A stretch of DNA of 64,000 bases from an uncultured Bacteroidales bacterium (GTDB taxonomy: Bacteria; Bacteroidota; Bacteroidia; Bacteroidales; Paludibacteraceae), in NCBI GenBank assembly GCA_902800215.1, contig CADCDS010000019.1, positions 1 through 64,000 of the forward strand. The letters are read 5' to 3'. The notes below the pieces were generated by a model. The model was not told the origin of the DNA. It made no database searches and saw only the letters and a program-made list of their open reading frames with translations. The translations under genes were made by a program, and so were the position numbers. Of this stretch, positions 1 through 64,000 are shown one piece after another; within the stretch, counting starts at the first letter, position 1, and the number at the start of each line of letters is the position of its first letter.

Positions 1-7
1 TTTTCTT

Positions 8-391
8 TTAGTCGAGGCCGACGCATTTGAGGTTGAATGTGAACTCTTTGGCTTTCTTGGCGTACTTCTTCTTGAAGGCTTTGAGGAGACCACTCATCTT
101 GGTGGTGAGTTCAGATGCGAGACGACGATATCCGTCGCGTTCTTTCTCTTTCTTGCGGTACTCGATGGCTTCCTCAGACGTGGATTTCTCAATATTGAGG
201 ATAGGATCTTTGTCGAGAACGAAGTCCCCTACTCCGTCGATGGTGAACTTGCCGCCGTCGGGTTGGATGAGTTTGGCTTCATCTTCTGCAAGGGGTTTAA
301 CACGGGTAATTTCAGCCTTGATGGCTTTCTCTTGGATGCGCAGTTCGCGGAGAGCTGCGAGGTTGGTTGTTGAAAATTTGGTTGTTTCCAT
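8..391 (-). CDS. hypothetical accessory protein, 127 aa
   Basis: I do not recognise a family. The product is charged and mostly helical, with a lysine-rich C-terminal half (KAFKKKYAKKAKEF) and no signal peptide or membrane segment, so it is probably cytosolic. It begins ATGGAAAC, and its leader holds a 17-bp palindrome (410-426) followed by an AT-rich stretch ending in ATTATGG. The same leader plan precedes the gene at 54103, which suggests that both belong to one class of mobile-element cargo. The next gene upstream on the strand encodes an HNH protein. Function is unknown. Confidence 0.6.
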   Translation of the reverse strand: METTKFSTTNLAALRELRIQEKAIKAEITRVKPLAEDEAKLIQPDGGKFTIDGVGDFVLDKDPILNIEKSTSEEAIEYRKKEKERDGYRRLASELTTKMSGLLKAFKKKYAKKAKEFTFNLKCVGLD

Positions 392-409
392 AATGATAAA
401 ATTTTTAGT

Positions 410-426
410 GTCGGATGGTATCCGAC
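410..426. promoter_or_regulatory. 17-bp palindrome GTCGGAT-GGT-ATCCGAC
   Basis: This near-perfect inverted repeat (7-bp arms, 3-bp centre) lies 19 bases upstream of the start at 391. A copy differing only in the centre is at 54054-54070, also just upstream of a small accessory gene. Recurrence at equivalent places suggests an operator or a shared leader hairpin. No T-run follows, so it is not a terminator. Confidence 0.5.
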
Positions 427-449
427 GGTAATTAACAATGTTAATTTTG

Positions 450-489
450 TGGTATCCCGGAATAGCGGTATAGCGGTATCACGACGGGG
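450..489. repeat. 8-bp-period degenerate array (CGGTATCC family)
   Basis: Successive octamers read TGGTATCC, CGGAATAG, CGGTATAG, CGGTATCA, CGACGGGG. The same octamer family recurs at 21909-21945 and, on the other strand, at 53523-53562. The array lies between two minus-strand accessory genes. Confidence 0.75.
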
Positions 490-516
490 TACCAAGTAAA
501 AAGGACTAAGCTAAAG

Positions 517-1092
517 TTAGTCATCGCGTTCGACAAAGATGTCAAAATCACGGGCGGGCTCGGAGGCAGCAGCGGCGAGGGGGTCGGTGAGGGTTAGGAT
601 GAGGCCTTGTGCGAGGGCGGCATCGAAGCGGCGATGGGCGGCTTGGGAGAGCCAGATGAGGTTGGAGGGACGGTTGTCGGTGGTGATGCCGTTGAGATGG
701 TGACAATCGAACGCATGCAGATGCCGATATGGGATCTTGGGCGTAGGCGGCAACCATTCAACGGGTCGGGGTCCGATGAAAGCGAGAGCAACGGCATGAT
801 GAATGAGGATGTAGCCGTAGGTGCGGGTCATCTTGAGGTACTTCTGTTTGCGGTTGCCATTGTACTTGTTGGTTTTGGAGGTGTCGAAGATGGGTTTGAG
901 TGGGTGGTACTCAAAACGGTAGTCACCGGTTGTTTTGTCTTTGACATAGACATGTGAGAAGGGTCGTCCGTCGGCGGTGATGTAGAGCGGTTTGTTGTTG
1001 GTTCGCTCGACAGGAAGGACGAGTCGCACTTCTGTTCCGTCGGGGAGTGTATCCCTGAGCGGATGAAACTGGATGATATTTAATAAAGTCAT
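517..1092 (-). CDS. HNH endonuclease-like protein, 191 aa
   Basis: The region around residues 97-155 has the layout of an HNH homing-type nuclease: HHAVALAFIG, then CHHLNGITTDNRPSNLIWLS and a later AAHRRF histidine. The HH pair and the DN-x-x-SNL segment match the His-Asn core that binds metal and cuts DNA in this fold. Such genes usually travel in phages and integrative elements. A second, more diverged protein of the same plan lies at 52399-53001. There is a -7 box at 1136-1143 and a strong hairpin just before the start. The target is unknown. Confidence 0.65.
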   Translation of the reverse strand: MTLLNIIQFHPLRDTLPDGTEVRLVLPVERTNNKPLYITADGRPFSHVYVKDKTTGDYRFEYHPLKPIFDTSKTNKYNGNRKQKYLKMTRTYGYILIHHAVALAFIGPRPVEWLPPTPKIPYRHLHAFDCHHLNGITTDNRPSNLIWLSQAAHRRFDAALAQGLILTLTDPLAAAASEPARDFDIFVERDD

Positions 1093-1098
1093 AATGTA

Positions 1099-1143
1099 CC
1101 GCCCTTCGGAGGGATGTTAGCTCCGAAAGGCGGCACAAAGGTA
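1099..1143 (-). promoter_or_regulatory. -7 box and leader hairpin of the HNH gene
   Basis: The minus strand carries TACCTTTG at 1143-1136. Immediately downstream, 1099-1111 pairs with 1121-1133 (13 bp, one mismatch), ending seven bases before the ATG at 1092. The hairpin would cover the ribosome-binding region or serve as an operator. No good -33 TTTG is seen at the usual distance. Confidence 0.45.
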
Positions 1144-1195
1144 CGGCGAACTTTTCGACCGTTTTAGTCGTAGTGACAAGTTCGAAAAACGAGGG

Positions 1196-1372
1196 TCATT
1201 TTCCGTTCACAATTCGGTATAATTGCCGTTCAAGCAGGAAGAATTGTTCACTGAGCAGGTGGAAGATTTGTGCTTGTGAGTACTTCTGCGTTTTGTTCAG
1301 TTCGTTGTACTTGTCACGAATGACTTTGTCACGGCGTTGATACAACGCCAAGGCTTCTTCTGAGAGTTTCAT
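1196..1372 (-). CDS. small helical protein, 58 aa
   Basis: I start this at the ATG at 1370-1372 (MKLSEEALALYQRRDKVIRD). The longer reading frame would begin inside the upstream terminator hairpin and read through its A-tract, which is implausible. The product is all-helical and charged and looks like a small DNA-binding or accessory protein (SQAQIFHLLSEQFFLLERQL could be a helix-turn-helix). I cannot place it in a named family. It sits with the HNH gene in the left accessory segment. Confidence 0.55.
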   Translation of the reverse strand: MKLSEEALALYQRRDKVIRDKYNELNKTQKYSQAQIFHLLSEQFFLLERQLYRIVNGK

Positions 1373-1398
1373 TGTTGTAAAAATTTTAAAAATGAGAC

Positions 1399-1431
1399 AA
1401 AAAAAAAGCGATCCACCGAAGTGGGTCGCCT
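1399..1431 (-). terminator. rho-independent terminator
   Basis: On the minus strand GCGACCCAC pairs with GTGGATCGC around a TTCG tetraloop, followed by nine T residues. It would end leftward transcripts from the pectin locus, or a small RNA from 1432-1608. On the plus strand the tail is only four T, so it is mainly leftward. Confidence 0.8.
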
Positions 1432-1592
1432 TTTGGGATAACAATACGTTATACGACTTACGAAATGATCAGGTCATTTGTAGCGTTATTATCCACACCA
1501 AAGGGTGTGCCTGTGTCTCCGCTGGCGCAGAGAACGGAAGCCGGATTTATGGGATAGGTCTCCATAACCGGAGAAAAATATACTCGTTTCAT
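1432..1592 (-). other. hairpin-rich non-coding stretch
   Basis: No gene fits here. Read leftward there are several inverted repeats: TTATGG/CCATAA (1549-1569), CACACC/GGGTGTG (1493-1511), AAATGA/TCATTT inside a longer imperfect repeat GGATAA...TTATCC (1436-1494), and then the terminator at 1399-1431. This could be the structured 3' end of the 902-aa gene or a separate small RNA. No promoter is evident. Confidence 0.35.
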
Positions 1593-1634
1593 ACTATTTA
1601 CGATTTTGTCATTTACCATTTACTATTTGTCCCA
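1593..1634. repeat. heptamer array (ACTATTT family) over a stop codon
   Basis: Units ACTATTT, ACGATTT, (T)GTCATTT, ACCATTT, ACTATTT run at a 7-bp period with one 8-bp step. The array spans the last codons and the stop of the 902-aa gene. Confidence 0.7.
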
Positions 1635-4317
1635 TAGCGTTATAGATCTTGCCGTCACGGAGGATGAAGAGTTGACCATTACAGATGACCTTATTGATGA
1701 TTGGTGATTGGTCATTGGTAATTTGCTCTATGCCTGTCGGACTCTGCGGTGCGTTGGCATTACCGATACGCAGTTGGCGGCGACCGGGAACATAAGACGG
1801 TCCTTGCGGTTCGGAGCTTACTTCGCTCATATTCACATATGCGCGGTACTCACGGAGTTTGACATTGGTACCGGCTTTGGTGAAGAGGTTATTATAGGTG
1901 ACATACATACCCGGAGTAACATCGGTCATATCGGCATAAACGCCATAAGTACCATTACCATCGTTACCTGCTGCGGTGTACTCACCGGAGTAGTTGCAAA
2001 CGAGTTCTGTACCTTCGGGTACAATCTCAGCCGGTTCAGCAGCCGTGCCGCCTGCTTTGTAGAGCATGGTATAGAAGGTAGCACCAGTGTACGAATCAAT
2101 CTGATACGGGAAGCATAGCGTGTTGAGGTTCATGTGGGTGTGCGTACGAACGTACTGCTGAACCGTCGGTTTCTGGAGATAGGTAACACGGATCGAATGA
2201 CAATAGAAGTCACCCGGAGTCTGCTGTGCAAACGTAAGTTCCGATTCGCGTACTTCGCCGCACGACCATGTGGTTTCATTCTTTTGCTCAGATTCTTGCA
2301 AGGTGCTTACTTGTACATCACTGCTGTTGGTAATGAGCAGATCCAGGAAATTCGTACCTCCTTGCAGATTGCCTTTTCCATTCCAAACGAAAACCACCTC
2401 GCTGATGTACGAATCAGCAGGTACTTCCACTTTGAGGCTGGTGATGCCGTATTGCGATTGCATGCGGACACCACGATTCTCTGTTGCAGGGGAGATGGTA
2501 TTGTTATTGGCATTGGAGAAAGAAGCGGTTACTTCGCCTTCGGTGAAGGTCGGGTTCTTTGAAGCCTCAAAGTCCGTAAAGACGAGTCCTTTGACACCTT
2601 CGCCTTCAGCGTCTTCTACCAAAGCCGCTACATTCAGGTCTTTGATATCGAGATACTTGCCGTCAGTAGCACTCCACCAGAACAGTTTGATAGAAACGGT
2701 TCCTTTCAGACCTTGCAGCGCAGCCTCTTCCGAGAGATTAACAACGCGCTTCATATCGGAGGTTCCATAAGTATTCGGACCAACTACATCCAATGTCTTG
2801 ATGACCTCGCCGTTATTGTAAATCTTCACCTGATAATAGGCATCTGAAGCGTCGGAGAAGACATCCGAAGTGAGCATCTTAATCGATACCTGTTTGCCTA
2901 ATGCAATGGTCATGTCGAAGCCATAGTAGCAACGCTCATCCAAAGCATTCACGTATTCATCTGTAGCATAGATATAGTTGCGGTAGTTAGGAGTACCGTT
3001 GTCAGCATAGCACTCTTGTTTGCCTTCATTATACCAATAGAGTTTGCGACCTTTGTTGCTCAGCGCGTTCTGTAAACCGAAGTTTTGGGCAATCGTGATG
3101 CCCTCTGCCGAAGGATCGACCAATGCATCATCGGAAACGGCATAGCCGGAAACTTGCGAATCGGACGAAGTAGTCACTTCGGTATCCACCGTACGGGTCA
3201 GACCGAATGTCTGCGTACCGTCTGCGATATGGGAAACGAGTGCTTTCACCTGCAGGTCTTTGATAGCTACGTACTGTGCGCTTGCGGTATTCCAAAAGAA
3301 GAGTTTGACAGTGATGGTACCGGTCAGGTTTTGCAACGAAGCATCATTGGCGATACCGATACTGCGCTTCATATCCGAAGTAGTAGCAGTAGCCTCCACT
3401 TCATCAAAGGTACGAAGCAACGCACCGTTATTATAGATTTTCACTACATAGTGCGTGTTCTCGCGGTTTTTCAGCACGTCGGAAATAAGACGTTGGAGCG
3501 AGAGCTTGTATCCGTCCGCTACCGTCAAATCGAAACTGAAATAGATACCTTCGTTGAGTTCTTTGAAAACATCATCACCCAATTGATTGCGGTAGTTCTT
3601 GACGCCTTTATCTACATAGCAGTTTTTGCTTTCCGTGCCGTCGAACCAATAGATAGCACGACCTTTATCGGTCAGCACGTTTGCGCTTGGATAGTTCATC
3701 GTTACGCTGATACCTACTACCGACGGATCAACCAACACATCCTCTGCAACGGCATAGCCGGAAACTAACTCATCGGTCGAAGTCGAAGTGACGGAAGCCA
3801 CCTCGCGTGTTACGCCGAAGGTCACCGCCGCCGGATCATCCGGGAAGACGATCTCAAAACCGGCAAAGAAGAAATCGTTATTGTAAGAAGTCAGATAATA
3901 CACACCTGCTTCGTCTAAAGCTACCGTCCAAACGGGCGTAGAAGCGGGTTGTGCAGCAAAAGCATCTTCGGCAGTCGTTACATTGTCCGTCTTACTGACC
4001 AGAATTCCGCGTGCTGCATCAGAATAGGTGTAGAAAGTGACGGTACAAGGACCGCTTACCTTGAATGCCAAACGGTCCTGTGCATTCTTCAGACGAAGCG
4101 AGTTGAGGTGCGTTTCACCGGCAAAGGTACTGTTTCCTTTGTTGGTAGCCACCGTGTTCGCGGTAGGAGCAAAGATATGTCCGTCCGCATAAAGCGTGTT
4201 AGCGACAGGTTTCTCTGTTCCATTGTTGGTCATGTCATCGGCAATGAATACGTAGTCGTAATCAATGCTGCATACTGCCATCAGGAGCAGTAATGCAAAT
4301 GTCTTTAAGTTTCTCAT
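1609..4317 (-). CDS. secreted repeat protein with C-terminal sorting tail, 902 aa
   Basis: The N-terminus (MRNLKTFALLLLMAVC) is a signal peptide, so the protein is exported. Two tandem domains of about 200 residues (roughly 165-362 and 368-570) share segments such as TFGxTR, NYRN, VKIYNNG, TSDMKR and KDLxVxALV. A related copy occurs in the neighbouring esterase at 4337-8932, so this is a shared, probably carbohydrate-binding or adhesive beta-sandwich module. The C-terminus (NGQLFILRDGKIYNAMGQIV) is the tail found on other large surface proteins here and probably directs type IX-like export and anchoring. The gene lies 19 bases after the esterase, in the same operon. Two heptamer arrays interrupt its 3' end. 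The function of the modules is inferred only. Confidence 0.75.
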   Translation of the reverse strand: MRNLKTFALLLLMAVCSIDYDYVFIADDMTNNGTEKPVANTLYADGHIFAPTANTVATNKGNSTFAGETHLNSLRLKNAQDRLAFKVSGPCTVTFYTYSDAARGILVSKTDNVTTAEDAFAAQPASTPVWTVALDEAGVYYLTSYNNDFFFAGFEIVFPDDPAAVTFGVTREVASVTSTSTDELVSGYAVAEDVLVDPSVVGISVTMNYPSANVLTDKGRAIYWFDGTESKNCYVDKGVKNYRNQLGDDVFKELNEGIYFSFDLTVADGYKLSLQRLISDVLKNRENTHYVVKIYNNGALLRTFDEVEATATTSDMKRSIGIANDASLQNLTGTITVKLFFWNTASAQYVAIKDLQVKALVSHIADGTQTFGLTRTVDTEVTTSSDSQVSGYAVSDDALVDPSAEGITIAQNFGLQNALSNKGRKLYWYNEGKQECYADNGTPNYRNYIYATDEYVNALDERCYYGFDMTIALGKQVSIKMLTSDVFSDASDAYYQVKIYNNGEVIKTLDVVGPNTYGTSDMKRVVNLSEEAALQGLKGTVSIKLFWWSATDGKYLDIKDLNVAALVEDAEGEGVKGLVFTDFEASKNPTFTEGEVTASFSNANNNTISPATENRGVRMQSQYGITSLKVEVPADSYISEVVFVWNGKGNLQGGTNFLDLLITNSSDVQVSTLQESEQKNETTWSCGEVRESELTFAQQTPGDFYCHSIRVTYLQKPTVQQYVRTHTHMNLNTLCFPYQIDSYTGATFYTMLYKAGGTAAEPAEIVPEGTELVCNYSGEYTAAGNDGNGTYGVYADMTDVTPGMYVTYNNLFTKAGTNVKLREYRAYVNMSEVSSEPQGPSYVPGRRQLRIGNANAPQSPTGIEQITNDQSPIINKVICNGQLFILRDGKIYNAMGQIVNGK
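1699..1719. repeat. heptamer array (GATTGGT family), intragenic
   Basis: Three exact-period units GATTGGT, GATTGGT, CATTGGT lie inside the 902-aa gene and encode part of ITNDQSPII, just before the C-terminal tail. Confidence 0.7.
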
Positions 4318-4336
4318 GTTGTTAATGAATTAGTTA

Positions 4337-7300
4337 TTATTGAATTTGAATTCCTTGTGCGTTATAGATCTTGCCATCTTTTACTATCAGTAACTGTCCG
4401 TTACGGATAAATTTATGATTTATGATTTCAGATTTCAAATTTACATTCTCCACTCCTGTCTCCGTATCTTCAATCGTAGCCGGAGCACCGAAGCCGCCGC
4501 GTGTGTTGGCTTTGCGGAGGGTCTTGCCGATGTAGGAAGCAAGGTTCAGTTCACTACCTTTGAGTAGGGCGACGAAAGTACCTTCGTCCTCAATGAGGTA
4601 AGCCGCATCGTCATCGATAACTTTCGGATTAGCGACAGCCTGCGCTGCGATAGCGCGTGCATCCCAGTTGTCGGTTCCTTTGACCACGTTATCATAGGTG
4701 TAATTACCGATAGCTTCGAGATAGATAGCATCGGAGTTAGCGGCATAGTTGAGTCCGTTCAGGTTATGACCTGTAACCGGCGTACCATCTTCCAGATGCG
4801 TGTTATACTCATGGAAGCGGACGGGGAGGTCAGCGCTCATATAGGTGTAACCTTGTGCCGACGGAGCGATGAGACAGGTAGCATTGAGGAAGGTAGCGGC
4901 AGGGCTGTTATGCCAACCGCGTGCGAAGTTCCATTTGCCTGCTTGGTTGTCATCGCCGTCTATCGTACAGTTATTGAGCACGTATCCGTAAACGGTCTCA
5001 GCAGCCGTCGAAGGCGCGAGGATAACATCTGCATGCGCTCGTGCATTATTGTATAACAAGGTATTCTCAAACCACATATCGCCGCCACCGCAAATATAAT
5101 CCACCGTACCTTCGATACGTCCGTCTTCGAAATAACCGCGTGCGGTAGCCGGGCAAGAAGAATAATACGTATCCTGGTTACCTTGCAGATCTACTTGTTT
5201 CATGATGCTCTTGTCTCCGCGCACCTGTACGGCGATACCTACTCCACTGGCAGAACTGCCTTCATAGGACACATCGCAGCGGATAGCGAGGTCTTGCAGA
5301 TAGACATTATCGGCACCGATATAGAACGTCTCGGCATTATTCATACCGGCTGCCAGCGGATGGTTCTGAATGAGTACACCTTCCATCGACTGACCGATCA
5401 GGCTGACCGTCTGGTCGATATGGGTGAGAGTTGCCGTACCGAGGTCATATATACCATTCGGAAGGAAGATCTTATCGTAAGGCTGTGCCGTCTCCAAGGC
5501 CAACACCAAACCGGCAGCATCACCTGCTCCGATGACGTAGTAACCGGCTTCATTGAGGGTCGGTACCTGCTCCAGGTTATACACCTTGACAGCGTGTACG
5601 TAACCACCGTTAGAGAGAGTGAAAGTGAGCGTAGTGGCAGGACCGGTATAGCGGAACACACCTTTATTCCCGTCTGCAGCTACCGGCAAAGTGATCGGTT
5701 CTCCGACAGGATTGCTATTCGCGTCCACGCAAGCGAGTGTGCTGGCATTGCCGTATTTGCAGAGCGCCAAACTAATGAGGGCGTTTCCGGCTACCTCAAT
5801 CGTAATCGTGCCATTGGCGCTGAACTGCCATCCGTGCTGTGTTCCATTATACGTACCGCCGGTGATGGAGATGAGTTCATGATCCTCCGGATAGAAAGAG
5901 CGTTGGGTCAGGTCGTAGTTGAAGACCTTACCTACTTCTGCTACCTCGATATCCGTTGCATGGGCATAGAGTTTGAGGCTCTCGATAACGGTCGTTCCTT
6001 CTGCCACTTTGAGGGCATTAGGCTCCGCCGAAGCGAACCAACCGCGGAAAGCCTTACCTGCCGGTACGGTTACGTCCGAAACGCTATAAGCATATACCAA
6101 AGCCGAACCGCCGTCCACGGTCTCGCTACCTAAGAGCGTTGTACCGTCCGTATCATAATAACTAACCATTGCTTGTGCAATGTAGTCACATGCTTCAGCG
6201 AAGAAATACGGGACAAAAGTCTGATTGCCGAACTCGAAAGTCAATGTAGCGGCTTCTTCCACATTATAAGTCCATGTAACGAACTGGTTGTAATTCGGTT
6301 TCTGCTCGCCACAGGGACCGACATTGCTAAACGTAGCAAAATTCACACCGTTCTTTTTCACGGTGATATCGGTCTTGCTAAACTGACATGCGCCGATAGT
6401 GAACTTCACCGGTCCGTCCACCGGTACGGTGACAGTACCGCCGTAGATACCATGCTGGACTCCGTTATAGTTGGTGCCCGCAATCGTTACACCTTCCGGC
6501 AACTGATTGTTATCGGGAAGGAAAACGGTATAGGGGTCGTCACGGAACTCCACTTTGAAATCCGTGAAGGTGCGTGCAACTTGCTCCTCTACGGTACCTT
6601 TGATATTAAAATCTTTGATAGCTAACAGTGTCGAACCGCTATTGATCCAATAGATGAACTTCACCGTGATCTCACCCTTGAGGTTCTTGACGGTCTCGCT
6701 TTCCAGCGCCAAAGTGGCTTTATGGTCTGTTCCGCTCTGACCGGCGCCGATCGTTTGGGTAGCCGACTTGAAGAGCGGTAAACCGTTAGCGCCTTCGATG
6801 ATAAACTCATAGAACCAGTTGGATTTGTTATCCAGATAAAGGTCTGTATTAATCTCGCTTGCATTGAAGACATAACCGTCAGCAATCGTCATCTTGAATG
6901 CAATATACGCATCGCTGGATTCGGCATCCGCTTGCGTCTTGATGGTCACATTATTCGCCAAGTTACGATACGTCACCGGTGCCGTGTAAGCGGTTGCATC
7001 GCCGTGATAAACATTACGGTTCGTCAGAACGGCATAGGTGGCCTGTACATTGGTAGAGGTCACTTTATCGCTTGTCGAAGGCAGCGGAGACAGGGCGGTA
7101 AGAGTATGATCGGTCATATCTACGTCAGCCGTCAAACCAAAAGCATGCTCGTTGGTCTCTTCGCCCGGTTCATCTCCCGGTTCTGCAGCAAAAGCCTGAC
7201 CGGAGATAACGACGTTACGAAGGCATATATATTTGCTATCCTTCTCCTCTCCGTAGTCATGCCAAGGCAGCACGTGCACGTGAAGGGTCTGACCTGCTTT

Positions 7301-8932
7301 GACGGTAAGGGTCGGCGTAAGGTTAACATGTTCGATGGCACGGTTAGGCAAGTTACGTTTCTCATAGATGGTCATCACGTTTGTGAAGGCATCGCCGAAA
7401 CCGGTATTAATATGATAGCACATCGTGGATGTAGCGTCTGCGGTGACATCCATGGATATGCCGGTGATACGTACGTCCATCGCCTCGGGAGCGGTGATGG
7501 CAAAATCGATATAACGGCTGGCATTCTCATCTATCTCACCGGCAGGCCACGGGGTACGGCTGCTGCCGTTAGCGGAGTTATGGAAACGTGCGAGGACGAT
7601 ACCTGTCTCATCGCCGTCTGTGAAATAATTCTTGCTATAATCCATACAAGCCATGTTACTCATTGCGAACGCGGCACTGATCGGACCTTCTACGACAGCA
7701 GCAGGTACCGGACGGGCATTGATAGCCCATGTAGCACTAACCTCTGCACCGCCGTCCAACGAGATAGCCGTTGCGCTGACAGGGATAGCAATCACATGTT
7801 CGCCGGAGGTCGCATAGACTGTGTCGAGTTGTTCTCCACCGGTGCTGTAGTTAGCACGCACATACACCTTCTGGAACATCGAACCGCCGCTGTAGGTAGC
7901 ATTGGCCGTGGACGCATAGTTGACTTTATCAAGCGAAATCTGCAAGTTCGCTGTAGCGGTTAGAGCGACCGTACCGTTAGCCGGTTCCAGACCATAACCG
8001 GTGAGCAGGAACTCCTTGTTCTGCGCTACCCCGCAATAGGTCTCGCCTATCTCGATAGCGTTGGGGTTGGCCGTGATGTCGGTCGGAATCGTGATATGCT
8101 CCGCTAAGACGCCTGCGTTCTTGAGCAGTTGCGCCGCAGCACGTGCCACGAGGTTACCTCCCATGGCGTTGGTATGGGTTTTGTCGCCTTCGCAGAAGAG
8201 CAGACTCAAACACTGCGTCTCGCCGTACGACAGGTACAGTTGGCGCGTTGCTTCGGTGAGGTCGATGAACGGTACATTCTTCGCTTTACCTACCTCACGC
8301 ATCGCATGCACATAACTCATCGTCGAGTCGCCTGCAGGTAGACTCTGGTTCTCATAAAGGACACCGTTCTCGATCTTGGAGAATTTATCGCCGAGGTCAT
8401 GCTGACCGTTACGACGGATGTCATTACCGCTGAAATACGCACGGCAGATAGGACCTACCAAGATCGGTGTCACACCCAACGCACGTGCCTCATCGATGAA
8501 ATGACCTAACATCTCGCGATAGGTAGTCTGCGGATTCGTACCGCGGGCGTCTGTCGGAGCAGGGAGACCGTTGGCTGCACAATAAGCAGCGTACTCCAAG
8601 TTGTCCATACCGTAGGTCACGGTTCCCTCGTCGTTGTGGGCAAACTGGATAATGAGGTAATCACCGGCACTCATCTGGCTCTTGACCGAAGGCCAATAAG
8701 CGGCTTGCGTGTAGAAACTGCGGGTGTCGGCACCTGATTTGCCACGGTTGTTTACGGTTACAAACGCCGGATCGAAGAACGAACCAAGGTACATACCCCA
8801 GCCGCGTTTATCCGTCGTACTCTCATCATACTCCGCCATCGTCGAATCGCCGATGGTGTGTACTTTGATGACTCCCTGCATCTGCGGCAGGCAGAGCATC
8901 ATAGCTACGAAAAGCGAAAAGATTTTTTTCAT
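4337..8932 (-). CDS. bifunctional pectin esterase: CE12 acetylesterase plus CE8 methylesterase, 1531 aa
   Basis: After a signal peptide (MKKIFSLFVAMMLCLPQMQG), residues 21 to about 270 form an SGNH hydrolase of the rhamnogalacturonan acetylesterase type. It has IGDST with the nucleophile Ser near 30, QFAHND, and a GDKTH motif near 250 supplying Asp and His. Middle domains include a module like those in the 902-aa neighbour. Residues 1130 to about 1440 form a pectin methylesterase beta-helix with QDTYYS near 1254, GTVDYICGG near 1276 and FARGW near 1337, matching the family motifs for the two Asp and the Arg/Trp. The enzyme would strip acetyl and methyl groups from pectin outside the cell. The C-terminal tail (NGQLLIVKDGKIYNAQG) suggests surface sorting. 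The divergent AraC regulator is the likely controller. Confidence 0.88.
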   Translation of the reverse strand: MKKIFSLFVAMMLCLPQMQGVIKVHTIGDSTMAEYDESTTDKRGWGMYLGSFFDPAFVTVNNRGKSGADTRSFYTQAAYWPSVKSQMSAGDYLIIQFAHNDEGTVTYGMDNLEYAAYCAANGLPAPTDARGTNPQTTYREMLGHFIDEARALGVTPILVGPICRAYFSGNDIRRNGQHDLGDKFSKIENGVLYENQSLPAGDSTMSYVHAMREVGKAKNVPFIDLTEATRQLYLSYGETQCLSLLFCEGDKTHTNAMGGNLVARAAAQLLKNAGVLAEHITIPTDITANPNAIEIGETYCGVAQNKEFLLTGYGLEPANGTVALTATANLQISLDKVNYASTANATYSGGSMFQKVYVRANYSTGGEQLDTVYATSGEHVIAIPVSATAISLDGGAEVSATWAINARPVPAAVVEGPISAAFAMSNMACMDYSKNYFTDGDETGIVLARFHNSANGSSRTPWPAGEIDENASRYIDFAITAPEAMDVRITGISMDVTADATSTMCYHINTGFGDAFTNVMTIYEKRNLPNRAIEHVNLTPTLTVKAGQTLHVHVLPWHDYGEEKDSKYICLRNVVISGQAFAAEPGDEPGEETNEHAFGLTADVDMTDHTLTALSPLPSTSDKVTSTNVQATYAVLTNRNVYHGDATAYTAPVTYRNLANNVTIKTQADAESSDAYIAFKMTIADGYVFNASEINTDLYLDNKSNWFYEFIIEGANGLPLFKSATQTIGAGQSGTDHKATLALESETVKNLKGEITVKFIYWINSGSTLLAIKDFNIKGTVEEQVARTFTDFKVEFRDDPYTVFLPDNNQLPEGVTIAGTNYNGVQHGIYGGTVTVPVDGPVKFTIGACQFSKTDITVKKNGVNFATFSNVGPCGEQKPNYNQFVTWTYNVEEAATLTFEFGNQTFVPYFFAEACDYIAQAMVSYYDTDGTTLLGSETVDGGSALVYAYSVSDVTVPAGKAFRGWFASAEPNALKVAEGTTVIESLKLYAHATDIEVAEVGKVFNYDLTQRSFYPEDHELISITGGTYNGTQHGWQFSANGTITIEVAGNALISLALCKYGNASTLACVDANSNPVGEPITLPVAADGNKGVFRYTGPATTLTFTLSNGGYVHAVKVYNLEQVPTLNEAGYYVIGAGDAAGLVLALETAQPYDKIFLPNGIYDLGTATLTHIDQTVSLIGQSMEGVLIQNHPLAAGMNNAETFYIGADNVYLQDLAIRCDVSYEGSSASGVGIAVQVRGDKSIMKQVDLQGNQDTYYSSCPATARGYFEDGRIEGTVDYICGGGDMWFENTLLYNNARAHADVILAPSTAAETVYGYVLNNCTIDGDDNQAGKWNFARGWHNSPAATFLNATCLIAPSAQGYTYMSADLPVRFHEYNTHLEDGTPVTGHNLNGLNYAANSDAIYLEAIGNYTYDNVVKGTDNWDARAIAAQAVANPKVIDDDAAYLIEDEGTFVALLKGSELNLASYIGKTLRKANTRGGFGAPATIEDTETGVENVNLKSEIINHKFIRNGQLLIVKDGKIYNAQGIQIQ
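4411..4445. repeat. heptamer array (ATTTATG family), intragenic
   Basis: Five exact-period units read ATTTATG, ATTTATG, ATTTCAG, ATTTCAA, ATTTACA. They encode the stretch just before the C-terminal tail of the esterase, the same relative place as the array at 1699 in the 902-aa gene. Confidence 0.8.
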
Positions 8933-8973
8933 TGTTGATTCATTTTGGGTTAAACGATTTTGTAATTACGCCG

Positions 8974-8981
8974 CAAAAGTA
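8974..8981 (-). promoter_or_regulatory. -7 box of the pectin esterase operon
   Basis: The minus strand reads TACTTTTG, 42 bases before the start codon at 8932. A TTTG lies upstream but at 24 bases, longer than the usual 19-21, so the promoter may need the divergent regulator. Confidence 0.5.
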
Positions 8982-9031
8982 CAACAATTCGCGCATATGA
9001 ACGTACAAAAACTCACCAAAGACGTATAAAA

Positions 9032-9063
9032 TTTGCATATGTGGAAAATTTTACGTACCTTTG
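9032..9063 (+). promoter_or_regulatory. Bacteroidetes-type promoter of the AraC regulator
   Basis: TTTG at 9032-9035 is followed after exactly 20 bases by TACCTTTG at 9056-9063, 25 bases before the ATG at 9088. This fits the consensus of the group fully. Confidence 0.8.
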
Positions 9064-9087
9064 CACCGATTTTTACACAAAACCACC

Positions 9088-11368
9088 ATGAGACGCTTAG
9101 TTATTATCCTTTCACTTTTCGCTTTGCATCTTTCACTTTCCGCTACGGAGTACCGTTTGCGTTTTTTTGATGATAGGAACGGATTGAGTCATTGGCTCAC
9201 GTCGCATGTGGTACAAGACTCCACGGACTCGTTTTGTGGCGTTCAAGACGCGTCCGGGGGATCATATCTCCACGCCTTCGGATAAGTTCCGGCATATCAA
9301 GTTGACCAAAGACAACAACCTCTATTGTCTGGTAGAAGACAGTATATTCCTATTTAATACGCGTACGTGTGCGTTTGATACGCTCTCGGCTGCACAACGA
9401 GCGGAGGTGCAAGAACGACTCCGTGCGAACCATGACCCCAATTACAGGCGTAAGGACCTCACTTTCCAAAACGGCCTCACGCAACTGAAAAACATCCGCT
9501 ATAAGTATGTCGATTCGGCAGAGAATGTGTGGTTGATAGACGAACACGGTTTGTATATCGCTACGCCTGTCGTACCGCACGGAAAGCGAGTAGGGGAAGA
9601 TGAGGTGCGGTATATAGCCCAACGCTCGAACGGTGAGATCTGGACAGCCCGACGATATACGAATCAAGTCACGGTCTATGACAGCACGCTGCATGTGATC
9701 CGGACGGAAGATTTCGGTGCACCCGTCTATTGTATCCGCGAGACCGAAGACGGGCATGTGTGGTTAGGTACCAAACCCGGGGCGCTCATCGAGATAGACG
9801 GCAAGCAGCAGCAGACATATCCGAACGTGCGCAATGTGTATGACCTCCTCCCGGACGAGCAGGGACGAATGTGGATCGCTACCTACGGCTTCGGATTATG
9901 GCACGGGAAAGACGGTGTTTTTGAGCAAGTACCCGGCACAGAAGGGATGTATATACGGCGGTTGCTAAAAAGTACGGATGGCTCCTTGTTCGCTGCTACC
10001 ACGATCGGTTTGTTGGAAGTGAGAAACGGACAGATCTCCTTGCATCAACGCGAAACAGGGAATAGCCATTCGCTCAGCAGCAATGCCGTCATGTGTCTTG
10101 CGGAACATTCCGGGAAACTGTTTGTCGGCACGGAAGGCGGAGGCCTCAACAGCATTCGGCTGAGCGATATGGAAGCCGGAAAATGGAGTTTTGATCACTT
10201 GACGACGAAGGAGGGCTTGGCAAGCGACATTGTCTATGAGATCATGCCGTGGAACGACAGTACCCTGCTGCTGCAAGGCAATAATGCCCTAAGCATGCTC
10301 AATACGCATACACCCGGCATCGTCAATTTCGAAAGCGCTTTTTTCAATTATACGGGCAATAATCACCTTATCTTAGGCGAAGTACCGCCCCTTGATCTCG
10401 GCAACGCACGAATTCTGGTAGCTCCGCACGACGGGCTGATGCTGCTGAACCATGCGGATCTGCAACCTGAGACCAAACCTGTTCGTATAGCGATCAGCGC
10501 GCTCCAACGTAGCAACGGACCCATGGAGTACGGGGTGGACACGGTAAGCCGGATCGTCCTCTCGCCCAAGGAACGCAGTCTCGGCGTGTGGTTCTCCGCT
10601 TTGGATTTCAGGAATTGCGGCGCTGTCTTATACCGCTATCGGTTCGATAAAGTAGATGCTCAGGAGGCTCCTTGGAACGCCGCTTCGTCGGTCGCAGAGA
10701 TACAACTGCCCGACCTGCACCCGGGAGAATATATCCTGGATATTTGCTCCACCAACGCCTACCAACAGTGGCAAAACAACGTGCGCCGCCTTACCATCAT
10801 CGTCCAACCGACCTTCATGGAAAGCACTCTCGGAAAGACACTCGTGCTTTTCGGAGCTTTTGCTGCGCTGCTCACTATCATCATCTCCTTATTGCACATG
10901 CGTGCCCTCAAGAAGAAGCGTAAAGAAGCCTTGGAGGCCTATCTCGATGTGCAAGAACGGTTGGTTGCTTTGCAGAACAGACAAGACACACAGCAGGCGC
11001 CCCTACCGGAAGTGATGGTTGCCGGCTATCTGAATAAGAATGAACAGTTCTTGCAGACACTAACAGCATTTATGGAAACGAATATGGGCAATGTGGATAT
11101 CAATGTCGATGACCTGATGGAAGCCACCGGCATGAGCCGTTCATCACTCAACCGAAAGATGCATGAACTATTTAATCTCTCGCCCAAAGATTTCTTGCAG
11201 GAAGCGCGTATCAAGCACGCTTGCTCATTGCTACAACAAACGGATCTCTCCGTCAAAGAGGTCGCCTATGCCTGCGGTTTCAGCAATCCCCAATACTTCG
11301 CCACCAGTTTCAAAACCTCCACCGGCCTCACCCCATCTGCATTTAGAGAAACCCTCAATGGGTGCTAA
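9088..11368 (+). pseudogene. membrane-tethered AraC regulator, frame-disrupted
   Basis: The start ATG at 9088 opens a signal peptide (MRRLVIILSLFALHLSLS) and the usual start of a periplasmic propeller (RNGLSH...SHVVQDST). The frame then ends at 9285, while the rest continues in another frame from about 9225 to 11368. The missing piece corresponds to the first W-F/GT-x-DGL-x-RYDG propeller segment, about 16-19 codons plus a frame change. The remainder has Reg_prop repeats, a Y_Y_Y-like domain, one membrane helix (LVLFGAFAALLTIIISLL), a coiled stretch, and an AraC helix-turn-helix pair (SRSSLNRKMHEL; VAYACGFSNPQYFATSFK). It lacks kinase and receiver domains, so it is a one-component relative of hybrid two-component regulators. 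It probably senses pectin fragments and controls the divergent esterase operon. The break may be a real deletion or an assembly error. Confidence 0.8.
9108..9142. repeat. heptamer-like array in a signal-peptide region
   Basis: Units CCTTTCA, CTTTTCG, CTTTGCA, TCTTTCA, CTTTCCG run at a 7-bp period within the codons of the regulator signal peptide. Leucine/phenylalanine codon bias could produce part of this pattern. Confidence 0.45.
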
Positions 11369-11707
11369 TTTTGCCAAAAATCTCCCTCAATAAGTGATTT
11401 TTTGTGTAAATTACCCTAAATAGATGGTCAATATAGGAGACTCTTTACTTTATAATGATTAGCAATTACTCTATTTTGTACTCTGAAAAGTAAATTATAT
11501 TTAGCATATTTTACTTTTAAAAGTTAAAATTCGCCGCAAAGGTACTGCTTTTTTTCGAATTGTGCTAGAAAAATTTTCATTTTGCAGGCAAAACGGCCGC
11601 AAAAATGCGACCGAGATGCACGATGAGCGTCTCATAGACGGGACAATGGACGAAAGAGGGTCGGCGGGATAGCGGAGCTTTCGCTCCTTGTCGGGGACGT
11701 AATCTAA

Positions 11708-11744
11708 GCGGCAATACAATTGCCGCAAAATGGACGAACGACAG
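11708..11744 (-). repeat. REP-like element, copy 1
   Basis: The element has a stem GCGGCAAT/ATTGCCGC on a short loop and the tail CAAAATGGACGAACGACAG. It is identical over 37 bases to copy 4 at 12897. It is drawn on the minus strand, tail first, so it points the same way as the transposase. Confidence 0.8.
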
Positions 11745-11768
11745 TATGATGAGGCGAGGGAGAGGATA

Positions 11769-11805
11769 GTCGGGATAAAATCCCGACAAAATGAACGAAC
11801 GACAG
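11769..11805 (-). repeat. REP-like element, copy 2
   Basis: A stem GTCGGGAT/ATCCCGAC is followed by the same tail with one change. It ends five bases before the transposase stop codon. The stem is changed on both arms relative to copy 1, so pairing is kept. Confidence 0.8.
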
Positions 11806-11809
11806 CAAC

Positions 11810-12811
11810 CTAAGCGAGGGAGCAGATGTTTTCGGCGAAGGTATTGAGGGCAATGCAGTCGGCACGGGAGACGTGCTGCTTGGTGGGGTCGTATGGCCAG
11901 GGAGAGAGGATTAAGAAACGACCGGAGGCGACGGCATCGAAGAGGAGGGATGAGGGTTTGTAGAAGTCCTTGAAGCCGTTTTGGGCGAGGTAGATAATGG
12001 GACGCTGTTCAGCGAGAAGCGTGCGGAGGATGTCTTTTTCCCAAGAGGAGATAAAGGGCGAGACCATGACAGAGCCTTGGCGGGCGGCGTCATAGCAGGA
12101 GGCGATGTAGTCGTTGAGGGGCTGGGGATTGCCGAGGCGGGCAGCCTCGGTCATGGTATGGCGGACATGGACGGGCGTACGGAGAGCTTGGGCGAGGAGT
12201 TTGCTGTTGCCGACTGCCGAATAGATACGGCCGTTGATCTCGACATTGGGCTGGACGCAGAAGAACTCCGGCTTGAGGCGCTTGGTAGCGAGGCGTATGG
12301 GATTCATCTGAACGTACTGAATCATTGTCTGGAGTTGGCCTTGGCGAGAGAGCGGGCGGAGGAAAGGTACCTCGGAGAAGAGGGGGGAATTGTTGTCGGG
12401 ATACAATCCCGACGAAATGGACGAACGACAGTTAGAATCAGCGGGGGTAGAGGGAGCGGCGAGAGCGGGACGCAAGTGTTTGGCGGCTTGCCAGAAGCTA
12501 CGCATGACGAGCTTGATGCTACGGGGCATGGGGCGCCAGACGTGGATGATAGCATGAAGATGATCGGGCATAACGCAGAACTGAAGGACACGGATCTCGG
12601 GGAAGCGCTCGTGGAGATGGAGCAAGCACTGAACGAGGTCTTTAGCGAGGGGTGTCTCGGACACGTAAGCGCGGAGGGGGTCGTCATCGGGGATGACGAG
12701 ATCGCCCAACAGGGGTTGCCTACCGGAGACGGTAAGCGTCATATGATAGATACCGATGCCTTTCCAGGCCGTACCGCGTTGCTGCCATTGCCAATCGTTA
12801 TGCGGAGTCAT
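11810..12811 (-). CDS. REP-associated tyrosine transposase (RAYT), 333 aa
   Basis: The protein belongs to the Y1 HUH transposase superfamily. FCVMPDHLHAIIHV supplies the His-x-His metal motif, and IQYVQMNPIR holds the likely catalytic Tyr. RAYTs are thought to move or maintain the REP palindromes around them. I place the start at the ATG at 12809-12811 (MTPHNDWQWQ) because a longer frame would read through the promoter and a REP copy. Oddly, one REP copy (12395-12431) lies inside the coding sequence and is translated in frame as about 12 residues. Three other copies flank the gene. The C-terminal third, beyond the catalytic domain, is not typical of short RAYTs. Confidence 0.85.
   Translation of the reverse strand: MTPHNDWQWQQRGTAWKGIGIYHMTLTVSGRQPLLGDLVIPDDDPLRAYVSETPLAKDLVQCLLHLHERFPEIRVLQFCVMPDHLHAIIHVWRPMPRSIKLVMRSFWQAAKHLRPALAAPSTPADSNCRSSISSGLYPDNNSPLFSEVPFLRPLSRQGQLQTMIQYVQMNPIRLATKRLKPEFFCVQPNVEINGRIYSAVGNSKLLAQALRTPVHVRHTMTEAARLGNPQPLNDYIASCYDAARQGSVMVSPFISSWEKDILRTLLAEQRPIIYLAQNGFKDFYKPSSLLFDAVASGRFLILSPWPYDPTKQHVSRADCIALNTFAENICSLA
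12395..12431 (-). repeat. REP-like element, copy 3, inside the RAYT gene
   Basis: A stem GTCGGGAT/ATCCCGAC and the tail GAAATGGACGAACGACAG match the flanking copies. The gene stays open across it, between the HUH motif and the catalytic Tyr segment. Confidence 0.8.
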
Positions 12812-12830
12812 AGCCGTACAAAATCGGGCA

Positions 12831-12862
12831 CAAAGGTACAAAAAAATCGTGAGATATGCAAG
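12831..12862 (-). promoter_or_regulatory. promoter of the RAYT gene
   Basis: The minus strand has CTTG at 12862-12859, 20 bases, then TACCTTTG at 12838-12831, 20 bases before the chosen start codon. Confidence 0.65.
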
Positions 12863-12896
12863 AGAACGGGCGAAAAAATGATAAGAATGGAGAGAA

Positions 12897-12933
12897 GCGG
12901 CAATACAATTGCCGCAAAATGGACGAACGACAG
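12897..12933 (-). repeat. REP-like element, copy 4
   Basis: Identical to copy 1 over 37 bases, and the identity continues six bases further (TATGAT). It lies upstream of the RAYT promoter. Confidence 0.8.
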
Positions 12934-13043
12934 TATGATAAGCACGAAAGAAACACAAACCAGCAGCACATACCGACAGCGTGCACACCCGCATTGAGAC
13001 CGAGCGGGCGGGGCGGCGCGGCGGATATACCCGAAATAAAGGT

Positions 13044-13071
13044 GAGAGGTTAGAGGTGAGGGGTTAGAGGA
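13044..13071. repeat. heptamer array (TAGAGGT family)
   Basis: Four units, GAGAGGT, TAGAGGT, GAGGGGT, TAGAGGA, run at a strict 7-bp period directly beside the rpoC terminator. Confidence 0.75.
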
Positions 13072-13106
13072 AAAGAAAGGAGAGCGGTTGGCTCTCCTTT
13101 CTTTCA
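13072..13106 (-). terminator. terminator of the rpoBC operon
   Basis: A 14-bp stem pairs 13072-13085 with 13091-13104 around a 5-base loop, with a T-rich tail leftward. It lies 17 bases after the rpoC stop. Confidence 0.8.
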
Positions 13107-13121
13107 TTGCATAGGTTGTTA

Positions 13122-16100
13122 TCAGAACTGATCTTCTCCGTTAAGAGCGGCCTCGGCAGCCTCACGGGCGGCCTGGATAGCGGCGTACTCCTCTTGGTTA
13201 TGAACGGCGATCTTGGAGAACTCACGGAGACCGGTACCGGCCGGGATGAGGTTACCACAGATAACGTTCTCTTTCATGCCTTCGAGGTAATCGACCTTGC
13301 CGCGGACAGCAGCCTCGTTGAGGACCTTGGTGGTCTCCTGGAAGGATGCAGCCGACATGAAGGACTTGGTACCCAATGCGGCACGTGTGATACCCTGGAG
13401 GATCTGTTTAGCCGTAGCGCACTCTGCGTCACGTGCCTTGACAAGTTTCTTGTCACGGCGACGGAGCGAAGAGTTCTCATCGTGGAGACGGCGTGCGGTA
13501 ACGATCTGACCTTCACGGAGGGACTCAGAGTCACCTGCATCCGTGACAACTTTCCTTCCCCAGATACGATCGTTCTCCTCGAGGAAGTCGAGTTTATCGA
13601 CGATATCTCCTTCGAGGTAACGGGTGTCACCCGGTTCGAGGATCTCTACCTTACGCATCATCTGACGCACGATGATCTCGAAGTGCTTATCGTTGATCTC
13701 CACACCTTGCATACGATACACAGCCTGTGCCTCGTTGACGATGTAGTTCTGCACAGCGGTCGGACCCTGGATCGCCAGGATATCTTCCGGTGTGATAGCA
13801 CCGTCTGAGAGAGCGTGACCCGCACGAACGAAGTCACCTTCCTGCACGAGGAGCTGTTTGGTCAACGGAATGAGGTATGCTTTCTGCTCACCTAATTTCG
13901 AAGTGATGAACAACTCTCTGTTACCACGTTTTACCTTACCGAGGCTGATCTCACCGTCGATCTCGGCCACGATAGCCGGGTTAGACGGGTTACGTGCCTC
14001 GAAGAGCTCAGTGATACGCGGGAGACCGGAGGTGATATCACCGCCGGAGTTGGTAGCACGAGCCATAGAGAAGAGAGTATCACCGATATGTACCTCGGTA
14101 CCGTCGGTGAGTGCAAGCGATGCTTTCACCGGCAAGTTGTACGAACGGAGGATGTTTCCTGCCTTATCGACGATATGTGCCTGCGGCATCTTGGTCTTAT
14201 CCTTGGTCTCGGTGATGGAAACCTCACGCTTACCGGTTTGCTCATCGACCTCGGTCTTACAGGTAACGCCTTCGATGACATCTTCGAACTTGATGAAGCC
14301 ATCCTGTTCGATGATCAACGGGGTCTTATACGGATCCCATTCGCAGACAACGGTACCCTTCGGATACTTCTCGTTCTGGTTAACGAAGAGCTTGGAAGCA
14401 TACGGGATATCGAAGGTAGCGAGGATGACGCCTGTCTTCTCGTCCTTGAGGTTGAGGGTGTTCTTCCGGCTGACGATGATGGTATCGCCTGCAGCGGTTG
14501 TGATGGTACGGAGATCTTCGATCTCGATGATACCCTCACGGGTGAGTTCGTAGGTACCTTGTGCAGCGGCACCTCCGGCAAGACCTCCCGAGTGGAAGGT
14601 ACGGAGGGTCAGCTGTGTACCCGGTTCACCGATGGCCTGTGCAGCGATGACGCCGACGGCTTCACCCTTCTGAACCATCTTACGGGAAGCGAGGTTACGT
14701 CCGTAACACTTCGCACAAACGCCGTGCTTGGACTCACAGGTGAGTACGGAACGGATAACAACCTCTTCGATACCTGCTGCTTCGATGGCCTCACACTGTG
14801 CTTCCCGGATCTCTTCACCGGAAGCGACGATGAGGTTACCTTCGTTATCATGGATATCGTGTACGGATACACGACCGAGGATACGGAGGGAGAGGGAAGC
14901 GATGACGTGACCGTTAGCATCCTTGATGGCGCGTGCGGTCAGACCACGGAGGGTACCACAGTCTTCCTCGTTGATGATGACATCATGCGATACATCGACG
15001 AGACGACGAGTGAGGTAACCGGCATCGGCGGTCTTGAGGGCGGTATCGGCCAGACCCTTACGGGCACCGTGGGTAGAGATGAAGTACTCCAACACGGACA
15101 TACCCTCTTTAAAGTTAGCGAGGACAGGGTTCTCGATCTCGGGACGGGTGTCGATGGCGCCGGCTTTCATCGGCTTAGCCATGATACCACGGATACCAGC
15201 GAGCTGCTTGATCTGCTGTTGGTTACCACGGGCACCGGAATCCATCATCATGTAAACGGAGTTGAATCCGTCGTCGGCCTTCTTCATGTGGTCCATGAGG
15301 ATGTTGGTGAGGTCTTCGTCGACCTTCTTCCATGTATCGATGGTAGCACGATAACGCTCGTCGTCGGAGAGCATACCGTAGTTATAACGCTCGTTGATCT
15401 CATCGATGTCGGCGTTACCTTTGGCGGTAAGTTCCTTCTTCTCATCCGGAATGAGGATATCATTCAAGTTAAAGGACAGACCGCCTCGGAAAGCACGGTA
15501 GTAACCGAGGTCCTTGATGTCATCGAGGAACTTCGCGGTACGTGCCACACCACAGGTCTTGATGACCTTGGAGATGATACCCTTTACGGCACCTTTCTTC
15601 ATGAGCACGTTCTGGAATCCGAGTTCTTCGGGGACGTACTGGTTGACGATGACACGACCCGGTGTGGTCTCGATGATCTCGCCGTTAATACGCACTTTAA
15701 CTTTCGCGTGGATGTCCACACGACCTTCGTTGAGGGCGATGAGGGTTTCCTCTTGGGAGTAGAAGGTGAGACCTTCACCCTTCGCGCCTGTGCGTTCCTT
15801 GGTGATATAATAGAGACCGAGGATCATATCCTGCGACGGTACGGTGATCGGGTTTCCGTTCGCCGGGTCGAGGATGTTATGGGATCCGAGCATCAGGAGC
15901 TGTGCCTCGAGGATCGCCTCGTTAGAGAGCGGCAAGTGAACCGCCATCTGGTCACCATCGAAGTCGGCGTTGAAGCCGGCGCAGGACAGCGGGTGCAGCT
16001 GGATAGCCTTACCCTCGATCATCTTCGGCTGGAAGGCCAGGATACCGTGACGGTGCAGTGTCGGGGCACGGTTGAGGAGAACAGGGTGTCCTTCCATGAC

Positions 16101-17417
16101 GTGCTCGAGGATCTCGTAGATAACCGGCTCACGACGGTCGATGATCTTCTTCGCCGATTTAACGGTCTTGACGGTACCACGCTCGATGAGTTTACGGATG
16201 ATGAACGGTTTGTAGAGTTCAGCTGCCATCTCTTTCGGCAGACCGCACTCGTGCATCTTGAGTTCCGGACCTACGACGATAACCGAACGAGCGGAGTAGT
16301 CCACACGTTTACCGAGGAGGTTCTGACGGAAACGTCCTTGTTTACCCTTCAGCGAGTCGGAGAGGGACTTGAGCGGACGGTTGGCATCGGACTTCATGGC
16401 CGTGGTCTTACGGCTGTTATCGAAGAGGGAGTCAACGGCCTCCTGCAGCATACGCTTCTCGTTACGGAGGATGACATCCGGCGCCTTGATCTCAACGAGA
16501 CGTTTGAGACGGTTGTTACGGATGATGACGCGACGATAGAGGTCGTTGAGGTCGGAAGTCGCAAAACGACCACCGTCCAGCGGAACCAACGGACGGAGTT
16601 CCGGCGGGGTCACAGGCAGTGCCTGGAGGATCATCCACTCGGGACGGTTCTTACCGTTGGAGGCACGGAAGGCCTCGACCACCTGAAGACGCTTGAGGGC
16701 CTCCTGACGACGCTGTACGGACGACGATTTGTCGGCAGTAGCACGCAGTTCGTAAGAGAGTCCGTCGAGGTCGAGGTTGCAGAGGAGGTCATACACGGCC
16801 TCAGCACCCATCTTGATGATGACCTTGTTAGGATCGTTATCCTCGAGCAGGTCATTGCCCTCCGGGAGGATATCCATCACTTGCTGGTACTGATCCTCAT
16901 CGAGGAGCATCTTGTTCTCGATGGGGAGACGATTCTTATCTGCTTCGTTCTTCTCGCCGATCTCCTGACCTTCGAGAGCGCCGGCATTGACGACGAGGTA
17001 TTTCTCGTAGTAGATGACGGACTCGAGTTTCTTGGTCGGGATACCGAGGAGGGCTGCCATCTTAGACGGCAGGGAACGCAGGTACCAGATATGTGCTACG
17101 GGAACGACGAGTTTGATGTGACCCATACGTTCACGACGCACTTTCTTCTCGGTTACCTCTACGCCGCAACGTTCGCAGACGATACCTTTGTAACGGATAC
17201 GTTTGTATTTACCGCAATGGCACTCGTAATCTTTGGTCGGACCGAAGATACGCTCACAGAACAAACCGTCACGTTCGGGTTTGTAGGTACGATAGTTAAT
17301 CGTTTCCGGTTTGAGCACCTCGCCCGAGGAGATCTGCATGATCTCGTCCGGGGAAGCCAGACCGATAGAGATCTTAGTGAAACCGGTTTTCTTGTTATTA
17401 TCTTGTTTAAAAGCCAT
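13122..17417 (-). CDS. rpoC: RNA polymerase subunit beta', 1431 aa
   Basis: This is the catalytic clamp subunit of RNA polymerase. The N-terminal zinc site (CHC...CERC, about 66-84) and the absolutely conserved NADFDGDQM that binds the catalytic Mg near residue 486 are present. So is the trigger loop/bridge helix region ([18 protein letters not shown]) and the second zinc cluster ([16 protein letters not shown]). The length is usual for Bacteroidetes, where no split or fusion occurs. It starts 15 bases after rpoB, so the two are cotranscribed. Confidence 0.98.
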
Positions 17418-17432
17418 ATTAGTCCTCCAAAA

Positions 17433-20400
17433 TTATTCCATTTTAATACTAAGAGCGAGACCTTGCAGTTCGTGCAGGAGCACGTTAAGCGACTCGGGGA
17501 GCCCCGGTGTCGGGAAGGGTTCGCCTTTGACGATCGCTTCGTATGTACGAGCACGACCGGTGACGTCATCGGACTTGATGGTAAGGATCTCCTGGAGCAC
17601 GTGTGCAGCACCGTGTGCCTCGAGTGCCCAAACCTCCATTTCACCGAAACGCTGACCACCGAACTGTGCCTTACCGCCAAGCGGCTGCTGGGTGATGAGG
17701 CTGTACGGACCGATGGAACGTGCGTGCATCTTATCGTCAACCATGTGACCGAGCTTCATGAAGTAGGTCACACCGACGGTAGCCATCTGGTCAAACGGTT
17801 CACCCGTCTCACCATCGTAGAGCTGGGTCTTACCACCACGGGGCAGGCCTGCTTTGTCGGTCCACTCGTCGAGTTGCTCCATGGTACAACCGTCGAAGAT
17901 CGGGGTGCTGAATTTGACACCGAGTTCTTGTCCGGCCCAACCGAGGACAGCCTCGAAGATCTGACCGATATTCATACGAGAAGGCACACCCATCGGGTTG
18001 AGGACGATATCTACCGGCGTACCATCTGCGAGGAACGGCATGTCTTCGACACGCACGATCTTGGAGACGATACCCTTGTTACCGTGACGACCGGCCATCT
18101 TATCACCGACGCGGATCTTACGACGTTTCGCGATGTAAACCTTGGCCATCTGGATGATGCCGTTGGGCAGTTCGTCACCGATGGTGAGGTTGAACTTATC
18201 GCGCTTGAGTTGCGCGTCCATTTCCTTATATTTCGCGATGTAGTTGATCACGCACTGTGCGACGAGTTCGTTCTTGTGCTCGTCAGCGGTCCAACCTTCG
18301 AGGAGGACGGAGAAGAAGTCGATCTCGTTGAGACGCTCCTTGGTGAAATGCTGACCTTTGGCGATGAGCTCGGTGCCGAGGATGTCCTTGACGCTGACCG
18401 CCTGACGGCCGTTGAGCAGCGTGTAGAGTTTCTCGATGAGTTTCTCACGGAGCACTTCCGCCTGATGTTTGAACTTACCATCCATCTCGGTGATCGTGAT
18501 CTTATCATCCATCTTCTGCTTGCGGTCTTTGTTGGCACGGCAGTAGAGTTTCTTATCGATAATGACACCGTCGAGGGACGGGCTGGCCTTGAGGGAAGCA
18601 TCCTTGACGTCACCGGCTTTGTCACCGAAGATCGCCTTGAGGAGTTTCTCTTCCGGACTCGGATCGGTCTCACCCTTCGGGGTGATCTTACCGATGAGGA
18701 TGTCACCCGGCTCGATGTGTGCACCGATGCGAATGATACCGTTCTCGTCAAGGTCCTTGGTTGCATCTTCCGATACATTCGGGATGTCGGCGGTGAACTC
18801 CTCCATACCACGCTTGGTGTCACGTACTTCGAGCAGTTGCTCTACCACGTGCACGGAGGTGTACATATCTTCGCGAACGATACGCTCGGAGAGCACGATA
18901 GCATCCTCGTAGTTGTAACCCTTCCAAGGGATGTAAGCGACCTTGAGGTTCTTACCGAGGGCCAGTTCACCGGCCTGCGAGCAGTAACCTTCTGTGAGGA
19001 TCTGACCTTTCTCTACCTTGTCGCCTTTGCGAACAACAGGGTGCAGGTCGATCGTCGTGTTCTGGTTGGTCTTCTCGAACTTCGGCATCTTGTACTCTTT
19101 CTCGTCGGGCTCGAAGCTGATGAGCTCCTCTTCCTCGGAACGGTCGTACTTGATGCGGATGATGTCGGCGTCGACGTAGGTGACGGTACCATTGCCTTCG
19201 GCAACGAGTTGCGTACGGCTGTCAGCGATGAGCTGATCTTCGATACCGGTACCGACGATCGGTGCCTCGTTGGTGATCAGAGGTACTGCCTGACGCATCA
19301 TGTTCGATCCCATGAGGGCACGGTGGGCATCATCGTGCTCAAGGAACGGGATGAGCGAAGCAGCGATAGAAGCGATCTGGCACGGCGCTACGTCCATGAG
19401 GTTAACCTCCGACGGAGCGACTACGGGGAACTCAGCACCCAGACGCGTCTTAACGGTCTTGCGGATGAAGTTTCCTTCCGGCGTCAGCGGTGCGTTACCC
19501 TGTGCTACTACCTTATCCTCCTCATCCTCTGCGGAGAGGTAAACGACATGGTCGTTATCGAGGTCCACGACGCTGTCCTTAACGGGACGATACGGGGTCT
19601 CGATGAAACCGAGGTCGTTGATCTTCGCATAGATACACATGGACGAGATCAGACCGATGTTCGGACCTTCCGGACTCTCGATCGGGCAGAGACGACCATA
19701 GTGGGTATAGTGCACGTCACGTACCTCGAAGCCGGCACGGTCACGACTCAGACCGCCAGGACCGAGGGCCGACATACGACGCTTGTGCGTGATCTCAGCC
19801 AGCGGGTTCTGCTGGTCCATGAACTGGCTCAGCGCGTTGGTTCCGAAATAGCTGTTGATGATCGACGAGATCGACTTGGCGTTGATCAGGTCGGTCGGGG
19901 TGAAGACCTCGTTGTCACGAACGTTCATACGTTCACGAACGGTGCGGGCCATACGAGCCAGACCGATACCGAACTGGTTGAACAGTTGCTCACCGACGGT
20001 GCGAACACGACGGTTGGAGAGGTGGTCGATATCATCGACCTCGGCGTTGCTGTTGATGAGCGAGACGAGGTACTTGATGATCTCGATGATATCCTCCTTG
20101 GTCAGGACGCGAGTGTCGTCCGGGATAGACATGTTCAGCTTGCGGTTGATGCGGTAACGGCCTACTTCACCCAGGTCATAACGCTTCTGGGAGAAGAAGA
20201 GGTTCTGGATCATCTCACGAGCCGTTGCATCATCAGCCGGTTCGGCGTTACGCAGTTGACGGTAGATATAAAGCACCGCTTCTTTCTCGGTCTTAGCCGG
20301 GTCTTTCTGCAGGGTGTTGAAGATGATGGCGAAGTCGTTCTCACGCTCCTCCTGCTTATGGAGCAGGATAGTCTTGGAACCGGACTCGAGAATCGTCTCG

Positions 20401-21245
20401 ATGTTCTCAGGCGTCAGTTCTTCTTCACGCTCTACGACGATGGTGTTACGTTCGATGGAGCTTACCTCACCGGTATCCTCATCGACGAAATCCTCGACCC
20501 AAGCACGCATCACGTCACCAGCCAGCTTGCGGCCGAGACAGGATTGGAGAGTCTCTTTGTTGACCTTGATCTCTTCTGCCAAATCGAAACAGTTGAGGAT
20601 GTCACGGTCGGACTCAAAACCGATGGCACGGAGGAGGGTTGTTACCGGCAATTTCTTCTTACGGTCGATGTAAGCGTACATGACCTTGTTGATGTCGGTA
20701 GCGAACTCGATCCACGAACCGCGGAACGGGATGATACGCGCCGAATAGAGCTTGGTGCCGTTGGAGTGCATCGAGGTGCCGAAGAACACGCCCGGCGAAC
20801 GATGCAACTGGCTTACTACGACACGCTCGGCACCGTTGATGACGAACGTACCTTTCGGCGTCATGTATGGGATGGTACCCAGATAGACGTCGCTTACTAC
20901 GGTATCGAAGTCCTCATGATCGGGATCCTCGCAACTCAGACGAAGCTTCGCTTTCAAAGGCACGGAGTACGTGAGACCGCGTTTGATGCACTCTTCGATC
21001 GAGTAGCGGGGGCGGTCCACACTGTAGTCCAAGAAAGCTAAGGTAAAACTGTTGCGGGTATCCTGGATCGGGAAGTTCTCCTGGAATACCTTAAAGAGTC
21101 CCTCTTTACGACGTTGCTCAGGGGTAGAATCCATCTGAACAAAATCCTCGAAGGACTTCAACTGAATCTCGAGAAAGTCAGGATACGGCATATGCTTTTG
21201 CATACGACTGAAATTGACTCTCTGCTGTTTTTTACTTGTAGCCAT
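17433..21245 (-). CDS. rpoB: RNA polymerase subunit beta, 1270 aa
   Basis: This is the second large subunit of RNA polymerase. The rifampicin-binding stretch reads [19 protein letters not shown] followed by SALGPGG, with the residues whose change gives resistance in other bacteria (D, H and S positions) in their sensitive form. The C-terminal [20 protein letters not shown] segment, which contacts beta', is intact. A hairpin with a T-tail lies between rplL and this gene and may attenuate read-through, as occurs at this place in other bacteria. Confidence 0.98.
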
Positions 21246-21407
21246 TATTTTATATGGTTAATAATTGTTTAACAGAATTAAACTGTTGGTAATGAATAAT
21301 TTAAATCTAAATCGGCGGGCTTACTTTTTATATTATTTTAATCTTCGCCCCTAAATAATTACCAAATTTTTCAGTTTTTTAATCATTCTGTCCTATTGAG
21401 CAGAAAA

Positions 21408-21442
21408 GGTTTAGACCCATATTTTGCGTATGGATCTAAACC
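21408..21442 (-). terminator. hairpin between rplL and rpoB (attenuator-like)
   Basis: Leftward, a stem of about 14 bp with one mismatch (GGTTTAGATCCATA against TATGGGTCTAAACC) is followed by TTTTCTG. The short, interrupted T-run suits partial termination, setting the ratio of ribosomal protein to polymerase transcripts. The 235-base gap between rplL and rpoB holds nothing else clear. Confidence 0.6.
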
Positions 21443-21480
21443 TATTCCACCCTACCAATAGGTGGTTGGTCGTGAGGGTA

Positions 21481-21861
21481 TTACTTGAGTTCTACCTCAG
21501 CACCTACCTCTTCGAGAGCTTTCTTCAAAGCCTCAGCAGTTGCTTTGTCAACGCCTTCCTTAACGTTAGCCGGAGCAGCGTCTACGATGTCCTTAGCCTC
21601 TTTCAGGCCAAGACCGGTTTGCTCTTTAACGGCCTTAACAACCTGGAGCTTGTTAGCACCTGCGCTCTTGAGAACAACGTCGAAAGAGGTCTTCTCCTCA
21701 GCTGCCTCAGCAGCTGCACCAGCAGCGGGAGCAGCAGCAACAGCAACAGCTGCAGCAGCCGGCTCAATACCATACTCCTCTTTGAGGATGGTTGCGAGTT
21801 CATTTACTTCCTTAACGGTAAGGTTAACTAATGTTTCAGCAATAACTTTAAGATCTGCCAT
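21481..21861 (-). CDS. rplL: ribosomal protein bL12 (L7/L12), 126 aa
   Basis: The N-terminal dimerisation helix pair, the alanine-rich hinge ([23 protein letters not shown], written here only as a low-complexity stretch at 33-56) and the C-terminal factor-binding domain ([36 protein letters not shown]) are complete. It forms the ribosomal stalk that recruits elongation factors. It follows rplJ in the usual order. Confidence 0.97.
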
Positions 21862-21908
21862 GATCGTATAAATTTTAAATGTTTATTTTATCAATTAATT
21901 TAATTTTT

Positions 21909-21945
21909 CGGTATCCCGGAATCACGGTATACCGGTATCCCGAAG
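21909..21945. repeat. 8-bp-period array (CGGTATCC family) between rplJ and rplL
   Basis: Octamers CGGTATCC, CGGAATCA, CGGTATAC, CGGTATCC and the start of a fifth run without a break. They belong to the same family as 450-489. The array fills the gap just after the rplJ stop codon. Confidence 0.8.
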
Positions 21946-22473
21946 TTAAGCTCTCTCTTCGAGAGTTTTCAAAACTCCGTGGATGGTGTTTTGACCGCTC
22001 TGCAGTGCAGAAACAACGTTCTTCGCCGGGCTCTGGAGCAATGCAACCAGTTCTGCGATAAGTTCGTTCTTCGACTTGATAGTGCAGAGGAAGTCGAGGT
22101 TTTGCTTGCCTACGTAGATAGTCTCTTCTACATACGCAGCTTTGAGTTGCGGCTTAGCCTCACCCGTCTTGTCACCCTTGGTAAACTCTTTGATGAGTTT
22201 AGCAGGTGCATTACCGGTGTTGGTAAGCATGAGAGCGGTGTTGCCTTTCAATGCAGCGAAGAGTTCAGCGTCGATGCCTTTGGCCTCGAGGGCTTTTTGC
22301 AGCAACGTGTTCTTAGCTACATGCAGCTTGATGTCCTGTTTGAAGCAAGCGCGACGCAGTTCACTGGTCTTCGCAGCATCCAGACCCTCGATATTCACGA
22401 GGTAGAAGTGCGAGTACTCAGCCAATTGAGCGCCTAAGGCTTCAATCACGAGATTTTTATCTTCCTTTTTCAT
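21946..22473 (-). CDS. rplJ: ribosomal protein uL10, 175 aa
   Basis: The typical N-terminal domain binds 23S rRNA (YSHFYLVNIEGLDAAKTSELRR, shortened here to its start) and a C-terminal helix carries bL12 dimers. The length is normal. It starts 22 bases after rplA. Confidence 0.96.
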   Translation of the reverse strand: MKKEDKNLVIEALGAQLAEYSHFYLVNIEGLDAAKTSELRRACFKQDIKLHVAKNTLLQKALEAKGIDAELFAALKGNTALMLTNTGNAPAKLIKEFTKGDKTGEAKPQLKAAYVEETIYVGKQNLDFLCTIKSKNELIAELVALLQSPAKNVVSALQSGQNTIHGVLKTLEERA

Positions 22474-22495
22474 ACTTGTCTGTAATTTTTAGAGA

Positions 22496-23185
22496 TTAGA
22501 GAGATTTGGTATCAATCTTAATACCCTGACTCATCGTGCTGGAAAGATAAACGCTCTTGATGTACTCACCTTTGGATACAGCCGGCTTGAGGTGCTTGAT
22601 CGTCTCGATGAACGCGAGTGCGTTCTCAGCGATCTTGTCAGCGCTGAAGCTTACTTTACCGATGGAGGTATGTACAATACCGAACTTGTCAACCTTGAAG
22701 TCGATCTTACCGCCCTTCACCTCTTTAACGGCTTTCGCAACGTCCATGGTAACCGTACCGCTCTTGGGGTTCGGCATCAAGCCACGAGGACCTAATACGC
22801 GACCGAGGGCACCGATCTTACCCATGATCTGAGGTTGGGTGATGATGACATCAATGTCTGTCCAACCGCCTTTGATCTTTTCAATATACTCATCCAGACC
22901 TACATAGTCAGCACCAGCTTCTTTCGCTGCTGCCTCCTGATCCGGCATACAGAGTGCGAGAACGCGAACAACTTTACCCGTTCCGTTCGGCAGCGCAACC
23001 ACGCCACGAACCATTTGGTTCGCCTTACGGGGATCCACACCCAGACGCACGTCGATATCTACACTTGCATCGAACTTGGTGGTAGTGATCTCTTTTACGA
23101 GAGCAGCAGCCTCTTCGATGGTGTACAGCTTACCTGCTTCAATCTTCTCAGCAGCAAGCTTCTGTTTTTTTGTCAGTTTTGCCAT
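22496..23185 (-). CDS. rplA: ribosomal protein uL1, 229 aa
   Basis: The signature [15 protein letters not shown] and the preceding KIGALGRVL are present. L1 forms the mobile stalk near the E site and in many bacteria represses its own operon by binding the leader of rplK. Full length. Confidence 0.97.
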
Positions 23186-23208
23186 AATTGTTGATTGATT
23201 GAAATAGG

Positions 23209-23631
23209 TTATTTAACTACGATACCCATGCTACGTGCAGTACCTTTGACCATTTTAAGAGCGGACTCAACGGTGAAGCAGTTAAGATCAACCATCTTGT
23301 CGGTTGCGATCTGCGTAGCCTGTTCCTCGGTGATAGTAGCCACCTTGTTACGGTTAGGCTGATCGGAACCGCTCTTCACTTTAGCTGCCTCGAGGAGCTG
23401 GATAGCTACAGGAGGAGTCTTAACGATGAAGTCAAACGACTTGTCTGCGTAAACGGTAATTACTACAGGAAGAACTTTTCCTGCTTTGTCTTGCGTTCTG
23501 GCATTGAACTGTTTGCAGAACTCCATGATGTTCACACCCTTGGAACCCAGAGCCGGGCCTACCGGGGGTGCAGGGTTGGCAGCGCCTCCCTTGATTTGGA
23601 GTTTGATAAAACCAGCAATTTCTTTAGCCAT
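23209..23631 (-). CDS. rplK: ribosomal protein uL11, 140 aa
   Basis: The proline-rich start ([20 protein letters not shown]) and the C-terminal rRNA-binding domain ([29 protein letters not shown]) are clear. It ends about seven residues earlier than many Bacteroidetes homologues, which lack no known active residue there. It sits in the GTPase centre of the large subunit. Confidence 0.96.
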
Positions 23632-23667
23632 AGTTTTACGTTTGTTAATAGTTTTTGGCCTGATAGC

Positions 23668-23682
23668 GAATGATAATCATTC
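23668..23682. promoter_or_regulatory. palindrome GAATGATAATCATTC in the nusG-rplK gap
   Basis: This perfect 15-bp palindrome matches the core of the classical Fur box (AATGATAATCATT). GGCC on either side extends it as a possible hairpin. Its place inside a ribosomal protein operon makes iron control doubtful; an RNA hairpin or chance are alternatives. Confidence 0.35.
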
Positions 23683-23742
23683 TCGGCCGGTTAATAAATT
23701 TGAAACTACCGAGTAGTAACTAACGACTTGTAACGGAGTCTC

Positions 23743-24294
23743 CTACTCTTTTTCTACCTGGTTGTAGCCCAGCTCCAGCGGAGTCTGGCGATCAAAGATC
23801 GTAACCACTACTTTGAGTTTGTGCTTATCTTCCGCAACCTCCTGGATGGTACCCTTGAAGCCGTTGAACGGACCGTCTACCACCTTCACGCTTTCGCCGA
23901 CAAGGAATTCGATTTCACTTGCCGCACGAACCTCGGATTCGGAAGCGAGACCAACGAGTTTGTTGACCTCCGCCTGCGAAACCGGTTCCGGTTTAACAGT
24001 CGTTTTACCGCCGCTCAGGAAACCCAGGACGTTCGGAATGTTACGCAAGAGCGGGAAGCTCTCGTCGCAGAGGTAGCACTCAACGAGCAGGTAACCGGGA
24101 AGCAGGTTTTTCTCCTTCTCCACACGTTTGCCGTTCTTAAGCGTCACCACTTTCTCCCGAGGGATGAGCACTTGCGATACATACTCACGGAAGAGGGACG
24201 AAGAGACGAGTGCATTGTTGATGTACTCTTCTACTTTGTTCTCCTTGCCGCTGATAGCACGCAACACATACCATTGTTTTTTGTTTTCTGCCAT
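23743..24294 (-). CDS. nusG: transcription factor NusG, 183 aa
   Basis: An NGN domain (KQWYVLRAISGKENKVEEYI, FLLGYL-like LLPGYLLVE) and a C-terminal KOW domain (FNGFKGTIQEVAEDKHKLKV) are complete. It binds RNA polymerase through the beta' clamp and couples it to Rho or ribosomes. It follows secE in the usual order. Confidence 0.96.
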   Translation of the reverse strand: MAENKKQWYVLRAISGKENKVEEYINNALVSSSLFREYVSQVLIPREKVVTLKNGKRVEKEKNLLPGYLLVECYLCDESFPLLRNIPNVLGFLSGGKTTVKPEPVSQAEVNKLVGLASESEVRAASEIEFLVGESVKVVDGPFNGFKGTIQEVAEDKHKLKVVVTIFDRQTPLELGYNQVEKE

Positions 24295-24298
24295 AAAG

Positions 24299-24335
24299 CG
24301 ATTTACGATTTAACGATTTACGATTTTTCGATTTA
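24299..24335. repeat. heptamer array (CGATTTA family) between secE and nusG
   Basis: CGATTTA occurs four times, with a fifth CGATTTT, at spacings of 7 or 8 bases. It covers the whole secE-nusG gap and touches the secE stop. Confidence 0.75.
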
Positions 24336-24521
24336 AAGCAGACCGTAAATAAATGACATGATAGAGTCAAAACACTTGTCCATTGCGAACACGATGAGCG
24401 CCAGGATGATGGAAGCAATCAATACGATCACCGCACTTTGAGACAACTCTTTGCGAGTCGGCCAGCTCGTTTTATGAACAAGCTCGTTGTACGATTCTTT
24501 TACGTTTTCTACAAAAGCCAT
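24333..24521 (-). CDS. secE: preprotein translocase subunit SecE, 62 aa
   Basis: The start at 24519-24521 (MAFVENVKESYNELVHKTSW) gives the single-helix form of SecE: an amphipathic segment with the conserved SWPTRKEL, then one membrane helix (AVIVLIASIILALIVFAMD). It clamps SecY in the membrane channel. Confidence 0.93.
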   Translation of the reverse strand: MAFVENVKESYNELVHKTSWPTRKELSQSAVIVLIASIILALIVFAMDKCFDSIMSFIYGLL

Positions 24522-24613
24522 ATTAGTAGATTTTTTATTATTCTTATATTCGCGCCAACAATCAGGCCTCAACTTACGTTGAAGTCCGATTGGAAGCTAT
24601 TTTTGTAACATTG

Positions 24614-24684
24614 CACGGAAGGCAGGAATCGAACCCACATTAACGGTTTTGGAGACCGCTCTCCTACCATTGGAGGACTTCCGT
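24614..24684 (-). tRNA. tRNA-Trp (CCA anticodon)
   Basis: The acceptor ACGGAAG pairs with CTTCCGT and G73 is present. The anticodon loop CTCCAAA gives CCA, and the T-arm GGGTTCGATTCC is normal. The 3' CCA is not encoded. It lies between tuf and secE, a conserved place. Confidence 0.95.
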
Positions 24685-24715
24685 AAAATGCTCGGGCTCG
24701 AAGCCCGAGCGTTTT
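24685..24715. terminator. hairpin between tuf and tRNA-Trp
   Basis: GCTCGGGCT pairs with AGCCCGAGC around a 3-base loop, with A4 and T4 flanks adding pairs. It may end tuf transcripts or mark a processing site. T-runs are short on both sides. Confidence 0.55.
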
Positions 24716-24732
24716 ACTCATAAGCCGACTTA

Positions 24733-25802
24733 TTAGTCGATGAGTTTGGTGATCTGACCGGAACCTACGGTACGACCGCCTTCACGGATTGCGAAACGCA
24801 GACCCTCAGAGCAAGCCACAGGGTAGATCAACTTAACAGTGATCTCGAGGTTATCACCAGGCATTACCATCTCGGTTCCTTCCGGCAGAGTGATCTCACC
24901 GGTAACATCCATGGTACGGATGTAGAACTGCGGACGATAGTGATTGTGGAACGGAGTGTGACGGCCGCCTTCCTCTTTCTTCAAGATATAAACGGAAGCC
25001 TTGAACTCACTGTACGGTTTAACGCAACCCGGGTGAGTCAATACCATACCACGCTTAACCTCATCTTCAACTGAACCTCATCACCTACTTTGATGACACC
25101 GGTCTCGATACGACCTGTTGCAACAGTACCACGACCCGTGATAGAGAATACGTCCTCTACCGGCATCAGGAACGGTTTATCAACGGCACGTACAGGGAGT
25201 TGGATCCAGTTGTCGCAAGCGTCCATAAGCTCGAGCACTTTCTCTTCCCACTCAGGAACACCGTTCAATGCACCGAGTGCAGAACCGCGGATAACCGGAG
25301 TGTTGTCGCCGTCGAACTCATAGAAGCTGAGCAACTCACGCATTTCCATCTCAACGAGGTCGAGCATCTCAGGATCGTCAACCATATCGCACTTGTTCAT
25401 GAATACAACCAGACGCGGTACGTTTACTTGGCGAGCCAAGAGGATGTGCTCACGAGTCTGAGGCATCGGACCGTCAGTAGCAGCTACAACGATGATAGCA
25501 CCATCCATCTGAGCAGCACCGGTAACCATGTTCTTCACATAGTCGGCGTGACCCGGGCAGTCCACGTGAGCGTAGTGACGGTTAGCCGTCTGATACTCAA
25601 CGTGAGCGGTGTTAATGGTAATACCACGCTCCTTCTCTTCCGGAGCATTGTCGATAGAGTCGAACGAACGGAGCTCAGACAGACCTTTCTTTGCCAATAC
25701 GGTAGTAATAGCAGCGGTCAGAGTCGTTTTTCCGTGGTCAACGTGACCGATGGTACCGATGTTAACGTGCGGTTTCGAACGGTCAAATTTTTCTTTTGCC
25801 AT
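24733..25802 (-). pseudogene. tuf: elongation factor Tu gene with an internal gap and frameshift
   Basis: The start ([20 protein letters not shown]) with the G1 motif [13 protein letters not shown] and NKCD is normal through domain 1 and into domain 2 ([17 protein letters not shown]). There the frame ends shortly after, near 25038. The sequence resumes in another frame as [14 protein letters not shown] and runs correctly through domain 3 to GQITKLID. About 35-40 codons of domain 2 (the GVEMFRKLLDEG-AGDNVG region) are missing between about 25065 and 25075, with a net frame change. Bacteroidales usually have one tuf, which is essential, so an assembly error is the simplest reading. A real pseudogene needs a second copy elsewhere. 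Confidence 0.85.
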
Positions 25803-25843
25803 AGTAATTCTTTAAAAATAGTTTGTTTATTGTCATTTTACTT

Positions 25844-25870
25844 AAAAAAGGCCGGTCAATGTTTGACCGT
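25844..25870 (-). terminator. terminator between tRNA-Thr(GGT) and tuf
   Basis: Leftward, CGGTCAA pairs with TTGACCG around a 3-base loop, followed by GGCC and a run of T. It would end or attenuate the four-tRNA transcript before tuf. Confidence 0.7.
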
Positions 25871-25886
25871 TGACCTGCCTTGTTTC

Positions 25887-25962
<76 letters not shown>

Positions 25963-25967
25963 ATAAG

Positions 25968-26040
25968 AGCGAAAGACGGGACTCAAACCCGCGACCCCCA
26001 GCTTGGAAGGCTAGTGCTCTATCGACTGAGCTACTTTCGC
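25968..26040 (-). tRNA. tRNA-Gly (TCC anticodon)
   Basis: The acceptor GCGAAAG pairs with CTTTCGC. The loop CTTCCAA gives TCC. CCA is not encoded. Confidence 0.95.
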
Positions 26041-26069
26041 GTTAAACGAGAGGTAAGCTCTCGATTGTG

Positions 26070-26152
26070 TGGGTGCGGATGGATTCGAACCACCGAAGTC
26101 GAAAGACAGCAGATTTACAGTCTGCCCCATTTGGCCGCTCTGGAACACACCC
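26070..26152 (-). tRNA. tRNA-Tyr (GTA anticodon)
   Basis: The acceptor GGGTGTG pairs with CGCACCC. The anticodon loop CTGTAAA gives GTA. A long variable arm, typical of class II tRNA-Tyr, is present. Confidence 0.95.
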
Positions 26153-26169
26153 TTTTGTCAAAGAACTTT

Positions 26170-26225
26170 AGCTTTTGGCTATTGGCTTTTAGCTAAGAGC
26201 TAACGGCTAACAGCTAACAGCTTTA
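26170..26225. repeat. heptamer array (GCTAACA family) between tRNA genes
   Basis: GCT recurs eight times at exactly 7-bp spacing (26171 to 26220), in units such as GCTTTTG, GCTAACG and GCTAACA. The array fills most of the tRNA-Tyr to tRNA-Thr spacer, so it is transcribed and removed during tRNA processing. Confidence 0.85.
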
Positions 26226-26228
26226 TTT

Positions 26229-26304
26229 TGGAGCCTCTAGTCGGACTCGAACCAACGACCGCTGGATTACAAATCTAGTGCTCTACCAACTGAGCTATAG
26301 AGGC
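26229..26304 (-). tRNA. tRNA-Thr (TGT anticodon)
   Basis: The acceptor GCCTCTA pairs with TAGAGGC, followed by T and an encoded CCA. The loop TTTGTAA gives TGT. The anticodon stem has one A-C mismatch (CTAGA against TCCAG), which is unusual but tolerated in some tRNAs. It is first in the order Thr-Tyr-Gly-Thr-tuf, the same order as in Escherichia coli. Confidence 0.92.
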
Positions 26305-26335
26305 GTACTTTTTACCTTTTGGTCGAAAGCGGGTG

Positions 26336-26367
26336 CAAAGGTACTGCTTTTTTTTGACATGACCAAA
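26336..26367 (-). promoter_or_regulatory. promoter of the tRNA-tuf-rpoBC block
   Basis: The minus strand has TTTG at 26367-26364, exactly 20 bases, then TACCTTTG at 26343-26336. It lies 32 bases upstream of tRNA-Thr. Its downstream half resembles the leftward box at 11544. Confidence 0.8.
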
Positions 26368-26491
26368 TATTTTTCAAAAAAAATGCAAAAAAAATGCAAT
26401 TTTGCCATTTTGGGATGGAATTTGAGGGAGTTTGAATCCCTCTTTCGTGCGCGTATATATAAATAGGACACACCCACACGCGCGCACGATC

Positions 26492-27295
26492 TCACGCTAA
26501 GAACCGTTTCCGAAGGGTAAGGATATCTTCGTGGGAGAGGCAGAGGACAGTATGCAGATAATTGATCATCCCGCCGAACTGGTTGTCAATGAGATCCAGC
26601 GTGGAGATGAAATTCGGTGTGGAAACGCCCATGAAGGCCTGGATGACGGACAGTTCGGGTGCACCTCCTCCTCGAGCGATGACGTCTGCATTGAGTTTCT
26701 CGACGATGGGTCGATACGCGATGTTACTCTCATCAAAATCAGCGATGATGGTGTCTCTATCCACGCCTAAGGCGAACATGAGGAAGGCCGCACCCCAGCC
26801 GGTTCGGTCTTTTCCCTGTGCGCAATGCCACAAGATTCCGCCGTCTTCGGGTGCTTCTACCACCAGACGCAGGAAAGCGGCATACTGGAGTTGGCTGAAC
26901 TCACTGAGGATGAGCGACGGGTACATGTTTCGCGCCATGACCTGCACTTCGGGATAGAAGGAGTAGTTGACGATATGCTTATCCAGTTCATGAAACGCCT
27001 CATCGGGGATGGGTTTGCCGGTCTGTTGCTCGGCACGCATGTCGATGGTAGGCAGCAGATGATGCTGCACACCTTCCATCTCCCGATCAGGGGTGACCTG
27101 AAACTCACCGAGCGAACGGAAGTCAAAGATGCGGCAGAGGTTATATTCCGCTTTGAGTCGCGCCACGTCATTATCCGACGCATCATGCAGATGTGCCGTA
27201 CGCAGCAGTCGATGGGGACGGATGGGTCTTCCGCCGGCACCGAGGATGCCGCCTAAGTCACGGGCGTTGTCGATATGGTCAAATGTAACGGTCAT
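26492..27295 (-). CDS. IphP-type protein tyrosine/serine phosphatase, 267 aa
   Basis: The start at 27293-27295 (MTVTFDHIDNARDLGG) opens the usual NxRDLGG segment of this family. The catalytic loop reads HCAQGKDRTG, with Cys nucleophile and Arg. An early RTAHLHDAS segment and DFRS are also typical. No signal peptide is visible, so it acts in the cytosol. A longer upstream frame covers a heptamer array and the end of the HD gene and is rejected. As the last gene of the nine-gene envelope/alarmone operon, it could dephosphorylate a protein or small molecule there. The substrate is unknown. Confidence 0.82.
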   Translation of the reverse strand: MTVTFDHIDNARDLGGILGAGGRPIRPHRLLRTAHLHDASDNDVARLKAEYNLCRIFDFRSLGEFQVTPDREMEGVQHHLLPTIDMRAEQQTGKPIPDEAFHELDKHIVNYSFYPEVQVMARNMYPSLILSEFSQLQYAAFLRLVVEAPEDGGILWHCAQGKDRTGWGAAFLMFALGVDRDTIIADFDESNIAYRPIVEKLNADVIARGGGAPELSVIQAFMGVSTPNFISTLDLIDNQFGGMINYLHTVLCLSHEDILTLRKRFLA

Positions 27296-27300
27296 TGGGA

Positions 27301-27335
27301 TAATGGCGAATGGCGAATGGCTAATGGCGAATGGG
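27301..27335. repeat. heptamer array (GAATGGC family)
   Basis: Five exact-period units, TAATGGC, GAATGGC, GAATGGC, TAATGGC, GAATGGG, span the end of the HD gene and the ribosome-binding region of the phosphatase gene. Confidence 0.85.
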
Positions 27336-27905
27336 GAACACCTCGTCGATAAGGTGCACAAACTCCTGATAAGCGAAGGTGTCCTGTAAGTCTTTGAGGG
27401 ACTCCGCCAAACCGCGGTAATGCCAGGCATGGGAAGCTTTATCTTTGACGTGGAAGATCGACCAGAGTGCATCTCCTTTGGTCTGATAATCGCGCCAGAT
27501 GGCACGCATGTTACTCAGTTTATCTCCGAGTGCCACGATCTTCGCATCATGGGACGCGGCTGCCAGACGATCAATGGCCGCCTGTTTGCGGTCATGCCAA
27601 CTGTCCTCTTCGGAAACCCCTTCGGTGAACTGATCACTCTCGGCATGCACGAGTTCCGCTACCCGATCACCAAACGCTTCACGCAGTTGTTCGACGGTGA
27701 CGTCGGTATCTTCGATAGTGTCATGCAAAGCTGCCGCAGCTAAAAGTTCCTGATCGGCCGTGATGGTAGAAACGATCTCCACGGCCTCCATCGGGTGGAC
27801 GATATACGGAAATCCTTTGCCGCGTCGCTCGGTGTTATGATGCGCTTGGACGGCAAAGATGATGGCACGGTCCAGCAAGTCTGTATCGATATATTTGTTT
27901 GCCAT
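27321..27905 (-). CDS. HD-domain small alarmone hydrolase, MESH1-like, 194 aa
   Basis: The sequence has the RelA/SpoT hydrolase signature: FAVQAHHNTERRGKG, FPYIVHPMEAV, AAALHDTIEDT (the HD metal pair and the following ED), and AKIVALGDKLSNMR. It lacks the synthetase and regulatory domains, so it is a stand-alone hydrolase that would cleave the pyrophosphate from (p)ppGpp or related nucleotides. Its start overlaps the stop of the APH-like gene by one base, so the two are translationally coupled. A RelA/SpoT-type synthetase lies two genes upstream. It may be the antidote to that enzyme. Confidence 0.85.
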   Translation of the reverse strand: MANKYIDTDLLDRAIIFAVQAHHNTERRGKGFPYIVHPMEAVEIVSTITADQELLAAAALHDTIEDTDVTVEQLREAFGDRVAELVHAESDQFTEGVSEEDSWHDRKQAAIDRLAAASHDAKIVALGDKLSNMRAIWRDYQTKGDALWSIFHVKDKASHAWHYRGLAESLKDLQDTFAYQEFVHLIDEVFPIRH

Positions 27906-28777
27906 TACTTAAGAATCGATTCTTTGAGCACTGCACGGAATTCGGGCATAGGGCAGTGGGTACAACTTTCGATGAGCAGGGTCTTAAGACCGGCATAGAT
28001 GCGTACGGTTTTCTCTATTTCGGCGAGATCGGCTTTCGGTCCGCATCCTTCGATGGGGCAAAGCGGTGAGCGGAAATATTCCTCCGCAAACGCATCCCAG
28101 AAACGGGCAGCGACCGCATTGGACATATGGTACTGCTCCATGGTCCACGACTCGTCATTCAGTTTGCAACACAGATAAACCATGCCGATGTCAAACATCG
28201 GATAACCGTAACAGAAATCACCGACATCAATGAAATAGCGGGTACGTACACCGTCCTGTTCGACGAAGATACCGTTACTGAACTGCAAGTCACCATGAAT
28301 GGCCGAGTCGGTGTCGGGTGCGGCTGCGATGAAGGCACGCAGTTTTTCTTTCTCTTCATCGGTGAAGAAGGGGTTGTCTTCCAACCACTTATACTGCTTG
28401 TCCTTCACGTTCTCAAACTGCGTGGTATCGACGTGGGTGTTATGCAGTTGCAGACACATCTGTGCAAACTCACGGGCGTACTCTTCCGTATGCTCCGGAT
28501 CGTCACCGCAGGCACGGGAATAGGATTTCTTCCCTTCGATACGGCGAAAGCGGATGCCCATGCGTTCACCGTCGGTGACTAAGTCACCGGGTTCGGGTGT
28601 CGGGATACCGAGTGCAAACACTTTCCGTGCCATCTCGAGTTCCGTACGTGCCGATTCGAAGTTCCGCAGGTACAGCTTCATCATGATGTTCGGATCCGTC
28701 TTATGGTTAAAACTGGCACCGTTCGCTCCTTCGCCGGTGCGGATATAGTCATTCAAATCAATTTGTATCGGGTTCAT
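27905..28777 (-). CDS. aminoglycoside phosphotransferase-like kinase, 290 aa
   Basis: The kinase-like fold is shown by IHGDLQFSNGIF (catalytic loop, His-Gly-Asp and Asn) and FIDVGDFCYG (metal-binding Asp). The N-terminal lobe has SFNHKTDPNIMMKLY with the ATP-binding Lys. This group is seldom about antibiotic resistance; members act on small molecules or choline-like substrates. It overlaps the synthetase gene by four bases (ATGA) and the hydrolase gene by one. Placed between an alarmone synthetase and hydrolase, it may share a nucleotide substrate, but that is inference. Confidence 0.75.
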   Translation of the reverse strand: MNPIQIDLNDYIRTGEGANGASFNHKTDPNIMMKLYLRNFESARTELEMARKVFALGIPTPEPGDLVTDGERMGIRFRRIEGKKSYSRACGDDPEHTEEYAREFAQMCLQLHNTHVDTTQFENVKDKQYKWLEDNPFFTDEEKEKLRAFIAAAPDTDSAIHGDLQFSNGIFVEQDGVRTRYFIDVGDFCYGYPMFDIGMVYLCCKLNDESWTMEQYHMSNAVAARFWDAFAEEYFRSPLCPIEGCGPKADLAEIEKTVRIYAGLKTLLIESCTHCPMPEFRAVLKESILK

Positions 28778-29814
28778 ATCAGTTGTATGTTTTTAGCTTG
28801 TTCATAGGTTAGTTCAGCAATCGATTCGTTCTGCGAGTTATGGCCATTGACGGCATCGAAGAGTCGGACTAAACCCAACTTTCCACCGCCGGTCGCTAAG
28901 ATGCAGACGATGCATATGTTTTGTACTCCCACGGCCGAGGAGAGGATGTCGAGATCGGTGTTTCCCAACTGATGCCGTGCCAAACGATAGGCGTCGTTCT
29001 CATATTGGTGCGCCATACGTGACACGTCACCCAAGGTGTTGCACCCCAAGGCCTTGAAGACACGCAGGTAACGGTTGAGCGGCACCTCTTCTATCTCCGC
29101 CTGGTTGATGGCTGCAATGCGCTTGTTGAGTGCGTCAAACGGCCGTGCCTGCAGGTAGCTGCTGAAGGTATCGCCGTCCAGTTGCACATCGTCCAGTTTA
29201 CCGTCTTTCACCAGCGACTGCACACGGCGACGATAGTCGGTGATCTCAGTGCGGATACGGCTGAACTCATCATCCGCCATCTCGAGGATACCCGCCAAAC
29301 GGTTAATACGCCGCAGGTAGTTACGCGGAATCTCGACACCGGTCTTGTAACCGATATCGTGGTTGATAGACGCCCAGGCATGCTGGAGCGTGGTGCGTAG
29401 TTGCAGTTCAAACCGGAATTGATGTCCCGGCAGGCGGCAGATATAATGGAGAGAGTTGTAACCGAAGCTGTCCAGTTGGTGCAACATCCGTTTGTCCACG
29501 GAGTTATCCCAATCGACCTCGAACAGCTGCTCTACCATCGACGCGATGCGGTCCACATCGTCGGTGTAGAAGGTGACGATACGCGCACCGACCAGGTCGG
29601 TGATGTCACTGAGCGTGGTATATTTCGCACCTTTGAGTGCCAGTTTGCCTTCGAGTGAAGAACGTGTCTTGACACGTCCTTCGACAGCGGTCACCAGCAT
29701 CTCATTGCGCTCCAGCGCTTCACGCAGTTTGCTCAGCACCTTCTCCAACAAGCGTTCCAATTCCGGCAAGGCGGCTTGGTACTCGTCCAAAAGCATTTCG
29801 GTATGTAAGTCCAT
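28774..29814 (-). CDS. RelA/SpoT-domain nucleotide pyrophosphokinase, 346 aa
   Basis: A small alarmone synthetase-like domain covers about residues 35-190: GRVKTRSSLEGKL, ITDLVGARIV, FGYNSLHYIC and FELQLRTTLQHAWASINHD. The conserved Gly-Tyr-x-Ser-Leu-His and Glu-x-Gln-x-Arg-Thr elements bind and activate the nucleotides. There is no HD domain. The C-terminal 150 residues are unfamiliar. It could make (p)ppGpp in response to the upstream phosphatase/STAS module, or be a toxic synthetase neutralised by the downstream hydrolase, as known for some toxSAS pairs. It is translationally coupled to the next gene. Confidence 0.85.
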   Translation of the reverse strand: MDLHTEMLLDEYQAALPELERLLEKVLSKLREALERNEMLVTAVEGRVKTRSSLEGKLALKGAKYTTLSDITDLVGARIVTFYTDDVDRIASMVEQLFEVDWDNSVDKRMLHQLDSFGYNSLHYICRLPGHQFRFELQLRTTLQHAWASINHDIGYKTGVEIPRNYLRRINRLAGILEMADDEFSRIRTEITDYRRRVQSLVKDGKLDDVQLDGDTFSSYLQARPFDALNKRIAAINQAEIEEVPLNRYLRVFKALGCNTLGDVSRMAHQYENDAYRLARHQLGNTDLDILSSAVGVQNICIVCILATGGGKLGLVRLFDAVNGHNSQNESIAELTYEQAKNIQLI

Positions 29815-29816
29815 AG

Positions 29817-30119
29817 TTACTCAATGGTAAAGAGACTTACAAATCCTGTCATCATGAACACCTGGCGGATATCAGCATTGATGTTACGCACGATGACGGT
29901 GCAGTTATGCGCTGCCGCTTCCTTGCGAATGCTGAGGAAGATACGCAAACCGGAAGAGGAGATATACTCGAGTTCCGTGCAGTCCAGAATGATTTTTTTG
30001 TTGGTCATCTCCAGCAGCGGTTTCACCTCTTCTGCCGTTTGTACGGCGGCAGGTGTGTCCAAGCGACCGATAAAACGAGCCTCCACTTGATCGCCGGAGG
30101 TTACAATGTTTGTTTTCAT
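29817..30119 (-). CDS. STAS-domain anti-sigma factor antagonist, 100 aa
   Basis: A single STAS domain has the DCTELEYISSSGLRIF motif, whose serine before GLR is the usual phosphorylation site. In partner switching the dephosphorylated form releases a target from its kinase. The start overlaps the SpoIIE-type gene by four bases, and the synthetase gene follows after two, so all three are tightly coupled. Confidence 0.9.
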   Translation of the reverse strand: MKTNIVTSGDQVEARFIGRLDTPAAVQTAEEVKPLLEMTNKKIILDCTELEYISSSGLRIFLSIRKEAAAHNCTVIVRNINADIRQVFMMTGFVSLFTIE

Positions 30120-32188
30120 ATGTTTTTAATTAATGTCAATATATTCTTATCATCGATGCGCTCGTAGTGCACCTCGTCCATGATCTGGCGCACGAGATGG
30201 ATCCCGAGACCGCCTATCGGTCGTTCTTCGGCACTGAGCGTCGTATCCACTTCTTCTTTCTGCGTCGGGTCAAAAGCAATACCGCTGTCGGTGACAGTGA
30301 AGATGAGTTGCTCACCACTTTCCACTTTCAACTTTCGACTTTCTACTATTACTTGACCGCTCTTTCCCGGGTAGGCATAGAGCATGACGTTGCTTACAAT
30401 CTCTTCCAGCGCCAGGTTGATAGGCATGGATAATTCCGCAGGGATATCGAGGCTTTCGATCCATTCGGAGAGCGTAGGAATCTGCTGGATATCATTGCGC
30501 ATGATGAGTGCCGGGGTATGATAGTGGACGGCTAACATCGTCAGGTCATCACTTGGTTCCGCTCCTTCCCGGAACGCTTCCACACTCGCTTGCATACGGG
30601 TCACCATCTCCAAAGGACCGTAACCCGTAACCTGTAACCCATCACCCTTCAGTTGTTCCATCATCCGTTGTTCGCCGAACTGCTCATGTTTGCCGTTCTC
30701 CGCTTCCGTCAGACCGTCGGTGTACAGGAAGAGCACATCGTTCATCGCCAACTGCATCTGTTGTGCTTGGAAGACAAACGAGCCTTCGATACCTAAGGGT
30801 AAGTTCGGAACGACATCGACCATTCGCCATTCGCCGTTCGCCTTTACTATAGGCGCATTATGTCCGGCATTGCAGTAGGCCAGTTCACCCGTCTTCGTAT
30901 CCAGCACACCGATGAAGAGGGTGAGGAACATGTTCGAGGTGTTTTGTTCCGACAACGACCGGTTCATCTCGTTCATGATGGCTGCCGGATCCTCTTCATG
31001 CGACGTGACGGTACGGAACAGCGACCGTGTCATAGCCATCACAAGTGCAGCCGGAACCCCCTTTCCGCTCACATCGCCGATGCAGAAGAAGAGTTTGTTA
31101 TGCCGCAGGTAGAAATCATACAGGTCACCGCCCACCTCTTTGGCCGGTTGCACGATGCCATGCATACTCACGTTCGTCAGGTCCTGGAACGGCGGGAACA
31201 CTTTCGGCAGCATCGCCATCTGGATGGCACGGGCGATATGCAGTTCACCTTCCATACGTTGGTTCTGCTCCGTAGAACGAATGAGTTTCTGCGTGGTCTT
31301 GGACGAATGTATGAGCATCAGCGCCAGAATGATCAGACCCAACAGCATCAGCAAGCCGACGATCTTTCCGATATGATTAAGTTCAGCAAACAGCGCTTCC
31401 TCCGGAATGATAATCTCGATATGCCATCCCGTCGCCCGGATCTCGGCATTGTAGATATTGTATTTCTTACCGGCGATGGTGTCCGGAATTGGCACGATGT
31501 TCTCTCCCTTGTTCGACCGAATGGACGAATAACTGCCGGGGATTATCTGCAAGTGTTCCGAAATAGACTGCAGGTAATCCAATGACAAGTCGATACATAC
31601 GACGGCTACCACCGAGTCACAACTGTCATACACCGGACAGGAACAACTGACGACCCAGGCCTTCGAACCGGCATCGTCTTGGTACGGTTCGCTCCACCAG
31701 CAGCTGTCACGACGAAGACCGTTTTGATACCACTCCATCTGCGTGTAGTCATGTTCGGCACTACCGATCTGACGGGTGTAGATGCTGTCGTTTTTAACCT
31801 GACTCCATTCCTTGCTGGCAGTTAACCGACTGCTGCAGAGTTCAAAATACCTACCTTTCTTGGGAAAACAACCGGGTTTGAAAGCCACGGCCAGACTGGT
31901 GGTATTGCCTAACGAACGCACCACCAGACGGGTATCTTCGGCTATGCGATCCGGTTGGTTCAGATGTTCTTGCACCAATAGCGCCAGCGTCTTGGCGGCT
32001 GTCTCCACTTCAATCGTATGGATCTCTATCTCTTGCTCGGCATTGCGTAACTCCGCCTCAGCGCGTTTATCCACCGTCTCACGGATGGCACTGCGGCTGG
32101 AGAAATACTGGATACACGAAATCGCCTCCAGCGCCAGCGCGGCTACCACCATAATCCATATGCCGGAACGGTTTTTCTTCTTTGCCAT
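30116..32188 (-). CDS. sensor PP2C phosphatase (SpoIIE/RsbU) fused to an RsbW-like kinase domain, 690 aa
   Basis: A membrane helix near the N-terminus, a Cache-like periplasmic sensor (about 30-270), a second helix (KIVGLLMLLGLIILALMLI) and a cytosolic PP2C domain (EVGGDLYDFY, IGDVSGKGVPAAL, YTDGLTEAEN, PSDDLTMLAV) come in order. The last 130 residues are a GHKL ATPase of the RsbW type (NLALEEIVSNVMLYAYP, GGLGIHLVRQIMDEVHYE). Phosphatase and kinase for the same STAS partner are thus in one chain. It would respond to an extracytoplasmic signal and set the phosphorylation of the 100-aa STAS protein. Three heptamer arrays lie inside the gene, in loop positions. Confidence 0.9.
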   Translation of the reverse strand: MAKKKNRSGIWIMVVAALALEAISCIQYFSSRSAIRETVDKRAEAELRNAEQEIEIHTIEVETAAKTLALLVQEHLNQPDRIAEDTRLVVRSLGNTTSLAVAFKPGCFPKKGRYFELCSSRLTASKEWSQVKNDSIYTRQIGSAEHDYTQMEWYQNGLRRDSCWWSEPYQDDAGSKAWVVSCSCPVYDSCDSVVAVVCIDLSLDYLQSISEHLQIIPGSYSSIRSNKGENIVPIPDTIAGKKYNIYNAEIRATGWHIEIIIPEEALFAELNHIGKIVGLLMLLGLIILALMLIHSSKTTQKLIRSTEQNQRMEGELHIARAIQMAMLPKVFPPFQDLTNVSMHGIVQPAKEVGGDLYDFYLRHNKLFFCIGDVSGKGVPAALVMAMTRSLFRTVTSHEEDPAAIMNEMNRSLSEQNTSNMFLTLFIGVLDTKTGELAYCNAGHNAPIVKANGEWRMVDVVPNLPLGIEGSFVFQAQQMQLAMNDVLFLYTDGLTEAENGKHEQFGEQRMMEQLKGDGLQVTGYGPLEMVTRMQASVEAFREGAEPSDDLTMLAVHYHTPALIMRNDIQQIPTLSEWIESLDIPAELSMPINLALEEIVSNVMLYAYPGKSGQVIVESRKLKVESGEQLIFTVTDSGIAFDPTQKEEVDTTLSAEERPIGGLGIHLVRQIMDEVHYERIDDKNILTLIKNI
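30317..30351. repeat. heptamer array (ACTTTCN family), intragenic
   Basis: ACTTTCC, ACTTTCA, ACTTTCG, ACTTTCT, then ACTATTA follow at 7-bp period. It encodes SRKLKVESGE in a loop of the kinase domain. Confidence 0.8.
30617..30651. repeat. heptamer array (CCCGTAA family), intragenic
   Basis: ACCGTAA, CCCGTAA, CCTGTAA, CCCATCA, CCCTTCA run at 7-bp period. It encodes LKGDGLQVTGYG in the PP2C domain, where relatives have a short loop. Confidence 0.8.
30819..30846. repeat. heptamer array (GCCATTC family), intragenic
   Basis: ACCATTC, GCCATTC, GCCGTTC, GCCTTTA run at 7-bp period. It encodes VKANGEWRMV in the PP2C domain. Confidence 0.7.
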
Positions 32189-32190
32189 AC

Positions 32191-33123
32191 CTATTCTTCC
32201 TCACACATACAATGACTGCGGTACCGTTTGGGATGCGGTATACGGATGCGGATACCGATCTCAGCACCCACCGCTATCGGACTCGGTTTGCCGGACAACA
32301 CCTGTGTGTTATAGACGGGAGCATAGTCACTCATGAAATAATGTGCCTGCCGCATCTCGTTTCCTTGGGTGTCGTTACGCCATCCCAGAGGAACAGCGGT
32401 CTCTGCCGTCTCGAGGGCCGGCATGAAATGCATCGTGCCGTAGATAGCACCGAAGATCCACACATGCCTCAGTTCATCGACGGGCGCTTCCACTCCTATC
32501 TTCACAAAAGCCGCCACTGTCATTTTGGTTTTTAACTCATATTTCCCCTCCATAGAGGCGGTGTAGAACCCGTGATTAGGGATGTTGCTGAGCGTCATCA
32601 TCCACGGTTCATAGAATCCCTCATGACTCAGTATTCCGCCATACGATCCCTTATTCATCATCGGGATGCAGGCCTTAGCTCCTAACTGTCCGTACAGACG
32701 CACGTCGGTAGCCACGGGAAAACGCAGGTACACCGCCAACGGGATCTCTAACATATACAGTTCCTGTTGGTCCGACCATTTATGAACAGTCGTCAGATGG
32801 TTATACAACTCCCCGTCGGTATCCCGTACGCCCTGCCATTCGGCTACACCGTTCATCTTGGCATTCGCTCCGTAACGGGACAGGTCCACTCCGACACCTA
32901 AACCGACGTACTTGTTAAACTGCAGTCCGTAACCCACATGCGCACCCAGACCGTATGAACCGCCCTGGCTCATGGTCAGTCCCGGCTGCGTAGCATTGGT
33001 CAGACCGTATCCTAAGCTACTCCATCCACCGCCTACCGACACCTCGAAGAAGGACGACAGACCATACATCGACGTGGCAGCGAACAGCAGCAGTCCTATT
33101 ATGGTAAATCGAATCGGTTTCAT
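32191..33123 (-). CDS. outer-membrane beta-barrel protein, 310 aa
   Basis: A signal peptide (MKPIRFTIIGLLLFAATSMYG) precedes alternating glycine/aromatic strands (GGGWSSLGYGL, GLGAHVGYGLQFNKYVGLGV) typical of an 8- to 12-stranded barrel. Segments such as GAGYSSMGYSL and GLGVGVDLSRYG parallel the middle of the OmpA/STN protein at 33659, so the two are paralogous in this part. It stops two bases before the phosphatase gene. Confidence 0.8.
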   Translation of the reverse strand: MKPIRFTIIGLLLFAATSMYGLSSFFEVSVGGGWSSLGYGLTNATQPGLTMSQGGSYGLGAHVGYGLQFNKYVGLGVGVDLSRYGANAKMNGVAEWQGVRDTDGELYNHLTTVHKWSDQQELYMLEIPLAVYLRFPVATDVRLYGQLGAKACIPMMNKGSYGGILSHEGFYEPWMMTLSNIPNHGFYTASMEGKYELKTKMTVAAFVKIGVEAPVDELRHVWIFGAIYGTMHFMPALETAETAVPLGWRNDTQGNEMRQAHYFMSDYAPVYNTQVLSGKPSPIAVGAEIGIRIRIPHPKRYRSHCMCEEE

Positions 33124-33641
33124 CAGTACAATACGCGTTCAGACCATACATTTCCTTTCTCATCGGTCAGCATCCAGATATAACATCCGTGACTGACAGC
33201 CGGTTGTTCCGGTCGTTCGGTCCACTCACCGACTTTCTCACCGCTGAAGTTATACAGCACAGCTTTGCAAACCACCTTACCCGGGTTCAACGGTGCACTG
33301 GCGGAAAACTCTTCAAACAGACCTTCACAGGACACGACTTGACTTCCGTCAGCACGCGTAGCTACTGCATGGTAGATATTTCCGTCCCCTTCCAGCACCA
33401 CACCTTGGGTGTACAGATACTGGCGTGTGGCGCCGTCGATCGCCGTGTGGTTCTTGTACCACTGGTAACTGACATACTCCTCATTGCCGTTATCCACAAA
33501 CAGCAGGTCGTTCCACTTGCGATAGACGATGTCCTTGCATTCCGGTCTAGGAGGCGGCGGTGCTACTTCCGCTTTCATCTCCACAGACACTCCGGCTAAC
33601 AAAGCCGTTACCATCAATGCCATGATCACATTTCTTTTCAT
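33123..33641 (-). CDS. secreted Ig/PKD-like protein, 172 aa
   Basis: After a signal peptide (MKRNVIMALMVTALLAGVSV) comes a short domain with YQWYKNHTAIDGATRQYLY and VSCEGLF, like the Ig-type repeats of surface proteins that read gaps such as WYKN. The C-terminus (GCYIWMLTDEKGNVWSERVLY) resembles a short sorting tail. It may be a periplasmic or surface partner of the two beta-barrel proteins on each side. Function is unknown. Confidence 0.65.
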   Translation of the reverse strand: MKRNVIMALMVTALLAGVSVEMKAEVAPPPPRPECKDIVYRKWNDLLFVDNGNEEYVSYQWYKNHTAIDGATRQYLYTQGVVLEGDGNIYHAVATRADGSQVVSCEGLFEEFSASAPLNPGKVVCKAVLYNFSGEKVGEWTERPEQPAVSHGCYIWMLTDEKGNVWSERVLY

Positions 33642-33658
33642 ATCGAAAAAGTGTTTAG

Positions 33659-35461
33659 TTATTCAACAGGTGTTATCTCTACACGGCGGTCCAGACTGAT
33701 ATCATGGATGCCTTGTATATAGTCTCTATCAATACCCTCCGCACGGCTTTCAATCTGTTCCGGTTGAACGCCCAACTCTAACAGCATATCCACCACAGCC
33801 TGTGCTCGAGCTTCGGAGAGAATCTGGTTCTTGTTCTTGTCACCCTCCCGGCTGGCGTGACCGGTAACGAGAATCTTCTGGAACGTATTCTCTTTGAGGA
33901 TATCTGCCACTTGTACTAAGATATCAGCCGGTTCCAGTTTAGGCTCCGCTGAGTTGAGGTCAAACCAGATGACGGATTTCTCCAACACGCGTTTGATCTG
34001 CTGTACCACCACCTCTTTCGCGATCTTCTGTTCACGAGGTTGCAGTTCGGCTGTGGTGTCGCAGACTTCGATCCGCTTGTAGTTCACCAGCACCACCGGT
34101 GCTTCCTTACGCCGAACGGTACGGGTGTTGAAGTTGATACCCACCCGCACACCGGCCTGCCACGGATGGATAGAGGACGCATACTGCGTACCGATGATAC
34201 CGGCATATTCGTTCATGAAGTCATGCGTCTTGTACCCGGTGGCATTCACGTTCTTCCAGCCTATATCCTGCTTATCGGCACACACGTCGTTCACCACATA
34301 GTTAGCATAGACACCTACCAACAGATCCAGGTTCTTCAGCAGCGGTATCGCTACCCCCACATCGGCCATCAGACCGATCGCCGGCATCTTAACCGTCCAC
34401 TTCTGCGCAGTCGTCTCAAAATCCGCTGCCTCCTCCGAATAGAAATCATGACCGGCGATATCCGTCAGTTCCAGTTTCCACGGTTTGTACCAACCTACGT
34501 GTTCAATACTACCGCCTTGGAGTTGACGACGTGCCGAAACCGGTAAACCGATGTTGGCACCCAAGTCCGCGTAGATCTTAAGCGGTCTTTTATCCACCTG
34601 CACGTTGGGAATCGGATAGGTGCATTGCACCATCACCGGCACATCCACCATATACGCCCGTTGACTCTCCTTCCAGTCGTGTGTCTTCACATGATGCTCG
34701 TAGTCTTCCCCTTTCATCCCGGGCATCGGCATGTCCGAATCCGACACATTGGGGGTAAAGACCGTTGTCGTGTTCAGCACTCCCGTACTACCGTAATCGG
34801 AAAAACCGACACCGACACCGATACCCCAGTTGGGCGTGAAATAATACAGATATCGCAGTTGGGCATTCAGACCGTAACTGCCGCTCTGCTTACCGTCCGC
34901 ACCTAAGCTGTACCCCATGCTGCTGTACCCTGCGCCGAGCAACACCTGGATGTTATGCTCCAACCGGTTCACACCCGTCGTATCTTCTTTCACTTTCTTC
35001 TCCGGCGCCGGCACCACCGCTAACGGTTCTTCAATCGTCTGCATACCGCAGCGAACGGTGAACAGTGTATCCATGAAGAGTTTACGGGTGACGGAATCAT
35101 TGTCAATGATCTCATACGGTTCTGCCGCTACCGACTTGTACGTCACCGGCGGAGATGGTTTCCGCGTAATCGTCAGCACACCCTTCTTTACCTTGCCTTG
35201 AAAATCCTTGTCCAGCACTTTCTTAAGCACCGTACCCGGTTTCGCTTTCTTGAAATCCTCCGTGATCCGTTTGTTCCGGTCAATTTCGTCCACAATATTG
35301 AGTGTATAACCGTTTCGGTTACACAGATCCTGCAGTACAACGATCAATCGTTCATTGCGGTAACGCTTCGTGAATGGCTTCGTTTTCGCTTTCGCTGCCT
35401 GCATTTCCATACTGCCGACCGCTACGAAAATCAGAAGAATGAGACCCAACATTCGTTTCAT
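33659..35461 (-). CDS. OmpA-family protein with STN domain and beta-barrel, 600 aa
   Basis: The start at 35459-35461 (MKRMLGLILLIFVAVGSMEM) gives a signal peptide and lies 28 bases after the -7 box. A longer frame would read through the promoter. Residues 30-95 form an STN domain (VLQDLCNRNGYTLNIVDEID, VLDKDFQGKVKKGVLTITRK). Residues 160 to about 440 form a beta-barrel. The C-terminal OmpA domain (ILVTGHASREGDKNKNQILS, RRVEIT) binds peptidoglycan. STN domains usually pass signals from TonB-type receptors, so their use here suggests envelope sensing. As the first gene of the nine-gene operon it may report envelope state to the phosphatase. Confidence 0.85.
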   Translation of the reverse strand: MKRMLGLILLIFVAVGSMEMQAAKAKTKPFTKRYRNERLIVVLQDLCNRNGYTLNIVDEIDRNKRITEDFKKAKPGTVLKKVLDKDFQGKVKKGVLTITRKPSPPVTYKSVAAEPYEIIDNDSVTRKLFMDTLFTVRCGMQTIEEPLAVVPAPEKKVKEDTTGVNRLEHNIQVLLGAGYSSMGYSLGADGKQSGSYGLNAQLRYLYYFTPNWGIGVGVGFSDYGSTGVLNTTTVFTPNVSDSDMPMPGMKGEDYEHHVKTHDWKESQRAYMVDVPVMVQCTYPIPNVQVDKRPLKIYADLGANIGLPVSARRQLQGGSIEHVGWYKPWKLELTDIAGHDFYSEEAADFETTAQKWTVKMPAIGLMADVGVAIPLLKNLDLLVGVYANYVVNDVCADKQDIGWKNVNATGYKTHDFMNEYAGIIGTQYASSIHPWQAGVRVGINFNTRTVRRKEAPVVLVNYKRIEVCDTTAELQPREQKIAKEVVVQQIKRVLEKSVIWFDLNSAEPKLEPADILVQVADILKENTFQKILVTGHASREGDKNKNQILSEARAQAVVDMLLELGVQPEQIESRAEGIDRDYIQGIHDISLDRRVEITPVE

Positions 35462-35488
35462 GGTGTACACAAATTTTAAATTTGGCTG

Positions 35489-35520
35489 CAAAGTTACGAA
35501 AAAAATTTCGAATACGCAAA
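35489..35520 (-). promoter_or_regulatory. promoter of the envelope/alarmone operon
   Basis: TTTG at 35520-35517, exactly 20 bases, then TAACTTTG at 35496-35489 on the minus strand. It lies 28 bases before the OmpA/STN start and is the only clear promoter for the nine genes. Confidence 0.8.
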
Positions 35521-35655
35521 TAAAAATGCCATTTTTATTATCTTCGAAATGTTTCGAAATAAAGGAAACAAAATCATATCGAAAGCTATTTGCCATATAA
35601 AATCAGTCAGTTAGGACATCTTTCAAGGTTCACGAACGTGCGCCGAACACAAAAC

Positions 35656-35669
35656 ATGTTTTAAAACAT
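35656..35669. promoter_or_regulatory. 14-bp perfect palindrome ATGTTTTAAAACAT
   Basis: It lies in the divergent region between the envelope/alarmone operon and the surface-protein operon, about 34 bases upstream of the rightward -7 box. It is a good operator candidate; the binding protein is unknown. Confidence 0.45.
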
Positions 35670-35702
35670 ATTTTTATTTTTCCGTATGTGCGCGAAAAGT
35701 TG

Positions 35703-35710
35703 TAATTTTG
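35703..35710 (+). promoter_or_regulatory. -7 box of the surface-protein operon
   Basis: TAATTTTG lies 25 bases before the ATG at 35736. No TTTG sits 19-21 bases upstream, so activation through the nearby palindrome is possible. Confidence 0.5.
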
Positions 35711-35735
35711 TGCCGAATTTGGAATCTATATACGT

Positions 35736-37958
35736 ATGAAAAGGCATTTCATCACATTGATTTTGGTTGCTCTCACCGGTTTCGGTGCAGCAGGTTTTGC
35801 ACAGTGTCCGTTCTTCTCAACCCCTTTGTATCCCAGTTTGTCGTATAATATCGACGCTACGCCGTGGAACTTGGAACTGGAGGTGTTTGGGGACACCACC
35901 GGCGCTACGATCGAGTGGTACCGTTATGAGCGATACACCCAGACCGCTGCGGATGCAATGCTGTACACCGGTCCCGGCAGTAATACGGTCAGTGAGTGCA
36001 AACCGGAGACCAGTCCTGCGATGCGAGACACGCATTATGACTATTTCTGCGTACTCAAGACTCCCGCCTGTCCGGGAGGCATCACGTCAGCGGTCTTCGA
36101 TGTGCAGGTGGCGATTGGTAATGACTGCTGGACCATGGACGGCACGTCTTTCACCATCCAGTCTGCACCCGCTTCGTATCACGAAGGCGACAAGATCACC
36201 CTCACCGCGTACTACAGCGGTTACGGCGGATTCCATTACTACACCTGGTTCCATAACGGCGATACGGTCAAAGAGGATGCGAACCACATCATCTTCAACG
36301 ATCCCGATAACTTCAACTACTCGGTGCTCACCATCCCCGCCAGCGAAGTGACCGATGCCGGTTCCTACTATGTCACCATCGTGGACGGACCGAACTGCGA
36401 GAAGAAGACTTCAGCGAAGAACATCACCGTCATACCGAACGAATACCTCGTCTTTGACGATAATAACAACACCCATATCTGGTCCGATCCCAAGAACTGG
36501 TGGCCGAACTACAACCGCATCCCGATGCGAACCGACAGTGCCTTCATCCGGAAGTCTTGTGAGGTGGATATTGCTAACGCGCAGGTAGGCAGTCTGACGA
36601 TCGACATGACGGGTGACACGGCCCTGATCATTCACCCGACTTCGGCACTCTTCATCGCCGGTCATCTCTACGGTTGCAAAGCCGGTGACCTGCTTATCGA
36701 AGCCGACGCCAATGGGAACGGTGCCATCATCATGGGCACAGGCAACCAGGCCATCCCTGCTACCGTACAGTTCTACGCACGCTCGGAACAGATGAACGCC
36801 GCCACACCCGTTTGGCAGTATATGGGTTCGCCCTTGATGTTCCAACAATCGCTGACGGACCTCTACGACGGTGCCCAACTGTACGAGTGGACCAACACGC
36901 CGAACCTGCAGTTAGGCGGCAACTGGCAGAAGATGGATCCCGCGACGCAGAAGATAGAACCGTTCAAAGGGTACTGCATGACCCAGACAGCCCAACAGAC
37001 CTATTCGCTGAGCGGCACGCTCAATAACCCGGAAACCAAAGGTCTCTCCGTGCCGTACAACGATCAAGGTCAATACCCGGGTTTTGCACTCTTAGCTAAC
37101 TCTTGGGTAGCCCCCATCAGCATTGCCGCCATGACCGCTGAGGATTTCGGCGATGCCGATGCCACGGTTTATATCATGAATACCGGCACCTACAACGAAG
37201 CTATCCAACAGCAACCGAATATGGCTACCGGTCTCGGTATCGATCCCGGTCAGTACAACGCCATCCCGGTGCACGCCGCTTCTTACGTAGCCGGAGCTCT
37301 CGCCGTCATCCCTCCGATGCAGGGATTCTTCGTGCATACCACCGCAGCGACCAATGTCAAACTCAACTACATGAACGCGGTTTATACTCCGGCTCGCACC
37401 AAAGTGACTACCACCCCCACCCGTGCACCGCAAGCTAACAGCCAACAGCCAATAGCCAATGTTCTTCGATTACATATCGACGGTTTCGGTCATGCCGATG
37501 ACCTCTATCTGTTAGTGGATGACCAATTCACGGCGGGCTTCGATAACGGTTGGGACGGCCGCAAAGCGTACGGTCGTTCTCCGCTTACTATCGCTGCATT
37601 GTCCGGCGGTGACGCGCTGGCAGTAGCTGCCGTGCCGGAACCGGAAGGTCTGCCGATCGAGATCCAAGGAGGTTTGGATAAGTACTACACGATAACAATA
37701 GAAATGGCTAATAGCCAACAGCCAATAGCCAACAGCCTTTATCTCTTCGATAAAGAGTCGAACATCTACACCCCGTTAACAGACGGTGCGCAATATGTCT
37801 ATACCGCGTCGAATGACGCGAACCGGCTGACTATCGTTCGGAAGATGCAAGAAGTGACGGACCAACCGCACAATGCATCGAAATTCATCCGAGATGCCCA
37901 TATGTATATCCGAATCGACGGTGCGTTGTACGACGCATGCGGTCGCAAAATAGAATGA
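35736..37958 (+). CDS. secreted Ig-like surface protein, 740 aa
   Basis: A signal peptide (MKRHFITLILVALTGFGAAG) is followed by Ig-like domains with IEWYRYERY and YYTWFHNGD, and a conserved DNNNTHIWSDPKNWWPNYNR segment at about 245. The C-terminal half (WQYMGSP, QGFFVHTT, NGWDG) is paralogous to that of the next gene. The end MYIRIDGALYDACGRKI is a variant sorting tail. No catalytic domain is visible, so an adhesive or structural role is likely. Two heptamer arrays encode NSQQPIAN-type linkers. It lies four bases before the next gene, so they are cotranscribed. Confidence 0.75.
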   Translation: MKRHFITLILVALTGFGAAGFAQCPFFSTPLYPSLSYNIDATPWNLELEVFGDTTGATIEWYRYERYTQTAADAMLYTGPGSNTVSECKPETSPAMRDTHYDYFCVLKTPACPGGITSAVFDVQVAIGNDCWTMDGTSFTIQSAPASYHEGDKITLTAYYSGYGGFHYYTWFHNGDTVKEDANHIIFNDPDNFNYSVLTIPASEVTDAGSYYVTIVDGPNCEKKTSAKNITVIPNEYLVFDDNNNTHIWSDPKNWWPNYNRIPMRTDSAFIRKSCEVDIANAQVGSLTIDMTGDTALIIHPTSALFIAGHLYGCKAGDLLIEADANGNGAIIMGTGNQAIPATVQFYARSEQMNAATPVWQYMGSPLMFQQSLTDLYDGAQLYEWTNTPNLQLGGNWQKMDPATQKIEPFKGYCMTQTAQQTYSLSGTLNNPETKGLSVPYNDQGQYPGFALLANSWVAPISIAAMTAEDFGDADATVYIMNTGTYNEAIQQQPNMATGLGIDPGQYNAIPVHAASYVAGALAVIPPMQGFFVHTTAATNVKLNYMNAVYTPARTKVTTTPTRAPQANSQQPIANVLRLHIDGFGHADDLYLLVDDQFTAGFDNGWDGRKAYGRSPLTIAALSGGDALAVAAVPEPEGLPIEIQGGLDKYYTITIEMANSQQPIANSLYLFDKESNIYTPLTDGAQYVYTASNDANRLTIVRKMQEVTDQPHNASKFIRDAHMYIRIDGALYDACGRKIE
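37434..37461. repeat. heptamer array (GCCAACA family), intragenic
   Basis: GCTAACA, GCCAACA, GCCAATA, GCCAATG run at 7-bp period. The stretch encodes NSQQPIAN after TPTRAPQA. The paralogue has a different family at the same point (42152). Confidence 0.85.
37706..37740. repeat. heptamer array (AGCCAAC family), intragenic
   Basis: GGCTAAT, AGCCAAC, AGCCAAT, AGCCAAC, AGCCTTT run at 7-bp period. It encodes ANSQQPIANS between YTITIEM and LYLFD. The paralogue has another family here (42425). Confidence 0.85.
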
Positions 37959-37962
37959 TACC

Positions 37963-40900
37963 ATGAGAAAATTCATCGTTATCGCATCCATCGTAGGCTG
38001 CGCAGTCATGGCGCAAGCGAACACCGGTGCTCCCTGGATCGTGGAGCGGAATAACATCGTGGAGAGAACCGAAGCAGGTTGTCCCTCTTTCCCGAGTGTG
38101 CTGTATAGTTCCCTCGTCTATAACGTCGGCTGTATCCCTTGGGATCTGGAATTCAACAGCAGCACCATGTCCGGTGACACGAACGGTGCCTATTTCCAGT
38201 GGTATCGGTACAAAGAGAGCGAAGGTGCTTCGACGGCACAACCCTGCTCCTGGCAAACCGATCACTCCACCTTCGAAGGATTCAAACCCGCCACGGACGA
38301 GAATAACTCCCGCTACATCTACTACTGCCTGGTAACGACCCCCAACTGCCCGTCCGGCACCAAGTCCGGTAAGTTCACCGTTGTCGTCGGGCAAGACGGA
38401 GACCCCTGTCCCACCTTTGCCGGCACCACGTTCACGATCACTTCCGGCGGTTCCTACACCTCCGGTCAGACGGTGACGATCACCGCTACCACGACCGCTT
38501 ACGGTGGTGACCACATCTATACATGGTACCATAACGGAGTCGCGCTGGATACCACCGACACCCGTTACACTTTCGTTTGGGGCTTTAACCAACCCCAACT
38601 TATCATCGCCAATATCCGACCGGAAGATGGCGGTATGTATTCCATCCAGATGCAGGACGGTACGGAGTGCTATATGTACACCGATCCCGTTCGTATCCTG
38701 GTGGATAGCCCGTCCTGCGGTCCCGTGCCTACCCTCGGTGTGCAGAAAAAGGCTATTTGTGAAGGAGAGAGCACCCAGACCGGTGTGTCTAACAACACAC
38801 TCGCTGCAGGCGAAGTGGGACAGATCGTCTATATGGTCAAACCCGACGGTTCCAATCCTTCCACCACCGTCGGTACCTGGACCACCGACATGCCCGGACT
38901 CTATCAGTTCAAATATGTCGTTGAGAACCCCAACAACCCGTCTTGCTACCGCGAATCGAAAGTAGCTACTATCCGCGTCTATGAGAACGGCGGTACCGTT
39001 ACCATTACCCCGAGTGTCGCGGTGGAGAAGACCACGAACAAGGTGACCTTCACCTGCTCTCCGGCTCCCGGCACCGATGAGACCGCTACTGTCACCTTCT
39101 CCAGCAACGGCGGACAGACCGGTTCCGTTTATCCGAACACCTATCCGAATTTCGCACATACCTGCTATACCTCCGGCACTTATACCTACACCTACACCAT
39201 TACCAACACCAAAGCAGGTTGCAGCCGCACTGCTACCTGCGAAGTGATGTGGTACTCTTGCGGTTGGGTTACCGCACGGTTCAACAACTGGGTGGCGGAC
39301 AAGATCAAAGTGGGAGGTAGCATTAACTTAGGACCGGCAGTGCCGACCGAGACGGGTATGATAGGAATACTCACCGTCAGCAAGGACGGCGGTACACCGG
39401 AAGTGATCCCGACCTCTTCGCCCTATACACCGACCGATCCGGGTACATATGTGTTCCACTATGAAGTAAAACACTCCGATCCGCGCGTCACGGATTGTTA
39501 TAGCGAGGTCAGCAAAACCATCGTTGTGGAACCTTGCGGTACAAAAGCTCAACTGTCCACCAACAAGACCGTGCTCAAACTCGGTGAATCTGCCTCTCTC
39601 ACGTTCAACCGTCCCGCCTCCGGCGAAACAGCCAAGATGGAAGTCAGCAAAGACGGTGGTGCCAAATCTACAATCTCCAATATCCAATCTCCAATGACAT
39701 ATACGCCAACGGCAGTTGGCGAGTATGTGATCACCTACACCATCACTCCCTCCGGTTGTCAAGCGACCTCGCAGTCCGTGACGATCAAGGTCTATGACTG
39801 CGGTCCGGATGCAACTATCTCTGCCGACCGGACCAGTATTCAACCCGGTGGAACGGTGAACCTCACCGTCTCTACCCCCGGTGCCGATGAGACCGCTACC
39901 CTCACCGTCAGCAAAGACGGTGGTCCTCAATCTCCAATCTCCAATATCCAATCTCCCATAGCCTATACGCCTTCCGACGAAGGCACCTACGTCTTCACCT
40001 ACACGATCTCGCACGCGTATATAGATTGTTCACGCAGCGCACAGGTGACCATACGCGCATATAGCTGCGGTACACCCGCCGGCCTGACTACGGATAAGAA
40101 TGTACTCAAACTGGGTGAATCGGCTTCGCTCACCCTCAACCGTCAACCGGTGGCTGCCGATGGAGAAACAGCTTCCCTCACCGTCAGCAAAGACGGCGGT
40201 GCAGCACAACCGCTAACAGCTAACAGCCAACAGCCAATAGCCTATACGCCAAACGAAGTTGGCGTTTATACCGTCACTTACAGCATCGATAACGTTACAC
40301 TCGGTTGTGCTACTTCGGCGCAGGTCACCATCCATGTCTATGACTGCGGTCCCGAGGCAACGATCACGACAGATAAGGATGTGTTGAAATTAGGAGAATC
40401 GGCTTCGCTGACCCTCTCTGCCCTTGGTGCCGACGAGACCGCCACGCTCACCGTCAGCAAAGACGGTGGTGCCCAATCTCCAATCTCCAATATCCAATCT
40501 CCAATGACATATACGCCGAACGAAGTTGGCGAATATGTCCTCACCTACACCGTCTCACATCCGTATATCGACTGTACGCGTTCCGCTTCGGTGACGATTA
40601 AGGTGTATGACTGCGGTGTACCGGCAGCGATCACATCGGATAAGGCGACACTCAAACCGGGTGAATCGGCATCCCTGACGCTCTCTACCGTCGGTGCCGA
40701 TGAAACCGCCACCTTAACCGTCAGCAAAGACGGTGGTGCCCCATCACCCATAACCCATAACCCATCACCCATGACATACACACCGACGGAAGTCGGTGAA
40801 TATGTCCTCACCTACACCGTCTCGCATACGAAGATCACCTGTGAGACCTCGGCTTCGGTGACGATCAAGGTATATGACTGCGGTCCGGATATCGAGATGA

Positions 40901-42684
40901 CGCTCCCTGTCTCGGAGATCAAGATCATGCGTACCACGACGATCACCCTCTCTGCCCCCGGTGCCGACGAGACCGCTACGCTCACCGTCAGCATCAATGG
41001 TGGTGCCCAATCTCCAATATCCAATCTCCAATCTCCAATGACATACACACCGACGGAGTTAGGCGTTCACACCTTCACCTACACCATCACCCATCCGTAT
41101 ATCAACTGTACCCGAACGGTGACAGCGACGCTCAATGTGATAGAAGCCGAACTGGTGTTTGACGACAAGAACGGCACGCATGTATGGTCTGATCCGCAGA
41201 ACTGGTGGCCGGCCTATAACCGTCTCCCGAATGCTGCCGACAGTGCCATCATCCGTAAGAACTGTAACGTCGATATCGACAATGCCGTGACGTATGACCT
41301 CACCTTCGACGGCGGTAACATCAACATCCAGCCGCAAGATGCCCTCATCGTCCTGCATCAGGTACTGCCAATATCCAATGTCCAATCTCCAATATCCAAT
41401 AACTTCACCATCGCTTCCGACGCTTCCGGCAACGGTGCCCTCATCCTGGGGCCGGACAACACCGACCTCCCGGCCACCGTGCTCTTCTATGCGCGTTCGA
41501 CCGACATGAACGAGCTCTATCCCGTTTGGCAGTACATGGGTTCGCCGGTGCAGGAAGCGCTGAACATCGATGCCGCTTATCCGGGTGCTGTCTTCTACGA
41601 ATGGACCAACACACCGAACCACAAGACCGGTGGCAACTGGCAGCGCGTTGATTCGCTTACCGGTGAACTGTCGCCGTTCAAAGGCTACTGCATGACGCAA
41701 CTCAAAGACAAACAATATACATTGCAGGGCACGCTCAATAACCCGGTTCTGCGGGAAGTAGCGATCCCGTTCAATGACCAAGGCATCTACTCCGGTTTCG
41801 CGTTTGTGGCTAACTCCTGGGTAGCACCGATCAGCATTGCCGCCATGAGTACCGAGGATTTCGGGGGTGCCGATGCGACGGTTTATATCATGAACAGCGG
41901 CACGTACGAGGAAGCCATTCAGCAGCAACGCAACGCTTCCTATGACGGAACAGCCGCAGCCCGTGGTCAGTACAACGCGATCCCTGTACACGCCGCTTCC
42001 TATCTGCCGAATGCACTCACCGTCATCCCGCCGATGCAGGGATTCTTCGTGCACACCTCCCGTGCCACGACGCTCAGTCTCGATTACAATAAGACGGTCT
42101 ATACCCCCGCCCTCACACGCGTCAACACCACCCCGACCCGTGCCCCGCAGGCCCATAACCCGTCACCCGTAACCCATAACCCATCCGTCTTACGCTTCCG
42201 CGTAGAAGGCTTCGGTTCGGAAGATGAAGTCTATCTCCTCACCTCGGAGGCTTTCACCACCCGTTTCGATAACGGATGGGAAGCCATCAAGGCACGTTCG
42301 GAGAACAGCGATATCTCGATGGCGGTAACCTCAGCCGATGGCGACCTGGCCGTAGCGGCTATTCCTGAACTGGAAGGTACGGAGATCACCTTCGATGGTG
42401 GCAACCACAAGACATATACAATAACGGTAACCGGTAACCCGTCACCCGTAACCGAGGACCTTTATCTCCTGGATACAGAATCCGGTATATACACGGAGCT
42501 CCGTGAGGGCATGACGTACAGCTTCAAATGCGGTGCGGCTACCCGTCGTTTCGTCATCACCAAACAAGGTGACTTTGAGAATGACCAATCACCAATTACC
42601 AATTACAAATACATCGAAAACGGTCTCCTTTACATCCGTGCCGGCGAACGCCTCTACAACGGAACCGGAGAGTTGTTGAAATAG
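37963..42684 (+). CDS. giant Ig-repeat surface protein, 1573 aa
   Basis: A signal peptide (MRKFIVIASIVGCAVMAQAN) and an N-terminal region like the 740-aa protein are followed by seven tandem domains of about 90 residues (roughly 430-1060). Each opens with a CG-x-x-A type start and has SxTLSxxGADETATLTVSKD and ends in TYTxSHxxIxCxRS. The C-terminal 500 residues match the 740-aa protein (GTHVWSDPQNWWPAYNR). The tail is IENGLLYIRAGERLYNGTGE. In each Ig repeat a heptamer array encodes the loop after KDGGAQ. It probably forms an extended surface stalk. Confidence 0.8.
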   Translation: MRKFIVIASIVGCAVMAQANTGAPWIVERNNIVERTEAGCPSFPSVLYSSLVYNVGCIPWDLEFNSSTMSGDTNGAYFQWYRYKESEGASTAQPCSWQTDHSTFEGFKPATDENNSRYIYYCLVTTPNCPSGTKSGKFTVVVGQDGDPCPTFAGTTFTITSGGSYTSGQTVTITATTTAYGGDHIYTWYHNGVALDTTDTRYTFVWGFNQPQLIIANIRPEDGGMYSIQMQDGTECYMYTDPVRILVDSPSCGPVPTLGVQKKAICEGESTQTGVSNNTLAAGEVGQIVYMVKPDGSNPSTTVGTWTTDMPGLYQFKYVVENPNNPSCYRESKVATIRVYENGGTVTITPSVAVEKTTNKVTFTCSPAPGTDETATVTFSSNGGQTGSVYPNTYPNFAHTCYTSGTYTYTYTITNTKAGCSRTATCEVMWYSCGWVTARFNNWVADKIKVGGSINLGPAVPTETGMIGILTVSKDGGTPEVIPTSSPYTPTDPGTYVFHYEVKHSDPRVTDCYSEVSKTIVVEPCGTKAQLSTNKTVLKLGESASLTFNRPASGETAKMEVSKDGGAKSTISNIQSPMTYTPTAVGEYVITYTITPSGCQATSQSVTIKVYDCGPDATISADRTSIQPGGTVNLTVSTPGADETATLTVSKDGGPQSPISNIQSPIAYTPSDEGTYVFTYTISHAYIDCSRSAQVTIRAYSCGTPAGLTTDKNVLKLGESASLTLNRQPVAADGETASLTVSKDGGAAQPLTANSQQPIAYTPNEVGVYTVTYSIDNVTLGCATSAQVTIHVYDCGPEATITTDKDVLKLGESASLTLSALGADETATLTVSKDGGAQSPISNIQSPMTYTPNEVGEYVLTYTVSHPYIDCTRSASVTIKVYDCGVPAAITSDKATLKPGESASLTLSTVGADETATLTVSKDGGAPSPITHNPSPMTYTPTEVGEYVLTYTVSHTKITCETSASVTIKVYDCGPDIEMTLPVSEIKIMRTTTITLSAPGADETATLTVSINGGAQSPISNLQSPMTYTPTELGVHTFTYTITHPYINCTRTVTATLNVIEAELVFDDKNGTHVWSDPQNWWPAYNRLPNAADSAIIRKNCNVDIDNAVTYDLTFDGGNINIQPQDALIVLHQVLPISNVQSPISNNFTIASDASGNGALILGPDNTDLPATVLFYARSTDMNELYPVWQYMGSPVQEALNIDAAYPGAVFYEWTNTPNHKTGGNWQRVDSLTGELSPFKGYCMTQLKDKQYTLQGTLNNPVLREVAIPFNDQGIYSGFAFVANSWVAPISIAAMSTEDFGGADATVYIMNSGTYEEAIQQQRNASYDGTAAARGQYNAIPVHAASYLPNALTVIPPMQGFFVHTSRATTLSLDYNKTVYTPALTRVNTTPTRAPQAHNPSPVTHNPSVLRFRVEGFGSEDEVYLLTSEAFTTRFDNGWEAIKARSENSDISMAVTSADGDLAVAAIPELEGTEITFDGGNHKTYTITVTGNPSPVTEDLYLLDTESGIYTELREGMTYSFKCGAATRRFVITKQGDFENDQSPITNYKYIENGLLYIRAGERLYNGTGELLK
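39665..39699. repeat. heptamer array (CAATCTC family), Ig repeat 2
   Basis: AATCTAC, AATCTCC, AATATCC, AATCTCC, AATGACA run at 7-bp period and encode STISNIQSPMT. Confidence 0.85.
39928..39955. repeat. heptamer array (CAATCTC family), Ig repeat 3
   Basis: CAATCTC, CAATCTC, CAATATC, CAATCTC run at 7-bp period and encode QSPISNIQSP. Confidence 0.85.
40212..40239. repeat. heptamer array (GCTAACA family), Ig repeat 4
   Basis: GCTAACA, GCTAACA, GCCAACA, GCCAATA run at 7-bp period. It sits at the loop that carries CAATCTC units in the neighbouring repeats, yet belongs to a different family; it encodes LTANSQQPIA. Confidence 0.85.
40474..40508. repeat. heptamer array (CAATCTC family), Ig repeat 5
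   Basis: CAATCTC, CAATCTC, CAATATC, CAATCTC, CAATGAC run at 7-bp period and encode QSPISNIQSPMT. Confidence 0.85.
40741..40775. repeat. heptamer array (CCATAAC family), Ig repeat 6
   Basis: CCATCAC, CCATAAC, CCATAAC, CCATCAC, CCATGAC run at 7-bp period. A third family sits at the same loop; it encodes SPITHNPSPMT. Confidence 0.85.
41008..41042. repeat. heptamer array (CAATCTC family), Ig repeat 7
   Basis: CAATCTC, CAATATC, CAATCTC, CAATCTC, CAATGAC run at 7-bp period and encode [12 protein letters not shown]. Unit order differs from repeat 5. Confidence 0.85.
41369..41403. repeat. heptamer array (CAATATC family), intragenic
   Basis: CAATATC, CAATGTC, CAATCTC, CAATATC, CAATAAC run at 7-bp period. 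The 740-aa paralogue has no array at this point (GHLYGCKAGD instead). Confidence 0.8.
42152..42186. repeat. heptamer array (CCCATAA family), intragenic
   Basis: CCCATAA, CCCGTCA, CCCGTAA, CCCATAA, CCCATCC run at 7-bp period, after TPTRAPQA. It is the positional counterpart of the GCCAACA array at 37434. Confidence 0.85.
42425..42452. repeat. heptamer array (CCGTAAC family), intragenic
   Basis: CGGTAAC, CGGTAAC, CCGTCAC, CCGTAAC run at 7-bp period. It is the positional counterpart of the AGCCAAC array at 37706. Confidence 0.8.
42583..42610. repeat. heptamer array (GACCAAT family), intragenic
   Basis: GACCAAT, CACCAAT, TACCAAT, TACAAAT run at 7-bp period and encode NDQSPITNYK directly before the C-terminal tail. 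Confidence 0.8.
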
Positions 42685-42712
42685 AAAATAATAACTTTAA
42701 ACACATACCATT

Positions 42713-45700
42713 ATGAAAACAAAATTGACAACTATTTTCAAGAAATCCGCGAATACCCCCCCCATGTGGGTGTGCCTTTTATTCGCGTTAGTAATCTCGA
42801 CTAATTGTTGGGCAGATGTCACTGCTGAGTGGGGAGAATGGGGAAGTCCCAAAAGAACTTTCCCAATTGGTAATGAAGACAACCTAAACGGAATAATCCT
42901 GACCCCAAGTGCCTCTATAACTGAATTAAGTTATGTATATGTTGGTGGAATTGATAATTATGATACATATAACTTGAATGTAAGTGGCAAATACGTAGAT
43001 ATTAGTTTGTCTTCTGGTGTTATTTCTTCCGTGCAGTTTGGCGTCTGGACTGCAGATGCAACGCTACTTAAGATCCAATTCTGCAAAGAAGCTACTTATA
43101 CAGGAGATCCTGCAGATTTGTTAGGAGATCCCCAAGTAATGCATGATGCGGTAGCAGCGGGTTCCGGTTTGCAAACCATTATCGCTCCTACAAATGCAAA
43201 GTCTGCTCGAATTTATAAGGATGGTTCAGACCATTGGCAGTGTTATTTGTATCGTCTTATAGTAACAGCTGCTGCCGGTTGTGCATCTCCGGAAACAGCA
43301 ACATTTGCTGCTGGCGGAAGTGGTAATCCTACAGGATCTGCTCCAAGTAATATCAGCAGATGTGAAGGTTCTACATTTACAATGCCTGGTGCAGGTACAC
43401 TAACATGGTTCGGACATAAGTTTACAGGTTGGAAACTGAATAATGCTGGTGACCTTATCACTGCCGGTACTTCTTACACCATGCCAGCAGGGGGTGCTTC
43501 ATTTACTGCACAGTGGGAAGAATATGTAGAACCAAAGATAGCAGAATGGGGAGATTATGGAGTGCCAGCAACAGACTTCCCTTCTTCGTCATCATCCTCA
43601 ACATCATTAAATGGCATTGAACTAGCATACGATGTAGCATATAGTACAGGAGGCGTAGGTTGGTATTCTGCGCATACTTACTATTGGGTTTTCGACGATA
43701 ATAAATATTGTAATATTACATTAGCGTCTTCATATAGTTCTCAAGTTATTTCTGAAGTCAGTGCGTGTGTTTGGTATACTGGTTATGGATCAGCGCCTGA
43801 AATGTATATTCAATTTTACTCTTCGGCAACATGTTCAGATGGATATGAAATAGGCACACCTCAACTCATTACAGGGCAAGTACAAACAGCTTCAACGTTA
43901 TCAACTCACGTTCCTGCTGCTGCAGGCGCTAAATCAGCACGTATATATTCTCTGGGTGAGGCTTTTATGTGTCGCTTAATCGTTACAAGAGATGATGCAT
44001 GTTCAACAGTTACAGCCTCGTTTGCAAAGGCAGGCAGCGAAACAGGAAATGTTCCTGGTGCTATTGAGGTTTGTGAAGACGGAAACCTTACGATTCCAGA
44101 TGCAGGTACTCTTACTTGGTCACGTCACGCATTCTTAGGCTGGGATGACGGTTCTAACACTTATGCGGCTGGTGCTTCCTATACAATGGGAGACGACGAT
44201 GTCGAGTTTACGGCCGTTTGGGAAGAATTAGTTACTCCTGCTGTTACCAATCTGACTATCACAGATAAAGAAAATAGTAATGTTCCTCTATCTTGGAAGA
44301 TTCCGGGGAAGTTGGATTTAAGTACAGCAACAACTTCGGTCTCCGGATATTTTATTAATGGGCAATCAGCTGCAGGAAGTTATTCATACAATAGTTCAAC
44401 CGAAGAATTGACGGTTACTTATACTGCATCTCAATGGGCACAACCCGGTGTAGCATTCCCGTTTACATTGAGTAACTTAGAATCCGTTACGTTTGAATAT
44501 AAAGGACATCGTGTTTTCCCAGAAGTTGTCAAAGCCGATGGGACAGCTTCGTATTGGGATTATGACGTAATTGAAACAGCTGCCGATTGGACAAAAGTGA
44601 CCCGTACTCCGGTTCATACTTACTCAGGAAGTGTTTCTGCGGCTCCGCTACCAGCTGCTAAAGCGATCACTTTCTGCGCGAATCCAGATGCAAATAAAAC
44701 CAATGAATCTTTTTATCTTCGTAATGTCTTCTACCACGTAAAAGATCAAGTAGATATAGACCACGTAGTTTTGATGCGCAAGGCGGGTTCTGCTACAGCA
44801 GATACGACAGATGCGGCTGCTACAAAATTATATTCCGGTAAGTTATCGCACTTCACGGATGATGAATCCAAAATAGTCGGAACAACTTATTACTATACCG
44901 TTTTTGCAGTAGATGAGGACGGCTATGTTTCTGCCGCCACCACAGTTAGTGCGACTATTACCAATGATACTCCGCACACCGTAACTTACGCAAAGGGAGA
45001 TGAAGCGGTTGACGGCTCCGTTCCTACAGATGCTAATACATATGTGGAAGGTAATAATGTTACCTTGGCTGCTATAGGTGATTTAGCTTGGTCCGGTCAT
45101 ATCTTCATGGGTTGGAGTGACGGAACCGACACATACAAACCGGGCGATTCTTATACAATGACTGACAACGATGTAACCTTCACCGCTCAATGGCGCGACA
45201 TCGAAACACCGTTCATTATTCCTACAGGAACTACCCACTTAGATGCCAACAATTATTATGCTGCTCCTCATGGAGTATATAGTTTTGATGTAGATGGCAC
45301 TGGAGCTTCGACCTGTATTGATATTGCAGCAAACAACTATGCAGAATGGAAAGCCAAATTTACTCCGGGTTTCTATAGTGCAACTCTTGCGTATGGAACA
45401 ACCGGATACGCGGTCAATGTTACATTGAAAATTTATGACGGAGAAACTGAGGTTCTGACCACTACTGCTGATACACATTCTGATGGTTCCGGAGCGCATC
45501 GATATCAAAAAACATGGGGCCTGGATTTGACTAATTTAGACCCGAATAAAGCTTATTTTGTAAGGGTTATTGATACCTATAGTGATGCTACTTCCAATCC
45601 TAAAGTCGGTTATTTGGATTTTAGCATGCTTGTCCCGACCACTATTGGCGACGATGCCCTAACTCGCTTGGATTACAACAATATAACTGTTTCTCCGGGA

Positions 45701-48013
45701 ACCGTTTCGTTCGATGTTAAAAACAACAGTAATCCTGTTACCTGCTTGGATATCAAAGACCAAAATCAAGCAGATTGGTACGCATATATCACACCAGGCT
45801 ATTACAAAATCAATCTTTTGTATGGTACACCTGAATACTCAACCAATGTCTCTTTCTCCGTTATTGATGCTTCTTCCGGCACTCCGGTATTCTCACCGGC
45901 AGCAATGATCCATAATGGTTCAGGCGGCGCGCATTGGTATGAAGACAAGACATGGCCAGCAGTGAATCTGACCGGCTTGGATCCAAACAAACAGTATATT
46001 ATTCGTGTCAAGGATACATATAGTACAACTGGCTCCAAACCGAAAGTAGCTTATGTAGAATTCACTCCTCTCATCGTTTCTGTCCCCACAGAAACCCGCT
46101 TGGATGAAACCAATACCATTTCAACAATTGCCTTCGCTACCGATCTCGATATCGACAATGATGGTAATAATGATGAGTTAATGAATCTTAAAAAAACTAA
46201 CGCGGAATGGCAGGTAAAGATAGATCCGGGATTCTACAATGTAAGTCTTTCCTATGGTGTACCGCAATATTCAGTCAAAGTGTCTGTCAAACTGATCGAC
46301 CCAAGTGGCGAGGAGGAAGATCGCTATCTAAGCGCCAATCCATACTATCACGTATCCGGTCAAGCAAGTACCCCTCAACGTTTGGTAGGTACTACCGCTG
46401 TTGATCTTACCGGTATTACACCGAATAAGACTTATAAAGTACAAGTATCCGACGAGTATGGCTCTGATGGATGTAATCTACGTGTCAGTCATCTCACATT
46501 CGCTACCGCTGATCCTATCAATGTATCTAATGACGATAATACCCGTTTAGACAAAACCAATGCATTCTCAACACCCGCTACCGCTACCGACTTGGATATA
46601 GATGATGATGGTAACTTGGATGAACTGATGGATTTAAAGAACTCTTCTGTAAATTGGCTAACGAAAATAGAACCGGGTATCTATGATGTTAGTTTGACCT
46701 ATGGTACACCAAGTTACTCCATTAAGGTATCTGTTAAGTTGATTAATCCGGATGATGGTTCGGTAGTAAAGAATCTCAGTGTAGATGGTAGCCATGACTA
46801 TTACTACGTTTCCGGAGAAAAAGACAAACCACAACGCAAAGTGGGTGTGACAAAAGTGGACTTGAGCGACATCAATCCGAATAAGACTTATAAAGTACAA
46901 GTATCCGACGAGTATGGCAATGATGGTTGTAAACTGCGTGTCAGCCATGTGGAGTTTGCTCCAATAACACCTATCAGCATTGTAACCGGCACTTCTACTC
47001 GCTTAGATGAAACCAATACATATTCCTCGTTGACTTTGGCGACGGATCTGGATATTGACGATGATGGGAATGCGGATGAGTTGATGAATCTCAACAAAAA
47101 CAAAGGAAACGCAGCATGGATTGTACAAATCACACCGGGTATCTATGATGTTAAATTGATCTACGGTGCACCCAGTTACTCCATTAAGGTGGCTGTCAAA
47201 CTCATAGACCTGAGTGGCGAAGAATCCGTCAGATACTTAAGTACCGATCCTTACTATTATGAGACAGGAAATGAGAATGTGCCGCATCACCACATTAGCA
47301 CTACCCGCTGTGATATGACAGGAATAACGGTTGGTAAGAAATATAAAGTTGTTATAGAAGATGCTTATGACGGAACCTACGGTTGTAATCTGCGTGTCAG
47401 TCATCTGGAGTTCGCACGTCCTGTTGACACCTACACCCGTACCGGCTTGACCGTTGGTAACTACGGAACGATCTGTCTGCCGTATGCGGTGGCAGCGGAG
47501 GATATCCACGGTGCTGACATCTTCGATATGCAGGGATGGCCTGCCGGATCGGTGGCAGTTGTGCTCAATGAGGTGGATAACATGGAAGCCGGACGGCCGT
47601 ATGTCATCCAGGCGAAGGCAACTACCGCTACTTGGAGTTACTATCCTGAAGGCGATCCTGCTGCAGCCGGTTCGCATAATGGTCTGATCGGTTCGTACAC
47701 CAAAGAAGTCATCCCGGCTAATGAGAACAACTACATGGTTTATAGGAACAAGCTCTACTATGTAGATGTGCTGTCATATGTGGGCGCTAACAAGGCGTAT
47801 ATCAACCGCACCTTGGCCGAGGCAGCCGCAGAACCCGTTGCACCCGCTCCGGGCAAACGGCAGATCCGTCTCTTCCTTGACGGTGAGCAAGTGATAACCG
47901 ACATCGACCAGATCAATGACCAAATGACCAATACCAAATACATGGAGAACGGTATCCTCTATATTCTCCGTGAAGGTAAAGTTTACAACGCTCAAGGTCA
48001 GTTAGTAAAATAA
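42713..48013 (+). CDS. giant surface protein with InlB-type and Ca-loop repeats, 1766 aa
   Basis: After a longer leader (about 34 residues, ending near TNCWA) come two copies of an AEWG-x-x-G module. Three Listeria-Bacteroides (InlB B-type) repeats follow, ending FTAQWEE, FTAVWEE and FTAQWRD. Residues about 830-1570 hold five copies of a 130-residue domain starting TRLD-x-x-N and ending GCNLRVSHLEFA. Three of these carry DLDIDDDGNxDEL, an acidic loop of the EF-hand/calcium type. The tail YMENGILYILREGKVYNAQG is the common sorting tail. The first 1560 residues are noticeably more AT-rich than the last 200 and than the two upstream genes, suggesting different origins for the body and the C-terminal part. 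It is probably adhesive. Confidence 0.8.
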   Translation: MKTKLTTIFKKSANTPPMWVCLLFALVISTNCWADVTAEWGEWGSPKRTFPIGNEDNLNGIILTPSASITELSYVYVGGIDNYDTYNLNVSGKYVDISLSSGVISSVQFGVWTADATLLKIQFCKEATYTGDPADLLGDPQVMHDAVAAGSGLQTIIAPTNAKSARIYKDGSDHWQCYLYRLIVTAAAGCASPETATFAAGGSGNPTGSAPSNISRCEGSTFTMPGAGTLTWFGHKFTGWKLNNAGDLITAGTSYTMPAGGASFTAQWEEYVEPKIAEWGDYGVPATDFPSSSSSSTSLNGIELAYDVAYSTGGVGWYSAHTYYWVFDDNKYCNITLASSYSSQVISEVSACVWYTGYGSAPEMYIQFYSSATCSDGYEIGTPQLITGQVQTASTLSTHVPAAAGAKSARIYSLGEAFMCRLIVTRDDACSTVTASFAKAGSETGNVPGAIEVCEDGNLTIPDAGTLTWSRHAFLGWDDGSNTYAAGASYTMGDDDVEFTAVWEELVTPAVTNLTITDKENSNVPLSWKIPGKLDLSTATTSVSGYFINGQSAAGSYSYNSSTEELTVTYTASQWAQPGVAFPFTLSNLESVTFEYKGHRVFPEVVKADGTASYWDYDVIETAADWTKVTRTPVHTYSGSVSAAPLPAAKAITFCANPDANKTNESFYLRNVFYHVKDQVDIDHVVLMRKAGSATADTTDAAATKLYSGKLSHFTDDESKIVGTTYYYTVFAVDEDGYVSAATTVSATITNDTPHTVTYAKGDEAVDGSVPTDANTYVEGNNVTLAAIGDLAWSGHIFMGWSDGTDTYKPGDSYTMTDNDVTFTAQWRDIETPFIIPTGTTHLDANNYYAAPHGVYSFDVDGTGASTCIDIAANNYAEWKAKFTPGFYSATLAYGTTGYAVNVTLKIYDGETEVLTTTADTHSDGSGAHRYQKTWGLDLTNLDPNKAYFVRVIDTYSDATSNPKVGYLDFSMLVPTTIGDDALTRLDYNNITVSPGTVSFDVKNNSNPVTCLDIKDQNQADWYAYITPGYYKINLLYGTPEYSTNVSFSVIDASSGTPVFSPAAMIHNGSGGAHWYEDKTWPAVNLTGLDPNKQYIIRVKDTYSTTGSKPKVAYVEFTPLIVSVPTETRLDETNTISTIAFATDLDIDNDGNNDELMNLKKTNAEWQVKIDPGFYNVSLSYGVPQYSVKVSVKLIDPSGEEEDRYLSANPYYHVSGQASTPQRLVGTTAVDLTGITPNKTYKVQVSDEYGSDGCNLRVSHLTFATADPINVSNDDNTRLDKTNAFSTPATATDLDIDDDGNLDELMDLKNSSVNWLTKIEPGIYDVSLTYGTPSYSIKVSVKLINPDDGSVVKNLSVDGSHDYYYVSGEKDKPQRKVGVTKVDLSDINPNKTYKVQVSDEYGNDGCKLRVSHVEFAPITPISIVTGTSTRLDETNTYSSLTLATDLDIDDDGNADELMNLNKNKGNAAWIVQITPGIYDVKLIYGAPSYSIKVAVKLIDLSGEESVRYLSTDPYYYETGNENVPHHHISTTRCDMTGITVGKKYKVVIEDAYDGTYGCNLRVSHLEFARPVDTYTRTGLTVGNYGTICLPYAVAAEDIHGADIFDMQGWPAGSVAVVLNEVDNMEAGRPYVIQAKATTATWSYYPEGDPAAAGSHNGLIGSYTKEVIPANENNYMVYRNKLYYVDVLSYVGANKAYINRTLAEAAAEPVAPAPGKRQIRLFLDGEQVITDIDQINDQMTNTKYMENGILYILREGKVYNAQGQLVK
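47914..47941. repeat. irregular heptamer-like array before a sorting tail
   Basis: CAA-led units follow at 7-, 8- and 6-bp steps (47914, 47921, 47929, 47935) and encode NDQMTNTKY, the same relative place as 42583. Confidence 0.45.
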
Positions 48014-48050
48014 ATTCGTTTCATTGGATTAATTCGTGAATAATAAATAT

Positions 48051-48200
48051 ATGAAAAAGATGTATAAAAAACCCATTACAGAAACAACCCCCATGGAGCC
48101 CGCTTTCACCATTTGCGGTTTAAGCGATGGTGGCAATATCAGCGATAAGGGGACGGGCTTAGAAGGCGATGCCCCAAAACGCAGAACCGAAGTGTTCTGA
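48051..48200 (+). CDS. small peptide, 49 aa
   Basis: ATG at 48051 opens MKKMYKKPITETTPMEPAFT, then CGLSDGGNISDKGTGLEGD and a basic end (APKRRTEVF). Short peptides with a Lys-rich start, KKP, a Gly/Ser/Asp middle and a KRR-x-x-x-F end recur in Bacteroidales genomes. It lies 37 bases after the giant protein and before a terminator, so it is the last gene of that operon. It has no signal peptide. Function is unknown; a modified or processed peptide is possible. Confidence 0.6.
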   Translation: MKKMYKKPITETTPMEPAFTICGLSDGGNISDKGTGLEGDAPKRRTEVF

Positions 48201-48240
48201 TCTCTCACCGCTAATGGCCCATGGCCAAAGGCGAAGGTAA

Positions 48241-48266
48241 AAAGTGCTCCACGTGAGCACTTTTTT
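48241..48266 (+). terminator. terminator of the surface-protein operon
   Basis: AAAGTGCTC pairs with GAGCACTTT around CACGT, followed by a run of T to 48266. Confidence 0.85.
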
Positions 48267-48319
48267 CGTGCAATAAATATGCTGTACTGAATAAAAAAGT
48301 ACATTTTTTGTTCAATATA

Positions 48320-48351
48320 TTTGCATAATTGGATAAAAAGTTGTAACTTTG
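48320..48351 (+). promoter_or_regulatory. promoter of the toxin-antitoxin pair
   Basis: TTTG at 48320-48323, exactly 20 bases, then TAACTTTG at 48344-48351, with AAAGAGGAGG before the start codon as ribosome-binding site. Confidence 0.85.
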
Positions 48352-48377
48352 CAGCGCATTTTAAAGAGGAGGTTATT

Positions 48378-48638
48378 ATGAACGCAGTACAATTAGATGC
48401 AGACATCCTTCGTAATCTCGGTATTATTGCAGAAGACGAAACCATGCTTGACAAAGTAGCCAAGTACCTCCGTCGTGTGGCTAAACAGATGACCGATGAC
48501 CCGACTCGCATGAGTAAAGAAGAGTACTTTGCTATGCTGGATCGTTCAGAGGCACAATATGCTAAAGGTGAATATACAATCCAACAACCCGGTGAGTCTG
48601 TTACGGATATGTTAAGAAGAAGTGGCTATGACGTATGA
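48378..48638 (+). CDS. antitoxin of a YoeB-type pair, 86 aa
   Basis: It starts MNAVQLDADILRNLGIIAED after a strong AGGAGG. It is acidic with a folded N-terminal half that would bind operator DNA and a flexible C-terminal half (GEYTIQQPGESVTDMLRRSG) that would wrap the toxin. It overlaps the toxin gene by 11 bases, the usual antitoxin-first order. The exact antitoxin family is not certain. Confidence 0.8.
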   Translation: MNAVQLDADILRNLGIIAEDETMLDKVAKYLRRVAKQMTDDPTRMSKEEYFAMLDRSEAQYAKGEYTIQQPGESVTDMLRRSGYDV

Positions 48639-48903
48639 GTTAGCATATACCGAGGAGGCAAAAAGTCATCTCGCGAAATTAGCAAAAGATGAACCGAAAG
48701 TCTTTCAAAAGGCTCTTCGTTTCCTGGAAGAATTAAAAGAGCATCCTAAGACCGGATTAGGTCATCCGGAGCCTCTAAAAGGCTCCCCGGAAGGTCGATG
48801 GAGTCGTGAGATCACGAAGAAACATAGACTTGTATATCGTATCCTGGAAACAGAAGTAATTGTTCTTGTCTTAGCTGCCTACGGGCACTATAACGATAAG
48901 TAA
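48628..48903 (+). CDS. YoeB/Txe-family mRNA interferase toxin, 91 aa
   Basis: The RelE-fold toxin has LAYTEEAKSHLAKLAKDEP, HPEPLKGSPEGRWSREI and KKHRLVYRI. The Glu, Arg and C-terminal His/Tyr (YGHYNDK) match the catalytic set of YoeB, which cuts mRNA on the ribosome. I prefer ATG at 48628 (MTYELAYT) to a GTG six bases earlier. A terminator follows at 48931. Confidence 0.9.
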   Translation: MTYELAYTEEAKSHLAKLAKDEPKVFQKALRFLEELKEHPKTGLGHPEPLKGSPEGRWSREITKKHRLVYRILETEVIVLVLAAYGHYNDK

Positions 48904-48930
48904 TTACTAAGTTATTCACAAACCAAAAAG

Positions 48931-48962
48931 CGGTAATCCGAAATGGATTGCCGTTTTTTTTA
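48931..48962 (+). terminator. terminator after the toxin gene
   Basis: CGGTAATCC pairs with GGATTGCCG around GAAAT, then eight T residues. Confidence 0.85.
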
Positions 48963-48997
48963 TGCCCGTTTCTCTAAAAAAATAGGGTGGGTCAAAA

Positions 48998-49096
48998 AAA
49001 AGGTACCTTTTTCTTGCACATGTCAAAAATTTGTTGTACCTTTGCAGCCGGCAAAGGTTTGGGCAAAAAAAATGGTCCAATAAAAGGTACCTTTTT
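48998..49096 (+). promoter_or_regulatory. promoter bracketed by two AAAAGGTACCTTTTT palindromes
   Basis: The 15-base near-palindrome AAAAGGTACCTTTTT occurs at 48998-49012 and again at 49082-49096. Between them, TTG (49014-49016), 20 bases and TACCTTTG (49037-49044) make a promoter. The second copy ends 13 bases before the ATG at 49110. This looks like a paired operator, perhaps for looping repression. Confidence 0.5.
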
Positions 49097-49109
49097 CCGA
49101 TACCACCCT

Positions 49110-49462
49110 ATGAGGCGTATAATATACATATTATTAACTGCTTGCACGCTCACCGCGTGCACGTGTGGATCGTCTTCGGCTTCTAAGGGAGACGCTCCCG
49201 TTCCGGATACCATTCCGTATTTCGCTAACTCATTGTATTATTGCAATGACTCCTTACTTTTCTAGATGCCCTGTGCATCACCGGTGCCGCCGCCTATTTC
49301 CATTTAAGCGACACCGCTGCCCTTGACACCCTCTCCATCGTCCCTCTCGATGAAGCCGCCATCATGCTCCTTCATGCCTCATCCCTCGGCTCCCCCGATG
49401 CCCGCCGCCTCATCCGCTATCTGTCCCAAGTAGGACTGTGGGATCACTCTATACCTGAATAA
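49110..49462 (+). pseudogene. small lipoprotein gene with a one-base frameshift
   Basis: MRRIIYILLTACTLTACTCG is a lipoprotein signal (lipobox LTAC). The frame stops at 49265 right after a short T-run (CTTTTCTAG). Adding one base there continues the protein as LDALCITGAAAYFHL to HSIPE at 49462, with Leu/Ala helices like TPR or Sel1 units (LLHASSLGSPDARRLI). A homopolymer deletion, real or technical, explains it. Family unknown. Confidence 0.6.
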
Positions 49463-49475
49463 AAATTGATACGAT

Positions 49476-50510
49476 ATGGCAAATAAAAATTTAGTTGCTG
49501 CTAGAGCAAATAAACAAGATGAGTTTTATACTCAACTGAACGATATCGAGAAAGAGTTAACGCATTATCGGGAATATTTCCGTGACAAGGTGGTTTTTTG
49601 TAACTGTGACGACCCTTATGAGAGTAATTTCTTTAAGTATTTTGCCCTCTATTTCAACGCGCTTGGTCTAAAGAAACTCATTGCGACTTGTTACGATGGT
49701 TCGCCTATCGCACAACAGGAGTTGCCTTTGTTCGCCGATGAATCTAACGAGCCCAAGAAAAAAGCCTATAAAGTAGAGATCTCGGAAGTGCCGGATATGG
49801 ACGGAAACGGAGCGACAGATTTGACTGACGTTAAATTGCTTTTAAAGAGTAGCGACCATAATGTAAAAGCCGAACTGAAGGGTAACGGCGATTTCCGCTC
49901 TCCTGAGTGTATTGAACTGCTGAAACAAGCGGACGTTGTTGTTACAAATCCACCATTCTCCCTATTTAGAGAATTTATTTCTGTAATGATGAAATATAAG
50001 AAACAATTTTTGGTAATAGGGAGCCAAAATAACATAACATATAAAGATATCTTTCAATATATGCGTGATAATGAATTATGGCTAGGATATAAAAGTGGAG
50101 ATATGTCATTTAGAGTTCCTGATTATTATGAGCCGCGCGAAACAAGATTTTGGGTAGATGGTGAAGGAAATAAATGGAGGAGTTTGGGTAATATATGTTG
50201 GTTTACAAATCTTGATATCCAAAAGCGTCACGAAGAATTAATTTTAGTAAAAAATTACTCTGAGGTAGAGTATCCTATGTATGATAATTGTGATGCTATA
50301 AATATTGCAAAAGTAAATGATATTCCATGCGATTACAAAGGAGCGATGGGTGTTCCAATTACATTCCTTGATAAATATAACCCAGACCAGTTTGAAATAT
50401 TAGGTTTAGATGATCATCATGTAGCTTGGAGAGGGAAAGGACCTGAATTGAATGGTAAAGTAATTTATAGGAGAATCATTATCCGTAACAAAAAAACACA
50501 AATAGTATGA
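49476..50510 (+). CDS. EcoRI-type adenine-specific DNA methylase, 344 aa
   Basis: The protein matches the EcoRI methylase family: a start DEFYTQLNDIEKELTHYREY, FCNCDDPYESNFFKYF, and the catalytic NPPF in VVTNPPFSLFREF, then FLVIGSQNNITYKDIF. It would methylate adenine in a specific site. The gene is AT-richer than its flanks, suggesting transfer. It overlaps the next gene by four bases, so the nuclease is made together with the methylase. Confidence 0.88.
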   Translation: MANKNLVAARANKQDEFYTQLNDIEKELTHYREYFRDKVVFCNCDDPYESNFFKYFALYFNALGLKKLIATCYDGSPIAQQELPLFADESNEPKKKAYKVEISEVPDMDGNGATDLTDVKLLLKSSDHNVKAELKGNGDFRSPECIELLKQADVVVTNPPFSLFREFISVMMKYKKQFLVIGSQNNITYKDIFQYMRDNELWLGYKSGDMSFRVPDYYEPRETRFWVDGEGNKWRSLGNICWFTNLDIQKRHEELILVKNYSEVEYPMYDNCDAINIAKVNDIPCDYKGAMGVPITFLDKYNPDQFEILGLDDHHVAWRGKGPELNGKVIYRRIIIRNKKTQIV

Positions 50511-51637
50511 AAATGAGTATTGTACCCATGGAGGTCACGGTGGCCGAATTGGTTGACAGCTTTAGAGATAGCGACGAAGAAGGCGTTGTAGGCTATCACG
50601 GCAAGTTGGATATCCGTCCAAAATATCAACGTGAGTTCGTCTATAAAGATAAGCAAGAGAAAGCCGTTATAGACACCATTTCCAAAAATTACCCACTTAA
50701 CGTAATGTATTGGGTCGAAAGAGAAGATGGTACCTATGAGGTGATGGATGGCCAGCAACGTACGCTATCTATATGTCGTTATTTTTGGGGCGCTTTCTCT
50801 ATCAATTGGAAAGGTAACTTATGGAGTTACCATAATCTTCCTGATGCAGAACGTGAACAATTTTTGAACTATAAGTTGCAAGTTTATGTTTGCAAGGACG
50901 GTACGGATGTTGAGAAATTAGAGTGGTTTAAAGTCATTAATACTGCTGGTGTTGTGCTGACGAACCAGGAGATCAACAATGCCATCTATGCCGGTACGTG
51001 GGTGACGGATGCCAAAAGATATTTTTCTCGTAAAAAATGTGCCGCTGAACGTATCAGTGACGGTTATATCAAGAAAGAATGGATTCGCCAAGAAGGTTTG
51101 GAGATGGCGATTGAATGGGTGGCGAAAAGGGATGGAATATCGCTGGAGAAATATATGAGTGATCATCAGCACGACACCGACTGCAGTGACCTTTGGATGT
51201 ATTTCAATACCGTCCTCAATTGGGCAAAGATGAAATTTACCGGCAAGCACGCCGACCTTTATAAGGCCACTAATTGGGGAGAAATGTACCGCCTGCACAA
51301 GGATGATGAGATTGATGCCAAGAAACTCGAGGTTTGGATCTCCGAACTCCTCAAAGATGGAGAAATCACTAACAAGAAAGGTATCCTCTGGTATGTCCTC
51401 GACAATAACGAACAGCACCTTGGCTTGCGTGCTTTCGATGAAAAAACCGCTCTTGAGGTTTATGAGGAACAAGGACATAAATGCGTAGGTGTTAACTGCC
51501 CCGAGCATGGTCGCGAATTGGAGTTCCGCGAAATGGAAGCCGACCACATTGTGCCTTGGTCTAAGGGAGGACAAACAGTTAAAGAGAATTGCCAAATGCT
51601 CTGCCGGCATTGTAACCGCACCAAGAGCAACAAATAA
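50507..51637 (+). CDS. DUF262-HNH nuclease, 376 aa, probable restriction partner
   Basis: An N-terminal DUF262 (ParB/GmrS-like) domain shows KYQREFVYKDKQEKAVIDTI and EVMDGQQRTLSI, the loop that binds nucleotide in this fold. The C-terminus is an HNH nuclease: EADHIVPWSKGG, then ENCQMLCRHCNRTKSN. Coupling to an adenine methylase suggests a restriction-modification system in which this protein cuts unmodified DNA. Alternatively it may cut modified phage DNA, as GmrSD relatives do, with the methylase protecting. The two readings cannot be separated here. Confidence 0.8.
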   Translation: MKMSIVPMEVTVAELVDSFRDSDEEGVVGYHGKLDIRPKYQREFVYKDKQEKAVIDTISKNYPLNVMYWVEREDGTYEVMDGQQRTLSICRYFWGAFSINWKGNLWSYHNLPDAEREQFLNYKLQVYVCKDGTDVEKLEWFKVINTAGVVLTNQEINNAIYAGTWVTDAKRYFSRKKCAAERISDGYIKKEWIRQEGLEMAIEWVAKRDGISLEKYMSDHQHDTDCSDLWMYFNTVLNWAKMKFTGKHADLYKATNWGEMYRLHKDDEIDAKKLEVWISELLKDGEITNKKGILWYVLDNNEQHLGLRAFDEKTALEVYEEQGHKCVGVNCPEHGRELEFREMEADHIVPWSKGGQTVKENCQMLCRHCNRTKSNK

Positions 51638-51685
51638 AAGACATAAGACATATTTCTGCGTGAGCAGAGCACATCGCAAACGATA

Positions 51686-51829
51686 AGATTAAGCGGGAAC
51701 TTAAGAACACTATCGTGAAACGATGCCTTTGGCGTAGTACCTACTACGGCACGGGTGGACGTTTCTATAAATGGTGTTCAAGAATCCCGCTTAATCTCAT
51801 TTATAGCAACCAAGCCCGTGCTTTTATTT
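51686..51829 (+). ncRNA. structured RNA element with two exclusive folds
   Basis: Fold A: 51686-51710 pairs with 51774-51797 (arms AGATTAAGCGGGA and TCCCGCTTAATCT plus GAACAC/GTGTTC), enclosing three small hairpins (ATCGT-GAA-ACGAT, GCC-TTT-GGC, CGTAGTA-CC-TACTACG). Fold B: CTATAAATG (51765-51773) pairs with CATTTATAG (51798-51806) and GCACGGG (51749-51755) with CCCGTGC (51815-51821), followed by TTTTATTT, as in a terminator. The right arm of fold A is the loop of fold B, so both could form only as a pseudoknot, or one excludes the other. It lies between the nuclease gene and the 127-aa gene. An attenuator, a small RNA or an RNA-guided element remnant are open. No reverse transcriptase is nearby. 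Confidence 0.55.
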
Positions 51830-51849
51830 GAAACCAAATCATTACTCAT

Positions 51850-52233
51850 ATGCAACAAATCATTAAAATTGAACAGCCGACTATCGGCCAAAATTTCGGG
51901 TCTGTAACCATCAACAATTACTATCCTCAACCCGTTGCAGACCCTAAACCCGAGGATAATAGTTCTCACTCCCCTTCGGCAATTCCGCCCGACTTCTTCT
52001 GCATCACACCCCGCTTCTCCGAAGAGAACATCCGGGAACGCTTAGCCGCTGAACTCGATCAAGCTTCTTCCAAAATCGACTACTGCCGTGCCCTGTACCG
52101 CTTGCAGCACATCGGTTGCATCAACATCAACCAGTACGCCTCCGACGCGCAACGCGCCATTAAAATGAATCGTTATCAGTCCAAATTTAACCTTTCTCCG
52201 GACGATTTTTGCCGCGCAAGACTGAATAAGTAA
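51850..52233 (+). CDS. hypothetical accessory protein, 127 aa
   Basis: The start MQQIIKIEQPTIGQNFGSVT with the following INNYYPQP is a beta-strand-like region rich in Asn and Ile seen in mobile-element proteins. A Pro/Ser linker follows, and then a helical C-terminal domain (ENIRERLAAELDQASSKIDY, NKFNLSPDDF-like end). No family is recognised. It follows the structured element at 51686, which may control it. Confidence 0.5.
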   Translation: MQQIIKIEQPTIGQNFGSVTINNYYPQPVADPKPEDNSSHSPSAIPPDFFCITPRFSEENIRERLAAELDQASSKIDYCRALYRLQHIGCININQYASDAQRAIKMNRYQSKFNLSPDDFCRARLNK

Positions 52234-52307
52234 CGCGGAAAATCTGCGGACTCTGCGGAGCATTTGCGGAGAATCTGCGGAAATTCTGCGGAATATGCGG
52301 AGAATCT
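52234..52307. repeat. tandem TGCGGA repeats (11- and 9-bp spacing)
   Basis: TGCGGA starts at 52245, 52254, 52265, 52276, 52287 and 52296, with a CGCGGA at 52234 and a partial unit at 52307. Steps are 9 or 11 bases. It lies between the stop of the 127-aa gene and its terminator. Confidence 0.7.
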
Positions 52308-52334
52308 GCACCCCTCTTCCGGGGTGCTTTTTTT
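52308..52334 (+). terminator. terminator after the 127-aa gene
   Basis: GCACCCC pairs with GGGGTGC around TCTTCC, followed by seven T residues. Confidence 0.85.
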
Positions 52335-52339
52335 ATGCC

Positions 52340-52347
52340 TACCTTTG
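52340..52347 (+). promoter_or_regulatory. -7 box after the terminator
   Basis: TACCTTTG begins the 19-base string CTACCTTTGCACCGGATTT, which recurs exactly at 55181. It lies 52 bases before the HNH-like gene. No clear -33 element is seen. Confidence 0.5.
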
Positions 52348-52398
52348 CACCGGATTTGAGTTGTAGCAACGTCGCTGCACGTAAAGATCCGATGTATT

Positions 52399-53001
52399 AT
52401 GGTTAAACAAAAGATCACGCCGCTAAAAAAATCAGTGCGGCAAACACACCTCTCGCGCCTTTATTTCTTATCGAGAGGCTGTAAACAAGTACTGCCCGAA
52501 CTAATCGACGGAAAAGTACTATGGGCTAATCCCGAAGAAGGCTACTTCATGAGCGCCTACGGAAGCAAAATTACACTGCATTACAACCCTGCAAAACGGC
52601 GTAGAAACGTCAAAGGAAAAACACGAACTCGCGGGCGAATACATCCGGGTCTGCGTAGTTACGGCGCAAAACAAGCACACCGTATTATGTTCGCTACCTT
52701 CGCTGACGAACCCTGTCCTATCTTCTTCGATTCCAAAGGAAACCCCTACAAGGGCATCGTGCATCATGTCATCGAGGACCCTTACGACATCCGCATGGAT
52801 AACCTTATGGGCTGGCTCACCTACAAACAACATGCCGTAGCCGACAAAAGACGTCGTGCACTCGAAGCCGTTCTGCCGAATATGTATTGTGTCCCAACCG
52901 CTTATCTCAAACTTCTACAAGATCCTCGACGGACCGATGAATTAAAATTTAATATGATACTCAATAATCTCCATGCGACCTATGCAAAAGACAATCTGTG
53001 A
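52399..53001 (+). CDS. HNH-like protein, 200 aa
   Basis: A degenerate HNH layout, KGIVHHVIEDPYDIRMDNLM then GWLTYKQHAV, parallels the HNH protein at 517-1092 (HH, then D-x-x-xDNL, then a later His). The first part is basic (RRRNVKGKTRTRGRIH). It may be a nuclease or a DNA-binding relative. It is part of a run of small accessory genes. Confidence 0.55.
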   Translation: MVKQKITPLKKSVRQTHLSRLYFLSRGCKQVLPELIDGKVLWANPEEGYFMSAYGSKITLHYNPAKRRRNVKGKTRTRGRIHPGLRSYGAKQAHRIMFATFADEPCPIFFDSKGNPYKGIVHHVIEDPYDIRMDNLMGWLTYKQHAVADKRRRALEAVLPNMYCVPTAYLKLLQDPRRTDELKFNMILNNLHATYAKDNL

Positions 53002-53146
53002 GCTCTTCAATGAACTCAATCCCTACGAAAAGGCTACCTTTATCGATGCACGTCTCGAATGGGCAACCAACGGTGCACTCTGCGGAGAAATAACGATTCG
53101 GCTCTGCCACCCTTCCGAAGAAAGAGATGATAGTAATAATTATTAA
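52982..53146 (+). CDS. small protein, 54 aa
   Basis: From ATG at 52982 the frame reads MQKTICELFNELNPYEKATF and ends in a charged tail at TAA 53144-53146. An ATG nine bases earlier is also possible. It overlaps the end of the HNH-like gene. It is acidic and helical with no known family. Confidence 0.4.
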   Translation: MQKTICELFNELNPYEKATFIDARLEWATNGALCGEITIRLCHPSEERDDSNNY

Positions 53147-53158
53147 TTCCTAAATGTT

Positions 53159-53563
53159 ATGCCAAACGATATCAACAAACTGCGCCGCATCATGCGGCAA
53201 GCCAATATGCTGGCGAATCAAAGTCCCGCCAACGGTAATCGCTCCTACGCCCTACGTGTAGCGCACAAAATAGAAGACATCCGTAATGATCTTCGAAACG
53301 GCTATGTCCACTTCTCGTACGTCAAAGCGGACGGATCTATCCGTGTCGCCCTCGGTACACTCTCGCCTCATCTCATCCCTGCCGATAAGATGCCCAAATC
53401 GCACGACGCCATGCCTTCACGCGAACGTCTCGGTATCATCAACTACTACGACCTCAACATAGACGATTGGCGCTGTTTCTATTTCTTTGCCCTCGTCGAG
53501 GATGGCTATCATGCTGTACCCCTTCGGGATACCGCTATTCCGGGAGAACGGGATGCCGGTTAA
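53159..53563 (+). CDS. DUF2693-like SH3-fold protein, 134 aa
   Basis: The core VHFSYVKADGSIRVALGTLS followed by INYYDLNIDDWRCF matches a small family common in Bacteroidales mobile elements (beta-barrel, often called SH3-fold). The C-terminal PLRDTAIPGERDAG is encoded by an octamer array (53523-53562), so that end may be a recent addition. Function unknown. Confidence 0.65.
   Translation: MPNDINKLRRIMRQANMLANQSPANGNRSYALRVAHKIEDIRNDLRNGYVHFSYVKADGSIRVALGTLSPHLIPADKMPKSHDAMPSRERLGIINYYDLNIDDWRCFYFFALVEDGYHAVPLRDTAIPGERDAG
53523..53562. repeat. 8-bp-period array (CGGTATCC family), intragenic
   Basis: Octamers TTCGGGAT, ACCGCTAT, TCCGGGAG, AACGGGAT, GCCGGTTA are the reverse complement of the family at 450 and 21909. 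It forms the last codons and stop of the DUF2693-like gene. Confidence 0.75.
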
Positions 53564-53657
53564 AAGAGAAAGAAGCAAAGAGAAAACCATTCGGATAGAA
53601 TGCTTTTAATCTCTTAAAAAAATAATTTATTTATATAAATTTAAAAAAAGCACTCTT

Positions 53658-54038
53658 ATGGAAAGCATCGATGATGTGATACAGAAAAAAACGAGCAAGT
53701 CCTTGCTGAAATTCATGAAGCTCGTAGATCCGCAATGTCGTTTCGGATTCACGGCGGAGTTGATAGAAGCATGGAACGCGCTTAGTCTGACGGACCAACA
53801 AAAGCTCTACCTCTATCTCCTCTATCGCAAATGGCGAGGCATTGACATCTACGGTGAACCCTATTATATCATTCGGAACTGTCATCCTGTGCCATTCAAT
53901 TGGAATCAGCATTCTTTTGGAAAGACGCTTATTGCCCAGAAAAAAGCCATCATCGCCAAGTATAACGGTTCTTTCGGCACCTACACCCGCGATGAAGCTA
54001 AACTCTATGAGATGACAGAAAAAAGTTGGTTCAACTAA
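53658..54038 (+). CDS. hypothetical protein, 126 aa
   Basis: Helical protein with aromatic-rich stretches (LYLYLLYRKWRGIDIYGEPY, NWNQHSFGKTLI) and no signal peptide. The family is not recognised. Its position suggests cargo of the accessory island. AAAAAAAGCACTCTT precedes the start; no clear ribosome-binding site is needed in this phylum. Confidence 0.5.
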   Translation: MESIDDVIQKKTSKSLLKFMKLVDPQCRFGFTAELIEAWNALSLTDQQKLYLYLLYRKWRGIDIYGEPYYIIRNCHPVPFNWNQHSFGKTLIAQKKAIIAKYNGSFGTYTRDEAKLYEMTEKSWFN

Positions 54039-54053
54039 AACGTTGTTTATTAG

Positions 54054-54070
54054 GTCGGATAGTATCCGAC
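54054..54070. promoter_or_regulatory. 17-bp palindrome GTCGGAT-AGT-ATCCGAC
   Basis: Second copy of the palindrome at 410-426, 32 bases before the start at 54103. Leader sequences between palindrome and start are also similar (AT-rich, ending ATTATGG). Confidence 0.5.
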
Positions 54071-54102
54071 ATCATTTTTAACCCTCAAAATTTTTAAACA
54101 TT

Positions 54103-54450
54103 ATGGCAAATGTAGAATTTCCGGATTATATGAAAGGTGTATCCGGCACCCTTAAAACTATCACGTATAGTGATGGAACCAAACGTAAAGTAATCGTTAC
54201 TTGCTCCAAATCCGGCAAGCAGAGAATGTATATTCGCGACTACAAACCGCGTACCGCTAAGGTTACTGAAAAAGAAAAAAAGCAGAGGAACCTATTCGCT
54301 GCTGCGGCATCGTTCTACCGCGATCTTTCCGAAGAGCAGAAGGCATATTATCAAGAACAATGGAAGATGCACAAATACTTCTTCGGCGGCAAGAAATATG
54401 GCACGCTCCGTGGATATGTTATTGCGTCATATATTAGGAGTAACTCCTAA
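54103..54450 (+). CDS. hypothetical accessory protein, 115 aa
   Basis: A basic N-terminal half ends in QRMYIRDYKPRTAKVTEKEK, then helices and KKYGTLRGYVIAS follow. The arrangement (MY-I/V-R, charged linker, F-x-x-A-A helix, K-x-L/T-x-Y) matches the 128-aa protein at 56016, so the two are probably distant relatives. The family is unknown; DNA binding is possible. Confidence 0.5.
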   Translation: MANVEFPDYMKGVSGTLKTITYSDGTKRKVIVTCSKSGKQRMYIRDYKPRTAKVTEKEKKQRNLFAAAASFYRDLSEEQKAYYQEQWKMHKYFFGGKKYGTLRGYVIASYIRSNS

Positions 54451-54506
54451 TTATGTCCTAATTAAGTTATGGTTATTACCTATTCCCGATTTAAATTTAA
54501 TCTATT

Positions 54507-54866
54507 ATGGAAATAATCTTATCAAAACTATGCGAGTCCATTACCGGCTCTCTCGGTCAAGGTTTCGGCTTTCACATCCAAAAACGTTCAGATTCCGATG
54601 GGACGATACGCTTTTGGGGCGTTCGTAAATCCAAAGGCACTATCCCTCCGGATGGACACCTCCGTTTCATATTCACCTGTGCTACTCTCGCGCAAAATAA
54701 GCTACACATCTCAGATGTCCGTGTGAGCCGCGATGAGATGATGGATGCCCTCTGGAAAGCCGGAATATGGCACGTTGCAGATTATATCGCCGCCAACAAA
54801 AATGAATTTCCTGCCTTCTTTAGTGCGGAAGATGTTATCAATCTTAAAACCACATACAGATTATGA
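54507..54866 (+). CDS. hypothetical protein, 119 aa
   Basis: A mixed alpha/beta protein (GFHIQKRSDSDGTIRFWGVR, then a helical C-terminal part). No known motif. Its last four bases overlap the next start (ATGA), so the two are coupled. Confidence 0.5.
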   Translation: MEIILSKLCESITGSLGQGFGFHIQKRSDSDGTIRFWGVRKSKGTIPPDGHLRFIFTCATLAQNKLHISDVRVSRDEMMDALWKAGIWHVADYIAANKNEFPAFFSAEDVINLKTTYRL

Positions 54867-55108
54867 ACGAACATAAGAAAGTAACGATCTCTGCGCTCAA
54901 GGAAGTGCTCATGCTGCACACAAATCATGACGTGGTGCGAAACGAGGAAGATTATGATACCCTTTGGTACGGCTTTCGTAAGTACTGCAAAAGACACCCG
55001 GGTATCATATCGCATGTGACCCTCAGGGACATTGAGGATAGAGGATGGATGTCTGTCGAACAGGCGCAAACATTCTGCGAGTATGCCGGAATAAGGTGCC
55101 CGAAATAG
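54863..55108 (+). CDS. hypothetical small protein, 81 aa
   Basis: Helical, charged, with VTISALKEVLML and a Cys near the end. Not recognised. It is coupled to the 119-aa gene and followed by a terminator at 55144. Confidence 0.45.
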   Translation: MNEHKKVTISALKEVLMLHTNHDVVRNEEDYDTLWYGFRKYCKRHPGIISHVTLRDIEDRGWMSVEQAQTFCEYAGIRCPK

Positions 55109-55143
55109 CGTTTTTGTAAACCTTTTCGAAAACCTTTACAATT

Positions 55144-55177
55144 CGGAACCCCTAAAATTTGGAGGTTCCGTTTTTTT
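55144..55177 (+). terminator. terminator before the lysis-like cassette
   Basis: CGGAACC pairs with GGTTCCG around an AT-rich loop, followed by seven T residues. Confidence 0.85.
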
Positions 55178-55189
55178 GTACTACCTTTG
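55158..55189 (+). promoter_or_regulatory. promoter of the lysis-like cassette, overlapping the terminator
   Basis: TTTG at 55158-55161, exactly 20 bases, then TACCTTTG at 55182-55189. The -33 element lies in the loop of the upstream terminator. The -7 string matches 52339-52357 over 19 bases. Confidence 0.7.
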
Positions 55190-55215
55190 CACCGGATTTC
55201 AAAATCAACCGAAAA

Positions 55216-55494
55216 ATGAACGATAACAAAACCATACAACTCATTGTTGCTGCCGCGCTTGCACTTGCCGGTATCGCACTCCTCTTCCTCGGCGCATGTT
55301 TCGCTCCCCAAGGAGAGATACACGATACGGTACTCGTCGCCTTCGGTGAGATCGCTACCTTCTCCGGCTCAATAATCGGTATCGACTACCACTACAAACG
55401 CAAAAACCAAAACAATAATGATACAGCTAACACTAACCCGTCAAACCCAAACGGGCAAAGCAGTGAAGGGCATCCTCACCTTCCCGCTGCTTGA
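55216..55494 (+). CDS. holin-like small membrane protein, 92 aa
   Basis: The start at 55216 (MNDNKTIQLIVAAALALAGI) gives a strong membrane helix, then a weaker second one (VLVAFGEIATFSGSIIGI), and a hydrophilic Asn/Pro-rich tail. Size and layout fit phage holins or small transmembrane proteins of Bacteroidales prophages. It overlaps the next gene, as in lysis cassettes. Confidence 0.6.
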   Translation: MNDNKTIQLIVAAALALAGIALLFLGACFAPQGEIHDTVLVAFGEIATFSGSIIGIDYHYKRKNQNNNDTANTNPSNPNGQSSEGHPHLPAA

Positions 55495-55789
55495 TAGAGA
55501 AGATATCTTCACCGTGCCAACGCTCGAAAACGCCGACTTCCTCATTCCGGACGGCTCCTACAAGGTCGAGAAATCATGGTCACCAAAATTCCGTAAGTTC
55601 CTGCCAGAACTGCTCGAAGTTCCCGATCGAACCGGAATAAGAATCCATCGCGGCACATTGCCCGAACACTCAAAAGGTTGCATCCTGCTCGACATGACTG
55701 GAATGGCAAACCTCGATATTTTGTTTAACCAAATATCAGTCTTTGAAATCGATGAAGAAGTTATTATTACCGTCACTACTAATCTGTAG
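55418..55789 (+). CDS. DUF5675-like protein, 123 aa
   Basis: DGSYKVEKSWSPKFRKFLPE, VPDRTGIRIHRGTLPEHSKG and CILLDMTG match the DUF5675 family (G-x-Y-x-V, SPKF, GIRIH, S/T-KGCI), common in phages and mobile elements and thought to act on cell wall or in lysis. It overlaps both neighbours. Confidence 0.7.
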   Translation: MIQLTLTRQTQTGKAVKGILTFPLLDREDIFTVPTLENADFLIPDGSYKVEKSWSPKFRKFLPELLEVPDRTGIRIHRGTLPEHSKGCILLDMTGMANLDILFNQISVFEIDEEVIITVTTNL

Positions 55790-55934
55790 TATCACCATTG
55801 GGTTTTGTTCTTGCAAGGCTTGGAGAACCATCTCCACTACCTCCACTTACGTGCAGCAGAACGACTCCACAAAAACGACCACAACCATCTCCTCCAAAAC
55901 GGTCGAGGAGTATCAAGGGGTCAAAAAGAAATAG
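55752..55934 (+). CDS. small lipoprotein, outer-spanin-like, 60 aa
   Basis: From ATG at 55752, MKKLLLPSLLICSITIGFCS then a lipidation Cys and a Thr/Ser-rich end (TTTTISSKTVEEYQGVKKK). A tiny lipoprotein overlapping a lysis gene is the usual form of an outer-membrane spanin. The overlap with the upstream gene is 38 bases. Confidence 0.6.
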   Translation: MKKLLLPSLLICSITIGFCSCKAWRTISTTSTYVQQNDSTKTTTTISSKTVEEYQGVKKK

Positions 55935-55968
55935 GTAAACGACGCGCCTATCAAAAGAAAGCGTCCAT

Positions 55969-56008
55969 TAACAATTTAACAGTTTAACAATTTAACGTTT
56001 TAACACTT
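55969..56008. repeat. 8-bp-period array (TAACAATT family)
   Basis: TAACAATT, TAACAGTT, TAACAATT, TAACGTTT, TAACACTT run at a strict 8-bp period, directly upstream of the gene at 56016. Confidence 0.8.
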
Positions 56009-56015
56009 ACTCACT

Positions 56016-56402
56016 ATGGCAAAAGTCGTTTATGCAACTGGTATTGACTATGCTCAAGGTAGTCTTGCCAAACCGACCGTTCGTCAAGGTCACGTGTGCG
56101 GAACGTACCTCATCGGTACTCACCGCGAAGCGCCCACCCAGAACCCGAACTGCACGCGCATGTATGTCCGCAAGGCAGAAACGTACAATCGTACGACTCC
56201 GATCTCGGCAGATGAGGCAGCAGCACGTCTGCGGTTCAGCACCGTGGCAGCGATGGTTAAGCAGCGTAAAGGTGACCTCACCAAGATCGCAGCCGACCAA
56301 GCAGCCTTCCTGGAACAGAAGGACCTCGCAGGCGGTAAGAAGACGCTGAAAGCGTACTACTGGAAGATCTGCGGAGAGGCGTACGATAGCCAGCAAGGCT
56401 AA
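56016..56402 (+). CDS. hypothetical accessory protein, 128 aa
   Basis: Basic and helical, with TRMYVRKAETYNRTTPISAD and GGKKTLKAYYWKICGEAY. Similar in plan to the 115-aa protein at 54103. The family is not known. It closes the accessory island; a terminator follows. Confidence 0.55.
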   Translation: MAKVVYATGIDYAQGSLAKPTVRQGHVCGTYLIGTHREAPTQNPNCTRMYVRKAETYNRTTPISADEAAARLRFSTVAAMVKQRKGDLTKIAADQAAFLEQKDLAGGKKTLKAYYWKICGEAYDSQQG

Positions 56403-56420
56403 TCGAAACCCTTCAAAAGG

Positions 56421-56448
56421 AAAAATCGCTCAAAACGGGCGATTTTTC
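56421..56448 (+). terminator. terminator after the accessory island
   Basis: AAAAATCGC pairs with GCGATTTTT across a short AAAAC-type loop, followed by T-rich sequence. Confidence 0.75.
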
Positions 56449-56479
56449 TTGTATATTTCAAATATTTTTTGTAATTTTG
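56448..56479 (+). promoter_or_regulatory. promoter of the Sel1/secreted operon
   Basis: CTTG at 56448-56451, 20 bases, then TAATTTTG at 56472-56479, 47 bases before the ATG at 56527. Confidence 0.7.
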
Positions 56480-56526
56480 CAAGCAAAATTGAAAATGCCG
56501 TGTAATCACTCTAACAATAACTCCTT

Positions 56527-57309
56527 ATGAAACGATTTTTATTTAGTTTGCTATTCCTTCTCAGCGTATCCCTTTCATGGTCAGCATCGCGGATTGAGGT
56601 AAACGCCTCGAACATTGAACACGATGTGGATTACTATGGTTTACGAGGGATGAATGTTTATCTGGATCTTACCGCCTATCAGGCAACAAACCAATTGGTG
56701 AAGGTTCGGTTGGTTCTATACGATCAAAACGGGAATGAGGTAAAGGCTCCTAATGCGTCCTTCGGCGGTGCAGGCAAAGTCTTCAACTTAGAGTATATCT
56801 ACGGGGTTAAGAACGGAACGGAAGACTTTGAAAAATTTTTTTATTTCATTCCTTATTCCGCCTTTAGCAATATGTCTCGAGGAGATTATTATATCAAAGG
56901 CTGGATCTATTTGACGGATAACTATATTTACCCGGGGGACAGCAAAGCACGCACGGAGAACATGTGGTTCACTTATTTGGGAAAATCCACTCAGGCCATG
57001 GGCGTAGCCGGTACGCCTTCGAAGAGTTCGGATAAACCCGTCTCCAATACCCCGTCCCAGACGAATACCAAGACGACCAATACGGTGGTCATTCCCGTCT
57101 CCACCACCCCGGCTCCTATGCCGCGTACCGTCTATGAGCAATGCTCTGCCTGTCACGGAACGGGACGAGTGGAACACTATACCTATACTTCGCAAGTAGG
57201 CACCTTCTTCTGCTACGAATGCGGTCGTGAATGCACATACGGACATTCGCATGTCAACTGCCAGATTTGTGGAGGAAGAGGTACTATAGAGCGCACCGTA
57301 TATTATTAA
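56527..57309 (+). CDS. secreted protein with DnaJ-type zinc-finger-like C-terminus, 260 aa
   Basis: A signal peptide (MKRFLFSLLFLLSVSLSWSA) precedes a beta-sandwich-like domain (about 22-155), then a Ser/Thr/Pro linker. The C-terminus has CSACHGTGR, CYECGREC and CQICGGRGT, three CxxC pairs like the CxxCxGxG zinc finger of DnaJ. Such zinc fingers on an exported protein are uncommon outside Bacteroidetes. It is first in an operon with two Sel1-type proteins. Confidence 0.7.
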   Translation: MKRFLFSLLFLLSVSLSWSASRIEVNASNIEHDVDYYGLRGMNVYLDLTAYQATNQLVKVRLVLYDQNGNEVKAPNASFGGAGKVFNLEYIYGVKNGTEDFEKFFYFIPYSAFSNMSRGDYYIKGWIYLTDNYIYPGDSKARTENMWFTYLGKSTQAMGVAGTPSKSSDKPVSNTPSQTNTKTTNTVVIPVSTTPAPMPRTVYEQCSACHGTGRVEHYTYTSQVGTFFCYECGRECTYGHSHVNCQICGGRGTIERTVYY

Positions 57310-57318
57310 TTAACTGAA

Positions 57319-58362
57319 ATGACTATGAGACGACTGAGTATATACATATGCCTTCTGTTCGCTATGACGGTAACAGGGCAGACAGACGTGTTTCGGAAAG
57401 CTATCCAAACGGCGTACAATACCGGCACGGCAGAATCGCAATATAAGGTAGCAAGTTTATACTGGAAAGGAGGAGAAACACCTTTCGAGACCGACGATTA
57501 TATCCACTGGTTAACCTTAGCCGCCAGGCAGGGACACCGGCAAGCGATGACGGATCTGGCTTCGCGGTACACGACAGGTATTCTCGGAAATTACGTGATC
57601 ATTCTGAATCCCAACTACCGCGAGGCATTAGTATGGTGGGAAAAAGTGCAGGACTATTTCATGATGAGCAAGATCTATGCACAGGGTGGTTACGGTGTGC
57701 AAAAAGACGTTTCAAAGGCTTTGGAAAACGCAGAAAAGGCAGCCAACAAGAATGGAGGTCTCGCCTTTTTCGTAGCGGAAATGTACGAAGCTAAGACCGT
57801 TTCAGACAAGGTGACGAATGATATTAAGACTTGGTACAACGCGCTGCGCGGAAGTGTGACCGTAAACAAAACCAAATCCTTCCGATTCTACAAGATCAAT
57901 GCCGACCAGACCAATGACGATTATTCGTGCGTTACGGTGGCAGAGAAGTATTTGAAAGGCGAAGGAGTGACGCAAAACATACCGGCGGCAAAGGTGTATT
58001 TTGAGAAAGCAGGTCGAGACGGACTGGTGAGAGAAGCGATGTTGTTTGCTTTTGGAAGTAATCCGCGTAGCAATCCGTATATCGGAAAGAACCTTTCCGA
58101 GAAAGATGTGACGTACATACAGGGGTTCGCTGTCCAACCGGATTTCAAAACGGCCCATGAGGCGGTTGACAAAGCCATTCTGTTAGACAAAAACAAACCG
58201 GCTTCTTTGGCGCACGACTACAACCTGAAGGGTGTTATCTATATGGCGCAGGGCAATGAATACGAGGCACTGCGGATGTACGGCAAAGTGCTGGATCTGA
58301 ACAGCCGGTATTTCAAGGAAAACGAGTCGGCATTACATATAGCTCTTTTCTCAAACCAATAA
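57319..58362 (+). CDS. secreted Sel1/TPR-type repeat protein, 347 aa
   Basis: After a signal peptide (MRRLSIYICLLFAMTVTG), Sel1-type helical repeats follow (SQYKVASLYWKGG, QAMTDLASRYTTGILG, YFMMSKIYAQGGYGVQKD, VAEKYLKGEGVTQN). The final part is TPR-like (YNLKGVIYMAQGNEYEALRM). A start two codons later is also possible. It is probably a periplasmic scaffold protein. Confidence 0.75.
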   Translation: MTMRRLSIYICLLFAMTVTGQTDVFRKAIQTAYNTGTAESQYKVASLYWKGGETPFETDDYIHWLTLAARQGHRQAMTDLASRYTTGILGNYVIILNPNYREALVWWEKVQDYFMMSKIYAQGGYGVQKDVSKALENAEKAANKNGGLAFFVAEMYEAKTVSDKVTNDIKTWYNALRGSVTVNKTKSFRFYKINADQTNDDYSCVTVAEKYLKGEGVTQNIPAAKVYFEKAGRDGLVREAMLFAFGSNPRSNPYIGKNLSEKDVTYIQGFAVQPDFKTAHEAVDKAILLDKNKPASLAHDYNLKGVIYMAQGNEYEALRMYGKVLDLNSRYFKENESALHIALFSNQ

Positions 58363-58389
58363 TCAATAACCACACGAAATAGCATTCCT

Positions 58390-60402
58390 ATGAAACGCAT
58401 ATCTCTATTTTGTCTCATTCTGATGACGACAATGGCAGCCTATAGCGCTCAGATCTTCACGGATGATTTCCATCGAACGATAGAAATTCGCAACCTGGAG
58501 ACGAATCCGAAGAAAGCAGCCAATGAAGTGGTTTATATCAATCAAAAGAACTGCATCAATAGTCTGGTTAATTACAAACTGGTGCAATCGATTAAGTATG
58601 ACAAGCAGCATAACACCTTCTTCGTGAGAGTCCTTCAGGGCAAAAAGATCGTCGGAAGAACACTGTACGACATGTTCGGAACTCCGATTCGCCGCTTCGA
58701 TAAACCGGTTTTTATCGAGTATCTCGACCACTCCGTTGTCGCTAAACAGACAAAGGATACGACAAAGGTTGACACCGTGCTGAAGATGTCTATCAACGAG
58801 TACAACGGGCGCGCATGTATGCGGAAAGTGAAAGAACTTCAGTCTTCCAAACCGGAAGAGGCAGCGATGTATTACGAGTACGCCTTGCAACTCCAATGCC
58901 CCATTGCGTCAGAAAGCGAGTTAGCAGATCTCTACCTGAAAGCCGCTAAGGAGAAAATATATATAACAGACTATTTTCTATACGACAAAGCTGCTCATTT
59001 GGGAAATGTACCGGCGATGGAAGCGATGATTCGGAAATATACAACTTGCGTTAACACGGCTGGTTCGGAAGAGAAGAAACAAGAGTGGAGGAATCTCTTA
59101 ACCGCATGGGCAGGTGCCGCTTCGGATCGTGGGAGTATGTACGGTACGTATGTATATGGTGAGTACCTGCTCGCTAAAGGAGAATGGTTAAAAGCGGAGA
59201 TCTGTTTCGAGCAAGCCGCTAACGCAGGGATTACAGGTGCTGATGAAGCACTACGGGAAACGAAAGAGAAGATGAAACCCGTATCCGTAAAGGGGAAACT
59301 ACCGGCTGAGTTATCCAAGCACCTGCAGGACCTGACGATCGAGAATCTATATGTATTGGCACGCAAAGGATATATCGATGCCATTGAGGAATACTGCACC
59401 TCGGAACTCTTCTTCAGTTACTTGCCGGATGGAGAGCCGGACATATTCTCTGACGATTCTTCTGAGGAAAGCGGATTTTCACCGCTAAGCGAGCGAACGG
59501 CAGCAGAAGTGATTCCGTTGCTTCAATCGGCTGCTCCCCGAAGTAACAAGTGTAAGTTCTTATTAGCCTGCTGTCTTTCTGACAAACGGTGTTTCGGTGT
59601 AGCGTTTCCTGCGGAAAAGGAACATCCTTACGTCAACATCAAGCAGGCACAGAAATGGGTACGGGAGTTTATGGCCAACCCTCCGAAAAATGCTGAAGAT
59701 AATCCGTTTAGGATGAGTAACGAGCAGATCCGGCAGATGGCGGAAAATATCTTATCCTATGATGCTAACTACCAGCGTCCTGCTGTTTCTGTCATGTCCG
59801 GAGTGGACATTAATCAGATTGCGAGGTATTCCGATATGCAAGGTGGAACAACGAAGAATGAACAGAAGACAACGACATACGATCCCAATCGTCCTCCTAC
59901 CAACACTACCAATCGCACGATGGAGCAGTTGGTGTACTACCCGATGGGTCTGGCATGCATGCCAAAAAATGGTGAGGGGTTGATGTCGAAAAATAAAATT
60001 AGCGAACTTAAATCCATTTTATCCAAAAACGGGTATCAATACGAAACTGATACATACGATAATTCCGTTTGTCTATATTTTAAAAAAGACGGTATACTCC
60101 GTCATGGATCTTACTCATTGAAGCCTTTTATTAGTCTATCTAATAATGTTACTTATTCCTCTTGGTGGTACATATCTTATTTGAGACATAGCAATTTGTC
60201 AAAAGCAAACAAGGAATACAAAGCATGGCTAAAAGAATTACAAGACATGGGCTTTACTATGAAAAAGGAATCAACAGCCGGCAACAAATATGATAAAAAA
60301 AAGTATGAGGGCAGAAAAGGATCCTATAGAGTAGTGCTTAGACTAGAAAAATATAGTTATTACGAAATACAATTATATGTTTATCCGAATTTACATAAAT
60401 AG
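58390..60402 (+). CDS. secreted Sel1-related protein, 670 aa
   Basis: A signal peptide (MKRISLFCLILMTTMAAYSA) and an N-terminal domain (MFGTPIRRFDKPVFIEYLDH) precede Sel1-like units (ASDRGSMYGTYVYGEYLLAK, ICFEQAANAGITGADEAL). After residue about 525 composition turns AT-rich and a separate 140-residue domain begins (KISELKSILSKNGYQYETDT, YYEIQLYVYPNLHK). The sharp composition change suggests a recently gained C-terminal domain. Function unknown. Confidence 0.65.
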   Translation: MKRISLFCLILMTTMAAYSAQIFTDDFHRTIEIRNLETNPKKAANEVVYINQKNCINSLVNYKLVQSIKYDKQHNTFFVRVLQGKKIVGRTLYDMFGTPIRRFDKPVFIEYLDHSVVAKQTKDTTKVDTVLKMSINEYNGRACMRKVKELQSSKPEEAAMYYEYALQLQCPIASESELADLYLKAAKEKIYITDYFLYDKAAHLGNVPAMEAMIRKYTTCVNTAGSEEKKQEWRNLLTAWAGAASDRGSMYGTYVYGEYLLAKGEWLKAEICFEQAANAGITGADEALRETKEKMKPVSVKGKLPAELSKHLQDLTIENLYVLARKGYIDAIEEYCTSELFFSYLPDGEPDIFSDDSSEESGFSPLSERTAAEVIPLLQSAAPRSNKCKFLLACCLSDKRCFGVAFPAEKEHPYVNIKQAQKWVREFMANPPKNAEDNPFRMSNEQIRQMAENILSYDANYQRPAVSVMSGVDINQIARYSDMQGGTTKNEQKTTTYDPNRPPTNTTNRTMEQLVYYPMGLACMPKNGEGLMSKNKISELKSILSKNGYQYETDTYDNSVCLYFKKDGILRHGSYSLKPFISLSNNVTYSSWWYISYLRHSNLSKANKEYKAWLKELQDMGFTMKKESTAGNKYDKKKYEGRKGSYRVVLRLEKYSYYEIQLYVYPNLHK

Positions 60403-60416
60403 TTTGAACGTAGCTT

Positions 60417-62378
60417 ATGAAACGACTTTTTCTTGCGCTGTGCGCCATCATGATGGCCTCGGCAATCTTCGCCTCTTCGGTGAACTACACCGCTGATGAC
60501 AACACGATCTTCTCTAACCCGGAACGGGGATTCATCACCATGATCGGTGGTACCTTATCGGAGAAGAAACCGTATGGAGTCAAAGGCCATGAGAGTACGC
60601 TGGACAACAAGATCTCTTCGGAGAAGATGTCCATTGTGCTGGTGCATTACTACCTGAGCAATTACCGCACGACGGCCACGCTGCCGACGAAGATCCTCAA
60701 CGCTTTTGATGAGGATATGGCGGTGCTGCGCTCCAAAGGTATGAAGGCTATCATCCGCTTCTCGTACACCGAATCCACTTCAGGAGACGATGCGGCATGG
60801 AACATCGTCAAACAGCATATCCAGCAGTACAAGAGCCACTGGCAGGCGAATGCAGACGTTATCTTCTGCTTCCAGGCGGGTATCGTCGGTGCCTGGGGAG
60901 AATGGTATTACACCCAGAACTACGGCAATCAGTTGTCATCCATGAACAGCGCCCGGCGCTTGGTAGTGGACTCGCTCTTAGCTGCCGTACCGGCTGACCG
61001 CTGCATCCAGTTGCGTACACCGAAGTTCAAAACCGGTTATGTAGGCAACAGTCAGCCGCTCACCGAAACGGAAGCCTATAACGGTTCCGCCAAAGCCCGT
61101 CTGGGCCATCATAACGATGCTTTCCTCTATGACTACGACAACATGGGAACGTATTCCGATACCGCGAAAGAGAAACCCTATCTGGCGCAAGAGACGCTTT
61201 ATGTGCCGCTGGGAGGCGAGACGGATATCACCAAGGACAGCTTAGCGCGACAATGGGCCACCTATGACAAGACGATCGCTGAGATGAGTCGTCTGCACTG
61301 GACCTTCATCCAGAGCGGTTATGCGGAGACGACCACGAATATGTGGCGCAACAACGGAACGTTCGATGAACTCAACCGCCGCATGGGTTATCGTTTCCAA
61401 CTGGTGAGCGGTACCTATTCCGACCAGGTAGCTGCAGGTGGCAAGCTGTCCGTGAACATGCAGATCCGTAATGCCGGTTTTGCACCGCTGTACAACGAGC
61501 GTCCGGCGTATATCGTGCTCAAGAACGGTAGCAAGACCTATCAACTGAAACTCAACGCCGATCCCCGTCGATGGAAACCCAACGGCGTGATCACCACCGT
61601 CAATGAGCAACTGACCGTGCCGTCCAATGTACCGGCAGGCAGTTACCAACTCTACCTGTATCTCCCCGATGCGTATGCATCTATCGCGTCCAACCCCAAG
61701 TACGCCGTACGCTTTGCGAACAGCAACGTATGGGAGTCTTCTACGGGAATGAACAAACTCAACGCGTCTGTCACCGTCACCGGCGGCGGTGCACCGGTCG
61801 ATCCGCCGACACCGGGTGACGCTATCCTCCTGCCGGCAACGCTGGATAAGGCCAACGTCACCGCTTACAGCGACGACATGACCTGGTATAACACCGATTA
61901 CTTCGATTTCGGTCCGTCGGATGCTGCTAACCTTGACCGCTGGGCGGAATGGAACGTCGAACTGCGTTACCCGGGTGAGTACTTCGTGAGCGAAGTGATA
62001 GCTTCCGTTTATAATGACGGCAACATCGTCGGTCACTCATGGCTGATCCAGCTGCTGGATAACGATTCGCCTGTCAGCAGTTACACCACCGTCGGCAAAT
62101 GGGCGGAAGGCGAGATCGCTTATGAAGACAAATGGGATCTGTCCTCCGTAGCTGCAGGCACCTATACGCTGCGCGTACAGAACAACATGCAATGGGCACA
62201 ACCCAAACTGCAGAGCCTAACCCTTCAGTACGACGGTGTTATCCCTTCCGATAACCAGGATATAACGATCACCAATCTTCCATATCCAATATCCAATATG
62301 TATGATATCCTCGGTCGTCCGGTGGATGAGTCCTACCACGGTATCGTGATTATCAACGGTATGAAATACCTGAGATGA
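60417..62378 (+). CDS. DUF4874/DUF4832 secreted protein, 653 aa
   Basis: After a signal peptide ([20 protein letters not shown]), [11 protein letters not shown] marks DUF4874, and [20 protein letters not shown] marks DUF4832. The TIM-barrel-like N-terminal part includes [14 protein letters not shown]. These domains resemble a glycoside-hydrolase barrel, but no activity is established. A C-terminal beta-domain (about 470-620) and a short tail ([20 protein letters not shown]) complete it. A heptamer array encodes LPYPISN just before that tail. Confidence 0.8.
62272..62299. repeat. heptamer array (CCAATAT family), intragenic
   Basis: CCAATCT, TCCATAT, CCAATAT, CCAATAT run at 7-bp period, just before the C-terminal tail of the DUF4832 protein. 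Confidence 0.75.
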
Positions 62379-62467
62379 TTGGAGATTGGAGATTGGAAAT
62401 TGGAAATTGGAAATTGGAGATTGGAGATTGGAAATTGGAGATTGGAGATTGGAGATTGGAGATTGAA
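62377..62467. repeat. longest heptamer array (GATTGGA family), 13 units
   Basis: Thirteen units of GATTGGA or AATTGGA (the last GATTGAA) at a strict 7-bp period start at the stop codon of the DUF4832 gene and end at a terminator. It is the complement of the CCAATCT family found inside the surface proteins. Confidence 0.9.
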
Positions 62468-62500
62468 AAAAAAATCGCTCCGTTTGAGAGCGATTTTTTT
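62467..62500. terminator. bidirectional terminator
   Basis: ATCGCTC pairs with GAGCGAT, flanked by A-runs and T-runs on both sides, so it can end both the rightward DUF4832 gene and the leftward gene at 62502. Confidence 0.85.
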
Positions 62501-62501
62501 G

Positions 62502-64000
62502 TTACCGTACCACTACCCTGTGGATCGATCGGGCGTTGGTGTCTTGGAGCACCAGGAGGAAATAACCTCGTGTTGCCGGTGCATGGATCGGGGAGTTGTC
62601 ATAGACCTCACTGCCATGCATGCGGCCTAACATATCGTACCAGTAAGCCGTTCCTCTACCCTTGACAGATAAGGGTGCAGAAGGCGGAACGAGCGACGGC
62701 ATATCCGTCACGTCTGCGCTTACGGGTTGCGGAATAAAGGCGCAGGTGAACAGTTTGACACCGTCATTACGCAGCAGCAATGCCTGGTATTCTTCACCCA
62801 TCCGCAGTTTGTTTCCTTCTCCGGCGAAGTAATTGAACTCGATAGCTCCGTCGATCGGTGCACCGCTGACGTACCATTGAACGGAATCGAAGACATAACC
62901 GCCGTTATGATCGAAGTTCTTAATGGCTAACACATCGTTCCAGCGTTGCGCAATGACATCTTTCGAGTACTGCATCGTCACGGTGAACGGCAGGGTGACG
63001 CTGAACTCCGGCATCGAATCCACTAACAGCAGCGAACCGGTATATACGTTCGGATAGAGCGCCGGATCAATCGCAATGGGGATCTCATAATGGCCCTTCT
63101 TCTGCTGTCCTTCCACCGGTGTGGTGATCGACGGCAGCGCCGGATCGTTGAAGGTATATAAGTACCGCAGACTTCTACCGCGCATGATGTCATACGCCAA
63201 AGTCAGCACCGGATCACCTTCACACAGCACGTATGCTGCATTGGCCATGGACGCAATGAGCGACTCGTAGATCTCGAGGTTGAGCACCCAGGTCTTGGCG
63301 CAGTCATTGGCATCGGGCACGGTGTCGATCAGCGACTTCGTTTCCGTTCCGTAGGTCTTGCCATGATAGGTAAACGGCAGACTCTCCGGCAGCAGCATCG
63401 TGTCCTCAAAGACACGGTTCGGCTCGTTCAGTTCCAGATAGATCACGCTGTCGCAGGTCGTCACCGGATTGAGTAAAGTCACGGAATCGACTACACCATA
63501 GGTGCGGTAAACGGTGTCCGTTCGTTCCTTCCAATGGAAACCGGTTCCCTTGCGGTCTGCATCACAAAGCGTATAGGTCTGGGTCTCATAGGTTGCACCC
63601 AGCGGTTTGAGTTTCAAGTTATAATAAGCCACGGACTCACAGGTTCCGCATGTCGTACGCAGGCTCACGCGGAAATCACCACCCTCAATGGGGAAGTCAA
63701 ACGTAGGCGATACCTCGTCGGACCAACCGTAATCCAGACCTTCTATATTCCACTCATAACTCTCGATCTTGTATTTCTTACTGATGAGCGTATCACCCGT
63801 CACGTGGTCGATCTCCTGTACCCAGGAACGGGAACCGTCAAGTTTCACCTTATAGGTGTTCTCGCGGCAGTTCATGATGATCTTCGGCCTGCCGATGATC
63901 GAGATCGGGTTGGTAGCCAAAGTGGAAGCATAGAGGGAGAAGAAACAGGTACTGTCTTGCACGAACATACAATCGACTACATAGAGGCTGTCATCGTGCA
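62502..64000 (-). CDS. 3' part of a large surface protein (5' end beyond window)
   Basis: The frame is open to the right edge of the window, so the start is not seen. Visible are PKD/Ig-like beta-domains ([28 protein letters not shown]), a repeated [11 protein letters not shown] element, and the C-terminal [20 protein letters not shown] to [16 protein letters not shown], a classical type IX sorting domain layout (G-x-Y then R-x-x-V-x). It differs from the NG-x-L-x-I tails of the other large proteins here. It probably acts on the cell surface. Confidence 0.7.

What the first reader, a model, noticed from the sequence alone, without database searches (positions are those of the whole stretch)
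450..62467. A dispersed family of degenerate 7-bp (and 8-bp) tandem arrays
At least two dozen loci in 64 kb carry short tandem arrays with an exact period of 7 bp and strongly conserved positions within each unit, though unit families differ (GATTGGA, GCTAACA, CCCATAA, GAATGGC, ACTTTCN, TAGAGGT, CGATTTA, ATTTATG). A smaller set has an 8-bp period (CGGTATCC at three loci; TAACAATT). They occur in gene gaps, over stop codons, between tRNA genes and inside coding regions. Heptamer repeats are known in cyanobacteria; I do not know of a described process that spreads them in Bacteroidales. A common mechanism (slippage plus templated copying) is inference.
Basis: seen in the sequence. Interest (0 to 1): 0.8.

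Follow-up and report, generated by a model that had tools for sequence, protein, structure and literature searches.

The report
Spreading seven-base repeat arrays
A group of gut bacteria carries many short stretches built from a seven-base unit repeated four or five times, and comparisons of related genomes suggest that these stretches are copied from place to place and swapped for one another unusually fast, by a process not yet identified.

Summary
At one threshold the window has 20 period-7 arrays, against a mean of 0.02 after codon shuffling and 0-2 at any other period from 4 to 13. Group means are 9.8-31 arrays per 100 kb in this genus and near relatives (single congeners 1.4-14), against 1.1 in other families of the order. 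Units are species-specific: a CCAATCT pattern has 120 hits here and at most 21 in 36 congeners. At the same orthologous place, close relatives carry arrays of unrelated units. Two results argue for copying between places: one unit (AACGACT) has 86 hits in one genome and 8 in a relative about 95% identical, and a non-repetitive 14-bp tag recurs inside AACGAC arrays at 19 separate places in four genomes. Differences of whole units (21, 28 bp) are also seen. Best reading: a self-spreading population of short arrays, copied from other arrays into tolerant DNA, then edited by unit gain and loss. The enzyme and the reason for period 7 are unknown. Heptamer arrays as such are known; this turnover and burst behaviour is the new part.

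The parts
1693..1723 (.). period-7 array, unit ATTGGTG (CACCAAT), inside ORF 1609-4317 (-)
4411..4442 (.). period-7 array changing from ATTTATG to ATTTCAG, inside ORF 4337-8932 (-)
26167..26222 (.). period-7 array (AGCYNNN on the - strand) between tRNA-Tyr and tRNA-Thr genes
27302..27338 (.). period-7 array AATGGCG across the stop codon of the HD_4 gene (27321-27905 -) and inside the overlapping phosphatase ORF (26492-27505 -)
30315..30347 (.). period-7 array CCACTTT in the SpoIIE-domain gene 30116-32188 (-)
30618..30639 (.). period-7 array CCGTAAC in the SpoIIE-domain gene
30820..30842 (.). period-7 array CCATTCG in the GHNAP...LPLGIE loop of the SpoIIE domain; several relatives carry other units in this loop
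37433..37460 (.). period-7 array AGCCAAY in ORF 35736-37958 (+, Ig_3)
37703..37737 (.). period-7 array AGCCAAY in ORF 35736-37958
39665..39695 (.). period-7 array CCAATCT in an Ig-like domain of ORF 37963-42684 (+)
39928..39956 (.). period-7 array CCAATCT, next Ig-like domain, same loop
40208..40246 (.). period-7 array AGCYAAC at the same loop (different unit)
40473..40505 (.). period-7 array CCAATCT at the same loop
40740..40772 (.). period-7 array CCCATAA at the same loop (third unit)
41007..41039 (.). period-7 array CCAATCT at the same loop
41368..41401 (.). period-7 array CCAATNT in the same gene
42158..42184 (.). period-7 array CCCRTAA in the same gene
42425..42453 (.). period-7 array CSGTAAC in the same gene
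42580..42610 (.). period-7 array AATTACC in the same gene
62377..62465 (.). 12.7-unit array GATTGGA/AATTGGA starting at the stop codon of ORF 60417-62378 and ending at a terminator-like hairpin
55968..56004 (.). period-8 array TTAACAAT in a gene gap

Best explanation
The arrays are a population of short (often about 30-33 bp), mostly function-less tandem repeats that spread inside the genome by templated copying. SHOWN: arrays of one unit are common in one genome and not in its relatives; a tagged array recurs at many places in a genome; at orthologous places close relatives hold arrays of different units with the flanks intact; arrays differ by whole units. INFERRED: a stalled or broken nascent strand copies a few units from another array (often within a few kb) or slips on its own array, and returns to its site through microhomology or shared units. 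Selection keeps only copies in tolerant DNA (gaps, loops, in-frame lengths). Because common units are copied more often, each species drifts to its own dominant unit. The direction of each single difference (gain or loss) is also inferred. No dedicated enzyme is required by the data, and none was found.
For: Unit-specific difference: AACGACTAACGACTAACGAC (<=1 mismatch) has 86 hits in G450 and 8 in G071, reversed control 0 in both; 0-9 in the four other genomes of that call. The two are 95.1% identical over 56.6 kb of aligned pieces. In orthologous alignments of the pair, 8 of 9 AACGAC-family sites changed against 8 of 20 others (Fisher p 0.02; 3 further sites set aside for poor flanks, one broken alignment dropped); all 8 are longer in G450: +3, +6, +21, +23, +27, +28, +34, +36 bp. 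Tag AGCCCTYGCATGGA: in fetched DNA all 8 copies with 0-1 mismatch touch AACGAC units and none of 11 with 2 mismatches do (the scan used a seed filter); the tag with AACGAC flanks has 9, 3, 6 and 3 matches in 4 of 8 genomes, control 0. Species-specific units. Imperfect 22-mers shared by 81 array pairs with unlike flanks, mean 27.6 and maximum 51 after shuffling unit order. Similar units within 8 kb.
Against: Some growth looks local: L079 carries 21-bp (three-unit) repeats of a sequence native to its array-free ortholog, and units match the array-free ortholog slightly better than permuted units do (5.26 v 5.01 of 7, 6 of 300). The within-genome similarity test is weak when only G000, G003 and G006 are compared (71 of 2000 permutations reach it). 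AACGAC regions were chosen because G450 has the array, which favours grown copies; without an outgroup, gain in G450 and loss in G071 are not told apart site by site, and at one site it is G450 that lacks the tag. No donor-recipient event was caught in reads, no enzyme was identified, and copying does not explain why the period is 7 (or 8, or 11).
Confidence: 0.58

Rival explanations
1. Pure local replication slippage with a strong 7-nt preference (a polymerase footprint, as proposed by Mrazek and co-workers) makes every array from its own local seed; shared units reflect base composition.
For: Whole-unit differences of 21 and 28 bp; a one-unit indel (L062/L067); native seed in L079; weak seed excess; neighbouring units more alike than those three apart (0.127 v 0.152).
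Against: Does not give a 14-bp non-repetitive tag at 19 separate places, one unit rising at many places in one genome while four other arrays in the same alignments stay letter-identical, or a wholesale difference of unit at one site. Stepwise +7 growth would break the reading frame of the many coding arrays (inference).
Confidence: 0.17
2. A dedicated array-writing system (a sequence-specific enzyme or RNA-templated writer) places multi-unit heptamer blocks at many sites.
For: A length peak at 30-33 bp for period 7, the highest value in two of four scorings; period-11 arrays of G011 are mostly 3-5 units; the rise is unit-specific.
Against: No RVT_1 reverse transcriptase in this genome (85% complete) and in only 5 of the 25 same-genus genomes searched; no Y1 transposase hit in 21 of 37 same-genus genomes; no candidate enzyme follows the arrays. 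Under the strictest scoring short pieces of 16-20 bp are as common as 30-33 bp.
Confidence: 0.12
3. The arrays are functional sites (binding of a protein, phase variation, terminators or translation starts).
For: Some sit at stop and start codons and between tRNA genes; 7-bp changes could shift frames.
Against: Units differ completely between close relatives at the same site; 23 of 35 and 18 of 20 arrays of this genome lie in coding DNA; no fixed unit.
Confidence: 0.08
4. Footprints or miniature copies of a conventional mobile element (REP/REPIN, IS excision, MITE).
For: Dispersed copies and a recurring tag; two partial Y1 transposase hits just over the cut-off in G000.
Against: For the eight array patterns printed, flanks outside the array are not shared except between orthologs; no Y1 hit in array-bearing G006, G011, G017 and G033; period-7 units are not palindromic.
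Confidence: 0.05

Closest known systems
Long simple sequence repeats of heptanucleotides (Mrazek et al. 2007, not read; seen as cited in PMC4679880 and PMC4692102)
   Same: Tandem units of 7 nt over-represented; proposed cause is slippage set by the polymerase footprint (passages read).
   Different: Here units are degenerate, species-specific, different at orthologous sites, tag-bearing and burst-like; slippage alone does not cover this.
Xanthomonas GGGAATC and Nostoc GGGGA(T/C)T repeats (PMC4692102, passages read)
   Same: 186 and 183 heterogeneous heptamer sets in two Xanthomonas genomes, mostly four units; extensive length and sequence variation between close species; inverted arrangements.
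   Different: One G-rich unit type, noted in intergenic regions, with a G-quadruplex proposal. Here there are many units, most without GGG runs, and most arrays of this genome are in coding DNA.
TAACTGA repeats of Beggiatoaceae, Cyanobacteria and five Bacteroidetes (PMC4679880, passages read)
   Same: Dispersed heptamer direct repeats with patchy distribution and no known spreading mechanism.
   Different: One fixed unit, in BOGUAY mostly near start codons; related heptamers there are rarely repeated. Among arrays listed here one of 8 in G017 has this unit (as AACTGAT), none in this genome.
Tandem repeats of Borg elements (PMC9879509, passages read)
   Same: Fast-evolving, in gaps and genes, unknown mechanism.
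   Different: Borg repeats are mostly perfect, and inside genes their unit lengths are divisible by three; here the unit is 7 also inside genes.
Chloroflexus aurantiacus (GATAGRA)n satellites (PMC6749651, two passages read)
   Same: One heptamer underlies 22 satellites of one genome.
   Different: The authors think local appearance likely for families derived from heptamers, and transposition for another group; no comparison of orthologous sites was seen in the passages.
REPIN/RAYT elements (PMC3116915, search listing only)
   Same: Short dispersed repeats spreading within a genome.
   Different: Palindromic elements moved by a RAYT transposase (recalled); the palindrome is not seen here and the transposase is doubtful.

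Membership tests
Heptanucleotide simple sequence repeats (LSSR) | tandem unit of 5-11 nt, heptamers prevailing, far above chance | tested here: met
Heptanucleotide simple sequence repeats (LSSR) | cause is local slippage | tested here: inconclusive
   whole-unit differences but also tag recurrence and unit exchange
TAACTGA repeats | unit TAACTGA, mostly just upstream of start codons | tested here: not met
   no array listed for this genome has that unit (one of 8 in G017 does); 18 of 20 window arrays in coding DNA
Xanthomonas/Nostoc G-rich heptamers | runs of GGG/GGGG able to form G-quadruplexes | tested here: not met
   by inspection of units: only a minority, such as the CCCGTAA-like families, have GGG runs; no G-quadruplex computation was made
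REP/REPIN with RAYT | Y1 (RAYT-type) transposase in the genome | tested here: inconclusive
   G000 has two partial PF01797 hits just over the cut-off (E 4e-5); array-bearing G006, G011, G017 and G033 have none
REP/REPIN with RAYT | palindromic core | tested here: not met
   by inspection, period-7 units have no palindromic core like that of REPs; several arrays of the minor period-8 set are palindromic
Borg-type tandem repeats | unit length divisible by three inside genes | tested here: not met
   23 of 35 and 18 of 20 period-7 arrays lie in coding DNA
Phase-variable contingency repeats | unit number varies within one strain and switches a gene | not testable with these tools
   no reads or strain sets held
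Diversity-generating or retron-type reverse-transcription systems | reverse transcriptase gene present | tested here: not met
   RVT_1 absent from G000 (85% complete); present in 5 of 25 same-genus genomes searched

The most novel reading that the evidence does not exclude
A dedicated, still unknown DNA-writing activity in these rumen Bacteroidales places multi-unit heptamer (also 8- and 11-mer) blocks in trans, with a unit set by the arrays already most common, so that each lineage undergoes bursts of its own unit. It would be a telomerase-like or gene-conversion-like writer working on ordinary chromosomal DNA.
Probability: 0.12. Interest if true: 0.93.

Novelty: new variant of a known kind. 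Interest (0 to 1): 0.72.

Why it matters
Why seven-base repeats prevail in bacterial genomes has been open since they were noticed. This group offers many related genomes, species-specific units, a pair about 95% identical with an 86-to-8 difference in one unit, and a natural tag that marks copied arrays, so that slippage and templated copying can be told apart. If copying is right, short arrays behave like mobile DNA without an element of their own and rewrite protein loops at a high rate.

Tried and rejected
Reverse transcriptase as the writer: RVT_1 absent from this genome and found in 5 of 25 same-genus genomes. Mismatch-repair loss: MutS1 over the curated cut-off in 57 of 61 genomes; the four without are G018 (54% complete), G031, G050 and G053, so it is not lost in the genus. 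Y-family polymerase as the cause: absent from the low-array genomes G011 and G033, but also not found in the genome of L027, which has 3 arrays in 21 kb. REP/RAYT: no convincing transposase. An early idea that periods 7 and 11 reflect coiled-coil repeats in proteins was dropped because 40 of 46 period-11 arrays are in gaps. I first called the query gene RnfD from memory; Pfam shows a RelA/SpoT-domain protein, and note 1 was corrected in note 2. A search for tags inside arrays of other units gave none (17 candidates); one search found, besides the AACGAC tag, mainly promoter-like and hairpin 15-mers outside arrays. Eight paper searches listed no paper on heptamer bursts in Bacteroidales; they cover one open-licence library without preprints, and only listings and passages were seen.

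Full report
OBSERVATION. A period scan of the window gave 20 arrays of period 7 at score 12 and none to two of any other period from 4 to 13; Markov controls of order 3 and 5 gave none. Shuffling codons inside called genes, with Markov gaps, gave a mean of 0.02. Tandem Repeats Finder lists 27 period-7 rows at its lowest score.

EXTENT. The window lies in a 1.96-Mb, 85% complete draft genome. The pattern CCAATCTCCAATMTCCAAT (<=1 mismatch) has 120 hits there, 4 for the reversed pattern. In 61 genomes, 17 of the 37 same-genus genomes (own included) have it, the next highest with 21 hits (G027), and 0 of 24 from other families. With CCAATCTCCAATCTCCAAT this genome has 102 hits and no other of 392 genomes of the order, only two of them congeners, has more than 11. 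The reversed control pattern, a TAACCTC unit, is itself frequent in some congeners (G006, G014, G025) and in two of three sampled members of genus g90 in family f87 (G245 49, G399 35, G143 0), so other lineages have units of their own. Period-7 density per 100 kb: own 200-kb stretch 17.5, window 31, 19 same-genus samples 9.8, 80 loci around the RelA/SpoT-domain gene 13.6, 20 samples from other families 1.1 (3 arrays in 273 kb). In five larger samples of congeners density ran from 1.4 to 14.2; in G011 all 7 heptamer arrays share one unit, AACTATT, and 16 period-11 arrays prevail. The 80 loci come from draft genomes of uncultured Bacteroidales, many named from rumen or other gut compartments of ruminants.

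ANATOMY. Array length has a peak at 30-33 bp in all four scorings tried; it is the highest value in two of them, while under the loosest and strictest ones short pieces of 16-20 bp are as common or commoner. Within arrays variation is confined to few of the seven columns: 390 variable columns against 518 expected, minimum 501 in 200 simulations. Adjacent units are more alike than in any of 200 shuffles of unit order (0.127, shuffle minimum 0.139), units three apart are not (0.152). With a simple ORF caller of my own, period-7 arrays are coding in 23 of 35 (own contig, 7% non-coding) and 18 of 20 (window), but in 0 of 7 in G011; period-11 arrays are in gaps in 40 of 46 over seven samples. In the window's Ig-like gene, domains carry CCAATCT, AGCCAAC or CCCATAA arrays in the same loop, and one domain printed has none.

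TURNOVER. Aligning close pairs of loci shows arrays of different units at the same place with intact flanks, at stop-start junctions and inside genes. The GHNAP...LPLGIE loop of a SpoIIE-domain protein was found in 27 rows from 81 sequences scanned (one row, L061, misread by the pattern); it is strongly period-7 (0.50 or more) in 8, with several unrelated units. Of 93 coding arrays, 35 had an array-free ortholog; there the array-free loop is shorter in 25, equal in 2 and longer in 8, so arrays seem partly to replace and partly to add sequence; a few of these subjects are not real reading frames.

COPYING. (a) A close pair, L037 (genome G071) and L045 (G450), is 96.6% identical over 19.5 kb and 95.1% over 56.6 kb of aligned pieces. 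The AACGACT pattern, taken from an array of L042, has 86 hits in G450 and 8 in G071, controls 0; in the two other pairs of that call the counts were 9 v 3 and 1 v 0, the last pair with 3 and 1 control hits. A TCAATTC pattern showed no comparable difference: 73 v 30 and 39 v 31, and 0 v 0 in this pair. (b) In six aligned stretches of the pair, 29 sites with good flanks: 8 of 9 AACGAC sites changed, all longer in G450, against 8 of 20 of other families; 12 of those 20 are unchanged, four of them letter-identical. The ninth AACGAC site, scored unchanged, lies at the cut (identity 0.70) and is one where G071 has the tag and G450 does not. Two differences are exact multiples of the unit (+21, +28), and at three sites G450 has the AACGAC family where G071 has another heptamer array (AAATGGT, GGACAAA, AGAGTTT). 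Direction is not fixed site by site; gain in G450 is favoured by the low counts in the other genomes. (c) A 14-bp non-repetitive tag, AGCCCTYGCATGGA: in all DNA fetched by then, 8 copies with at most one mismatch all touch AACGAC units, 11 copies with two mismatches do not. Searched with its AACGAC flanks, it has 21 matches at 19 separate places: 9 matches in G450 (three in one tandem), 3 in G071, 6 in G451 (the genome of L095, whose query protein is 71% identical to the window's), 3 in G070; none in 4 others (identity). Whether some G450 and G071 places are orthologous was not tested. In one orthologous site G450 is 36 bp longer, tag included, inside an AACGACTA array present in both. (d) Imperfect 22-mers shared by arrays with unlike flanks: 81 pairs against a mean of 27.6, maximum 51, in 200 shuffles of unit order (its 354 arrays include own-genome stretches chosen for CCAATCT). 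(e) Units are more alike within than between genomes (0 of 2000 permutations reach it; 10 of 2000 without G011; 71 of 2000 for G000, G003 and G006 alone) and within 8 kb than beyond (3 of 300); arrays in the window's Ig repeats and, in the second test, 68 pairs with similar flanks were left out.

MECHANISM. The tag and the one-genome rise of a unit need copying between places; unit-multiple differences need slippage or unequal exchange. I therefore favour templated copying from other arrays plus unit gain and loss, filtered by selection, with common units favoured as donors. The polymerase, the need for recombination proteins and the cause of the 7-base period are open. Families tested as drivers gave no lead.

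KNOWN WORK. Heptamer excess in bacteria and the polymerase-footprint idea are in print (Mrazek et al. 2007, seen only as cited in PMC4692102 and PMC4679880). Xanthomonas and Nostoc heptamers and Beggiatoaceae TAACTGA repeats are the nearest described cases (passages read). I saw no report of unit-specific bursts, tag-bearing arrays or exchange of units at orthologous sites in the passages and listings read; the Xanthomonas paper does note length and sequence variation between two species at the same gene gaps.

LIMITS. The comparison genomes are drafts, read in samples; no reads or strain sets were available; units per array could be miscounted for long arrays. The own genome was sampled (about 455 kb), not censused, and 191 kb of that was chosen near CCAATCT hits.

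Noticed in passing
window 26492-32188 (-): Gene row SpoIIE phosphatase with sensor and HATPase, RelA/SpoT-domain protein, APH-type kinase, HD_4 protein, tyrosine phosphatase, with a hypervariable loop in the SpoIIE domain of relatives.
   Followed up: partly
L009, L149-L157 (G011); L169-L174 (G033): Period-11 arrays, mostly of 3-5 units and in gene gaps; in G011 several share an 11-mer TTATTTGGTGA and some lie in larger repeated blocks.
   Followed up: partly
L022 12495, L031 17902, L003 3520, L027 15022: Period-8 arrays whose unit is a palindrome or nearly so (CCGGGATC, CGTCATGA, CTAGGATC, CTCGAGAT), so that the array can fold on itself.
   Followed up: no
L042 6140, L022 15125: Period-15 arrays made of alternating 7- and 8-bp steps.
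   Followed up: no
L045 17921-17944, L188 12855, L191 4333: Small dispersed palindromic sequence around AGCGAAGCGGTC, which in L045 stands where the close relative L037 has a heptamer array.
   Followed up: no
G245 and G399 (family f87, genus g90): High counts of a TAACCTC heptamer pattern (as the reversed control) in another family of the order, suggesting a separate heptamer expansion there; a third member, G143, has none.
   Followed up: no
window 40411-41057: 267-bp tandem Ig-like domain repeats with a heptamer array in the same loop.
   Followed up: yes
window 52235-52309: Short array of an 11-, 20- and 31-bp composite unit (GCGGAGAATCT).
   Followed up: no
window 26326 and 12 places of CGGGTGCAAAGGTAC in the sampled own-genome DNA: Recurrent GGGTGCAAAGGTAC in gaps, resembling the Bacteroidota promoter (recalled, not tested).
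   Followed up: no
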